Positions 1 through 64,000 of a DNA stretch of 64,000 nt are shown here, piece after piece. The notes under the pieces are model-generated. The model saw only the letters and a program-made list of their open reading frames with translations, was not told the origin of the DNA and did not search any database. Source of the stretch: Armillaria gallica (Eukaryota; Basidiomycota; Agaricomycetes; Agaricales; Physalacriaceae); assembly GCA_037576215.1 (NCBI GenBank), contig JBANDB010000007.1, positions 5,983,001 through 6,047,000 of the forward strand, given 5' to 3'. The stretch's first letter is position 1. Each line of letters starts with the position of its first letter. Made by a program: the position numbers and the translations under genes.

Positions 1-2
1 CA

Positions 3-2990
3 CTTATAAAACAACACCTTGATGCGGGCCGAATCCGCGAGTCCTCTTCTCCTCATGCGTCTCCTTCTTTTCTCATTCCAAAACCCGACTCTTCTGTACT
101 GCCCAGATGGGTTAATGATTATAGAGAGTTGAACGCAAATATTGTGACAGACAAATATCCGCTACACAGAATTGACGACATACTGGCCGATGCAGGAACA
201 GGAAAAATTTGGAGTAAACTGGACATGACTGATAGCTTCTTCCATACGAAGATGCACCCCGATAGTATTCCCTTGACCGCAGTGTCCACTCCTTTCGGTC
301 TGTATGAATGGACAGTAATGCCTCAAGGCATGAAGAACTCTCCTTCAGTACACCAACGTCGGGTTAATGATGCGCTTCGTGATTTTATTGGAAAGATTTG
401 TCACATTTACCTCGACGATATTATCATCTGGTCCCAATCGCTTGAGGAACATCAAGAACACGTCAAACAAATAATGGAGGCCCTCCGAAAAGAACGATTG
501 TACTGTAATGCCAAAAAATCAGAATTTTTCAAGTACGAGCTGAAATTCTTAGGTCACCGCATCTCTGTCCGTGGCATTGAACCTGACAACTCTAAGGTTG
601 CTCGTATACTGGACTGGGCTATCCCAAAGACTGCTGGCGATGTACGAGCCTTCCTGGGCCTTGTCCGTTACCTTGCTTCCTTCCTTCAGAACTTAGCTGA
701 ATTTACCAGCGTCCTCACCCCGTTGACCGGTGTCAAGAACACCGTTGCTATTAAATGGACTGACGAGCATCAGGTGGCTTTCGATGCAATTAAGAAGCTA
801 GTTGTGTCCGCTGATTGCCTGACGGTGATTGACCACCTAAACCCTGGAGAGAACAAGATTTTTGTAACCACAGATGCTAGTGATCGACGTACTGGTGCCG
901 TTCTCTCATGGGGCCCAACCTGGGAAACAGCACGTCCTGTCGCCTACGATTCCATGCAGCTTAAGGGCGCGCAATTACATTACCCAGTGCACGAAAAGGA
1001 GCTTCTTGGAATTGTCCGTGCATTAAAGAAATGGCGGGCTGACTTGCTTGGCAACCAATTTGAAGTCTTCACGGACCATCGCACACTTGAAAATTTCCAA
1101 ACACAGAAAGCTTTGTCTCGTCGCCAAGCTCGATGGATGGAGGAGATGGCCCAGTTTGATATGTCGATAAATTACATCCGTGGAGAGGATAACACAGTAG
1201 CAGATGCACTGTCACGGCTACCTGATAATCCTTCGGAAGTTGTCCCTGACATTGATCCTTCAGAGGTTGACAGCTGGAAGTCCTGGCTCGAGGCAGCTGC
1301 ACCGTCTGGTATCTCATCGCCGGTTGCCTCTATACAACAAAAATCTACACTCCTGATAGCTACCGATGAACGTGTGCTTAAGGAAATCAGGGCTGGTTAC
1401 CAATCCGACGAGTTCTGTAAAAAATTTGTGTCTGGTGATAAGATCTTACCCAGCGTTAGAGAGGTTAATGGCCTGTGGTACATCGGAGACCGTCTGTTGA
1501 TTCCTCGAACAGGAAATATTCGCGAACAACTCTTCCGTCTCGCTCATGATTCCCTGGGGCATTTTGGTGCTGATAAAGCTTACGGTTCTTTACGTGACTC
1601 ATACTACTGGCCTAACATGCGGCGTGATCTCGAGCTCTCATATATACCTTCTTGCGAACCCTGCCAACGCAACAAATCCCGCACCTCTAAAATCCCTGGC
1701 CCCTTGCACCCTTTACCTGTCCCGGAAAAACGAGGTGAAAGTGTCGCAATTGATTTCATCGGACCCTTACCCGAAGATGGTGGATTTAATTGCATTGCCA
1801 CTTTCACTGACCGGATTGGAGCTGATGTTCGTATTGTCCCTTGCAAAACCACCTTGACTGCGGAGGGCATGGCTCAGCTGTTTTTTGACAACTGGTATTG
1901 TGAAAACGGCTTACCTCTTGAAATCATTTCTGACAGGGACAAATTGTTCATTTCTAAATTCTGGCGCGCTCTTCACAAACTCACCGGGGTCCGCCTTGCA
2001 TTGTCCTCGTCCTTCCATCCTGAAACAGATGGTGCATCTGAACGCTCGAACAAGACAATCAATCAATCGATTCGTTACCATGTAGACCGCGCACAAAAGG
2101 GCTGGGTCGCTGCATTACCCCGTATCAGGTTCAACATGATGAACACCATCAATGCATCGACCGGCTTCTCAGGTTTTAACCTCCATCTCGGACGTTCCCC
2201 CCGTGTTATTCCTCCCCTAGTCCCTTCTGCCTTTGCGCCTGGTGTTCCCCCCGATGACATTCGCGCTGCAGAACTCATCGAGAGGTTACTCAATGACACA
2301 CGTGAAGCCAGTGACAATCTCATCCGAGCGAAGGTGGACCAGGCTCATCAAGCTAACCGGCACCGTTCTGCAGACTTCTGTCCCATTGTAGGTGACCGTG
2401 TCTTACTGAATACGTTCCACAGACGTCGAGATTATGCACAAGGGGGTTCTGGTCGTGTGGCAAAATTCATGCCCAGATTTGACGGTCCTTACTTGGTTAC
2501 TCACTCAAACCCTGACCTCTCTTCATATACACTTGACATCCCAAATTCTCCTGCGCGTTTTAACACATTCCACGTCTCCGAGCTTCGAAGATTCATCCCG
2601 AACGACAAGGACCTTTTCCCTTCGCGTGACCGGCCCCACCCTGGACCCATTGTCACTGAAGAGGGCCTGGAAGAACAGGAGATTGACAGAATACTTGACG
2701 AACGACGCAGGGGTCGTGGCTTCCAATACTTGGTTCGTTGGGTTGGTTTCTCTGAAGCACACGATGAGTGGCTACCACGGCGCGAGCTAGAGGACTGCGA
2801 AGCTTTAGATGTGTGGTTGAAAAAGAAGCAGAACACAGAAACTGCGGCTCAAGAACTGGACAATTCTGATGGGGTATGCGCTCTACTCGGGGAAGGGGAG
2901 AGTGTAAGCCTGCTAGGCTTACAACGCACGTTATCACGGAACACGGACATCTGCTCTTCACAGACGCACACCTTGCCGGATTCACAGTAG
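3..2990 (+). CDS. Ty3/gypsy chromovirus polyprotein, 5' end cut by window
   Basis: The frame is open from the window edge, so protease and gag are missing. In order I see the reverse transcriptase palm with the YLDD catalytic motif (about 408-419), an RNase H region (TTDASD near 868-885), an H2C2 zinc-binding region (HDSLGHFG then CEPC, about 1546-1675), the integrase core with D (VAIDFIG), D (IISDRD) and E (ASERSN), and a C-terminal chromodomain (about 2670-2810, ending in the YLVRWVGF/DEWLP pattern). The product copies the element's RNA and integrates the cDNA; chromodomains of this family bind modified histones and steer integration to heterochromatin. The visible part is undamaged. The last about 88 bases run into the 3' LTR, as is common. 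Without the 5' LTR its age cannot be judged. Confidence 0.95.
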   Translation, partial: LIKQHLDAGRIRESSSPHASPSFLIPKPDSSVLPRWVNDYRELNANIVTDKYPLHRIDDILADAGTGKIWSKLDMTDSFFHTKMHPDSIPLTAVSTPFGLYEWTVMPQGMKNSPSVHQRRVNDALRDFIGKICHIYLDDIIIWSQSLEEHQEHVKQIMEALRKERLYCNAKKSEFFKYELKFLGHRISVRGIEPDNSKVARILDWAIPKTAGDVRAFLGLVRYLASFLQNLAEFTSVLTPLTGVKNTVAIKWTDEHQVAFDAIKKLVVSADCLTVIDHLNPGENKIFVTTDASDRRTGAVLSWGPTWETARPVAYDSMQLKGAQLHYPVHEKELLGIVRALKKWRADLLGNQFEVFTDHRTLENFQTQKALSRRQARWMEEMAQFDMSINYIRGEDNTVADALSRLPDNPSEVVPDIDPSEVDSWKSWLEAAAPSGISSPVASIQQKSTLLIATDERVLKEIRAGYQSDEFCKKFVSGDKILPSVREVNGLWYIGDRLLIPRTGNIREQLFRLAHDSLGHFGADKAYGSLRDSYYWPNMRRDLELSYIPSCEPCQRNKSRTSKIPGPLHPLPVPEKRGESVAIDFIGPLPEDGGFNCIATFTDRIGADVRIVPCKTTLTAEGMAQLFFDNWYCENGLPLEIISDRDKLFISKFWRALHKLTGVRLALSSSFHPETDGASERSNKTINQSIRYHVDRAQKGWVAALPRIRFNMMNTINASTGFSGFNLHLGRSPRVIPPLVPSAFAPGVPPDDIRAAELIERLLNDTREASDNLIRAKVDQAHQANRHRSADFCPIVGDRVLLNTFHRRRDYAQGGSGRVAKFMPRFDGPYLVTHSNPDLSSYTLDIPNSPARFNTFHVSELRRFIPNDKDLFPSRDRPHPGPIVTEEGLEEQEIDRILDERRRGRGFQYLVRWVGFSEAHDEWLPRRELEDCEALDVWLKKKQNTETAAQELDNSDGVCALLGEGESVSLLGLQRTLSRNTDICSSQTHTLPDSQ
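2889..2902 (+). promoter_or_regulatory. Polypurine tract of the Ty3/gypsy element
   Basis: A G/A-rich run immediately precedes the TG that opens the LTR. This is the normal place and composition of the plus-strand priming site of an LTR retrotransposon. Confidence 0.75.
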
Positions 2991-3398
2991 GGCCTATATG
3001 CCCCCGTCGCGGGAACAGATCGACCGATTCATACCTATTATTAGATTACACGCGTACGTATATATAGCTTACAGTAGGGACCTTTTGCCGTCCTTCCTTT
3101 TCCCCGGTACCATCACCACTCACGTCGTCGCTTGCTCACCCGTCTCCAATATCATACCCCGTTCCTGTTCCTTTGCGTGATTCGTGAGTACCATCCAGTG
3201 AGGCTGTCTCTTATGAGCAGCCTTTCAGCAGGCCCGGATATTTTGGTGGGAGGTATCCGGTTACTGCCAAGGTTTTAAAGACGAATCTTTATTGGGATCC
3301 TATCGCTATCTGTATGATTTAGTACAAACTATCTAACTATCGATCCTGGTTCATCCTCTCTCGCTACCTGTCCGAGTTCTCGTAGCAAGGACTCGACA
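2903..3398 (+). repeat. 3' LTR of the Ty3/gypsy element
   Basis: It starts with TG directly after the polypurine tract. The first 21 bases are a perfect inverted repeat (9-bp arms TGTAAGCCT and AGGCTTACA around GCT). A TATA-like stretch lies near 3058. The right end is placed at the CA near 3398 by inference, because the 5' LTR is outside the window. The last exon of the next gene ends only 57 bases further on, so the element lies just behind DUF6535 copy 1. Confidence 0.7.
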
Positions 3399-3454
3399 CT
3401 ACTATGGCGTTACTGTCAGCATTTTTTTATAGTCGAACAGTCTAACTTTTAAAC

Positions 3455-6444
3455 TTACCTCGGAGTGCTCTGTATTCCCGGGCGCAAATGAGAATATGCA
3501 TTTGCGACATCTTCTTGCAATGGATGAACGGAATTCAAGAATTCCTGGAATTTTGGGTGTGCTGCAACCTATCCGAACGAATGAGCGCAGGAGATTAACC
3601 GTGTTGTGAAACTCCACACCTGTGAATACTCCACTGCATTGGGCTCTCCATCGCTATAAACACATTCCATGTTAGAAGGGGGCATGAATCAACAACGAAA
3701 AATGAAAATGGGCACCTAGACGATCCGGAAGAAGAAACTTGAACTTCATGTAGCCAAGGCAGCTGGTTTGCGACTGCAGTATATGGCTCATAATCATACC
3801 GCGGCAGAGACTCCTTGTCGTCACCATAGCCAAGCATATTTCGCAGCTCCCCAATAACAACGATGGTGAGGACACGTTTGAGAAAGTCCCATTGGCGGAA
3901 TCGCTCTGCCAATGACCACTGCACTAATCGGCGAAGACACCTGGGCCAGACCCTACGCATGACAGGAAGCTGCGCCCACTCATAGAGAATGCTCTCATTA
4001 TGCCCCTTGATGAGAAGCAACATAACCTCGACAAGCGAGTCGATCCGAAAGAGGTCCCAGATCTGCTCGTCTTCATGACGTAACAGGACGAGAGGGTAAA
4101 ATTTGGAGAAAGCCAGGATTCCATGAGAGTCGCTGTCATGATACATGCGCAGACAAAATGATAGGAAATGCTCCAGGATAGGAAGGATTGTGTCATTCTC
4201 CAACTTCTCGTCACCATCTGCAAGTGAACGGAGGTAGCACTGATACGTGATAGAAAAGAATTGCCTGTTCGTCGGGGAATGGGACCGCATCCTGATTGAA
4301 TGTTCAAACCAAGATCGATGCTCATCAAAGATCATAAATATCCTGCGCACAAGTGCTTCAAGATCTCCGACAATAGTAAAAATGTCGGAGGAAAGCAGGG
4401 AGTATAACACATCCAAGACCGTGTTCACTTCTTTCCAGTCAAGAATAGGGATAAGGAGGTGGGTATGTTCGATGATGGCAAGGGAAGCAAGGGAAGCTTC
4501 AATCAGCCGCTTCCGATCTGGCACATATATGAAATTGCGAAATCTTTGCTGTATCCTGGAGACAAGTACAATGATGGTATCAAGATGGACAGAGTTGATA
4601 CCAACAGGGATTCGAGTGTGATTGTACCCCCAGTGTTCTGATAATTTGTCAAGAATGTGCCGCCTCAGTTCATATGTAGGCTTGTCGATGGTGGTGACAT
4701 CCCCGCTCTCACTTGTACTTGGGAATGTCGCAAGGCTTTTCATAAGCTCGAGCTCTAATTCCAGAGCAGCGGACCGGGAGGAGATGGCGACATCGACTAG
4801 TGTCTTCCACACCACTGAATGCAGGGGGAGGGATGAGCGCTGCGGGCCTCGAAGGATTTCAAGAAGGACAGTTGGCGCCTTCTCGGGATTTCTGGAGTGC
4901 AGTAGTACTTTCAGCTGCTCATTGGAACACTGATCTGCTATCTGGTCGCATTGGGGGAAGATGCCAAGCCAACTATAAGGACGAAGGACGAGATATGCTC
5001 TGTAGTAGAGCTCCAATTCTCTGTCGGTATCAGGAGACAACGTAACCAGTGGTTCAACGTGCATGGCTAGAGATATCACTAATGCGGATATGTATTCAGC
5101 CGGAAGATGTTCACAGGTGCTGGATGGCATCCCGGCGAAGGCTTGCAGCACACTTTCATCCACTGACGTGTTAGATGTGGAGGAGTGCAGCCATAGCAAT
5201 AATTGCGCATCCACTTTTGCGGCGTTTTCTTGAACGTGAGTGAGTTCCATTTCCTTCAGAGTGGGACCTTTTCTTTGGCGGGATTTGAGAAAATCCTGGA
5301 GCCAGTCGTTCGACCCGGGTAAGTGAGAATGGTCGTCGTGGCGAAACATGCGGGTATAAGGATAGCGCAGGACAAGAACGACACGTGGAATAAGACAGTT
5401 GTTGACGAATTGATATAGGCGGTGGGTGAAAAACGTTAACGGAACCTTATATGGGCAGTAGGGATATACGAGGGGAAGGATCAGGGCAATAACATAGGCC
5501 GTGTATGTTGCCGCACCGATGATTGAGACTAACCAGGCCACTTTCATGTTCAATGAAAATAAGAAGATAGAAAGACCGGCAAAAAAGAGGGCCAAGGAGA
5601 CATGGAGAAGGACCGGAAGCAGCCCGATGATCATCGGTACTTGCCAGGTCTGTAGTCCAGCAAACCGCATATGTCGGATTCTTGCACGATCACGCGCAGA
5701 GCTGTCAGAGACAACAGCGACATATTGGTGGAGCCATTGTTTAACCAAAACGGCGACGAGGGCAGTGATGAGACTGAGCGTCAAGCTCACGAACCACAGG
5801 CTGTTGATCCACTCATCAGAAGGACTGGGAGAGAAGGAGGAGGCAGGGGAGGAGGGAAGAGAGGATTGGGAACCGTTCGACATGGTGGCCTTGAGTAATT
5901 CAAAGAGAAGGAATGTGGATGTCTGGTTGTAATCTGGTTGCATATTTTGCGACGTTTGTACCACAAATGTTGTGAGTACCGCAGAGAAGAGACCGGCCTA
6001 TGATAGTATTAGACTTTTGAGAGCCCATTCTGAAAGGAAAATTGAGACGTACAAAAACAAGTAGGACGTCAATGGTATCCCGCCACTCGGCCAACATATT
6101 AGCGTCGAAATCGGCCGCTTCTTCAAGGTAGATAGGCCATATTCGTGCGTTATCAGACATCTCTTGGCCATAAGGATCGGGAGGGTAGCGTGCCTTATAG
6201 TCGCGTGGAGCAACGCCTGAAATCGTTTATTAAATTAGATGCCAACGCAACAGAACGGCCAAAGCGAATTGAACACACCAACACCCCAGGAATGCAGCTG
6301 ATTCCTGTTCAGTCCAAAAAACGTGCCGCTTGGAGGGTTTCTCGGAACTTCAGGGTTAACTGTTGAACGAACATTATGAGCCTGAGCAGTTGCTGAAGGA
6401 CTGTTCGTGGGTGCTTCTCCTCCATTCTCATGGATGCCTGCCAT
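3455..6444 (-). CDS. DUF6535-type multipass membrane protein, copy 1 (intact)
   Basis: Model: complement(join(3455..3544, 3620..3653, 3716..5997, 6053..6216, 6279..6444)), about 911 aa, introns 55-75 bp, all GT-AG and phase-consistent. Exon 1 starts MAGIHENGG, conserved with copy 2. Exon 2 carries the acidic PIYLEEAADFD block. Exon 3 opens with a hydrophobic segment (AGLFSAVLTTFVV), then a low-complexity Ser/Pro stretch, SDEWINSLWFVSLTLSLI and two to three more hydrophobic segments up to CPYKVPL, giving about four membrane spans. About 600 residues of soluble helical region follow. The family is widespread in basidiomycetes; its function is unknown to me. The three splice junctions around exons 4 and 5 are supported by conservation in copies 2, 3 and 4. 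The TAA stop sits in a possible further donor (AG|GTAAGT), so a longer tail is possible. Confidence 0.85.
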
Positions 6445-9400
6445 ACTGGTAAAGCGATGAAAAACCTGGTTAGTATAATCCACGTCTATAACGCAAGCGA
6501 CTCGCTTTGGAAGATATAGCGGCTGTCAAGGTATTAAAGGTATTAAACGCACACTGCAGTGCTCGTGCTGTTCAAGTGATGTTTGATTATTATCAGCGCC
6601 GTATGCTCGTGTTGTACTGTTCCAAAAAAAAACATCAAGTAATTGGGAACAGCCTCAAGGTCCAACAATAATTCGAAGCGAAGACATGGTATTGTATAAA
6701 GACGAACGCGAACGTGATCATGGTGAACGATGAAGACGTTGAAGCTGAAAAGTCACGGGCGCTGACTCAGCTTCTTGACTTCTCTCTATCATCTCCGCGC
6801 CATTTTTGGCTACCGTATTCTGCGTCACAAGAACCTTTATTTCCGGATATTCTCGATACCGTGGCGGAAAGTATTAATGGAGGACGTATAAATGCAACAT
6901 GCACGGGCTCGACGTGTTCGTAAACTAATTTTGCTCTTGACCTAGTAATATATCTGACCTTGTAGGTCCAGGTTTAGCAGCATAGAAGCCACTTTACGCC
7001 TTTGCTTCTCTTTTATCGAACGCCAGGATGATCGCATTTCTTCTCCGTTTTGTTGACACCAACGTAACACTTCTAGCATGAAGACCTCAATGCAGCCGCT
7101 TCTTGTTTCCTTGTCTCTTCTCCTCGAATTCAACATGGTGCGACGGATAGAAGAGTGCGAAATAATCTGACCATGCGTTAGGATGAGGTTATCGGCTTAG
7201 CAGGATGGACTACTTCTATGGGAGCTTTGGTCAAAGGTCACAGCAAGCGTACACGCCGTATGGGGTCATATTGTAGGCATCCCTGGTATCCCATGGTCGC
7301 AATTTTGTCTTACTTTGGCGGCTGCAGATTATCGAAGGAACGCAGTGAACCTAGGAAGGTCGACAGTCCCTGGAGCACCGCTGATCCCGGAAAACTTTAT
7401 CAAGAGTCAACGATACACCTGTTGACTGATCTTGACTTCCGAGATGTGGAGACACGCAGAGAAAAACTTAGAACCCAGATTTGTAAGTTTGCCTTTCGGG
7501 TTCATATTTTTCGTTAATAACAATGGTCGGTATCATCAGTGCTGGCGAACGTAATCCAGGTCATCCTTCAAATGAAATGGTGGCGATGCGAATCTGCGAT
7601 GGTCGATATCAGGCCTAAAGAAGCAGGATCCGTACAAATTTCGGCCAAGATACGATGTCTTTTTGGATTCGCCTCCTTCGGAGGACTTGACATATGTCGT
7701 TACATACGAAAGGACCATGGAAGCGTTGAAGGAGACTTGCTAGTTCTTTCTTCGATGGGTGCAGTGCTCTATGAGTACAGAGAAAGTAAACTGCAGATCT
7801 CCATCAACGTCGGCACCATCGTGCTTGTACCGGAGATCAGGAAACTTCTTTCGTCCCGAGACAGATAAGGGTCAGCGGTTAGGCTCGTTTACTGGCCATA
7901 CGCTCGATCTACGCGACGGTTGGAGGTACTGTGATCCAAAGGAACTCCTCCCAGGTCTTGGACCAGTTTATCAATGACGAAAACGCATATGGTGAATGTC
8001 CCGAGCCATTCATTCGAGGCTCTTCGTTCGGGTTTACAACATATTGTGGTTCTCTGTTGTCGATTCGAGGTCGCCGAAGGGTATGAGGATGTATAAGATG
8101 TTTGCCACTAGAGTGAGGAGAGGGACTCGGAGGTGGTAGGCATCGAGGAAAGTCACGATGATCGCCGAAGATTCCGGTGTCATATCGAAACAACGAGGCT
8201 GCCGACCGTCTTCGTTGTCAAGGTTGATCACGAAGATGCCTGCGTGGTACCAACACCCGCTGTGGCGATAGAATTGACCGGACCCTCCCAACCCTCTTCT
8301 CGCGCGCAGTGCTCCCACTTTCGTTACGGAGATGGACAGGGATGAGGTCGCGGATTTGCATAAAGCTGTAGACTTCATTCCTGGAGGCATCGCACGTGAG
8401 CAACGTCGTGAGAGCAGCATACCGCGCCGGTTCTGAGGGAAAGAAGAATTGGCGGTTACGCCAACTTTCCAGCTGTACGATCTATCTACGCTTAATCTAC
8501 ACTTTCAGACTACGGAGCCCGCTGCGTCAGCCCGCATACGATCTTCCATTACATAGGACGCTGAATGCCGGCCACGCATGTCAGAGAACGGTTGATCCAA
8601 CACTGCCTAGTCCGTAAAAAGGCGGCGTCTCTCTCTTTGTTGGGGTTTGCCGATAAAAACATATGTCCAGGCGACAGATGCTTCGTGAACCAACGTAGCA
8701 GCCCTCCAGGACGCGGCGCTACTTCAATCTCGGACCTCGGACTTCGGTAACGTTACGCATAGGACACGGATCGGGAGACTTGTCTGTTCCACGGGAGACA
8801 ATGAATAACGTCGGGGCGAACTTGCCACTCCGATGATCGATATACTCGTACAGAAAATGCAATGACGTGTTGTGGTCCACAGGCAATCCTCCTGGGTCGT
8901 GTCCATCCATCATGGATAAGCCGTTGATGTCGAATACCTGGACGAGGGAAATGGAATCGGCAGATTGAAACAACAACTACTATGACATCTCCAGAAAATG
9001 GTCGAAATAGGAGGTAAGGTGTCTACACGGTTCTTCTGATTTGTTGATGTCGGAGTGTGCGAGGCAGAGATGCAGGGAGGGAATATGACAAGTGACGGAG
9101 ACACGACGACGGAGTGCCCATAGCCACAAAGATTGATCCTAGAGACAGCAGAGCAAAGGGAAAAGCTGGCGCAACCGTGGATCTTGCGGCTTGGAGTATT
9201 TGAGGTGGGATTCACGTGGATTTCTCTCTCGTTTGATTCTCAACTTTGTTGGTCTTTAGCTCGTCAAATCAATGCACATTTCCTAGCTCAAGCTAAATTT
9301 GGAAACCAAGCCTCGTTCATCTTGTTCCCATCTCGAGACGAAAACTAGCACAGACGCAATTCGCGCCCTATACAATGCGTCGTACGCGTTTTTCGCAATA

Positions 9401-10211
9401 TACCAAAAGACGCATAGGAACCCGAAGTATCCTGTGATACCATACTTATTCCTACGGATGTTCTTCTCCTCCCCCGGTGTACTCAATTTTATTCAATGTC
9501 GCCTGTTGACGCTTGACATATCGATGGTCAACGCGTAATATTCTCCCACCGCAATTTGCCTCGCGTGAATGCCTCCACCTGAAAGGGCAGTTTGATTTTA
9601 ATAATGTTGATGCCCGCCGATGTTTATCCGTCACCTCAGAAGCTCGACCGACTGTATGAGCTTCGCCTGTTCGATACAAGATTTATAACAATCTTCCTTG
9701 GTACGGATACGCACACTCTAGCTTCAGCAATATGAAGTTCCGAAAGGAGCTGCCATAGAAATGATTTCCATCGTCGGCCATTTCCCTCGTTCGGAGACCC
9801 TGGTCCTGCATGATATGCTTCTGTTAGTGTCAATGGGTGCCACGACGAAGGAGGGCACCCAAACCTTGCAATTACGATCCTCAGAAGGTCTATCGGACGT
9901 CTTCAACGTGATGACGCTCCCCGATCTATTGTACTTGTACTGAGGTAGTATGGTCAATGATACTAGAATCTGAAATACTTGTCGATGTATACGTGAGTCA
10001 ACAGTGCATGATCATGTAACGACTGTTTGGTTTCTGTTGGACGAACAGATGAGCCTGATAACCTTTACTGTACTCAACTTGGCATTCATACGGTTCTTAC
10101 GCTCCTTTATAAAGCCATAGGGATTGAGTGAGATTCCATTATTTGACTAGTGGTTATAATCATACTGTCAGCGAATAATCTATCAGATTTGCGTGCGTAC
10201 TGCGGCTCGTA
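6445..10211. other. Intergenic DNA with decayed duplicated blocks
   Basis: No intact gene was recognised. Many short, broken ORFs on both strands look random. Blocks at about 6764-6970, 7320-7520 and 7740-7980 align by eye with 13530-13750, 14110-14260 and 14390-14690, so this flank was duplicated together with the DUF6535 gene. The stretch 9950-10200 also resembles 22230-22460. Confidence 0.5.
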
Positions 10212-13200
10212 CTAGCTCGTTTCACTCATTACAGCGAGAGAACCGGAATCTACTACGTTTTCCGGTGATGGACTATAACGATGCAAGAATTCCTGGAAAT
10301 TTGGATGTGTAGCAATCTATCCTCGATGAGCCTCAAAGGTTAATCATATTGTGAAACTCCGTACCTGTGAATATTTCAATGCATTGGGCTCTCCGTCACT
10401 GTCGCACTGTCAGATCGGGAACATGAATCAACAAAGAAAGATAGACTCACCTAGATGAACCGGCAACTTCATACAGCCAGGGCAGTTGGTCTACATCTTT
10501 ATATGCGTCGTAATCATACTGTGGTAGAGACTCGCTGTCGTCCCTATGGCCCAGCATATTCTGCAGCTCTCCAATTACAACGACGGCCAGAACACGTTTG
10601 AGAAAACCCCATTGGCGGAATTCCTCTCCTGAAGCCCACCGCACTAATCGCAAAAGACACTCTGGCCAGACATTTTGCATGGCGGGGTGTGGTGCCCACT
10701 CATAGAGGATACTCTCATTATGTTCTTTGATGAGAAGCAACATAACCCGGAAGAGTGCGTTGATTGAAAAGTGCGAGGGATAAAGTAGCGGGTCGAGGGG
10801 AGTTTCGGAGTCGTAGGAATCGAAGTCGGGAATAGATGAAGCCAGATGCAGGTTCCAATGAGATGATGTGGGGGAAGGTTCACGGAACTCGGAGTTGTGA
10901 ATAGATGAAGCTCTAACCCTAGGGTTCAGTGGTTTAGGGTTACTAGGGTTCTCCGGAGGCAGACGGTTCCAAGAAGATGATATGAGACGTCCCAGGATGT
11001 GAGGGATCACTTCATTCTCCGACCTCTCGCCACCGCCTGCTGGTGAGCATTGAAGGTAACATTGACAAGTAACAGAATAGAACCGCGTATTTGGACGTAT
11101 GCCTTTTATCCAATATTGGTCCCACCTGTCCAGAATCATGAATATCTTGTGCGCAAGTGTTTCAAGATCTGGGCTGACGACAGCAAAGGCTTTGGAGGAA
11201 AGTAAGGAGTATAAGGTATATAGGACTGTGCGGATTGCTGGAGTATCAAGATCATGGAGGAGGATGTCTGTGCGTTCAATGATGGTATGGGAGATCTCAA
11301 TGAACTCCTTTCGATGTGAGGCGTACACTGAGTCACACAATCTGTACTCTATTTGGGGGAGTACAAGAATGATATGCCGATCGGGGTCAGAGTCAAAGGA
11401 GATGAGGGCGGTAGGTCTTCCCCAAAAAGCCAAAAGGTTGGCAAGAATGTGCTCCCTCATCTCATCTGTAGGCTTGTCGATAGTGGTAACATCCCCGCTC
11501 TGGCTTGTAGCCCGGGGACTTGCAATTATTTTCATAAACTCCAGCTCTAAGTCTAAAACGGCGCCGCCATAGTGAAGAGGGAAGAATATGGTGGCAGGGA
11601 CCAGTGCCTTCCACACCGCTGAATGTAAAGTAAAGGAAGAGCGCTGCGGGCCTTGAAGGATTTTGAGCAAAACAGTTAATGCCTTCTCGATATTTGTCAT
11701 GGAGTACAGTACCATTTTTAGCTGGTCATTGGAACACTGATCTGGAACGACCTTGATGTCTCTGATCGTGATCGCATGACAGTAGGGACGAAGAAGTACA
11801 TATGCTCTGTAGCAGAGCTCCAGTTCTCTTTCGGCGCCAGGAGACGGCACGAGTGGTTCAACCTGCTCAATCTGCTGGCGCAGAGATACCGCATATGCAG
11901 ATAGGCAGTCATCCGAAAGACATTCCAAAGTATTAGACATCATTCCAGAACAGGCTTGCAGCACGCTTTGGTGCACGGAGGCATTAGATGTGGAGGAGTG
12001 CAGCCAATACAGTGATTGCGCATCCACTTTTGCGGCATGTTTTTGAATATGATCGCGCTCGATTTCCTTCAGGGTAGGACATTTTAGAGGGGAAATGTCG
12101 TCGCGTATGTGGGCAATTTCGTTGCGCAGGTACTTGCGTAAGAAATATTTGTAATTATGTGGATAGTGTCGAATGATTAAAATGGGTGTAATAAGATGAT
12201 CGTAGAAGAATCGATACAGATGGTGGATGTAAAACGCCAACGGGACCTTGTACGGACAGTACGGATGGACCAGGGGAAGGATTAGGGCAACAACATATGC
12301 CATGTATGTCACTGCACCAATGATAGATACTAGCCAGGCCACTTTCATGCCCAGAGAGAACAAGAAAACAGCGAGGCCAGCAAAAAAGAGCGCTAACGAA
12401 ACATGGAGAAGAACTGGAAGCAAGCCAATGATCATTGGTACTTGCCACGTCTGTAGTCCAGCGTATCGCAAATGTCGGATCCTTGCACGATCGCGCGCGG
12501 AGCTGTCAGAGACGATGGCGACGTATTGGTGGAGCCATTGCTTGACCAAAACGGCGACCAGGGCAGTGATGAGACTGAGCGTCAAGCTCACGAACCACAA
12601 GCTGTTCAACCACTCATCAGAACGGCTGGGAGAAAAGTTGAAGGCGGTAGGGGAGGAAGGGATAGAGAATTGAGAGCCGTTCGATACCGTGGCATTGAGT
12701 ATTTGAAAGAAAAGGAATCCGGATGCCTGGTTGTAATCTGGCTGCATATTCTGTGATGTTTGTACCACAAATGTTGTGAGTACTGCAGAGAAGAGACCAG
12801 CCTATGATGATGTTAGACCTTTTAGATACCAATTTTGAACGGAAACCTGAGACGCACAAAAACAAGCAGGACATCAATGGTATCCCGCCACTCTGCCAAC
12901 ATATTGGCGTCAAAATCCGCCGCTTCTTCAAGGTAGATAGGCCATATTCGCGCATTCTCAGACATCTCTTGGCCGTAAGGATCGAGAGGGTACCGCGCCT
13001 TATAGTTGCGTGGAGCAGCACCTGAAGCGATTTAAAATTCAACACGATCGCAGCAGAACAGCCGAAGCGAGTTGAACTCACCGACTCCCCACGAATGCAG
13101 CTGATTCTTGTTCAGTCCAAAAAACGTCCCACTTGGAAGGTTTCTCTGAACTCCAGGAACTTCAGGGATAGCTGTTGAACGGACATTATCCCCCGTTGCT

Positions 13201-13250
13201 GAAGGTTGGTTCGTGGGTGCTTCTGCTCCATTCTCATGGGTGTCTGCCAT
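10212..13250 (-). CDS. DUF6535-type multipass membrane protein, copy 2 (intact)
   Basis: Model: complement(join(10212..10292, 10365..10398, 10451..12801, 12858..13021, 13082..13250)), about 932 aa, with the same five exons and intron phases as copy 1. The N-terminus (MADTHENGA), the PIYLEEAADFD block, about four hydrophobic spans and the long soluble region are all present without a stop. Exon 4 encodes a 34-base peptide nearly identical to copy 1 (DGEPNA...YSQ). Exon 5 starts EFL and then diverges completely from copies 1, 3 and 4. Copy 2 carries an extra Pro/Ser/Asn-rich stretch (about 10780-10985) absent from copy 1. If the third intron is retained, the protein ends at the TGA inside the donor, after GSSR. 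Confidence 0.85.
10780..10985 (-). repeat. Internal imperfect duplication in DUF6535 copy 2
   Basis: The block holds two related units (gaatagatgaagc occurs at about 10829 and 10899) and four GGGTT-containing units at 10918-10960 resembling the fungal telomere repeat TTAGGG. It adds a variable insert to the soluble domain and keeps the frame. Confidence 0.5.
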
Positions 13251-13309
13251 GCTGGTAAAGCAATGGAAACCAAGTTAGTACAATCGACGCTCATAGCAAA
13301 GGACTCACT

Positions 13310-14760
13310 CTGGAAGATATAGCGGCTGTCAAGGAAGAAAAGGCGCCAAGCGCTTGCTCGTGCTGTTTGATTGAACATTGGCGCCGTATGCTCGTGTTGT
13401 GTTGTTCCGTAAAAATATTGAAGTTCGCAATCAGGAACAGCCTCGAGGTAGTCCAATAATAATTCCAAGGAGAAGACATGACATTGTATCAGGACGAACG
13501 TGATCGTTCAAACTGAAGCCGTTCAATGACGCTGACTCATCATCTTGACTTCCGAGTCTGTCCTCCATCTCCGCCTCGTTTTCGGTTACAGTATTCTGCG
13601 TCACAAGGACCTTTATTTCTGAATATTCTTGGCTTACTCCTTAGCGTTGCTGGAGGACGTATACACGCTAAAGCGCAAGGGCTGCACGCTGGCTATGCTC
13701 TTGACTCGGTAATAAAATCTGACCTTGTAGGTCCAGGTTTAACAGCGTAGAAGCTGATTTACGCCTTCATAACTTCTCTGTCGTCGGACACCATGATACT
13801 CGCCTTTCCTATCCAAATTGTTCACGCCAACTTCGTAGCACTTGCAGCATGAACGTAACACCTCAATGCAACCGCTTTATGTTTGTCTCTTCTCCTCGGA
13901 TTCAACACCGTGCGACGGATAGCAGAGTGCAAAGTAATTCGAGAATATGTCAGGAGGAGGAAATTGGTTAATACCCCAAACAAATTGTTTTTGGTTTAGC
14001 AGGCCGTGCTGCTTGCATGAGCCCTTTGGTCAAAGGATGCGTAGCATGCGCAGGGGTTATAATGTAAGCACCTCTGGTATTTCATGGCCGCAGATTCGTC
14101 TGACTTTGGCGGCTGTCACTAGATCACCGAAGGAACACAGTGAATCTGGGAAATTCGACAGTCCATAGAGCACTGGTCACCCGGTAAAACTAGAACAAGA
14201 GTTGTCCGCTCTTGATCTCTACGATGCGGAGGCTCGCTAAGGAAAAGAATTGAGAATCCGTAAGTGCTCTCAGGTTCATACTTGTCGTCATTAATCACAC
14301 ACAGTATCATCAGTGCCGCAAACATGACTCAGTAAATGCTTCAATGAAACGACAGCGATGCTACGGAATTTTTGATGGAGACTATACTCCTGCTTCTTTC
14401 CTCCACGCCGTTCATCTCGATGCTCAGCGAGATGGATATAAGGAAAGCACGGAACCGTAGATCTTCATCGAGGTTCATCTCGGTCCTGGGCAGCGGCACT
14501 GCTACATATGAACTAACTTGGACAGAAGGGACCCAGGAAACCACTTCCGTTCTGAGAGAGGTACGGGTCAGGGGATGCGCTCGTTTGCTCGACTTCTGCG
14601 TAATCTACGCACTCAGTTGACGGTCGGAGGTACTGCGATCCAAACAATCTCCCCCCAGGGTCCTGGCTATCAATCTCGACCAGTCCACTATGGTACCTCA
14701 ACATTCCCCGAGCCATTCGTGGGGAATAGAGGTAGTGCCGAAGAGACACCATTTACACTT
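13310..14760. repeat. Second copy of the block at 6540-7980
   Basis: The stretch aligns by eye with the DNA right of DUF6535 copy 1, for example the segments containing gtattctgcgtcacaa (13590 and 6818) and tgtaggtccagg (13725 and 6961). It contains no recognisable coding region and marks the boundary of a segmental duplication carrying DUF6535 plus its upstream flank. Confidence 0.6.
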
Positions 14761-14819
14761 TTCTTCTGATTCGCCCCCGAGAATTGTGGCTCTCCCTCGT
14801 CGGTTCGCATCTGTCGAGA

Positions 14820-16960
14820 GAACCGGCGGACGGTGAACTCAACCCCAAGACGTACAGCCGCTGTTTGGCTTCCTTTTCTATTCCCGAGGCGCGCACGTAT
14901 TCACCATTCGTATAGTCAGGTCTTTTGTGGACACACCGCTGAGCGGGTGTTAAAGATTCCTGAAGACGAGGTTTCTTCGTGCGCGGTTCAACCAACAAGA
15001 CTAGTACTGCAAGAGAGAGGAACTCAAGGATTACGCAGGTCGGGACCATCTGGAGTCGGCACCTTTCCCAAAGCGTTCCCTGCTAAGCGCGGTACATATA
15101 GCATCAAGCCCCTGCTTCTTGGCGCCAAGTCAACAGCAGAGTAACATATGTTTCCCACATCCAGCCTGAGGCCGACTCGCCGCCGCAGGGGGACAATGTT
15201 CAGCCAGAGGGGCGGATGTCTAAATTGGAGGATCTGCGAAAGTGACGTGTGATCGGGAGAGGTGGACCTACGAGTATCAACTAGAGGCGTATTCGACGTG
15301 ATAGTGACATACCGTGCTGGGTTAGTATGTGGGCGGGGCGCTGTCGCGTTCTTGTAACGTTCTCAGTCTGGCTTAGGACACGGAGAGAATTAGCGGCTTA
15401 CTTGTACAGTCGAGATACATTGTCTAGATGGGACTGGAGTTTTTAGTGTACTTGCAGAGGGAGTACAGTGCTCGTGATATTTGTAGATCCAGTATGGTCT
15501 CGTATTACTGTAAGTATTATAATCGTAGCACTTGTTATCATTATAAACAATGATTAGAATTACAAAGGACGCGTGGAGTGGATGACACACCATGATGAGA
15601 AAGTGTACAAAGAACGGAGGTATAATAAAATAAAGGAACTAGAATGCGCCGATTGGGAGTACGGTAACGTGTGCCCCCCGATTTGGCGAGACTGGGAAGG
15701 TGTAAGCTGATGGAGAGGAGGAGAGACATATTTGGTGGGTATGATAGCCTTACTAGACGGCGTGGACAACTCTGAACAGGCAAGAAGCACGACCGAAGAA
15801 TGCATGAACGATGCGGACTTGGGGAGCCGCGAGCGAGATGATACTGCATACATCGAGGTCAGCAATCAGTGACAAGGGATAGGAAGGGACGAACAAGAAT
15901 AGAACTGTGACTATCATCCACACAAACAGGTGCACAGCGGGGGCAGAGGAGAACCCGGATGCATCAGTGCAGTATGCGTCCATGGTGGCGAACGCGCCAT
16001 CTGAGGGTTATGGGATGCGCATGTTATAGCCTTCAGCTTCATGTATGCTGCATTTCACATCCGAGGTCTGAAAACCGTTGCCGTTGCCGAGTCGCGTCGA
16101 ATACCCCGAAGAACAGAAGACACCTATACCCTCCGCTCGTCGGTTCCTGTTCATATGTTTGTCTGCTCTGCACACACTCGAGTCAGTGACGAAAGCACCG
16201 CAGGAAGCAAGCCTACGTACCCTAGCGGGCCCGTCCCAAAACCCACTCGAGCTCGAATTCTACCTGTCGAATCGAGGACCATCGCCCTTGTCGATGGCGG
16301 AACATGCGTGAACCCTCCCTCTGAAAAGACGGCATGAGTGATGGCAAAGTAAGGTCGATGACACGTACCGTTGGTAATGTTAACGCACCGTCGATGTGGT
16401 TTGCAAGATTGAGAGGGACCTGAGGAAAATGAGGAACGCCGAATCGTAAAGAGCAATGCACGCACCTGTGCCATTTACCAAGCACTCGCTTCGGTACATC
16501 GTCCGCCATCCCTCCCTCGGAATCCTGGGACAGGTGTCTAGAGGATTCGTTAGCCCCCGTTCAAGTCAGCTTGGGGAATGGCTTACCGGGCCTCATGACC
16601 ATACTCCCAGAGATCTGTTCAATTCGTGTCATCGACAGCGTACGGAGCCGCTCTGATGACCGCCGCCTGAGCCAAATGTGAAAAGAAAGGGGGAATGTCG
16701 CGTACCATTGCGTATGCTATGGGAACGGACTTGACGGCGGCGCGTTGCAGGGCCTAGGGGAAGAAAAGGAACAATAAGCCACGTAGAACGAGAGTCAGTG
16801 CACATTCTCCTACCCGGTGATCAAATTATGCTGCTACGAAAAGTTTGAGCCCTCGTTGGACCCTCCCAAGAATAGGGATTCGTTCATCGAACTTGCCGAA
16901 ATTGTGGCATTGAGACGGAATGGCAGAGACGAGCATTGTTGAAGGATAGCAGAGCAAGGA
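14820..16960. repeat. Segmental duplication, copy A (partner at 29470-32290)
   Basis: Long near-identical stretches are shared with 29470-32290, for example the segments around 15230-15340 and 30490-30600 (tgacgtgtgatcgggagagg in both). Order and orientation are the same. Both contain the minus-strand membrane-protein relic listed separately. The copies differ by indels and point changes, so the event is not recent. Confidence 0.75.
15560..15985 (-). pseudogene. Membrane-protein relic, possibly GPR1/FUN34/YaaH acetate-permease-like
   Basis: Reading the minus strand there is a hydrophobic block (AVHLFVWMIVTVLFLF) followed in shifting frames by further hydrophobic and basic residues. The pattern FxW-x-IVT-x-L-F resembles the later transmembrane helices of the GPR1/FUN34/YaaH family, whose members move acetate or ammonium across the plasma membrane. 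The frame is broken several times, so this is a relic. The family call leans on the better-kept second copy at 30890-31370. Confidence 0.35.
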
Positions 16961-17238
16961 ATGAATCGAGTAGGTTGTGGTCATGGTCGATCCCGAACAC
17001 GTGCCACTCTTGCACCGCGACGCCGACCATCAAGCCGCGTCGAAATCACTAGCATGGCGTAGCCTAGTCCAAACTGACGCTACCATCGACGTGTGCCTCT
17101 TAACTTCATGCTTCGTTACCTGGCACAGCATGCAAGGCTTTTTTCTCGAGAGAATCATGGGCGACGTTGGATTTCCGTTCAGAGGTACGGCAATACACCA
17201 ATTTTCTTTCGATATTCGTGTTGATTTGCGTTTTGCAG

Positions 17239-18245
17239 TGGCATGTACCCGGAACGATCCTCGACGTTCAATCCAAGCAGAAGGCTCGAATACTTTTGGA
17301 CCTCTCACAGCCACAGTCATCAAGCACGTTGAGCCATTCACATCCGCCGCCGTGCTCTTCGTTCAGCGACACTTCGATAACGAGAAGACTGTTCTAAAGC
17401 TCGCAGATCGTAGACTGGGATATTGCGGTGGTCGCCTTCCCTCGAAGGATATCTGCAACACACCGTACATGAAACCCAGGACGGCGTGGCGCCCAACTGG
17501 TTCGAGCTTATACGCGATGACGAGAACCGACCCGACATTGAGCTTTGGGAGGATTGGATGTGGGAGGTCTGAACTTGGCGCTACAAGCTATCGAACCACA
17601 GCACTGGACTAGCTGCATACCGACTTTTGCACCTCCTGCAAGGCTGATACATTTCCCGTCTTTTCGGCGTCGTTCATCTTCGTATCACACCCGATTCTAC
17701 TCTTCATCCCATCACCGACATCGTGCAAGGACTCCTTTTCGAGTATAACCCTGGCGCTAACATGGAAACCTGGTGTCGACGTCTCGGAGCAAGCAGACAT
17801 GATCTCCAGCCAAATCATGGAGGCACTCCGTGCTAACGAGTCCGACAACTGCGTCTTGCACAATGACGTTCACATCGGGAATGTTGTTCTGTGGGATGGG
17901 AACCGTTCTCCAGTCATCATCGACTTTGGACAAGCGGACATTAGAGAGCCTGATGAAGAGTGGTCGAGTGTCGTCTGGGGGTCTCCAGAAGATACATGTC
18001 GCATGAGGAATCATATGGTGAATCCTGAGGATGGGCCTTGGAAGCGGAGTGTGACGTCGTATTAGATGTCGGGCCCGTACTATACGAATCCTCTGGTATT
18101 CAACGAATACGTTGAAAGTATGCCTGAGGACTTTCGTAGGGAGACGTTTGAGAGAATTTTGGATACGGACTGGGAAAGGGCGGGAGAGAAGATGTACCAG
18201 TGGAGGATACGACCGGGAGCCTGTTGCAGGCCTATCTATGACTAG
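17239..18245 (+). pseudogene. Protein-kinase-like gene, decayed
   Basis: Fragments of a kinase-like fold occur in order on the plus strand: a VAIK-like lysine in TVLKLADRR (about 17388-17412), an NWFELIRDDENRP linker (about 17493), the hinge region QGLLFEYNPG (about 17728), the catalytic loop HNDVHIGN (17859-17882) and the DFG equivalent VIIDFGQADIRE (about 17911). A conserved C-terminal tail (NPLVFNEYVE, MPEDFRR, YQWRIRPG) runs to a TAG near 18243. Breaks: an in-frame TGA at 17645-17647 where arginine is expected, a frame change near 17750-17790 that may hide an intron, and a TAG at 18062-18064. Similar atypical kinase-like genes form large families in mushrooms; their substrates are unknown. 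Confidence 0.65.
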
Positions 18246-18559
18246 GACATGACTCCGTCCTATGACCCATCTCGAAATGACGCGATCATATTCGCGGGTC
18301 TTTCTGTATATCAATGGTCGACGTCGCTTGCAATACATCTGATATGCCGACTATCATGCATACCGTCGTCTTTCTTGTCGCGAGACTCGGGTCCAAAAAC
18401 GAAGACGCACTAGCGCGGTGGTCATCACAGTCGTACGATCCTTTCTTATTCTTCTCCTCCGCGTTTTTGACACATGCAAAGTTCGTTTCAACTCATTACC
18501 ATAAGACCAACGTACCACGATGTTTCTAAAACCTCACTGCAGTGGCAGAGACGACGACT

Positions 18560-18785
18560 ACTTTCTGAGCTGCTGCCACCCGGACTGGTTCAAGATCGAA
18601 CGCTTCGAACCCATCACCTTAGCACTGTCCTACTAGTTAAGAGACACTCGGGCGACGAGAAAACTGTCCTCAAGCTTGCGGAGCGGAGGCATCGCGGCAG
18701 CAACAAAGGCGTGGATATGGTGCGATGGACGTCTTCTATCGGCGTGAAGAGATTACGAACTATCAAGACGTGGGGTCATTCCTAA
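18560..18785 (+). pseudogene. Second kinase-like fragment
   Basis: The stretch repeats the N-lobe signature of the relic just upstream: a valine-rich strand followed by GDEKTVLKLAERR. Only the N-lobe is present and the frame closes soon after. It is probably a partial tandem duplicate of the kinase-like relic at 17239-18245. Confidence 0.5.
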
Positions 18786-19400
18786 CTAGTTCAAGCTGTA
18801 CGACAATTCCGACGACGAACCCGTTTGGAGTGGATGTGTCGTACTGTTTCATTACTTGCAGAGGAATTGATTCGGGCTCGATTGCAGATTTTACTGAATG
18901 ATATCACTGGTCCAGTTGCAATACACGCACAGAGTATCTCCAACCTATGTATAAAATATCTTCTATCGCATACGTTTTCTGTCTCAAAATGACATCACCT
19001 GTTCTCCGCAATCCTCACCGATTACACGCAGGTTAGCGATGTTCCTGATTCAATGACAGGTACACATGTAGAATGATTCAGGATTAGAGAAGCTTCAGTG
19101 CTTCGGTGGCCAAAGTCGCGTCAAATCTAACGTTTCAAATACTTTACATACCGCGATATCAGAGGAATAATCCCTCAGTTTGAATGGCAGACTGCGTATT
19201 CTCGGCTGTGTAACATAGCGAAACACGATCAGTCATGAGTATTGAATGCTGAGCGTACAGAATGCAGAAGTATAGGGAAGGGTACTGCGTCACAGCTAAT
19301 CTGACCGCTCTTACCATCACCACCTTTTGTTACCACTCTGATTTATCAAGAGAGCATGCTCGTACTGGAATATGCATCGCAAAGTACAGTGCTGACTTGG
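18786..19400. other. No gene recognised
   Basis: I see only short random ORFs here. The part near 19085-19230 resembles 27935-28085 (both contain gaagcttcagtgc and a gtcaaat...ttcaaatacttta stretch), so it belongs to the duplicated block described at 19400-20460. Confidence 0.4.
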
Positions 19401-20460
19401 CATCGTCGTCGCGAGATGGGCGTTGATGCCCAAAATAAGAAAAAGGCTCGGATACAGCCGAGTCGTCCCTTTTCTCTTGCCATCACTATCACTCCTTTCC
19501 CCCTGTCCATCAACGAGTTCCAAAACTTTCAAGACAATTCTGACCTCCTTCTTGACGCCCCGTAAGTGTTTTTGGTACCCGCTCGAGGTGCTACATTTAC
19601 CATTCATTCCAGCCGCCTTTCTACCGCCCGAAACCTCAAGATGAAGACCGCGCTGAGGAGGACTTTAACGTGATATCTATGTCGCTTGGTGTATGGGGCA
19701 TGGATTCAAAGGTCTGCTTACTTGCTGAGTGTTACATTTATTCTAATCTTCTTTCCCCAGTGTGCTCTTCCCAACCAAGTCTCATCAACGTCAACGTGAA
19801 TCAACAACGTTGTAACCGATCTGCACCTTTGCCAGTGGTGACATGATGTATGTCGACTTTTCGCGAGCGGAAGGTCCGAATTTTGCCCCGAGGCGACGAG
19901 CACGCGCACTTGCTGTGGAGAGCAGGACTTCTTCGTTCGACGAGATGCGGATTGTATCGGAGCAGGGAGGGAACACGCGAGAGGGTAATTCTGCTCGCTC
20001 CTCCGAGATATCCGTTTCTCTGATCAACCAGTAGTATTGGGGAGCTCTTGAGTCTTTACGGTGCTGCCGAATTCCTCCGACGTCGATGCCTCAGGATCCA
20101 GATTTTGTGCTAAGACGAGTATCGTCAGGATGCAACGGTCGGAACAAGGGGACGCAGAGCCGCGGGGAGGAGGATGACCACGGACGCGTTGGAAATGGTA
20201 AGTTCCTCGCTAGCCGACATCCCTATAAGATATTCACCCATTCTTAGCACAATAATCTTCCGTTCTGCGCGCGTGCGTAATCCTCGAGTCGCCGGCGATG
20301 TTGACGTCCGTGTGCCGAAACCTGTTGTTACTTCAGGACAGTACTGCGAGCAAGGTCGGCACCGGGTGCAGGCCGGAGGAGGGATTGAAAGAGATGGCGA
20401 TGACAGAGGAGACGGCGACGAGGATGGTAAGTCCCGCCAGTTTCTCAAATAACGCCGAGC
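19400..20460 (+). repeat. Dispersed block with 'DAQNKK' and 'GPNFAPRR' exon-like pieces, copy 1
   Basis: Shared with 28200-29060 (whole block) and in part with 25960-26400. Recurrent translated pieces are a start MxVDAQNKK (19417 here, 28215 in copy 3), an acidic ADKEDFN-like peptide (19640, 26005, 28475) and an F-S-x4-GPNFAPRR peptide (19855, 28680). The pieces sit between plausible GT-AG signals, so the ancestor was probably an intron-rich gene of unknown function. No copy has a complete frame. Confidence 0.5.
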
Positions 20461-22240
20461 CCTAAAGCCCTCCTCAGCCTCCTACTCTCTTTCATTGGAC
20501 CCCAAGCACAAGACCTCGCGCTCCAACGATGTTATTCAAACAAGAGAAGGCTGCGGCGGAGGTACATAATCATATAAGCTTATTTTCCTTTACTCCAGAA
20601 GCAATGATCTACCTAGTTCCAAACTTAAGCCTTCGAATCTTTGTTGTAAAAGGCATCGAACTTTCCACAACGACTGCTCGCCGGCCATTATCAAACTGTC
20701 CAATCACATCGCCTTGCCGCGGGTTCGGGTGTGTCTCCTATCGTGACATGGGCGGATTTGTCTCCTCCTTCAGTCAGAAAATGATAAAGACGGCGCAAGA
20801 GGTTGCAGCCTCGACTTTCTGTCTTCCGATCGGCGCCTGCCCCGTCCCACTGTGCTCTCCCTGGAGGCTGGAGGAACTCAACTCCGCTGCCACTTTCCGG
20901 CGGAGGCCATTCCCAGTCGAATCCAGGTGGAGTGGCGTGTCATGAATGAACGCCGTTCTCACCTACCGTCCCTCGGTCTCTTACACACCATGCGTCGCAA
21001 GTTCAACGTTCAACGTACCTTTTACTCTCTCCGCCATCATGTCAAGTCCGTCCGTGGAAAAGGAATAACGTGTTGCACTGTTTTTTCCGTAGCCGCTCTG
21101 TTGATAGTCCTCGCCCTGAGCCCCCTGACAAGGCAACACTTGAAGTATGTCCAGGATCGGGCGCGAATGGAAGGGTAATGTCTAGTGCAAAGAAGTTGTT
21201 ACCCTTCGACAGTTCGACTCACAAGGCCCGAATTTGGCAATCGGTCCGGACGGCGCTACTGTTTGACTACCACCATCACTTGCCCCCATTTACGAAGGAG
21301 GTGTGACTACGACCCTCAGCATGCACAAGAAACACCTTTCTCTACCTTCCAACCTTCCCTTCACATTTCCAGTACCGCGAGAAACCTAAAGCTTCGACAT
21401 CGAAACCCAGACGCGCTACACTGCCGTTTTCCTCGCCTACGTAAACGACGTTCCCGGGGATCTGCTGCTGATGGGGCAATTTTCTCTGATGCCTTGAAGA
21501 TGGCATACTCCATGATAGCGTATCCGTTTTTTGAGTATTCAGCCTCTACAGCATATTTCCGTTAGGGTTCGTGCTCTGATTCTGTTTTGATACAATCTAC
21601 TTACAGCTCTTACAGGCGTCTACTTCGACACTTTCACGCTTTGATGTTCTGACCTGTTCTTGGACCTGGGGTAGTTGTGGACAAGGTCTTACAGCATTAT
21701 TGCATAGCTTCCAATTGTACGTGTCGAACGAGGTAATACTTGGCGAGACGAATGTCGGTCGCTCCCAAGTTATCTGCGAAGCATAGGCTATCCGAATCCA
21801 AGCCGGAAGTCAACGTCGAGAGTCAGGAGCCACGACTGGAAGAGCTGTCCATGGTGGCACATTTTGGACTGTTTGATTACAAGTTGGAATTCCTGGGTCG
21901 TTGGGTGAAGACTGTAGAAGAGGGAAGTTGCACTATTTTAATGCATACTTGCGTTTATCCGCGAAGGAGTGTATGCGAGCACTGGTATATTGCGGCGCGT
22001 GGAAGGCGTGTACGCAGAGGCGATCCTCTTCCAAAGCGCTGTGGAGTGCGAAAACACCACACGGCCGATAGAATGCACATGCATAACTCAAGGAGGTACA
22101 AAGGACGATTGGGATGCATAAACGTGGTGGCGTGAGAGGTGGAGAAGAGCTTAAGGAGGGTATGTTGGCCATAATTCAGAGCCTGCAAGAGCAGAAGATG
22201 TCGGTGTACTTGTACTGAGATAACAGGGCTAATGGTACTA
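20461..22240. other. No gene recognised
   Basis: The longest frames here (for example 20529-20945 and 21740-22135) have no recognisable motif, no membrane segment pattern and no paralog in the window. They may be chance ORFs or remains of lost genes. Confidence 0.35.
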
Positions 22241-22552
22241 CTAGAATCTGCGAGACTTGACTCGATACCGTATGATCAAGCAAACCAGCTGTTTCTTCTC
22301 CATTGAATGAGCATACATCTGTGTTTTTACCATGATTGTCTTTGCTATCTTCAACTTTGAGTGCATATGGTTCTTATGCTCTTTCATAAATATGATAGGG
22401 ATTAACAATGGGATTCCATAATACATAACATCATTACTGATTAATAGTACTGCCAGTAATTTTCTGATGGTCCAGCAGACTTCTGACTTACTTGCCTTCT
22501 ACAGCTGTTACCACTGAGTCAATTCTCAATGCATATTGCTTGCTACATCTTC

Positions 22553-25372
22553 TTATGATAGATGACCAGAATTCAAGAACTCCTGGAATTTTGGATGTGC
22601 TTCAATCTATCCTCAATGAGCCCAGGAGGTCAACCATGGTGTCAAACTTCAACATACCTGTGAATATTCCAATGGGTTGGGTACTCCATCACTATAGCAT
22701 TGTTAGATCAGGAATCTAAAGTATCAAAGGGAAACTGGCTCACCTAGACAAACCAGGAGAATATATATCAAGCAGCCATGGCAGCTGGTTTACTTCCATA
22801 TATGCCCATTTATCATACTGTGGTAGAGACACATTGATATCGGTATCATAAAACTGCCCTTGCAATCTTTTGATTACAACAATAGCCAGGACACGTTTGA
22901 GAAAGGTCCATTGGTGGAATTTCTCTCCTGATGCCCACCGTATTAATCGCAAAACACACTCTTGCCAAGGCACAGGGGGGTGGCTTCGGAGATGGCTTGA
23001 GGGATGCATCCATGCATAGAGGATGCGCTCACAGTGTCCATTAATGAGAAGCCGCATCATATCAACAAGTGTGTCAATATCTGGCTCAATTGATTTTTGT
23101 ATCATATAATGCAAATGCTTCAGTGTCCTCATGCCAGTGTCACTGTCTGCCTCTGAATTGACAGATAGCTCCATCTCAGGCTGTTCTGATATGGTTTGAA
23201 TCCACTGAGATTGGTGCGGGTTAAAAATCAACGATATCCCGCATGCCAATGCTTCAATATCAACATCAAAAGCTTCATAACAGCGCTGGGAGCGAAGCAA
23301 GGAGAGACGGATAGTGTAGGTTTCTAGAATCTTGTCTAGCACTGCCGGAGAAGGATGGATGACAAAAGCAATGCCGGTCATAACGGCGAGAGCAGTTCCA
23401 ATTACCTCCATTAGATCTGAGGCATGCGATGAGTCAAGCAATCTTTGATGTATCCGAGGGATAAGTGAAAGCATGATGCCAAGGTGGGTAGCAGTGCGGA
23501 TAGTACTAGAGGTTTGAGTCTGATCATACCCACAGTGACCCAATAATTTATCGCAAATGTGCCTCCTCATCTCATCTGTAGGGTTGTCAATAGTGGTGGG
23601 GTCCTCATGTTCACTTGTAGTTGAGGGACTCGCAAGGATTTTCATAAGCTCGAGCTCTAATGCCAGAGCAATATCGCTGAGGGTGGGGAGGAGATGGCGA
23701 CATCGAATAGTATCTTCCACACCTCTGGGTGTAAGGTGAGGGAAGAGCGTTGCGGGCCTTGAAGAATTCCGAGAACAGAAGTCGATGCTTTCTCGGTAGT
23801 GATCATGGACAGCGCCATTGTTAGTTGCTCATCGAAGGATTTATCCATCGGATCACTGCTAAGCATCCACAATGCTCTACTGTAGACCTCCAATTCTGCC
23901 AGTTCACTTTCATTGTCATGAGATGACAAAAGTGCTTTTATGGGCTCTATCTGCTGGCGCAGAGACATCACAGATGCAGATACATATTTGTCCGGAAGAC
24001 ATTTCACAGTGTCGAGTGTCATCCCAGAAATGGCTTGCAGCACACTTTGGTGCACCGATGCATTAGAGGTGGAGGAATGCAGCCATTGTAGCGATTGCGC
24101 ATCTGTCATCGTGGCATATTGCTGAACGTGATTGTCCTCGATTTCTTTCAGAGTGGACAACTTTTGGCGGAAAGGGATTGAATTCTCCTGCCCTTCCTGC
24201 TTCCATGCTTCCAGCATTTGCCGGTGCCTGGTTAGGTAATAACAGCATGCGCGGCCAAACATGTGGGTATACGGATAGTGTCGCACGAAGACGATACAGT
24301 ATCGGATAGATGGAATAAGATAGCTGTTGCCGTATCGACACAGATGGTGGATGTATTGATACAGATGGTGGACGTAAAGTGTTAACGGGACCTTGTATGG
24401 ACAGTAGGGATGCACGAGGGGGAGGATTAGGGCTATAACATAGGCCATGAACGTGGCTGCACCAATAATAGATACTAGCCAGGCCACTTTCATGCCCAAA
24501 GAGAAGAGGAAGATAGCGAGGCCAGCGAAAAAGAATGCCAGCGATACATGAAGGAGAACCGGAAGCAAGCCGATGATCATCGGTACCTGCCACGTCTGTA
24601 GTCCAGCGTATCGCAAGTGTCGGATTCTGGCACGATCGCGCGCCGAGCTGTCGGAGACAATGGCGACGTATTGGTGCAGCCATTGTTTGACCAAAACGGC
24701 GACTAGGGCAGTGATGAGACTGAGCATCAAGCTCACGAACCACAAGCTGTTCATCCACTCATCGGAACGGCTGGGAGAAAAGAAGGCAGTAGGGGAGGAA
24801 GGGATAGAGGGTTGGGAGCCGTTCGATGCGGTAGCCTTGAGGATTTCGAAGAGAAGGCGCATGGATGCCTCGTTGTAATCTGGCTGCATGTTTTGCGATG
24901 TTTGGACCACGAATGTTGTTAGTATCGCAGAGAAAAGACCAGCCTATGATGATATTAGACTTTTTAGAGACCAATTTTGAATGGAAACCTGGGACGCACA
25001 AAAACAAGTAGGACATCGATGGTATCCCGCCACTCTGCCAACATATTGGCGTCAAAATCGGCTGCTTCTTCAAGGTAGATAGGCCATATTCGTGCATTGG
25101 CGGACATTTCTTGACCGTGAGGATCGGGAGGGTAGTGGGCCTTATAGTCGCGCGGAGTAACACCTGAAGCCATTTGAATATCACGGTAGAAAAGTTGAAG
25201 TAACCGAACACACCGACTCCCCCAAAATAGAGCTGATTCTTCCTCAGTCCAAAAAGATCCCACTTGGACCGTTGTATTGGGAATGAGCACCTTCACCGGC
25301 AGCCGCTGCAGGGGCACGAGTCTCACCCACGGGTGGATGAGGCGGGACCCAGGTGCTCTGAGAAAAGCTCAT
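22553..25372 (-). pseudogene. DUF6535-type membrane protein, copy 3 (two frameshifts)
   Basis: Exons align one-to-one with copies 1 and 2: complement(join(22553..22582, 22658..22691, 22744..24943, 25000..25163, 25214..25372)). Splice sites, the PIYLEEAADFD block and the membrane segments are preserved. Two lesions break it. In exon 1 the T run before GGACTG is one base short compared with copies 1 and 2, so the frame reaches a TGA. In exon 3, near 23680-23715, there is a net gain of about 8 bases relative to copy 1 between ISS and ALELELMK. The N-terminus (MSFSQSTW, then Pro/Ala-rich) differs from copies 1 and 2. Exon 5 is very short (EFLNSGHLS). A sequencing error cannot be excluded for the single-base change, less so for the second. 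Confidence 0.8.
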
Positions 25373-25955
25373 AACGTATCAGCTGAAAAATCAGGCGGTT
25401 AAGCTGGCATCCAGCGTTTGACGACAACAGAGCTCACTGTCAATGGCGATGGTAGCTGTCACAGAAAAAAATGCGCTTGTCGCATGTTCGAACACAGCAC
25501 CGTGTTTTAATGATGCCGAAGAGATCCGTCGACGGTCCGATACCTTCTAAAGATAACCAAAGGAACTCGAAGGTGTGAGGCGAGTGCCATTCGTGAGATT
25601 ATATCCGGCGGATATAATTCACTCTGGAAACCTCGATGGGAAGTCGTCACAACGTCTTTAAGGAGCCAAAGCAAAGCCACAGAAAAGAAAAACGGAAGGC
25701 TCGGAAGAGTAGCAGCCGATGAAGAAATAATTCAGGTAAGTAATAAGACGTCCGAGTAGACTTGTGTGTCTCGCAAGCAAGAGCTTAGATGGTCAGGGTT
25801 ACGAGTACGGTCCGAGGCCTCCAGGCGAAGCCTACAACTTCCGCCACGCCGTCTCCGCGTCCTGCGCATGACCATTAGTGTTTGATGGTACTTGGCCTGA
25901 TAATTTTTTACCGCGACCACATCGAGACACAGAGTCCTCAGGTGTGTATTACCAT
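25373..25955. other. No gene recognised
   Basis: Upstream flank of DUF6535 copy 3. Any promoter of that gene would lie here, but I see no convincing TATA box or other element. Confidence 0.35.
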
Positions 25956-25959
25956 TGCC

Positions 25960-26400
25960 GGAATACCGTACCTCCTGGCAGCTGTCCAATGCCTCAAGAT
26001 CAAGACCACGCTGACAAGGAGGACTTTAATGTGGTATTGATGTCTGGTGTACGAGGCATGGTCAGAGGTCCGTTTACCTGCATCCCTGCCAGTGATGATA
26101 TAATATCTATTCAGCTCTCGCAAATGTAGGGGCCAAATTTTTCCCCGAGAGGACGACAAGCATCGCGTACTTGTTGTGGAGGGCAGGCCTCAGGCCTCAG
26201 CGCGTCAGCGCTTCAGCGCTCAAGCTCAAGCTCAAGTCTTGAGCGATGTCGACGTCCGTGTGCCGAAACCTTTTTTTGCTTCAGGACGACGTATTGTCGT
26301 CCCGCCAAGTACCTGGTGCAGGTCGGAGGAAGGATTGAAGGAGACGGCTGTGATGGAGGAGACGGCAACAAGGACGGTAAGTTCCGCCAGTTTCTCGAAC
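25960..26400 (+). repeat. Dispersed 'ADKEDFN' block, copy 2 (partial)
   Basis: It carries the ADKEDFN-like peptide (about 26007) and the segment with gatgtcgacgtccgtgtgccg (26244), which matches 20296-20320. Around 26186-26245 lies a short simple repeat of cagcg and caagct units. The block is a partial copy of the family seen at 19400-20460 and 28200-29060. Confidence 0.5.
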
Positions 26401-28100
26401 AGCAAGGAGCCCTAAACCCCCCCTTAGCCTGATCCTGCTCCCTAATTTCATTCCTCAGACAACTCCCGAACACAAGGTTTTTGCGCTCCAAGGATGTCCT
26501 TCGAACACAGTGAGAAACCGGCGTCGTTGGGGGAAATTTGTCCCAACACCATGTATGAACATCGGGTCACACTATCAAAGAGGCATTTTTTGGTACGTTA
26601 TATACCCACTGCTACCAAAGCTTCCACTCTAACCGTGACTCAAGCGGAGATGAGGACGACATCGGACAAGTAGCTCGGTATTCCTCTGATTGACGTTCGT
26701 TTTCGTATGCTCACTTCACCTTTGCAGTGATGTACGGCTACGCGCCTCAACAAGCGCCTTTCCTGCAAATTTCTTTTGGTGATCGTTCAAGTACGATAGA
26801 TATACATGCAATGTTGTCTGGTCGTGTACAAAGAGCCGCGATCGCACCAGCGCGCTTCTGGCTGAACACTATTCAACCCACGTTTACTCCGCACGATGCA
26901 GGGCCAGCCCGAAGCAAGATGGGAAAGGAAGCCTTCGGTATGTCGTAAGATCTCGACGACAAGAAAAGCATAGTACTCTGGCGTGTGTAGTCTCATCAGT
27001 GTTGTAAGTCTGAAAATTACATCAGACGTAGTTGTTCACTGAAATAATATACTCTCTAGCGACGAAGCATCTTCGGATTCCAGTCTAAGAAGACGAGCTA
27101 GAGTTTTGGTAGTCAATAAGATCTCTGAGAGCATCCGATTAATGGGAAAGGTTTGGATAGAGGCGGCGATGCAGTAACCCTTTTCAGCGGTCAAGCTGCA
27201 AGTCTGTAACACCCTATTGAGGTTTCGTGAGTTTTAAAGCGACCGAACGGCCTGGCGCCAACTGTATAATGGCACTCGGGCATGATGTCGCCCAAAGCCA
27301 ACAAATCTAAGAGCTCGTCAATCGACTGGGAGGAAGTCGTATCCCCTCCATTGGACGGGAATTTTGAGAGGAAACAATCCTGCGACCGTCGCAAGGCGCA
27401 TTTGACGACCCACGCACCAACAAGATCCCCTCGCTTATGAATTTTGAAAGATGTCGAGGACATAAGAATCAGGATTCAGAGGATTGTAGTATTATTTCTT
27501 GCTGGTGCGTTGACTCTCAAGTGGCATGGAAAGAGAAAAAAGACCTCTGACAGCCTAGTTAGTTTAACAGATGATAGTTAGAGCTCACCGAGATCGTCAA
27601 AGCTATGGACACAAAAAACGACAGGGTTCGATGTGTAAACACTGACTCTGGTTATCCGTCCAGGAATTCGATTGTCAAGAATCTTCCGGGCCCTTTGCTG
27701 TATAATTATATCGGCTTCGAAGACGGCTATGACAGGTCTAGAGTTGTTACCATAAGAAATGGGATAGGCATGGGTGGACCGAATATCCTACCTCAAAACT
27801 TTCAAGATCAACACCTCACGCTGTTTTGGAAGGCCTCCCATCAACCGTTTCTTGCGTAGTTCCCAAGGTCGTTTTTTTCTCTTTTTTTCTTCCTATTCAA
27901 TCTTGAAGGGCCCCGTGGCGGTGAGAATATCCATCCTCGAAGCTTCAGTGCCTGAAGTCACGTCAAATTTGACATTGGTACACTTCAAATACTTTATTTA
28001 CAGCGATTTGGGAGAAATAGTTCCTTGGTTTGAACGGCAGATGGCGCGTTCTTGGCTGTGTAACCTAGCGAAGCACAGTCAGTCATGAATATAAAGAAGG
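26401..28100. other. No gene recognised
   Basis: Only short frames occur. The ORF at 27191-27463 (minus) and those at 27605-28088 (plus) have no motif I can name. Confidence 0.35.
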
Positions 28101-28199
28101 GTGCTGTATCACGGTACATCTGGACTCTCCTACCTTTGCACTCTACTTCATCCCGAGATCGTGCCCGTGCTGGTGTAATATGCGTCACAAAGCACGGCA

Positions 28200-29060
28200 C
28201 TGACTCATCGCGAGATGGACGTCGATGCCCAAAATAAGAAAACTCGGATACAGCCGAGTCTAAGCCGAGTTGTCCTTTTCCTCTCCCAGTTTCTCGCCGC
28301 CACCACCGCTAGCTCTTTTCATCGTTCCATTCCTCCTTTTCACCAACGATTTCCAAGGCTCTTCAAGATTATTCTGGCCTTCTTCTTGATGCCCTGTAAG
28401 TATTCTGGCGCCTGCTGAAGGTGGTATATCTAACGTTCATTCCAGCCGCCCGAAACCTAGGCCTCGAGATCAAGACCACGCTGACAAGGAGGACTTCAAT
28501 ATGGTATTGACATCTGGCATACGGAGCATGGATTCAGAGGTTCATTTACTCGCTGAGTGATCCATTTTTTCTAAACCTTCCTTCCACAGCATACTCTTCC
28601 TTGCTGAGTCTCATCAACATCCGAATCGACAACAGTCCAACCGACCTGCACCCCAGCCAGCGATGACATGATGTCAATTGAGTTCTCGCAAGTGCAAGGA
28701 CCGAATTTTGCCCCGAGACGACGACAGTATCACATACTTGTTGTGGAGGGCAGGACATCGTCGTCGTTCTCGACCGACGGGGAAACATGCGAGAGGGTAA
28801 GGTCGCCCACTTCTCGCTTACGCTTAAAGGTGCTCACTCTCCCCAGAGATATTGATCTCTCTGATCAGCACGGCGGTAGCATTGGGGAGCACTATACGGT
28901 GCCGCCGAATTCCTCCGACGTCGATGCCTAGTAACGTCATCCGGCGAGCAGGCCCTAGGATGCGACGGTCAGAACAAAGGGCTGCAGGAAGGAGGATGAC
29001 CACGGACGTGTCGGGAATAGTAAGCTAACTCGCATCCACCTAACGTCCGAGGTATTCACC
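28200..29060 (+). repeat. Dispersed 'DAQNKK' block, copy 3
   Basis: Same order of pieces as copy 1: MDVDAQNKK at 28215, an ADKEDFN-like peptide near 28475 and FSQVQGPNFAPRR near 28680, each flanked by plausible splice signals. The intervening frames contain stops. Confidence 0.5.
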
Positions 29061-29469
29061 CGTGTCGGTCTTAGCTCTTGGCCATATCTCTGGGTTTGCT
29101 TGGATCTACTGCGGCAAGACGGCGAGCGGGAAAAGTCAATACCGAACGGCCAGTGGTTCGGCTCGACGTACGTACTTCCTGTGTCGAGATCTCCAATCTT
29201 GTGGGTCCCGGTGTATCGTTACTTCTTGGATGTTGACCAGTAATTCGGTGCCGGCTCTCTCTGTACACAACCGTCACCGAGTCGACGAGGCGCAGGTGCA
29301 AGTCCTTCTATAAACAGGCGCCGGCACCGTCTGATGGAGTCGCCGACGGGAGCGTCCCAAGAGAAATATCCCACCTCGTTCATCTTAGACACGAGAAACA
29401 TGGACCCATAGGCGCCCTCGTTCGTGTTTCAGATCTGTCTGTACAATCTCATCTCAATATGAACTATTG

Positions 29470-32290
29470 TAGATCACGGCATAGAAGAACCGGCGGGGCG
29501 GTTGAACTCGATTCCGATGAACAACAGAAGAACCCCTACGAATGCTTGGCTTCAATTTCGATTCCCGAGACGCATCTCTCAGCCTTGGCATGGACACATC
29601 AGAGAGGATGATGACGTGCACGCAAGAGCTGAGATCCATGGGCACTCTCCTCCAGTTAGGCGGGCTGGCATCCTTCGAACTCGGTGCCAGTCTCAACGCG
29701 CCATCTATGAAGCACGGTGGATAAACACACGCCTTTGCCTGACGCGCAGGAGACTACATCCCGCCCTCCTGCTTTATCTCCGTCTCGTTCACGACAAACA
29801 TGGACCCATATTGCATTGCCATTCCGTGTTTCCGATCTATACAGGTGTCGCGGTTGAACTCCGTTCAGAATTTCAGTAAGCGAGAAAGATATCTCCCACC
29901 CACCTCTTTCGTCTCGAGGCACCCATATGCAGGTATCCTAGCTCTGAATACCAAATTTGAGCTAGAATGCTCTGTTGGTCGGGGATACAAGCAAAGTTTG
30001 TTGCCCTCTCACCAGTGATGTGTTTACGAGCTTGGGACTCGTTATCTTTCCCAGTGCACCATATCTGGCTTCACGGTACACACACCAAGTCAGAGAGGAC
30101 AACCTCGCGCTCCATCTCACCTGGACAGGTACCCTCGCGTCTCGTGTGTCAGATCTTGTTGATTTCCGGCCTCTATTGGTAGAAATATACGATACGAGCA
30201 AAGCTTCTCGCTCTTCTCTCCCCACCGTCGCGGAGCTGTACCCACTGGAAAGGGTGTCGGCGCCAAGCCGTAGCCTCCAAATGTTAGGTTGGAGATATAC
30301 GGGCGTCTGGACTCGGCACCTTTTCCACCATGCCCTATATGGATTCGCTGTCAAGCGCGGTACATATAGCATCATTCCCTGCTTCTTGACGCCAACTGGA
30401 CAGCGGAGCAACGTCTGTTTCCCCACATCCAAGCCGACTCGCCGCCGCAGAGGACAATGTTCAGCTGGAGGGGCGGATGTCTGAATCGGAGGATCTGCAA
30501 AAGTGACGTGTGATCGGGAGAGGTGGACCTACAAGTATCAACTAGAGTGCATATTCGACGTGATAGTGATATACGTGCTGGGTTAGTATGTGCGTGGGGC
30601 GACGTTCTTAGTCTGGCTTAGGACACGGAGAGATTTAGCTTGTACTCGAGTCGAGATACATAATCTAGATGAGACCAAAGGTTTTAGTGTAATTACAGAG
30701 GGAGTACAGTGCTTATGACTTTTGTAGACACCGTATTATTGTGTTATAATGATAGCACGGGCATAATTGTAAACTACGGTTGGAATCGATCAAGGACGCG
30801 TGGAATGGATGACATGTTATGGTAGGTCATGGTATTCGATGCCGAGAAAGCATGCAACGAATGGAAGTATAGTAAAAGTACGGAACTAGAATACGCCCAA
30901 TAGGAGTACAGTAACTACTTTGGGCTCTGAGATCTGAGATCTGATGCGCGCAACTCAAAGAGGCCGACATAGTAAGCGATGAAGGCGGCGATGATACCAA
31001 ACGCGCACCCTGATTCGGCGAGACTGGGAAAGTGTGAGCTGATGGAGAGAAGGAGGAGATAGAAGACATACTTGGTGCGGATGGTAACCTTGCAGACAGC
31101 GCGGACAATTCCTAACAGGCGGGAAGCATAGACGTGATAGGAAGACAGCCGAAGAACGAGGTAGGCTTGCAAGTTGCGGAGCGAGGTGATGTTGCGTACA
31201 AAGCGGTGAGGCGAAGGAAAGGGACGGACAAGGGTGGAGCGGTTACTACTATCCAGGCAAATAGGTACACGGCGAGGGCAGAAGAGAGCTCGGATGCAGC
31301 AGAGCCGTATGCATCCATAGTGGCGAACGTGATAGTATTAGAAGGGTTATAGGATACGCATCTCATAGCCTTCATGTATGCTGCATCTCACATCCGAGGT
31401 CCGAAAACTATCGCCGTCGACGGGCTCATCCGAGTCGTGTGAGCACTCCCTCCTATCCTAGCTAAGAATAGAAGACACCCGTACCCCCTGCATCTCTATT
31501 CGCCCTAACAACGGCCGCAGCTGTCCCATAGACACCTCCCTCGGCATGTACACACCCTCTCGTCTCTCCACTCGTCGTTGCCCGTACCTACGCTTGTCTA
31601 TTCCGCACACACTCGAGTTAGCGATGAAAGCGCCGCGGGAAGTAAGCCTGCGTACCTTAGCGAGCTCGTCACAAACACCTTTATCGATGGCGCAACAAGC
31701 GTGAGCCGTCTCTGAAAGATGGCCTGAGTAGAGGTCAAGGTGGGGGCAATGCCACATACCGTTGGGGATGTTGACGCGCTGTCGACGTGGAGTGAGCAAG
31801 GCCAAATAAGTGGTTCAATAAGCAATACACGCACCTCCGCCCATACATCTAGCCACTCCCTAGGGAATATTGTCCGACATCCCTCCCTTGGAACCTTGAC
31901 AGCTTTGGCCAGAGTAATCGCCAACCCTCATTCAAGTCATTTTGAGGAATGGCTTACCGAGCCCAGTTACCATGCCCCTAATAAATGTTGACTTCGTGCT
32001 CGGGCGAAAGTTGTGTCATTGACAGTACAGAACCACTCTGATGAGCGCCGCATAAGCCAAAGATGAAAAGAATGGGGAAAAGTCGCGTGCCGTTGCGTAT
32101 GCTACGTGAATTGACTTGTTGACGGTGTGTTGCAGGGCGAGCCTAAGGAAAGAAAATGAATGGTAAACCACATAGAGTGAGAGTAAGTACATATGCTCTT
32201 ACCCCGTAATAGAATCATACTGCTGCAAATCTCGTTAGTAAATGCTGTCAATGCCGACATGTAAAAAAAATTACCTTCGGGATCGACAAT
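29470..32290. repeat. Segmental duplication, copy B (partner at 14820-16960)
   Basis: Same order and orientation as 14820-16960. Best-conserved parts are 30420-30610, 30650-30880 and 31540-32150. It contains a better-preserved copy of the membrane-protein relic. Confidence 0.75.
30890..31370 (-). pseudogene. GPR1/FUN34/YaaH acetate-permease-like relic
   Basis: Minus-strand fragments in shifting frames give SALAVYLFAWIVVT (about 31258-31300) and, further on, CAFGIIAAFIAYYVGL (about 30955-31005) followed by a short polar tail. In GPR1/FUN34/YaaH transporters a helix of the first type precedes a C-terminal helix of the second type, which ends close to the C-terminus, so the spacing fits. The frame is interrupted at least twice. 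The N-terminal half (about 31400-32300) could not be recovered with confidence. The call is by pattern only. Confidence 0.45.
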
Positions 32291-32299
32291 GGCCAAAAC

Positions 32300-33846
32300 G
32301 CAGCTGCAAGAGGACAGTAAAAAAGAGATAAGAAGAATCGAATCAACACCGTTGAGCTTGATGACTCAAGAGATCCCAGTCGACGTGGCAGTCAAGAAGT
32401 AAAAACTCAATTACCAAAAAGTCGCCCAAACAAGTCACTTTCCGGTCACAAGACCACGACGCGTCTACACACGCCGAATTAGCCTGCGAGTTCGGCAGAG
32501 AAAGATACTGTTTGCTTGCCTCTGATAAGATCTAGGCGAGTTTAGACTGCATGAGACCGGCCGCGATGGAAACCACGCTCATCTCTACATCGGGGCTCAG
32601 GTAACAGGTTCCGAACATTTCTTGAACCTATTATCTTACAAGAGTGAGGTATCGTCGTCAATCCGTCGTGAGCCTTGCCATTGGTCAGTTTGCCCTGCAA
32701 ACTACTACAAGACATGGCAGACTTTGCAAGCTCCTTTGTCTTGCTGCTAACATCCTACAATATTCTTGCGATATTCCCTCCAGTTGTCTCAAGGACCAAG
32801 GTGACCAGAGGGTTCCTGGTTCTGTATGCTATCAACTGCATGCTACTACTGTCCTCTCAGCTCTCGCCCTCCCCTTAAGCTATCTCGACCAAGTCATCTC
32901 CCTAACCAAGAACTTGCAAGCTATGTCATGAGCTGAGAGTTTGAATGTGAGATCGCGTTCCAAGCAATGTGCACCACTTAATGGGGTATGGATCAGGGTG
33001 GTGATGTAGAAAACATACCTCGTGTGGGTTCAAGGAAAGGCTACTCTGGAACTCTATCCAAAACCTCTTTTGCGTCGTTTATTAACTTGCAGAAATTCAA
33101 GTACTGTTGATAAGTTCTGTCAAATGTCAAGAGAGTCTACTACCGAAATTTATTGGCTCGTAGTATCAGCATAGTCCTGTTTTAACCGTGCCCCCCTTGC
33201 TATGACCATTGGCCCCGTTACATCAGCAACCATGTTTGGAAGGACTTTCCCACCGCCACAAGGGCTACTACTGCGTCTTGCACCATCGCACCGCCCATAT
33301 TTCTGCTACTCTCGTGCCTCTGCCATACCGTGGCCCCAAATTTTTCTTGGGAGTTACATGAAAGTCGTCAGGCAAGGCATCCAGTATCAAAAATGATTTT
33401 CACTCTGCATCGGGTGGGATAGCAGGGATACCGGTGTTTTGAGGAAACGTGCCTCAAGACCTTTGCTTATGGAGCATTTTTAGAACATGGAATTTTATAT
33501 TAGTATTTTACGTATAGTACAGCACGTCGATAGCAGAGAAATGAGAGCAAAATCACGTCAAGATGGAAAAATAAATGGACATGTTCCTTGAGCATGTGAT
33601 AGTTTTACATAACGGAAGCGATGGTTATAGCAAGACCCCCTGGGAAAAAAAACAGACTACATACATACCATCCCTCCCTCTCTCATCAGGTATGTATCGT
33701 CTGTCTGTCTATGAGAGACTAGTATCAGCAATAGGTTCTGTGAAGCCCCACTGTTCTTGTTTCAAAACACGTTCAAAGTGGTCCCCTTCTACAGTCCTTA
33801 CACCTTATCCTAGTTTCGTAGTGTCTGATTCTGCGTCGCTTATTCA
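32300..33846. other. No gene recognised
   Basis: Only short frames occur here. The stretch forms the downstream flank of DUF6535 copy 4. Confidence 0.4.
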
Positions 33847-35119
33847 TTAATTGTGTCTTCTTGTGATGCGCAGGTGAGGATGCAGGAATTCCTGGAACTT
33901 AGGGTGTTTTGTTCTATCCTTATGAGCCCAAGAGATTGACCACACTGTGAAAATCTGTACCTGTGAATATTTCAATACAATGGGCTCTCCGTTACTGTCA
34001 TACTGTCAGATCAAGAATATAAATCAATAAAGAAGAATGGACTCACTGCCTAGATGAACCGGCAACTTCAACTAACCAGGGCAGTTGGTCTACATCTTTA
34101 TATGCGTCATAATTGTACTGTGGGAGAGACCCATTGTCATTGCTATGGCCCAGGATATTCTGCAGCTCTCCGATTACAAAGATGGCCAGAACATGCCTGA
34201 GAAAGTCCCATTGACAAATTCCTCCCCCAGTGAAGCCCACCACGTTAATCGTGGGAGGCACTCTGGCCAGACATTTTGCATGGCGGGATGTCACACCCAC
34301 TCGTAGAGAACACTTTCATGATGTTCTTTAATGAGAAGCAACATAACCTGGAAGAGTGAGTGGGCCAAAAAGAGGGGACATTGTAACAGGTTGAGGGAAG
34401 TTCCATAGATTTTGTTGTAGTCCATAGATAAAGCTGGAGACAGGTTCAGGGAAGATGATATGAGATGTCCCAGGGCATGAGGCGTCACATCATTCTTCGA
34501 GCTCTTGCCACCGGCTGCAAGTGAATTGAGGAAACACTGATATGCAACAGAATAGAACCGTATGTCTGGAGGTACAGGTTTCAGATGAGAGTGGTATTTA
34601 TCAAGAATGATGAATATCTTGCATACAAGTGTTTGAAGGTCTGGGCTGACGATGACAAAAGCCTTGGAGGAAGGCAATTGGTATAACATATCCAGGACAG
34701 GCCTGATTGCCTGGCCCTCCGGGACAAGATTATGGACAAGAATGTCAGTGCATTCAATGATGGTAAGGGAAGTTTCGATTAACTGTTTTCAGTTTGAGGC
34801 ATGTGCTGATTCACACAGTCTCTGCTCCATTCGGAAGATCAATGCAAGGATGATACGCAGATCAAGGGTGAAGGAACTGGTGTCGGTAGATGTTGTAATG
34901 GGGAGCGGCCGGTATTCAGATAAAATGTCAAAAATGTACTCCCTCATCTCATCTGTAGGCTTGTTGATAGTATTGAGCTCCCCACTCTCTCCTTTAGACA
35001 AGGGTCTTGCAATGATTTTCATAAGTTCACGCTCTAATTCCAAAGCACCGTTGCCAGAGTAGGTCAGGTCATCAAAGGTGCAATGAACTAGCTTCTTCCA
35101 CACCACTGAGTGCAAGGTG
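33847..35119 (-). pseudogene. DUF6535-type membrane protein, copy 4, 3' half (split by the 28.5 kb element)
   Basis: The last three exons are visible: 33847..33891 (EFLHPHLR...), 33961..33994 (the conserved small exon ending KYSQ) and 34047 upward. Exon 3 begins abruptly inside the peptide TLHSVVWKK, which in copies 1 and 2 continues upstream as QGPQRSS. Here, upstream sequence is replaced by the end of the inserted element. Further damage: a TGA on the minus strand at 34789-34791, a frame change near 34290, and a 3-base gain at the third donor. The missing 5' part is at 63655-64000. Confidence 0.9.
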
Positions 35120-35122
35120 TAG
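35117..35122 (+). repeat. Candidate target-site duplication, left copy
   Basis: GTGTAG here against GTGAGG at 63655-63660: four of six match, and the first three bases are identical. Removing the insert and one copy restores the DUF6535 frame at the split Thr codon. A 3-bp duplication (GTG) is the alternative reading. Confidence 0.55.
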
Positions 35123-35148
35123 TATGGTGCTGGTACAGAGACAAAAAT
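35123..35148 (+). repeat. Left terminal inverted repeat
   Basis: TATGGTG then seven bases then AGAGACAAAAAT. The right end read on the minus strand has the same two blocks at the same spacing; 20 of 26 positions agree without gaps. Confidence 0.88.
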
Positions 35149-35150
35149 GC

Positions 35151-35280
35151 CAAATACCTGATAATACCTGGTAATACCAGGTACTACCAAGTATTACTGA
35201 GTATTACCGGGTATTGTGTGGGATTACTCAGTATTCTCCGGTATTGGCTGGTATTCGCAAGTATTATAAGGTATCACTCA
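35151..35280 (+). repeat. Left subterminal array of 13 ten-bp units
   Basis: Thirteen consecutive units of exactly 10 bp with consensus GTATTACCNG (early units read as AATACC, later ones as GTATT). The core GGTAATACC/GGTATTACC is its own complement apart from the middle base. Units spaced at one helical turn would place bound transposase on one face of the DNA. Confidence 0.85.
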
Positions 35281-36645
35281 AGGAAAAAAAACCCTCACCC
35301 TCCCAATACCTCTCACTACCACCTACCTTGTTTATCTTCCCATCTCTTGACATAACTCCGCCGGCCATGCCCCTGAGTATCTGGGGTCCCAGGCCTAGAC
35401 TGCTATCTTCCTTCAACACTGTTCCCCTTATCCTGACCACCACTGTTGTGCCTGTTCTCCCATAATGACAACCCCCATCTATGGCTCTTCTTGCTCAACA
35501 TTGTCGGTGAGTCCTCATCGCATCCATAGTTGACTGTCAGCCCCATCACCGCTCCTTACGTAGGCCATACGTATCAAAATCTCTTCAAATTTTCATTTTG
35601 TTCCACCCGAGCCTACAAAACAAACTTGCTGACTTAGATGTCCCACTCCCATCTATCTGATATCTCGTCGAGTTGTGTATCAACCGTGAAGAGCCCGATA
35701 TTGATCCATGAAGTCTAGTCTGTCTGTCCCTTTGACAATGGAGAAGCAGAAAAGAACTTCTTATCAGTGATCCTTAGCACCATTAAAACCAGTGTTAAAT
35801 CACACCCAACCTTACTAATCATAGTCTTCATGATCCAGCCTTGATTTCAACCCTAGCAAGTCCATGAACATGTCGTCAACCAAACACATTCCAAACACTT
35901 ATGAACCAGTGTTCTTGCCAGGACTCGCCTGTGCCATGCCGTCACAACACAACTTGTTGGTCGGTCTCTGAAAGGCACCTTCACCGCGACCACGTCCCTT
36001 CAACCAAACAGCCACATTCTAGTTTGAGTCTCCCAGAGTGAACGTAGTACATACTTACCTCCAATGTCTCAACATGTTGCCAACATTGGAAACGACCCAA
36101 CAGGCTGGGTGCCAACCTCCTCAGTGTGTATGAAGTGAAACCTCGACCCAGTAACTTAGCGTCTTAGTTGACCATGAGACACAATATAAGACTCAGACAT
36201 ATAAAACTGGGTCACCCACCTTATTGGCCCTCAGAATGCAACTGGAACACCTATCCACGAGCTCTCGCTCACATCCTTCCTCGCTCGCTGGATGTTGATA
36301 TGCTGTCTCAGGCCCACATTTGTTCCTCTTCTGGATGCTTAGACGGCGCGTTGTGATGGCATTACGAACCCGAACTTGACCTGCTCACTGAGTGTAGCCA
36401 ATCTGTGCGTGCCTTGGTCTGGTAGCCTTGAGTTCTCCCATTGCATACATACTCTGTTGTGTCATGTGTGTCAGTCGAGCAACGGATCTGAATGCAAATA
36501 TCATGAGGCAAGGCCCAACGCATCAGTGTATGTACCATGTTGTCCTCCATCCAACCCTCCTCAACGATCCTGCACTGAATGAACGTCAGAATGTGCTCAA
36601 TAGGACAAAGTTAGCTCATCCTTTAGCACTACACCACCTATTGCC
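35281..36645. other. No gene recognised
   Basis: Left interior margin of the element. Only short frames occur, including a 32-codon one from 35366. I see no coding motif. Confidence 0.4.
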
Positions 36646-37640
36646 ATGGCAGTGCAGAAAACAGGCTCAATTACCTATACCCTCCACCCTCTATCACAGA
36701 TGCACCATGCTTCCATCACAGAAGCATTGGAGATAGATATCAGCATCAATCCCGGAAGCATCGGCATCTCTCAAAAACTTCGGCCTGTTACAGAGGAACT
36801 GCGGCATCTCACAAAGTTCATCAGCATCGCAGACAGCATAATGAGCCAGACAGCCGCCACAATTTCAGCCACCGGGCATTTATCGAAAGAGAAGCTTCAG
36901 GCATTGGGGAGCGGGCATCAAACTCCCTTCACCGCCTCTCCCCAGACCACCCCCAACCTCACATCGTCAATCATGCCACCCTCAACTAATCCCTACCCTG
37001 CAAATGTCACCACTGTCCTGCCCAACAATGCACCTTTTCCGGAGAAACATCGTGTCCAAGTTCAAACCCATTCCCAAACCGATTCCTGTCCTCTCAATTC
37101 GGGGCGCGACAAACCACTTCCACCCATTCCACATGTCCAGTGTGCGCTCGACCTTCAAACATCTCTCGAACGGCAATGCGACATCATCCATCCCTCCTTC
37201 TACCCATCCCCTTACAGCGTTGAGACCAAGACGAATCTTCTTCAGGGAGGCAAACATCGATACCCTCTTCCTCATACCCTCATTCAGCCTCGCGAGTGCC
37301 CCTGCAACTGATGATTGCTCCCTCCACCATACAGTGCACAGGATCCTGGCATGCCTCCATGTTCCTCTTGTGCCATCCACTTCCTCCATCAACTCGTCAA
37401 CAACCCAAACAAACATCGCGGCAATGTGAGCTATCCTGCAATAGTCCTGGCCCCTATTATCCATTGGACGTGTTATCCAACAGCAGCCGCTTCGCATCCA
37501 ACCATGGACAGGGTGCAGGCGGTCGTGTCTGCAGTTTCTTCTGCAAGTGTAGGCAATGGCTTCGCAGTCAAGGCACCCGCAACCAATGTTCATGTCAGAG
37601 CCAGCCACGTTTGGTAGCCTCATCCTCTGATCACCCTTAA
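36646..37640 (+). pseudogene. PPPY-containing protein of unknown function, left copy
   Basis: The frame starts MAVQKTG and includes ITEALE, a GHxxKEKLQALGSGHQTPFTAS block, DKPLPPIPH, HPSFYPS and LPPPYSAQDPGMPPCSS, and ends with a Cys/basic stretch (CSFFCKCRQWLR). It is homologous to the minus-strand gene at 59590-60540, with third-position changes that show this is the coding strand. Two adjacent TGA codons at 37310-37315 stand where the other copy reads Gln-Arg. A frame change (or intron) follows after NKHRGN near 37424. PPPY is the core motif bound by WW domains, including those of NEDD4/Rsp5-type HECT ligases, but whether it is used here is unknown. Confidence 0.65.
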
Positions 37641-37723
37641 CCAGAGTCGCCCTAAGCGCATCCCACCAGTCATATTCCCCATCCTAACATCTTGATCCCA
37701 CTTGCATGCCTGTATCATAAATA

Positions 37724-37980
37724 TGTCTTTACCTGTAGTATATTCCTCCAGTCCAGTTCATCTCTACTGTACATGTTTCCCCTCCTACACGTATCTTGAA
37801 GTCAGTAACCTCACACCTGTTTATCACTCTCCTTTCGTTAGCCACTCGTTTCCCACCAATCAAGGATGTACACACCTGTATTTTTATCACCATGTCTTCA
37901 CCTGCAGTATATTTGCTCCAGTCCAATTGATATCTACTGTACATTTTTAGCATCCAACACATTTCTTGAAGTTAGTACTC
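37724..37980 (+). repeat. Two-copy direct repeat, period about 169 bp
   Basis: The segment starting tgtctttacctg (37724) recurs, diverged, from tgtcttcacctg (37893). Both copies share ccagtcca, tctactgtaca and ttcttgaagt or tcttgaagt at matching places. No coding sense was found. Confidence 0.6.
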
Positions 37981-38313
37981 ATCAGCAAGTTGCGTACCCT
38001 TATTCAAGCCAGTATACGTACCCCATTCCCAACCAACCATCCTCGTCTTCTTTCGGATCGCGCACATAGACCCAACTTATATGAGACATGAGAGTCCCAA
38101 GATACGCAAATATCAATTTCTTCATAGTGAATGACCGAGGTGTAACCAGTCATATCAACTCCTCCATGAAACTGCTAAATTGCCCAGATAAATCGGGTGT
38201 CGATCTAGATTCCAGTTTGCACTTGAGAGTACAGCTATCATATTGAGCTTATCAAATTTCCGAACTACCAGACACCCGGTATATTCAGTATACCGTGACA
38301 CAGCATGCGTTGC

Positions 38314-38415
38314 AAAAATGGGTGCCCTTTTGTTGAGAACATGAAGTTGTTGAAGATGCCGACTGGGATGGTTTAGGGGAGAATGATGGGATATGCAAGG
38401 AGAAGGTATAATGGA
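38314..38415 (+). repeat. 102-bp direct repeat within GT32 fragments, copy 1
   Basis: It matches 38886-38987. I count six differences, all transitions. Confidence 0.85.
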
Positions 38416-38885
38416 TGCTAGCAGCCAATGTCGACATCGTAGTATACACCTCCGTAGTGGTGCAAGACAAAGTACTGGATCACACTGTACCAGAAAATGA
38501 TATCCATTGTACGTCCATAGAAACCAGTGGTACTATTCGTTTATAACTTTTCAAGAAGATTCGTCTGTCCAGAACACGTATTCACTGTCTGGAGGTTAGC
38601 TTGACAGTGTTGGTACCATGAAGATAGACATACTAGTCTGGCTTTAGGTTTCGTCTTGGCCATCTGGTGAAGTAGTGTGAGAAAAATGAATGCAGCACTT
38701 CACCATCCTTGGCATTCTTCCTGTAGAGGGAGTTCAGCAAGATACGGATGGGGTCGCTGAGCGGGGAGGAAGTCCAGATGGTGTATTGTAGGGAAAGCAA
38801 CATAAGTCTGGTAGAGAACATAATGGTGAGGCAGCTGAGGAACCAGGAATGATCAAATGTCATGAGGTTGTGGACGAGCTGAGCA

Positions 38886-38987
38886 AAAAATGGGTGCCCT
38901 TTTGTTGAGAATATGAAGTTGTTGAAGACGCCGATTGGGATGGTTTAAGGGAGAATGATGGGATATGTGAGGAGAAGGTATAATGGA
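38886..38987 (+). repeat. 102-bp direct repeat within GT32 fragments, copy 2
   Basis: Partner of 38314-38415. It is the overlap between the two GT32 pieces and marks the rearrangement junction. Confidence 0.85.
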
Positions 38988-38990
38988 GGA

Positions 38991-40892
38991 CGAGCATATG
39001 TCAGCATTCAATATGTGTCCAGTGAACACAAGTCTCGTTACCTTGCTTCTTCCATATTTCAGGATGCCGATACCTCAAATGATAGGACCATTCTCATGGT
39101 GTCTTCCATTATCCCTCGTCTGCCAGTATCTCACTGAGTGGAACTGTTGAAGCTAAAATGTTGTGGCAGGCACCTGCTTCTCTGAGTGTCAATCCTATAG
39201 TGTATTTGAGACCAGTTTGTGGTTGGAATGTTGTCATTTGTTGTGATCGGGATTGATCTATTACATGCATGAGACTGTGAAGATATCCTACCTTGTGCAT
39301 CTCTCATGTACATTGGTTTCCCACTACGATCAACAACGTCAGCAGACACGAATCTCCGGGCTCCAAACTGGCAACGAATACCTTTCTCTCTTCAGTAATC
39401 ACGAAATATATGGTCTTCAATTACCGAGGCACCAACGAGGTGGGTAAATGAACACTAGGATTCAGAATCTCCTTGATTATGGAGTGCCAACGAATCTGTA
39501 TTCACCTATTCGAAAGTAAAAGAGCCAGTGTTCATATCCCAGCAGTCTTAGCAGGATACGCCTGCACGACTGCCTCACCGAGGTGATCATACTGCACTGA
39601 GGCAGCATGGCAAGAAGGCTGCGAATAGTCTAGATATTCCATGTCATAGATTTCACTGAAAACTGGTGTGAGAGCTTGATTTAATATCGTAGCAAGTTCA
39701 CATACAGAGTTGTACACTCAAGAAACCAAACCAGACGCTCCAGGTGGACACCTCAATCAAGTCAAAATCGGCCATTCATATACTACCCCCCCCCCCCCCC
39801 ATCATCGTAGATGACAAAATGGCTCGTGCACTTCCTTCAAAGGGAATAACTGCACAATTTGAACAAATCCACAACTAAACAAGCAGTTTCGCTCCGTGTA
39901 CGTGTCTTCAGTCGAGGAATGCAAGTGAATGAGAGGGGGTGCATCAATGTGAATAGCATTCCGATGGGATTTTGTTCATATTCTACGCGATATCCATATG
40001 TATAATCTCCTCTATGCTTGCTCTACGCATTCTGAGCTGGGGTGCTCGCACTAGCAGCAGAAGAGGTTGCTCCAGCAGTGCTCGTCATCACAGTGTCTGC
40101 ATTTTCGCTAGAGATGGGGGTGAAATGAGGGGTAATACCCTGCTGGATGAACGTGAGGTCGGGAGTGCATTCGTGGCTGATGGCCAGCATCGCTTGTTGG
40201 AGGCTCTGAAAGTGAATGGTGAGTTTTGATCTCAGCTGTGTCGACAGGCCAGCAACACTCACATTTTTACGTCGCTCCACATGCTCTGGTGCCTCTGGCC
40301 AATCGCAAAACCAAAGTACAAAGAGTTCTTCCATGAAACATTTGGTTTGCTCCATGTAGAGCACATTCTCAAAGAGGTGCCCTATATGGCGCAAGAATCC
40401 GACTTGATCTTCACTGTAGAGACACTGAAGGGGGATAAGAACCATACAGCATTAATGTGGGGAATAGCGTACAGGACCATGGTCCTCATCGACCACCGGA
40501 TTGGCACTACTAGTTGGTGCGGAGGCGTCAGGAATGCTGTTGAGGGATTCGCTCATCATGGGTCAACCACGAGGTGAATATTTGGGAGGAGGCTTGCGGA
40601 TCCGAATGGCATGTGTAATAGACCTGTCATTTCAAATCCCTTTGCAATGACACTCGCCCTCAATCGTACTTTTAGATCTCGTCCATCTCCAGTGTGATTT
40701 TAATTTACTTAAAAATAACCGTTGTGCTCTGATTTGACTGAGACATCTGCTGCAAACCTCGGCCGGTCCCTGGGTGCCTCTAAGTCAGCCAAGATCCCAG
40801 ATCTCCTTCCTTAATGGAAAGGACTCACAATTGATAATAATCGTTAAGTACCCACTGTACCCATCTACTCTGTGTTCTGCCCCCACCTTTCC
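38991..40892. other. Sparse region; one unrecognised minus-strand frame
   Basis: A run of 14 C occurs at about 39787-39800. The minus-strand frame 40023-40445 (140 codons, Ser/Thr/Ala-rich end, a glutamine-rich middle) may be the last exons of a gene but matches nothing I know. The rest holds no recognisable gene. Confidence 0.35.
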
Positions 40893-43800
40893 ATGAGCAC
40901 CCACATTCCCATTCATCTACAGTGCCTTCCCCCCTGTGATTGTGCAGAGTTCTACTCTGATGGCTCGAGCCTGCATGGGCCTACGCAATTACAGCACTTG
41001 AAATGTGACAGCTGCGGCCACCCGTGGTTCTCCCATCTGGCGCTGGACATCCTCGAGACAGACGCACTGTACCTGCACCGCCGCCGAGGGCTGCTCAAAA
41101 GTCGCTGCTAAGGTTTTGTTCCCAACCTGTGTGCTGTACGTCTGCTCACTTCATGAACCTTCATCAATCTGTTGTGTCATCTAACGTTCCTCTTCTAGAC
41201 ACTTTTGATGAACCACTGGAATCCTCACACTCTGTGTGTATGCGGCGGTGAGTGGAAAGCTCACATGTCCTACCATGCCAGGTCAGTCACATGTATCTCT
41301 CATCTCTCTAGTCGCCATCACTCACCTCATTGCTGTTGTCAGTGTTTCTCCTCCTGTTCCTTCAAGGCCACCGTTGGTCGCTCCCCCCTTCACTCTTCTA
41401 TAGTCTGACTGGATTTTTTAGCATCCTCTCAGTGGCACCCGCTGTTCCGCCTGCCACACCTCCCCCTCTAGCACCCACTGACACGGTTCTGCCTTTGCCA
41501 ACTGCAAGAGCTGTCGCTGAGCGTGCCACCGAGCGTGTCACCGGGCTGCCACCACCTATTCAGGCAATCCGGAGCCTCACTGTCATGGACACTACAGACG
41601 CCAACACCCTACGAATGGACATGGCACAACGAACACTACCCCAGCACCAGACTGCCTCCCAAACAGGCCCTCCATCAGCCAATGCCAAAGGTAAACGCAA
41701 AGCTCGTCCGGCCAGCATCAATCCCCAAAAGAGTCGCATCGAACTTGACATCATGATTGCACCCAACATTGTAAGCACGTCCTTTCGCGCCCTCGTGGCC
41801 ATTGCTATCATAGCTGAGTCACTCCTTTAGGAAGAACCGGACCACGCGGACGACGTGTGGGGTTACCATCAGTTAGCTTTGCGTGCAGACCAAATCAGGA
41901 CTGCCTATGACAAGGTGTTCATTCCTAACCACCTGGGGCATCGCATTACCCTTATGCCAATACTGCCACTGTTGCAGCAAATTGATAGTGAACTTTGTAG
42001 AGCAGTCAAAGTGGGTAGGTTGGAGGTTCCAGGACTCGACGAGTTCATTGCCAACAAGGAGGACGTCATTTATAACTCTAGCTATCCATGGGTTTGGCTG
42101 GCTCCCCAGCAAAGGGGCAATATGTACTCCTTCCAACCAGCCAGAAGTCTCAGCGGCGCCGTCATCATGCCTTTGGCCTTGGTGAACCTGACCCGGATGT
42201 TCCAGCCACTGCCCGCCAGCCAGGAGAACAGATTCTTCCTCATTGTTGGTATGTTCACGGTGATGTTTCGTCAAGTGTCTACTGATCTGACTCTATTAGC
42301 TCCTTGTTTCAGCGACATCAAAGGGTCCATACAGTACTTTGTGAGACCCAACAAAGAAATTGTCGAACAGGACGAACTGCACGCGTGCTTCTGCTATCGT
42401 GTATTGCACGCAGCAGGCATGGGATTCTACCGCAAAGCCAGTCGCGGCAAGGATGCACCACCTGCCTGGCCCCAACAGGTTAAGTGCCTACCAGGATGTC
42501 CTCAGGCGGAGCCTCTCGACAGTTCTGACGATGAGATCGGCAGAGCACTACCTAACACTCCCACCCATCATGCTAGCCCTCGCTTCCCCTCTTGGTCACC
42601 ACCACCCATCAAGGTCACACTCACAGTAGGCCCACATACACCCGCATGGAGACATTCAACTCCTAATGGCCCTGAGCGGATGACTCGACAGCCATCTCCC
42701 ATGCCTAGGACGCATGATGCTCATCACATGATTATCTTCAATTGGCAGAGAGCCTGTCACCTCACAGTCGATCAGTGCTACACTGATCTTGGCTACAGGA
42801 TAGCAGGTGACACCATGGAGGACATCGCGGAGGTGCTATGGTCTTGGTTCCAGCACACAGTCGAGCGGCCTCCTGGGAGTTTTGATCTTTGCCCCTTCCC
42901 ATCGATTCAACGATTCAGTCTGAGCGATGGAGACTTCCATATACTGCAACTCTTTGAACAGCAGGCATATATGTGACTCTATAACACGTAAGCTCCTCTG
43001 TCTCTGCAGGTGTTCTGTAACTCACTCAGTTGATGATTGACAGTAGGGAAGGATCAGATAGAGGAGGTCCAGCTCTCAGTCTGGGACTGGAGCATAGCTG
43101 TTTGTTGGCCACTCTGCAGCTCATGGTTCAGGGTAAACGTTACTGGAAACAACGAGGCGATGGGACGTACACATTCATACTCGGGAGTACCCGCATGCCT
43201 ATTGATGCTCGCACCCACTATATGACTGTCTCAGGCAGATTATTAGCCCTGTCTCTCATCCAGTTGGGACAAGGTTTTGTGGTGTCCCTGTGGGTGGTGT
43301 TAGCCTTGATTGATGGGTTGGATGCCTTTGGACAATTAAGTCTCGACCAGATCCGCGCGTTCTCTGAATCTGATACGAACACGGTAGCTTGTTGGTATCA
43401 AGTGGGTCGTGAAACTCACATAGATCACCACTGTGCCCAATGCGCCGCAATCCAAGGACTCTTCGTGGAACCTCTCTCTGTAGAGGTAAGCCTTTTATCA
43501 AATGCATCTAGCGAATTGGACCATTGAGCGCATGTCTGTAGCTCGTGGACTTTGTGGAGCCTCACAACGAGATATCCCACCGCGCTCTGACTGCCTGCCT
43601 AAATGCCCGTATGCTTCTCAATGATGACATCTATTGGCCACACCCTGATCTGGAGGCATTGCGTCGTGGCTTTGACTGGGAATTAGCATGAGAGAGTGCA
43701 GGCACTCCTGCAAACAAACTTATTGATGTGAGCCGGCCGTGGCTGATGCATCTGTTCTGTTCCTGCTAAACGCCGATCCCCTGTTTTGCTCTCAGATAAC

Positions 43801-44452
43801 AAACCATTTTGCAACCATACCGTTGCTGCAGCGATTGTTTCAACTGTTTGTAATGGTCGAGGATGTTATTCCCCACCTAGTCTACCAGTTGAACAGTCGC
43901 CGCAGCCTGCCTGTGGATATCTATGAATGTTCGCTCATCCTACTCTTCAAGAGTTGCCTGGAGTCCTATCTTTGGGGTGTCAGGCATCCACTCGCAAGCA
44001 AGAGGGAGCTAGTGACCACGGAACAATGGGAGCAAGAGAAAGACGATCCCTTGGTGCAGGCCTGCCTGTTGCTGGATGCTGCTTGAGCTCTGCCCTGACC
44101 CCCAGCAGCACCTATGTGGGAGATTCGAGTGAGTCTTCACAATACAGTACATGTGTGCTAGGAGGCAGGCTCACCTGGGTTTTGTCCAGTTCGATTGCAC
44201 CTTTGCTAAACAAAATGACGCGGTATGCCTGACCTCCCTCACTCACCCTCCTCTACTAACCCTACGGTCTCTGTACGTTCCCAGTGAGAAACATCAATGC
44301 ATCTGCATATGTGTTTGGGGTCGGCTGACATCTACTTCACTCCTGAGCTAGCCGATATGCTCTCTCAAAAAGACTCCGACATGGATCATCCTTCCTACCA
44401 TTTCTTTCATGCGCAATGTCTGTGTTCAATCAAACAGTATTTGTCAGCTTGA
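40893..44452 (+). pseudogene. Cys-rich protein with possible HECT-like C-terminus, intron-rich, damaged
   Basis: From ATG at 40893 the first exon holds a Cys/His module (CDC, then CDSCGHPWFSH). A second module, LCVCGGEWKAH, follows at about 41229. Next come a Pro-rich and basic linker (about 41430-41750), an intron with GTAAGC donor near 41772, and an open exon 41831-42976 with no named motif. Later exons carry SGRLLALSLIQLGQG (about 43224), a repeat of Leu-rich helices, and a C-terminal SADIYFTPELADML stretch near 44320-44365. A 'small helix then LxLAL' pattern followed by a Cys just before a conserved terminal block resembles the HECT E3 ligase C-lobe; this is a tentative call. A frame change just before the last block suggests damage or a missed intron. 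Confidence 0.45.
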
Positions 44453-44809
44453 ATGCGCCAGTGGATGCTGTGTCAGTCTGCTTACCTACATAGTAGCTTA
44501 AAGCAATCGTAGTTGGGGACCGAATAAAATGATTAGATGGGAGATTTATTAAGATTGATCACACGTCCCGTGATGGAATGCTGTGGTACATGGAGTGACT
44601 TCTCAGAAACCAGAAACAGGAATGGGGGCACTACTGACACACCCCAAATGTGAACTCATATACACCCAATCTAGGGGGCACACCAGCCAGCACGACTTTG
44701 TGGCGGATATTTTGCACAGACATTTCTGAGAATTTGCAATGCCTTCGTGGGCCACATATATTAAAAGCTTGACAGCGACCAAACTCTCCTCCTATTGCAA
44801 CCGCCCACC
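44453..44809. other. Short spacer, no gene recognised
   Basis: Spacer between two plus-strand genes; it probably contains the promoter of the next gene, with a possible TATA-like atatattaaaa at about 44755-44765. Confidence 0.35.
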
Positions 44810-46670
44810 ATGGCCAAACGACACTCCACCAATGCAGCATGCTCTACCCCACCTAAGCGCATGAGAAAGAAAAAGGAGCCGCTCCCATCAGCTCCTGAGG
44901 TGCCTCCAGGACCCTGTCATAGTCAACGCACCATTAGGCCACCCCAGCTGGCCGATGAGATGGTGAGTTACGCAGAGACGCTCCATGACCTGAGCACATC
45001 GGGTGCAACCCTGTCAGGCATCGAGGCCACAACTGAGGATGGTGGTACCACAGCTGCAGACGGTGGGGTATTGATTACACATCGAGCGTTCTGATCTGAC
45101 TAGTTCTCACAGGTCCAACTCCCATCGAGATCGCAAGCGATACCGAGGATGAACAATCTCCCGAGTTCACTGGAGAGGTACCACATCACTGTAAGCGCTA
45201 GACTGATGAAACCATGGGGGTGTGTTTGGCTGACACTCACTTGTAGTGAGAAACTGGAGCATTACCGAAACGATGGGTGTGGCGCAGCTCTGCGACCTTG
45301 TGCAAGCTACCCTGCATCCGCTCGTGGATCGTTGAGTGCATACTCCCTCTCCCCCTTCCTCAGTTGCCGCTGATGAAGAGAATTGGATGGACACATATGA
45401 AGGGTATAGTTTTGACCATGACGTGGTGCTACACTGGCTCCCGGACAGTTTCACAGCCTCCCATTCCTCATCTCCAGCAGCTCTTGATTCCCACCTAGCA
45501 CACCTCAAAACACCTGGCGAAGCCCTGGTTTTTGTCCTCTTCTACGTAACCCATTTGAAGTGCTATGTCCTCACAGAACGCTTCACTCCCTCACAGGCCA
45601 GTCCCGAATATGCAGAGGTCCTCTCTTATATGAGGTGACCCGACACCACTTTGGGTGGCTGGCTCAATGATGCTGTGGTCGACAACCCAGTCGAATACTG
45701 TGTGGGTACTTGTCATCGAGTCTTCGGGGTGCACCAAAATTTCATGAGCAGCATGTTTTTCATGCAACTCGGCCTGGTGGAGAATCCTGCCCGTGGTATG
45801 ATGAGTCACCTTCCCAGATTCACTACCCCGCCTGCCATGCTGACAGAGATCGGTGCGGAGGCACCATGAATGATGTATGCCATGTATATCTATCCTCAGG
45901 TCAGTTCAGTCCAGGTTGAATCAGGTTGGGTAATGTCACTTACATTCATCTCTTCAGATGTTGACCCCCAATTTGTTGGAGCTTCCTCTATTGCAAGAGT
46001 CCCACGTCAACTCAGAAATCTTGCATAGATCCAATGTGACAATGGCTAAGCCACAGAAGACGCACGTTCAGCACCACTCGGCACAAGCGTTCAGGCCCGG
46101 CCCAGCCCAGGCATCGTCATTGTCATCCACACAGGCAGTACCAGAGGACCCCAAGTTCATCAACTGTTCATCAACTGGTTGGATGAACTGCTGACCGATC
46201 ATTTTGCTGCTGACATCCAGGATCATAGGGTACACAAGGAAAGCAGAGAGTATGGCACTGCTTACATGGCCTTCCTCAACGATCGTTTGCTCCATATCAT
46301 CTACAAAGCTCTCTACCCTACTGGGAACCAGACGATTGAGTTCACATTCCAGAAGAAATCGTACTGGATCCACCGCCATAATATAGGTCACACGCTCATT
46401 GGCTCATTCAATACCACCAATAATCACATGTCCCATATCAGCAATGCCCACCACACCCTCCATTCCTTGTGCGCCGCCGCAGAGGATAAACTTACCCCCC
46501 AGGACAAAACCTTCAAGCAACACCTCAAGGCTCTCCTAGGGGATACCGTCTTGGGTCCTCGTTTGACATACTGCAATACCTCATCGGCAGAGTACAATAC
46601 TGTCACCATGCTCTTGGGGCACATGAATGACACTGGGAAGGAAATACGAAAGAGGCTGGGTGAAGTGTGA
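44810..46670 (+). pseudogene. Unrecognised multi-exon gene, damaged
   Basis: It starts MAKRHSTNAACSTPPKRMRK, a basic N-terminus resembling a nuclear localisation signal, then a Pro-rich part with a GT-AG intron from about 44964. An acidic peptide (IASDTEDEQSPEF) follows near 45130. The frame 45390-45869 is interrupted once by TGA at 45636-45638 where arginine fits. The last exons (about 46100-46670) give an alpha/beta-looking part (GIVIVIHTGSTRG) and a long helical end (HRHNIGHTLIG...KRLGEV). I do not recognise the family. It sits directly upstream of the integrase in the same orientation, so it could be a partner in transposition. Confidence 0.5.
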
Positions 46671-47454
46671 GGCTCAATCGACCAGAGGTAACAAGTAAAT
46701 GAACTGACCTTGCTGTTCTTGGGGGAGAGGAGCGCAGGAATGGGATGGTGAAGTCCAGGTTAAGTAAGGCATTTGGCCCAGGCCCCATTGCAATGAAAAG
46801 TCCAGTTTTCTTCTTGTGTGTGAGTGTTGGATGTCGCAATTATCTTCTGTGAACAACAGCGAGTATGCTAAATGTGAGCTGCTGGGTCACGACGATGTTG
46901 AAGTTGAGTGTAGTCACATGTGCATATATGATTGAAGATGTTGCTTGGCTACATCGATGTCGTTGAGCCAAGGGAGGGTGACAGGACTGTCACCATCCTG
47001 TATGATGGTTGGAGAATGGCCATAGTGACAATTTGATTCAATGAATCATGGTGACCCTTGATGCTCGTGTGCTGGCAGCACCATATGACCACTGCTGACT
47101 CATCAGATCGCACAGCGACCCCCTCCTCAGTGCCGTTCTGCCTGGTTCCCCCCCAGCCTTGGGCACCGCAATACAGTACTGTCTTGCGAGGTTCTCATTC
47201 GACATCATTGGTGAGGACGGCCCGGTTATGACGGCGTCACACTCGTTCGGCCTAGCGGACTCTGGATCGCCCTCCTATCTGTCGGGCTCCCTTACTTATA
47301 TTCCACCACCACTGGACATGGACCTCCCTCTCTTCCATCATGTTGAATGACCCCCTCAGCCACCTGCGACAGGGTTATATAGACCTCCATTGATGGACCA
47401 CTGTGACTGTATGTACTCAAAGCAGTCAATGGGAAGAACTGGACTGAGCCAGAA
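46671..47454. other. Spacer before the integrase, possible 5' exon
   Basis: The frame 47159-47350 contains AIQYCLARFSFDIIG and a Pro-rich end, and could be an upstream exon of the integrase gene. I cannot connect it by a clear splice pair. Confidence 0.35.
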
Positions 47455-47826
47455 ATGATGTCCTCTGCTTCATGGACGATGCTGCCATGGTACGTCGTCC
47501 TTCCTGTGAGCTGGAAGTTGGCTGATGCCAAGGATCCTATCCTATGTCAGCACCAAGCACAATTTCCTGCAGCTGAGTATGCGACCTTGCAAGAGAACAT
47601 CCACTACATGGTGGAGGCCCTCGACACAGCCGTTCACCAGTGTAACGACCCGCCAGACTCCAGACCTGTTCTCACCGCAGGTAGGCGTGTACGCATGGGA
47701 AAGCGGGGTCGACCGTGTATCGAGATCGAGCCGAACTATCTGTTGCAGAGCTTCAGGGAGTCCGGTGACAGTGCCTATCGAGAGGTCTCCGTGGTGGCCG
47801 ACTGCAGTGGACGCAGTGTTCGGCGA

Positions 47827-47829
47827 TGA
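47827..47829 (+). other. Nonsense codon TGA in integrase HTH region
   Basis: The frame reads SVRR-stop-HQDYG; the repeated Arg before it and the family pattern suggest CGA. Confidence 0.7.
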
Positions 47830-48015
47830 CATCAAGACTATGGCCATCTCCCGTGGGGCGATCCCGTTTATACAGATGAGGCACCAGCCAGAGAGGATGG
47901 TGAGCTTTGCTGACACTTCCATGGTAGGGGCAGACCACCAATGTCTACACTTACCGATGAACAACTGGATGCGCTCCTCAGCCAATGTCTGCAAGACTTC
48001 CCCAAGTTTGGACAA

Positions 48016-48018
48016 TGA
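48016..48018 (+). other. Nonsense codon TGA in integrase linker
   Basis: The frame reads FPKFGQ-stop-KIAGYL and continues open with strong family-like sequence on both sides. Confidence 0.75.
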
Positions 48019-48827
48019 AAAATTGCAGGGTATTTACATGATCGAGGGCACCATGTTCCTGACCGTCACCTCAGAGAGTCCTACGTTCATGTGCACGGTG
48101 CCCCAGCCATCTTTGGTGATCGCAATATTCATAGGAAACGCTATCATGTCGCCGGTGCTAATTCTTTATGGCACCATGATGGTCAACACGGTGAGTCTGG
48201 TTCCATGGCAACGAGGGTTACAATGACTGACCTGCCTTGGGCGGTAGGTCTGATCAGATACAAGATTGTCATCCACACCTTTGTCGACGGGAAATCACAC
48301 CTAGTCACCGGGATCCAGGCCAGCAACAACAACCATGGTACCACAGTCTTGTTACTGTTTCATCACTGCCACTCCAAACATGGAACTCCCAGTCGCCTGC
48401 ACGGAGATCACAGTACAGAGAATCTATGTGTCGCTGAATGGATGTTGGAGAATCGAGGGCCCGGCTGCGGCTTGTACATCTTTGGCTGGTAAGTACATGG
48501 CATGCTTTCGCGCCATCTTTATTAACATTCACACGGCTCGGTTGCAGGAGCATTCACAACATTTGGATTGAGCGACTCTGGTATGACGTCATGCATGATT
48601 TTGGCATGAAGTGGAAGGATTTTTTCCTCAAGCTGGAAGTACATTACGGTCTTGATCTGTCCAAACATCACCACATTTGGCTGGTTCACTATCTCTGGTT
48701 GGACGCGATCAACAGGGATGCGCAGGATTGGATGGGGATGTGGAACAGCCATCAAATGACATTGCCCTGTTCTTCGCCCCGGACTCCCAGAGAAATGTTT
48801 CGCAGCAGCATGATCGCAGATGGGCCA

Positions 48828-48830
48828 TGA
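48828..48830 (+). other. Nonsense codon TGA after the integrase core
   Basis: The frame reads MIADGP-stop-GLADLF and is then open to 49199; arginine (CGA) fits the position. Confidence 0.75.
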
Positions 48831-49199
48831 GGACTTGCAGATCTCTTTGCGTGGCTGGTGGATGATGAAGTGGAGGACATCGAAGAGTTTGGTATTGACT
48901 GGGATGTGATTGACGATGCCACATACATGGACCATCTCCGGCGGCACAATCCAGATGAGTGGGATGCAACCAATCCATTTTCAGCGGCACCCCCCAAGAT
49001 GGCGCACATACCAGTAGATCCGCCTGAATGTCCTTTCAACCGGGAGAGTATGGATATTCTGGCTGCCGCTTTGGCCGAACGAGTGGACCTTACATCGAGA
49101 CAGATGGATGTGCATCACCTGGTATGGTTGGAGGCCATGAATTTGTGCAATTACTTGTTGAGGACTCAAAATGCAGGCTCAGACACCGCTATCTTCTGA

Positions 49200-49872
49200 T
49201 GTCACTGTGTATAGAGTTTATAGTGACGGTTATACAGGACTGGCCCCATTGAAATGTAAAAAAATAGAGAGAACAATGCCTCATGAGAGGGCAGCAGTCG
49301 GTTGTATTGTCATTTAGCGGTGTAAACAGAAGTCGCGACCAGGCATCAGTGCCATATACAGTGAAAATTAGGTACAATACACCATATGACCTATGACCTA
49401 CTACCTTCCCTACATATGCATCCCGAACATCCAAAGAATGAATAGTTTTCTCCATGTCTTTGTGGGTTCTACACCACTATTCACACCTGCCCTTGAAAAA
49501 CCAACGAAACTGTCTGACGAGCCACTGGGGGCTTGCGCTGTCGATCCCTGGCCTGATGTCCTCGAATAGAGACAGAATGGTCCCATCAGTGAGAAGCTTG
49601 ATGTACCAAAATAGTGTATTCTATCTAGTGCCACTGGGCTTCCATCATGGTTGCCCAGTGGAATGTTCATGTCCAGCCAACGACATTGTAGTGCCAGTGG
49701 AAAATGTCAAACATGCTTAGTCCTTCAATCCTCAAAACCCTCCACACTTGCACCCTACCTACCAACAATCAACTCGTACGCTATCCCCCCTGGTATTCAT
49801 GCCATCTATTCAACTGAGACATTGCAGTAGAACATTTCAATTCACCCACCAACACTTATCCCACAAGAAGGA
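49200..49872. other. Spacer, no gene recognised
   Basis: It separates the integrase from the RING-H2 gene. No motif was seen on either strand. Confidence 0.4.
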
Positions 49873-50673
49873 ATGTTCCATACCACATCTGAGCTGGACC
49901 TATTGTGGATCCGAGCAGGTGAGTTATTAGAGGTGAGTACAAGGAGAAGTCAAGACAAACTGGAAGGACAGACCTGATATTGACTTTCATCCCCAGGAAG
50001 TCGATGACCTGAAGGACGAGCTCAAGAAGGCAAAAGAACAGGCAGAAGCAGGTCAAAACGAGGCAGACTGGTGGCGAGTAAAGCACTACCAGGTCAGGCA
50101 GACCAGCCTAGTCTTAGTAAGGTCCATCTGACAGTTGGCCAATCACCAGGAACAATATAGTATGCACCAGCAAGTACGTGATCTTGAAGATGAGATCAAT
50201 GCCTTGAAGGAGGAGAACATTCAAGCTAGCTGCCACTCGCGAGAAGGCATAGCTGAGTGTCAGGAGAAGCGCCAGGTGAGTACATTGCAAGTGACATGTC
50301 TCCTGGCTGTACTAACCTAACCACCCCTCCATTTCGTGACAGAGACGAGACCAAATTTTTGACGCTATATGATGCTTCATGTGTGAGATGCCGGCCACAG
50401 AGGCATGCATGTGAGTGGCTTTGCACTACTGAGGGGATGAGCTGACCCGACCACAGTTTGGAGTGCAGCCATAGTTTCCACATCGAATGTTTGATCTGCC
50501 GGTTTGAGGTGGCAGACCGTAGTAATGGTAGGGGGATGCCAGCACTTTGTCTGTCGTGCAGAAAGCCTGTACTCTGTCGCCCCATCTGCAACCGGGTGCT
50601 TGAGGATATCAGCAGGTTTCTGCCTGATGCAGAAGCGCTCACAGACAGACACAACACGTACTGGGACACATGA
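49873..50673 (+). pseudogene. Coiled-coil RING-H2 protein, one nonsense codon
   Basis: Model: join(49873..49932, 49997..50092, 50135..50275, 50343..50410, 50457..50673), 193 codons plus stop, all introns 42-67 bp and phase-consistent. Exons 2-3 form a heptad-rich coiled coil (EVDDLKDELKKAKEQAEAG; QVRDLEDEINALKEEN). Exons 4-5 encode a RING-H2 finger: CFMC, CSHSFHIEC (C-x-H-x2-H-x2-C), LIC and LCLSC, followed by a short helical tail. The finger only becomes complete across the 50411-50456 intron. RING-H2 domains recruit E2 enzymes, so the ancestor was probably a ubiquitin ligase. The only lesion is TGA at 50370-50372, just before CFMC, where arginine is likely. Confidence 0.82.
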
Positions 50674-51091
50674 TTTCTGACCCCAGAGCTAGGAACAGAG
50701 AGTCAGGTGTGATAATCGATCACACACGGGTAAAAGTGAAGGGCCTGGTGGAGTCACATCCAGTTGAGAGTGATAGTCATCTGGTACAGAACCATTATGT
50801 CGTATCTACACCTGTTGCAATGAGATAGAATCTGACGAATTTCTTACCATTTCTTTCTGAGTGCCTCCGGTCCGAGGATCCAAAGTGAAATTTCAGATGC
50901 CACCCGGCCGACCAATGCCATGGCTGTGGCGGTGCAGCCGCTGCCATGTCTCAGGGATCAGCCCGTTCTCATAGCTCACCACTGTCTTCCACTCATCATC
51001 ACTCTTGTCGGGATTCAACAGCCCAGTCATTTCCTTCTCTCAGATGTGACATTGTCAGCTGAGACAGACTCGGTGTATCTACCTCTGACCA
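50674..51091. other. Spacer, possibly first exon of the next gene
   Basis: From 50897 a frame MPPGRPMPWLWRCSRCHVSG with a CxxC pair precedes the large ORF. It may be a first exon, but no clean splice pair ties it in. Confidence 0.35.
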
Positions 51092-53210
51092 GTGGAGATG
51101 GAAGCTACTCTACAAGACATACTCAAGAACCCAGACTTGTTGACGCATCGTCGAGCTCCCAATGAAGGTGCATGGGGCAGAGCAGAGGCCTCGTCGTTTC
51201 CTACGTCTCTGATGTGTGCCATAGTGTTACACACCTGGGATGGACTATGTGGAGCTGTGTCAACCGAACTGGAAGATCTGTTAATCATGTCGCCCAATGC
51301 TTCAGTCATATACGCGCCGCCCCTGGGGGTCAACCAGGAGATGGCGATGTATCAGAACTACTGTTATGCGGATGACGATCCGTGCTGTTGGCCCCAACCC
51401 TACATGAATACACGACCTTATCTCGCATGCATTACAACCCAACCTGCACATGGCAGCAACGCCTACCGACCTCTTTATGGATTACCAAGCCGTGTCCACT
51501 TTGAAGAGCTGGATGGTTCATCTCTCATCCTTGGGCCAGGACTATGGGACAAGCAAGAATTGGAAAAACTCAAGACATGCTGCCAGCTTCTCTTGGACGT
51601 GGTCAGGGGACCCGACCTTCCTGTCACTCCCTTCCTGAATGAAAAGCACCGCCTGCTGCCCATGTTTCTTGAGCAGCTGGAAGCTCTCCCCCTGACTTTC
51701 GAGTGTCTATGTCTGTGTGTGGTGGAAACACAGAGACTAGCACTAGAGTTAAGGGCATATCTGGATTATTACCTACTCTATCATCCATGCATAGACTCTC
51801 CCAATGCGGTCCCCCCCTTGGCGCCGAAATTCGACCTCGCCAGCACGTTTACCACCAGTACCACAGTTGCGCAAGAGCTATTCAAGGCGGGAATTCCTGT
51901 GTGGCTCCTCCGCTCCCTCTCTGTGCTCCCTGCGACTCGGATTGATCGTGCGGTGAAAGTGACGCCTTGTACAGAGTGTGTAGACCTAGAGCCTTGCCCT
52001 CTGTGCCTGCAAGAGGTATATGTCGGTGCAGCTACTGACGAGAAAAAATACCAAGCTTTTGAAAGATTCACACGATCACATTTTACCGTGCCCAATCCAT
52101 TCTTATGGATGCCTGGAGTACATCAGCAACATCCTGTTCTACTGACACCACCACAAGAGACAGCGCATCAATATCAGCCTTGTGAGTAGGACCCAGATTT
52201 CATCAAAAATATGTGCATACTCATACCTCCTTCTCAGACGCAGTCCCTAGTCATGGATGGCATGGCCAGCATGCATCGAAAGTGCGCACATTACCAACGA
52301 GCTTTGACATTGCGGAACATGCATACCTGCCCCCCATAATTCCCTCCTGGAAAGCGGGTTTGTTAGCAGTCAACGCTGACCCTTCGCACACCGATGTAGC
52401 CGTGTCTGGGTATGCATTCCCCAAGCCCAAACTGTTTGTAAGTGTCCAAACCCTGGAGAAGCAGAAAATCGTACTGCTGGCATGGCTTCGATTACAAGTG
52501 GGACTGATCGTGCTGCTGGCACCTCCTTTTAACCTGCCAGTCCTTCTGCATCAGACGTGGCGAATGCTCCTTCAATTTGACTGGCTGCAAAACCCCACCA
52601 ATCACGACCCTGCCTCGAGCCAGGTTAACAACAGAGAGGCAAAAAGACAGGAGCGAGCGTCCATCTTTTTAGCAGGCTGCCAAGGAGAGTTGACTCTCAG
52701 ACAGGACCAGCCTGCGAAAGCAAAGTGGCAAGACATCAACGTGGACCGCCTGTTGCAAGATGACATCCAAGCGATCTTGTGGGAACTGAGCAAGCTCAAC
52801 TTTTGTCTGGAATTACTAGCCTTGGACGTGCGCATGTGTGGGATAGCTTCGGACGAAGAAGCTCAGCAAACTGCACACAGTCGTCACCTGGGCCTGTGCT
52901 TCCCCACTCATAAACTAGATCTGTGTTGGATCATAGACCGGGAAGTGCGAATCATGGCCTTGGCAATCCCATCTGGGTGAATCGTGCACCGTACGTGTGT
53001 GCGCTTTGACGTGTAATGGCATCGTGGGTCCATCCTCCTCCAGAGATCACCCGCAAACGCGAGACGTATGACCCTGAGCAGCTAGAGCACCTGGAGTTGG
53101 CGGTTATGAGGTATTATTGTGACACGTTCTTCCTGAAATTCGGTCGGGCACCTATCGTACCTCACCACCTCGAGCACCCCTTGAAGATGGGGTGGGAACC
53201 TCAGCCATGA
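51092..53210 (+). CDS. Large unrecognised protein, possibly nearly intact
   Basis: Exon one 51092..52181 joins exon two from 52238 through a clean GT-AG intron, giving QPYAVPSHGW across the junction; together about 610 codons stay open to 52976. A last part (ITRKRETYDPEQLEHLELAVMRYYCDTFF) lies in the 53052-53210 frame, but the intron between does not join in phase as I read it, so there may be a small indel. The product is rich in Leu, Cys and Trp, with CTECVDLEPCPLC (paired Cys) near 51968 and a helical second half. It has no membrane segments of clear length. I do not recognise a domain. It lies between two RING genes in the element. Confidence 0.55.
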
Positions 53211-53575
53211 GACACCATGTTAGGGAAACACTCGGGGTGTATGCAGGTGTCACGGCATGGGAGGATCCGGCAGAGCTTGCTGGAGATGTCTAAGAAACAT
53301 CCGCTCGTAGTCAGTCAATGGCAGTTGAATGCCCGGCCTTCTCGCCATTATGTTAACATATTGTCATATAATCTTGTTCCTTTCGCGAATTGATATCTAA
53401 TGGATCAGAGATCCGGTGTGATTCCAAGCTATGCGGTAACAGGAAACCATATGCAACAATACATTTTGTGTCCTTGACATTGGAGCACCAGGATCCTACT
53501 TCACGTGGACCAGTGGAATCAACCAAAAGGCTATAACGCACTACCGTCAACATCATTGTTATGGCTATCCATGCG

Positions 53576-53963
53576 TCAGGTTTCCAGTGCCTCCAGCTGC
53601 ATCATCAAATGGCTGTTTATGTCTTGCTGCTTCTCCAGACTGAGTAGAGCCTGCTCGAGCAACTTTTTGGTCTGGAAGAGTGCTTCCTGCGCAAGACCAG
53701 CTTGATGGGCAGCATTCCGACAGCGTCTGGCCAACTATGAACACACTTAGTTAAGCAGGAGAGACGACATGGAGGACGGCACCTACCACCCAAGAGAAAG
53801 CAACTTCCATCGCCAGTTGTTCACGTAACTGGGCCATGTGCCATTTGGCAAACTGTAAGTCTATCATCGCCAGCTCCCAGCACTGTGCTCCCCTCAGCCT
53901 CTCGAATGATAGCCAAAACGAGTGACCTACTCTCTCCATTGATATGCCCTCCAGTTCCAACAC
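53576..53963 (-). CDS. Small coiled-coil protein
   Basis: Model: complement(join(53576..53734, 53787..53963)), 111 aa, one 52-bp intron, phase 0. The sequence is almost entirely helical with heptads (RRCRNAAHQAGLAQEALFQ, LLEQALLSLEKQQDINSHL). It has no RING or other domain. A start at the inner ATG (53939) is also possible. It may assemble with the coiled-coil RING proteins on either side, or be the 3' end of a longer gene, since no upstream exon was looked for beyond 54100 with success. Confidence 0.6.
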
Positions 53964-54425
53964 TTGGTCTGTTCTGGACCCTCTTCACAGCCATCGGAAG
54001 GACAGATGCAAACAAAACATGCTTGATATGATACGACAAGTGGATGGCCACTTTGAAAGCGAGTCAGTGAGGAACGACAGGGATGGGCCAGAATATAGGC
54101 TGCAGGCGACTGATCTTTGACAGTGATGGTATATAATCAACCAAGATAACCTTTTCACCACCGTGTGAATGAGGGCATGCCACAGCCCAGGGTCAAAAGC
54201 TCAGTGAAGACTTAACATTGCAGTTTTTGGGATTACTTGGACCACCCCCGGCTGAGGATAAGCTCTGGCGGCAATGCACAAAATGGTACTTAAGGTTGTA
54301 ATACCGTCCCCTCAAGTTCTATCAATCACACACACATTTAAACTATTTCAGCGTGTAGCAACGTGAATGTTCCGTTCTGGTTGAAGTACAGTACATCCTA
54401 CATGGTAGCAACTGTGATGTCAGCG
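53964..54425. other. Spacer, no gene recognised
   Basis: Between two minus-strand genes; no motif was seen. Confidence 0.35.
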
Positions 54426-55266
54426 TCAAGACCGTCTGTGATGGCCGAGGTATTGGAGTAGATGGGGCCATGGACGAATTGTAATTCGTCCATCATGATC
54501 ACTGCCCACTCCTGCCGGAGGTGGAGGGATTCCACGACTTGTCGCCCATGCTTGAACAGCCGCCTTGAGACCCAGATTCTTAGTGGGTGCAGAGTGAAGT
54601 TCACGTTTGCAGGCAGGACAGGTGTACCACGGATGTTTGGCATGAGGGGGATGAACAAGATGGTGATATAGAATGCTAACCTCCCATAGCTTGGCTTGCG
54701 ACCTGGAAGCGAAGTCAAACAACAGCTGGGGGAGCACCATGGGACTGCGGGGATTAACTCCTGGATGTTGAACCAGAAAGGTGTTGTCGATCTGGTTAAA
54801 CCAAGCATGTGAACAGCGGGCGCAAACGGAGTGTCCACAATCCATCCTAGAAAGTTGTTGTCATTGCCGATCACAGCAGAACGCGCTGACTGGGGCACTT
54901 ACTGGTAGGGCTCCCACATTAAGGAGTGGCAGTGTGGACATTCCAAGGGCTCAGTGATGGATTGCACCTGCGAGATCAGGTTAGTTATTGTGAACCGCAA
55001 GCTGAAAGTGACCATACTGACGAGGCGACGCAGAAAATGGTCCCCAACATGCAGCCTCAGGTAGTGCATACCAAGCTCCCTCTCAAGCTCCAATACACGG
55101 TTGGCGAGATGGCGGTTATCCTGGGTCGAAGATCAGTTCACGAATGTGTGTAACTTCATATAGTTTGCACCTTCAAAAGGTCCTCAAAAGCGGTGGCAAC
55201 ATCAACAGTCAAAGTGCCGTTGGGGTCGGTGCTGGGATCGGGAGAGCCTGGCATGTGGGAGGGCAT
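54426..55266 (-). CDS. Coiled-coil RING-HC protein (intact)
   Basis: Model: complement(join(54426..54846, 54903..54967, 55022..55120, 55171..55266)), 226 aa, introns 50-56 bp, all phases agree and no stop occurs. The N-terminus is Pro/Ser/Thr-rich (MPSHMPGSPDPS). Exons 2-3 give a coiled coil (DNRHLANRVLELERELG). The RING-HC finger spans the last intron: CPHC, then C-G-H (MDCGHS), CARC and, after a long loop, CPAC. The last intron ends so that Gln is completed across the junction (PYQMDCGH). The tail is basic. It is the best-preserved ubiquitin-ligase-like gene in the element, and a different RING subtype from the one at 49873-50673. Target unknown. Confidence 0.85.
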
Positions 55267-56252
55267 AGGGTGGGTGGGGGAGGAGATGGAAGGTCTGGTC
55301 GCAATGGTAGAGAGATCAGTGGCAGTGCGATAATTGCAATTCGGATCTCAGGCCTTTCGGCGCCTACCAGTGCTTATTGAGGTGGATGTATAATCACACG
55401 GTGGCATGCCTTTGATTGGGAGTGGAGACTGAAATGCGGCTCTGACTGAAACTGACGGGTCGCCTCTACCTCCCATGGCACGGCGGTATTCTCACGAAGT
55501 CACTCTCACTCACGGGCAGGCGGCCATCCTACCACTAAGGGAGCCCTCACTCACAAACACAGCTCTCAGGAAGGTGTCAAATCACCATGCCTGTGTGAAG
55601 GAATATTGACCCTATCAAGTCCAATTTAACAAAAACATTGTACTTTGACATTAAGGTTCGTGGCTATTACTGACTGTTCCACATACTCAATTTATCAACA
55701 GATTAAATTGATCCAGACCCCTGTAGGTGGCCTTCCCCTGGTCAAGACGGATGCATGAGACCCCCCCTCCTTGCAAGTGCAGACTGGGCACAGTTGAACC
55801 TGACGGTTGCCGTGGAGGAGTCAGAGTTGACATCATTGCTCTGCTCAACCCAAGAGAACTCGTGTGGAGTCGGGCCTGTCTTACTCTCTCGAATTGGATT
55901 TACGATGGAGGCTGAATTTTAGTACCTAGCAACAGAACGTTCGAAGACGTTGGCTTGGTATTGGGGGACTGACATTAGCAGACGCATGCCAAATGATGAT
56001 TGATTCAGGAACCTACTGTGCTGAGCAACATGCCCACGATCTGGGATGGGATAGATCTGGTTGAGGAGGATAGGTACCTGAGCAGATTTGGGAAGACAGC
56101 GTGCCTGCTAAATAGGTGACAAAGCATGATGCGCCTAGCTTGGCATTCGCGAGGTTAGCCCAGCCAAATTGCTCGTGCTTGAGTAGCATGTCGTTCCAGG
56201 TAATGTGGGCTCACGTTAGTGGGCGATTAGTTTGTTCACGCATTACAAGCAG
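55267..56252. other. Spacer, no gene recognised
   Basis: It separates the divergently arranged RING-HC gene and the first F-box gene, so it may hold both promoters. A second possible start of the RING-HC gene upstream is closed by a TGA near 55360. Confidence 0.4.
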
Positions 56253-57467
56253 GCACTATGTACGGAATTGGTGGATGCCATCATAGATTGGGCATGTGAA
56301 GATGACCCCGGAGAGTGGGGACAACCATCCAGGGCAGGCGCAATCGGGTTGGTGTGCAAGGCTACGTTACCGTGATCGAGGGTCCGACTGGTTGAGATGG
56401 TGGTGGTTGTGGCAGATCGTGAGGATTGCGACAGCTTGGCAGTGCAAGGCTGGTTCATGCATGGCTCCCACCAACATCTGCGGATGCATGTACATCGTAT
56501 CAAGTGGCGTGGTCCAGTTGACCTCGCTCTCGTGGGACCAATCATCGATTTCTTCTCCCGAGTTTCGACTCTGTGTCTCTGGGCATGCAAGGACTGGCCA
56601 GTCACAATGCTGGGCCAGTCTACCTTTCCAACAATCACAAAACTCGAAGTTGAGCAGGCCATGTTTCCGACAGGGGGGCTGGCATATATCACTGAGGCGC
56701 TGTCATCCTTGACAGAAGTGCATTTGTGGGATGGTCTGTAGGTGCATCTTTCACCTGGTCAGTTTGGTCTACCGGGCACCCTGCTAGACTTGAGTCTGGA
56801 TCTTGAAACTTCCTTGGTGTGGGGGTTGGATGACTGGCTGTGCTGCACATGGTTGTCTGAAAAATTGTGTGCAATGCTGGAACCTTGGTTGGCAAGAGTG
56901 AGAGGGCTGCAGTCATTGTCGGTCAGGGCACAGTCTAAGAGCATGATGCTGGTAGTCGATGGGCTGCTGGAACGTAACATGAACATGTTGACACATCTGG
57001 AGTACAACACTGGTGAGTGAGAGGGGATCTGCATATGTATGCAGACTGACTAAGCTGCAGGATGTGATGGTGGATTTGAGGAGGCGGACTTGAGTGTCAA
57101 CGTTTGTGCAAAGCTGGAGTCTTTGGTGTTAGGTGCCATGGATCCAATGGTCCATCTGTTAGTGCCAGCGATACAGGACTTTGAGGCTGCCAGGCTGAAG
57201 ACATTGTGGTTGGAGATCCACATCGTGACACAGAGCATCGACAGCAGTGTATCCATGGAGAGCCTGGAGTCCTTTGACAAGTTGTTGAAGGCTTTGCATG
57301 ACCTCTTGACCCGGTCACAGGTGGAGGAACTAGGTTTCGCATTTTATTACTGCAACTGTGAACAGCTGCGATCTACGGAGGAGTACATGAGGCGGACATC
57401 GGGCCTGCGGAAGACTAGGGTGATTATGCTGTGCAGTTGTACCTACTTTAGTCAATATGAGATGTGA
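56253..57467 (+). pseudogene. F-box-like/leucine-rich protein, copy 1, damaged
   Basis: It begins after a splice-acceptor-like AG with ALCTELVDAIIDWA and AIGLVCKATLP, an F-box-like helix set of basidiomycete type. F-box proteins link substrates to SCF ubiquitin ligases through Skp1. A leucine-rich region follows (FPTITKLEVEQAMF, LTEVHLWDGL, LLDLSLDLE, LQSLSVRAQ, LKTLWLEIHI). An intron at about 57011-57060 has clean ends and joins in frame. Lesions: TGA at 56373-56375 in LP-stop-SRV, where arginine fits, and TAG at 56739-56741 where glutamine fits. The first exon is not identified. Confidence 0.72.
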
Positions 57468-57584
57468 AAATCGTAACAGATGAGCGCTGGCACAGATGTG
57501 TCATGACTGTGGGGCTGGGTCGTGCGGGGGCTGCTGGATTGCGCCGTTTGTTGGCTCTTTCTTTCCTTGCTTTCATAGTGTATC

Positions 57585-58932
57585 ATGAACGTGACCGCTA
57601 GTCAACTGCCTGCAGGAAACGGTCCCATACATTCCAAGAGTTGGATAGAGGTGAGTGTCCGAACTGCGGGTTGTGACAGGCAGGCTAATGTTCACTGCAG
57701 CAGCTACCCGACAATATCTTGAAGAGAATCGTAGCGGAGGTGTGTGACGGTGATCCTCAGGGTGGAAGGCTGTTACTGCCAGTTTCCGCGTGTTTCTATG
57801 CAATGGCGGAGGAGATTGCAGTGCAATTGGTGGAGGTAGTAGATTACGAAGGGGAGTATCATTCCCTGGAGGTGGCTGTCTGCTGGTTCTCTCACATTGA
57901 CCACTTGGGAGACACGTCGGCCGCAAGGTGGCTGCAATGGAAGGCTGGTACATTGCGAGCCGATGGGCTGGCAGTGGTGCTGGCTCAGCTACCTAATATT
58001 TGTTCGATGAGACTGGTAAATACGAGGGTCAGGGATGTCTTGCTGATGCCACAGATGGAGAGCATCGTGTTGGAGCATTGCATGCTCTGGTTCCCGGAGC
58101 TGGATTTGTTCCTGGCTGCACTACCTGCCCTGCAGATGCTGGTGATTGAGGGCCATGGAACCATTTTTGAGAGGGGCGTAGGAGTGGAGGCAGAGTACGA
58201 GTCAGCGTTGACGCTTCCAGCGACGTTGAGTCGGTTGGAGGTGGATGCCAGACATGTGCCCGAAGGTGAATGGGCTTTGTATTGGTTTCGCAATGCGAGA
58301 GGGCTGATGGAGCTGTGTGTGGGAATGACAGGTGCTGTGGGGTGGTACCCTGGGACTAACATTGTGGATGATAGCCAGGAGTGCCTGGAGGTCTTGACCT
58401 TGGCTCTGGGTGAGTCTGTATTCATCTGTCGAGCTGTGTTAGAGGGCTAATGGATCCCACAGAACACCAGTGGCAGCAGTGGAATCATTACTATGACATG
58501 ACAGACTGTGTAGCTTTGACCGAGGTCAGCTTGTCGGTCACCGACACTGCGGTGGACCTGGAGCATCTGGGTGACTTACTGGGCCACTTGGATTCACCGC
58601 GACTGGTTTCGCTAACTGTCGGCATTCACATCTGGTCCCAGACCGTACGGGCTTTCGATTTGGATACAACGAATACATATGTCATTGTGGCAGCGGCTTG
58701 GATAGGACCCTCATTGGAGACGCAGGTGGGGATTTCGCGAGTAGACTGTCAGATCCGCTGGAATGCATGCCCGAGTCTTCGCCAGGTCAACCTCATCCTC
58801 TATTTCTACGAGGATAGTTACCACAAGGAGGTCGCAGAGGTGTACTGGTCATGTTTCATGGAGGTGAGGCAACAATGGAATAATGTGAAGGTAGCCAGAG
58901 AGGTTGTAAGCTACTCGTACGAACTATTGTAA
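57585..58932 (+). CDS. F-box-like/leucine-rich protein, copy 2 (intact)
   Basis: Model: join(57585..57650, 57701..58409, 58463..58932), 414 aa, introns 50 and 53 bp, all phases agree. After a short start exon the F-box-like motif is QLPDNILKRIVAEVC, then LLLPVSACFYAMAEEI. The leucine-rich part has repeated LxxLxL units (LVNTRVRDVLLMPQMESIVLE; LPALQMLVIEG; LSRLEVDAR; CLEVLTLAL). It ends in a conserved helical part. By analogy it would give substrate specificity to an SCF-type ligase. It follows copy 1 in tandem and has no stop, in contrast to copy 1. Confidence 0.8.
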
Positions 58933-59589
58933 CCCTGAGAGAAGCTCTTCGTTGGTCCGTGTTGATGTGTGGTAGAACCCAAGATCATTATCATTCAGGT
59001 TGCCAAAGGCTCGGCAGGTACGTGAGCGTTGACAATACAGGTAAGATAGTGTAAGATTTTGTATGATTTTTGTGATTGATCTGGTACTGATGTCTAACAT
59101 AGCTGTTCCCCGAATGCAGCGCACAAGTTCCACATGTTGATCTTCTCTATGCAGCTCAGGATATGGATCAGGGCAAAGAGATGTCCATGTTCTTCCAACT
59201 TCCATTAGCAGGCATGTGGTTATCACGGCGCTGGCAACTAGGGCTCTTGACGTACTTGGTGAGTTCCCCGTCTTATGACATCAGTGCAATACTAACAAGC
59301 TGGCATAGAATTAGCAAATCGATGACGATTATTGAATAACAAGGTGACCTAAACCCTCAGTATTTTGTGATGTTAGGCTATGGACAGGACATTCGGTAGA
59401 TGTCGCTGTATCCTTGACGGGTTGCCCTGGTTTCATTGACTACAAGGTAAAGACGACGGATATGATACAGTGTAATGTGAATCAAAACGGCTGGTATGGA
59501 TGATGATGTGGTGGGATGGACGTCAATACGGAATCTAGTGACCCATGGTCAGAGCATGACAAGCGCAAGTGAGGCTCGTCCTTACCTGT
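58933..59589. other. Spacer, no gene recognised
   Basis: Between the F-box gene and the convergently placed PPPY gene; no motif was seen. Confidence 0.4.
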
Positions 59590-60540
59590 TCATGTGTTGC
59601 GGGTGCCCTGGAGCCATTTCTTGCACCTGCGGAAGAAGCAACAGAGACGGCCGACTGGAGCTTGTCCGTGAGTAGAGGCGACATGGTTGGTATTGGACAA
59701 CGCATCCAATGGATAACCAAGACCAAGGCCTATATTCCCGCGACATTTGTGAGGATTGTTGATGGGTCGATGGACCCATCGGACAGTCCGAGAGGAGCAT
59801 GGAGGCACGGTTGGATCAACAGCAGTGTATGGGGGAGGGAGAGATCGTTGGTTGCACGATAATTCGTGAGGCTCAGCGTAGGTGTGATAACCAGGATGCA
59901 AAAATTTGCTGAGGTGAATGAGTTGCCTCTTGGTCTGAACAGTGAGCACGGTTGTCTGGAAGGAGGGATGGAGGACATCGCGTTGGGATTGCAGAGACAC
60001 TTCAAGAGCATTTGCATCACGGATGGAAGGGATTGGTGGAAGTGGTTTGTCATGGCCGAGATTAAGAGAGTTGGTTTTTGTGTGGGAGTGGGGTTGCGCC
60101 GGATAAGGAACAGCGTCTGCGGCGGGCTTTGGCGGTGTTAGCAGGGGAGGTATGAGTGGAGGGTGGCATAGTTGATGATGTGAGATTAGGGTGGACTAGG
60201 CAGATGCTGTGAAGGGAGTTTGAGGGCCGCCCCCCGATGCCCGATGCTTCTCTTTAGAGGCATGCCCGACAGCTCAAACGGCGGGGGCTGTCCAGCACAC
60301 CATTCCATTTCCCATGCCGACGCTGCTATGCCTATTCAACAGCTGACAAATGGCTCGGCACATCTTTCCATCGTTCGATGCTGATATTTGCCTGATTGAT
60401 GCTGATGCTTGCTGACTGATGCTGAGCTGATATCGATCTGCTAGATGTCTGGTGGATGCCAATGCTTCTGTGATAGATGGTGAAGGGTATGGATGTTCCA
60501 GCGTGTCTATTCTTGGCGCCAACCAGCTCTTTCATCTCCA
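59590..60540 (-). pseudogene. PPPY-containing protein of unknown function, right copy
   Basis: Minus strand. The C-terminal two thirds are open from about 60255 to the TGA at 59590, apart from a TAG at 60196-60198 where glutamine fits: GGPQTPFTAS, DKPLPPIPS, DVLHPSFQ, SLPPPYTAVDPTVPPCSS, INNPHKCRGN and a Cys/basic end (LCCFFRRCKKWLQ). The N-terminal part (SITEALAS, then Gln/Ser-rich repeats of about 60360-60470) is in another frame. It is the inverted paralog of 36646-37640, with roughly two thirds of bases matching by eye. Both copies are transcribed toward the centre of the element. The function is not known to me. Confidence 0.65.
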
Positions 60541-63520
60541 CCACCACATTTTCGATTGTCTAAGGCTTGCCGGCATTCCAATACCCACTCCTTCCATCTG
60601 CCAATCCGTTTAGTGGACCTGCGTCTTCCCTTGACTAACACTGTGTTTCAACAAATTTGAGTTCAAGACATTCCTATGAGTGGAAAGGATAGGATAACTA
60701 GAAGGTGACAACGACCAAGTTCGGGGCAACTGGTTTTTGGGTGGCCAGAGGGAAGGACTTGAAAGAATCGGTGTAACCCTTCGTTGATGGAGAGAACGGC
60801 CCTTGGCTTTGATGGCTAACATCAATATGACAGGTTTCTAGTACCACAGTATCTTTGTGCTTACCGTCCCTTCAGTCTACGTCGTTCATTCTCAGTAGGG
60901 CAGCTCCAACTTTATTCTGATTTAATGTATCGTGTTCTGGCAACCAACAACACACCTGATGTGTCACGAGAACTTGGAGGCTTGGCTGCTGGCACACGAT
61001 GTGGGGAGGATTGGTTGACCATGCTCAGAACGTCCTATGTAAACAGAGTTCAGCGTGCATTTCGTTCTTGTGGTTGCTCAATGGTCATTCGCCAAAGTGG
61101 GCAGCGACGCTTGGCACGGGTTTTACACAGGGAAGGTGTATAGTATGTTATCTCCTTGCTCTGAGCTCGTGTGCTGAAGTACTCGATAGGCGTAGCTTCA
61201 AACTCAATGTCGTTTGGCATCAGGACGATAGATTTGGTTCTGTGTCTGAAAGAAAAGATGCCGCTGTTCAGGAGCAGATAACTTTCAGTTCTATGCCCCT
61301 ACACACATAGCTTCGACCCTCCTGCAGATCAAACCAGACGTCAAGGAAGTGGAGGCTGAGACTGACGACGCTGGTATCGCAAGAAGATAGCTTTGAGAAC
61401 AAGACAATACAATGACTGGTATAAGAGGTATGGAGCATACAAATGGATGATATGTAACTAGCAGTTATGAGAAGACACAAAAAACCGCAAAGCATGCATG
61501 GAATACATGTCAGTTATAGCTTGATGGCAATATGGCAATGGGAAGACTGACTGGGATGAATAGAAGCATGGTCATTTACATCCACCCGGGGATGAAGACA
61601 CCGACGACAGTGATGCCATTCCATACGATGCAAACGTGAATCTCCACCACGAAAATGCAGTTATTGGTCTGGAAAAGCAGAAATACTCCAGAAATGGTTC
61701 TGTTGGGCCTCAGAGGGAATGGGCGACCAGCCGTGGGACCCAGGACGATGCTATGATGCATGGTTCGCATGGTGGCACATCGAACCTCATTGATGAGAAC
61801 CAGGCCAAGAACATACAATGCAAGAGTGACCGAGTGTGAAGCCGCTGTCGTATTGAGTGTGAGGTAAACGATGGTGCAGAGGCGGTTGGCTGGGGTATGA
61901 GGCGGGCAAAAGAATGGGGAGGTGACAGGGTTCCCCACACCAATATTGAAGTATGCACTGCGACAAAGTGAAGCGAGTCCTCCTGTAGTAAGGGAGTGAC
62001 ACACACCCTTGCATAGCCATTCGCCCCAGACCCACGAGAGCGAACATGACCATTGTACTAGCAGGCCCATCAGCCCTAATCATTGGAGAGTCCGATGGGA
62101 TGGCGGCATACATGCAAGAGCCTAGAATTCGAAGAATGAGAGTGGTGGTGGCTCAGAGTGACATTGTTGTGAGGTTGAGTGCGGAATACCTGGGGAGATT
62201 GGTCAGCATTTCGATGTCCAGAGACGACGCAAAGAATAGGCTCACCTGGTAGTACAATGGAGAGATAGAGGTACTCTGAGGGAAAGACGCACCATGCAGA
62301 TGATAGCTTGGGAAAAAGAGAAAAGATTAAAGTATTGGTGTGACCAGTTGGTCACACAGAATGTTCGCCTACAATAGTAGTAGAGTGAGTTGTTACTGAG
62401 AGGTAAATTTACGGCTTGTTTCCTGAAATTTCTGAACGTCTAAAGGGCTCTGGCAGGATCTTATACATTTGAAAAATATATGGGACAACAATAGTAGCTA
62501 GGAACCACAGATAATCTTATCGTACTGCCACCCGGCAAAGGCCGTCCTGATGGCGGAACTTTTTCACCACCTACGGGTCACTATCTGTCAGCCACTCTTC
62601 GAGACAAACACCTACGCTTGAGGATCTGCCCTTTGTTCACTAGTGTGTGAGGGGTGTGCGTCCTTTGCTGGACTGAGAGTGAATAGCTCATAAATTCACT
62701 TACCGTCACTGTCTTTTCGGTCCCCTCGGGAGAATCTCGTGAAAGGACGGACTGGGAATGTTGGTCGTGGGTCCGTTGTTATGCCGCGGGGTGGAGAGGA
62801 TCTATCTTGAAGTCAGAGAGCATTATTGAAAGGAGCGAGTGCTAACCTTGAAGTTTTAAAGGCACCAAGTATGTAGTAGCTTTCATTCATCATGGCTGGC
62901 ACTCATTTATGTTCAGCTGTCTACGACCATAGGTGGCTTCGGGGCTTGGGGATCACTATGCGTATGCTGAAAAAATGAAAGCCGGAGAGCACGTTTGAGT
63001 TGATCTCTTCAGGTGAGGATCTGTTTTTGTTACCTGTGCGACTAGACGTATGTTTCTTTTGTAGTAACATACATGCTACGAATGCTAGCAAACTCGGAGG
63101 GTCGGTGCGAGTGTAGAATAGCCGAGCGAACAAGTGAGGTACTTGCGCCATGAGTTGGGCCATCTGAATGAAAAGATGCAGTCGAACATATAGTTGGTTT
63201 GTTAGCTACGCGTAAATGTGAGGATAATCGAACCCTGGCCTTGCAAGGCAAATACATATGTAGTGAGTCGACTACATCAATAACAGTCTTGCCAGAAGCT
63301 GTGGTAGGTTCGGACTTAGGCTTGAGTGCGAGCGTGGTAGGACCCCGGAACCCAAGCCATGATTGTGCCGAGGAGGCGGCCGATAACTGTCAGTGGCGCG
63401 GTATTGTGTGGTAGCACGCGGTATTATGTGGTAGGGAAAAGGATGGGGGTCAGGTAATGGTAGGTATGGGGATTGGCGATCAGGGACTGGTGGCTGTGGA
63501 GGACAGTCGAGTCGGACACT
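60541..63520. other. Right interior margin; weak minus-strand membrane-protein-like frames
   Basis: Minus-strand frames 61576-62070 and 61787-62113 have several hydrophobic stretches (VTLALYVLGLVLI; ISGVFLLFQ) that could be remnants of a multipass protein. They do not join into one model and I recognise no family. The rest (60600-61500 and 62270-63520) shows no gene. Confidence 0.3.
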
Positions 63521-63532
63521 ATAAAAAGAGTC

Positions 63533-63600
63533 TAATACCCTGTACTACCGAGTACTACCGGGTAATACTTCCCAATACCGGGAATACCGCTCAATACCTC
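63533..63600 (-). repeat. Right subterminal array of seven ten-bp units
   Basis: AATACC or ACTACC recurs at 63534, 63544, 63554, 63564, 63574, 63583 and 63593: period 10, one step of 9. On the minus strand it reads as the same GGTATT unit as the left array. Confidence 0.85.
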
Positions 63601-63628
63601 AATATGTGAAAAAAGTGAGTGGTTGGTG

Positions 63629-63654
63629 ATTTTTGTCTCTAAAATGACACCATA
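63629..63654 (-). repeat. Right terminal inverted repeat
   Basis: Read on the minus strand from 63654: TATGGTG, seven bases, AGAGACAAAAAT, matching the left end at equal spacing. Confidence 0.88.
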
Positions 63655-63660
63655 GTGAGG
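63655..63660 (+). repeat. Candidate target-site duplication, right copy
   Basis: GTGAGG, matching the intact site in DUF6535 copy 3 (AAGGTGAGGGAAG) and, in four of six bases, the left copy at 35117-35122. Confidence 0.55.
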
Positions 63661-64000
63661 GAAGACTGTTGCGGGCCTTGAAGGATTCCGAGAAAAACAG
63701 CTGATGCCTTCTGGCTACTTGCTACGGAGGACAGTGTCATTTTCAGCTGCTCGTTGCAACACCGATCTGCCATGGGATCATGGTCGCGGAATTCGCCACC
63801 AAATCGGAAATAATTAGGCCGAAGGAGTATACATGCTCTATAGTAGAGCTCCAACTCTCTCTCAACATCAGGAGATGGCACAAGCGGTTCAATTTGCTGT
63901 ATCTGCTGCTCCAGATGTACAATAAAAGCAGATCTATATTCATCCGGTAGCCATTTTAAAGTGGCGGAGGACATTCCAGCCATGGCCTGCAGCACGCTTT
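63655..64000 (-). pseudogene. DUF6535-type membrane protein, copy 4, 5' part (runs off window)
   Basis: The minus-strand frame is open from the window edge and gives LQAMAGMSS, PLVPSPDVERELELYYRA and LGILQGPQQSSL, corresponding to the middle of exon 3 in copies 1 and 2. It stops at the first two bases of a Thr codon at 63655; the third base and the following LHSVVW are at 35116 and below. It is the other half of the gene fragment at 33847-35119. The N-terminal exons lie beyond 64000. Confidence 0.92.

Follow-up and report, generated by a model that had tools for sequence, protein, structure and literature searches.

Within a 64,000-bp stretch of Armillaria gallica DNA (here called the window; positions 5983001-6047000 of contig C7 in an analysed genome of 86 Mb and 28 contigs), two parts of a DUF6535 gene are held apart by about 28.5 kb of other DNA. 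The locus raises the question of whether this DNA is a single mobile element with defined ends, to which kind of transposon it belongs, and whether the genes inside are its own.

The interrupted gene and the bounds of the element

The 3' part of the split, degenerate DUF6535 paralog lies on the minus strand at 33900..35122 (left limit approximate). Part of its 5' portion is found on the same strand at 63661..64000 and continues beyond the window end. When the flanks are joined with one copy of the target duplication, a single alignment runs straight through the site to the window paralog at 10447-12801 (70% over 1,044 columns). The two parts thus align as one gene, which disposes of the concern that they stem from different genes or from an assembly join. 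The preliminary description of this DNA had placed the split at a single codon; the split is borne out, and is better described as a 6-bp duplication with the Thr codon at its edge.

Three window paralogs (3595-5997, 10447-12801 and 22740-24943) are DUF6535 proteins according to Pfam and carry the domain N-terminally. Together with the split gene (~33900-35122), which is the fourth member, they form a local array on the minus strand. The only piece of the split gene that was scanned (34294-34788) has no Pfam match, and its DUF6535 name therefore rests on paralogy. Further stops and an apparent frameshift are present beyond the insertion, so the gene may already have been non-functional when the element arrived. 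The split gene was, or became, a pseudogene. Elsewhere outside the element, an ORF at 17613-18062 has a phosphotransferase match (APH, PF01636) above the cut-off.

The element spans 35123..63654 (28,532 bp) and has the same ends as independent insertions on contigs C2 and C4. Its termini are 26-bp inverted repeats at 35123..35148 (plus strand, beginning TATGGTG) and 63629..63654 (minus strand). On recomputation, 20 of 26 bases agree between the left repeat and the reverse complement of the right one, as first described. Next to the repeats are subterminal arrays of GGTAnTACC-like motifs (35153..35275 and 63397..63598). Per 300 bp, the motif GGTANY/RNTACC occurs 13 and 11 times at the ends of the window element and 0.85 times inside, which bears out the arrays of the preliminary description. 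The corresponding end counts are 11 and 12 in the C2 element and 13 and 6 in the C4 element.

The element is flanked by the hexamers GTGTAG (35117..35122) and GTGAGG (63655..63660), both read on the plus strand. They pair at 4/6, as the preliminary description stated. Since a match of at least 4/6 has a chance of about 4%, this duplication alone is weak evidence; it becomes convincing through the other insertions. With up to two mismatches, the end pattern is found at 19 places in the genome, and a reversed control gave 0. These places pair into seven elements (C7 in the window, C15, C2, C4, C12, C1 and C2b), with five single ends left over. A looser pattern gave 64 places against 24 in its control, so many of the additional matches may be noise. 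Target duplications were compared in six of the seven pairs, C15 being omitted as the same insertion as the window: they are perfect (6/6) in C12, C4, C1 and C2b, 5/6 in C2 and 4/6 in the window. All six paired elements examined have the termini TATGG..CCATA.

The C2 element (28,479 bp) is colinear with the window element over its whole length at ~94% identity and has the same ends in different flanks. The two differ by 21 indels; the largest ones are a deletion of 571 bp, ~3 kb from the left end, and an insertion of 510 bp close to the right end. The C4 element (27,784 bp) is strongly diverged, and its DNA aligns to the window in six patches of 65-68% identity only. The C15 element is near-identical to that of the window, and in the stretches compared its flanking DNA is 99.8-99.9% identical to that around the window element. 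Carrying the window's own flanks, it represents the same insertion and was rejected as independent evidence. Window positions 600-1600 are likewise ~100% identical to C18:255182-256182, and identity to C15 is 99.9% over the element region. These stretches are either segmental duplications of recent date or pieces of a second haplotype that the assembly has retained.

Three paired elements are short: C12 (6,123 bp), C1 (3,668 bp) and C2b (2,038 bp). They have no transposase match among the genome transposase rows and look non-autonomous. C12 resembles the window element only at the two ends in the parts compared, ~2.5 kb of its interior lying outside the comparison.

In the other copies the element stops at these very bases and does not extend further, and the DUF6535 parts align as one gene. 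The region 35123-63654 is thus confirmed as one complete large mobile element and not a loose cluster of genes.

Transposase and accompanying genes

The transposase is encoded on the plus strand (47479..49196) in two exons of about 47479-48486 and 48546-49196. Both frames match fungal rve proteins, with PF24764 and, more weakly, PF00665. The presumed catalytic D, D and E lie within the motifs HHDGQHG, GDHSTEN and IERLW; in the relative P0033 their spacing is D-56-D-34-E (DD34E). The first catalytic D is found at position 234 in P0001, 250 in P0024, 114 in P0033, 295 in P0092 and 251 in P0020, positions that depend on predicted protein starts made by others and fall within the 100-300 residues from the N-terminus given for IS3EU. 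Among NCBIfam models, that of IS481 is the best bacterial match for five of the six proteins tested and that of IS3 is second for four of these five, in both cases far below the cut-off. For the sixth, P0024, an unrelated model comes first and IS3 second (E 0.05).

Four in-frame stops interrupt the window transposase, and because of them the window copy is probably no longer autonomous. Three of the four have a plain CpG C-to-T look in comparison with the C2 copy, whose transposase has one stop of its own at another position.

The transposase is accompanied by several further genes. Gene B (40893..46646, plus strand) is either a single gene for a long, multi-block protein or a group of two or more genes; it is delineated by C4-aligned blocks and has, by eye, a Cys/His-rich start. 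Gene A (49873..53290, plus strand) has a C4 alignment reaching 53237 and a possible coiled-coil start, also judged by eye. On the minus strand a RING-like gene follows (54429..54860; C4-aligned span 54447-54845), which is 45% identical to its C4 counterpart. Its identification stems mostly from sub-threshold Pfam matches, whereas the C4 ORF L069:6509-6925 passes the cut-off (22.2 vs 21 bits). Gene F (56214..57458, plus strand) has its C4 counterpart at another place and on the opposite strand. Gene D (57689..58932, plus strand; C4-aligned 57701-58857) has an F-box/LRR-like look. Such a reading, made by eye for both D and F, found no support from Pfam, which gave no match, part of the search extending up to E 10.

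Gene G, with function unassigned, is present twice, close to either end of the element, as the arms of an internal inverted gene duplication. Copy 1 is located at 36604..37640 (plus strand) and its inverted counterpart, copy 2, at 59590..60531 (minus strand); the arm of copy 1 is 71-81% complementary to 59612-60506. No match to gene G was found in the 28-kb C4 element. Homologs are present at C4:6669032 and C5:4335514.

Pfam searches and, for genes A and B, PDB sequence searches named no function for genes A, B, D, F and G; the Pfam scan covered 29 of the 144 window ORFs of at least 70 aa. Two matches below the cut-off, to GCSF at 40026-40451 and to herpes gp350 at 57985-58446, were taken as chance. 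Five of the eight gene A homologs are named; those of gene B are P0129-P0132, of which two are named, both Armillaria nabsnona. Across the homologs of both genes the names are Armillaria nabsnona, A. borealis, A. mellea and Desarmillaria tabescens.

In the C4 element the genes B, transposase, A, RING-like (minus strand) and D are colinear with the window. Six genes with C4 counterparts, including the transposase, are under codon-level constraint: position 3 of the codon is less conserved than either position 1 or position 2 in each of the 19 blocks tested, out of 21 aligned between C4 and window. The blocks were chosen by protein similarity, a choice biased towards this outcome, and one of them (51227-52906) crosses a frame change and mixes frames. 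The greater conservation of positions 1 and 2 points to selection at the protein level since the window and C4 families split.

Gene A has 60 match rows in the genome, which merge into 48 loci. It lies within 40 kb of 17 of the 25 transposase loci (merged by hand from 36 rows), with 1.2 expected, and of 13 of 21 when the four elements studied are removed; as these counts treat related copies as independent, the binomial P values are optimistic. Eight of the 25 transposase loci have no gene A inside 40 kb, and most of the 48 gene A loci have no listed transposase nearby. In other assemblies, homologs apparently share a contig in A. nabsnona (P0122 and P0130), in A. borealis (P0007 and P0123) and in the case of P0121 and P0129. 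Gene B has 18 match rows in the genome. The RING-like gene has 11, the top four of which are the C7, C15, C2 and C4 elements; of the others, one has genes B and D as neighbours on C5, and the remaining six map to different places.

Further loci contain parts of this gene set. At C5:4314075-4335918 and C4:6669032-6690881, gene G, a transposase and gene A are spread over ~22 kb, the two loci mirroring each other in orientation; they probably represent a further giant family whose ends differ. A degenerate end occurs together with genes B and D and the RING-like gene at C5:4590660-4614445, where no transposase is listed; this is likely a broken copy. Genes A and B are present at C18:1249364-1287734 together with a C4-type end that lies at a greater distance than in C4 itself; this is likely a member of the C4 family that has been broken or enlarged.

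Probable affiliation with IS3EU and alternative explanations

The preliminary description knew of no named basidiomycete element with this combination of features. This part does not hold, since the ends, the 6-bp duplications and the transposase class match the IS3EU superfamily. The element is rated as a giant variant of this known superfamily on the basis of three features: the TATGG..CCATA ends, the duplications of 6 bp, and a transposase that among bacterial models comes nearest to IS481/IS3.

In the accessible parts of a study on rust fungi, IS3EU elements are reported with TAYGG..CCRTA ends and 6-bp target duplications, and with genes beyond the transposase (PMC12730594), all of which is shared by the Armillaria element. 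The inverted repeats differ, being 26 bp at 20/26 here and reported as >30 bp there, although this length is not given as a rule for the superfamily (PMC12730594). Gene content differs as well: the rust-fungus families carry a TET/JBP gene and an alpha-kinase (PMC12730594), the Armillaria element genes A, B, D, F, G and the RING-like gene. A TET/JBP search of the whole genome gave three sub-threshold matches, none of them inside the elements described, and no alpha-kinase was found in the 29 ORFs scanned. The IS3EU/GingerRoot and IS481EU elements, as far as described in the text available (PMC10045372), have TA..TA ends, 6-bp duplications (IS3EU) and an IS481/IS3-like core in common with the Armillaria element. 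IS481EU is described there with a single protein and duplications of ~4, 15 or 25 bp (PMC10045372), in contrast to the multi-gene unit of 28.5 kb.

Among Agaricomycetes, the IS3EU repeat class is listed for the mushrooms Ganoderma (PMC8955403) and Phlebopus (PMC12411881). The passages concerned give this superfamily label with copy counts and base totals only, for Phlebopus 11 copies with 7 kb in total and 34 copies with 30 kb (PMC12411881), and contain no giant multi-gene unit (PMC8955403, PMC12411881). A 2019 review regards elements >20 kb as giant, and IS3EU is absent from its main text (PMC6431247). In a search of open-licence papers, with Repbase reports outside its scope, no giant multi-gene IS3EU element was found among the matches listed, and none in Agaricomycetes.

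Other large transposons of fungi differ in their machinery. Starships are also giant and carry many genes; the sources at hand define them by a tyrosine recombinase and record them in Pezizomycotina, whereas the Armillaria element has an rve/DDE transposase with terminal inverted repeats. Starship membership was rejected, as no tyrosine recombinase Pfam match was found in 29 of the 144 ORFs and a DDE transposase is present. Plavaka and Zisupton are DNA transposons of mushroom fungi able to carry extra genes, with reported duplications of 2-3 bp (Plavaka) and 8 bp (Zisupton) and other ends, for Plavaka TGT..ACA or CATCA..TGATG (PMC12730594). The 6-bp duplications and TATGG ends of the Armillaria element led to the rejection of Plavaka membership.

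Very probably, judging from sequence comparison, the element is a giant 28.5-kb cut-and-paste IS3EU DNA transposon, the extra genes presumably being part of its own life cycle. The DDE transposase would bind the inverted repeats together with the subterminal arrays and excise the complete unit, extra genes included, which would then be inserted at target cuts staggered by 6 bp. Given how they are conserved and linked, the other genes may be transposition helpers or anti-silencing factors and not random host cargo.

Alternatively, an IS3EU element of ordinary size could have been filled up inside through nested insertions and the capture of host DNA, in which case the extra genes would be chance passengers. 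The absence of a gene G match in C4, the changed place and strand of gene F, the existence of same-ended elements of 2.0, 3.7 and 6.1 kb and the many gene A loci without a listed transposase would all fit. However, C2 is colinear at 28.5 kb, and C4, at only 65-68% identity in DNA patches, keeps the order B, transposase, A, RING-like, D with codon-level constraint. Gene A is furthermore linked to diverged transposases. A filled interior is thus improbable. A virus, or a Polinton-like provirus, that encodes an rve integrase and became integrated would likewise account for 28 kb of DNA with many genes, inverted repeats and 6-bp duplications. The last two features fit Polintons also, and Polintons/Mavericks carry genes for DNA polymerase B, a packaging ATPase and capsid. 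The 29 of 144 ORFs scanned gave no Pfam match to a DNA polymerase, ATPase, protease or capsid protein. Searches of viral contigs found no relative of the transposase or of gene A (query P0123), and gene A has no relative in a PDB sequence search. The weak PDB sequence match of gene B to the viral protein UL144 (E 0.26) and a sub-threshold Pfam match to a viral glycoprotein, which might be cited in favour of a provirus, were both taken as chance. With 29 of the 144 ORFs covered, a viral origin is rated very unlikely. That two ends were paired by chance or by an assembly artefact might be suspected from the 4/6 duplication and from the near-identical C15 and C18 stretches, which hint at duplicated haplotypes. 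The same ends at nearly the same spacing are present on C2 in different flanks, though, and C4 has a 6/6 duplication. With the colinear C2 copy, the specificity of the end pattern and the perfect duplications elsewhere, a chance or assembly join was rejected; its probability is close to nil.

Decay of the copies and implications

Among the aligned bases of the C7 and C2 copies there are 1,593 differences, 1,554 of them transitions and 39 transversions; 970 of the transitions are at CpG with the neighbouring base shared. Three comparisons of DUF6535 paralogs from the same window gave transition:transversion ratios of ~1.5 to 1.8. CpG is depleted to 0.57 in the element, compared with 0.93 in the left 35 kb. 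Both copies are affected, with 615 CpG changes in C7 and 355 in C2 if a C-to-T direction is assumed. The phase of the differences reveals no clear codon constraint, as expected if CpG decay dominates. These differences are read as the traces of a methylation- or RIP-like attack. The small number of transversions suggests that C7 and C2 parted not long ago.

Ascomycetes have well-documented giant transposons with gene cargo, the Starships; for mushrooms, none was described among the matches listed in the literature searched. With the ends, the duplications, the short relatives and two diverged full-length families in one genome, a giant DDE element together with its conserved gene module becomes directly studiable. 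The near-pure transition spectrum, mostly at CpG, provides a clean test of RIP-like or methylation-driven defence in Agaricomycetes.

The named homologs of the module genes come so far only from Armillaria and Desarmillaria. A tentative wider reading, possible though doubtful, is that Armillaria harbours a long-lived giant IS3EU lineage, probably with forms of 28 kb and, by gene spacing, larger ones too. It would have its own conserved module and RING-like ubiquitin-ligase genes; the module might serve as a counter-silencing or transposition apparatus replacing TET/JBP, while the host hypermutates the copies at CpG. If the extra genes are required, the element would represent a eukaryotic IS-like transposon that has grown into a multi-gene machine.
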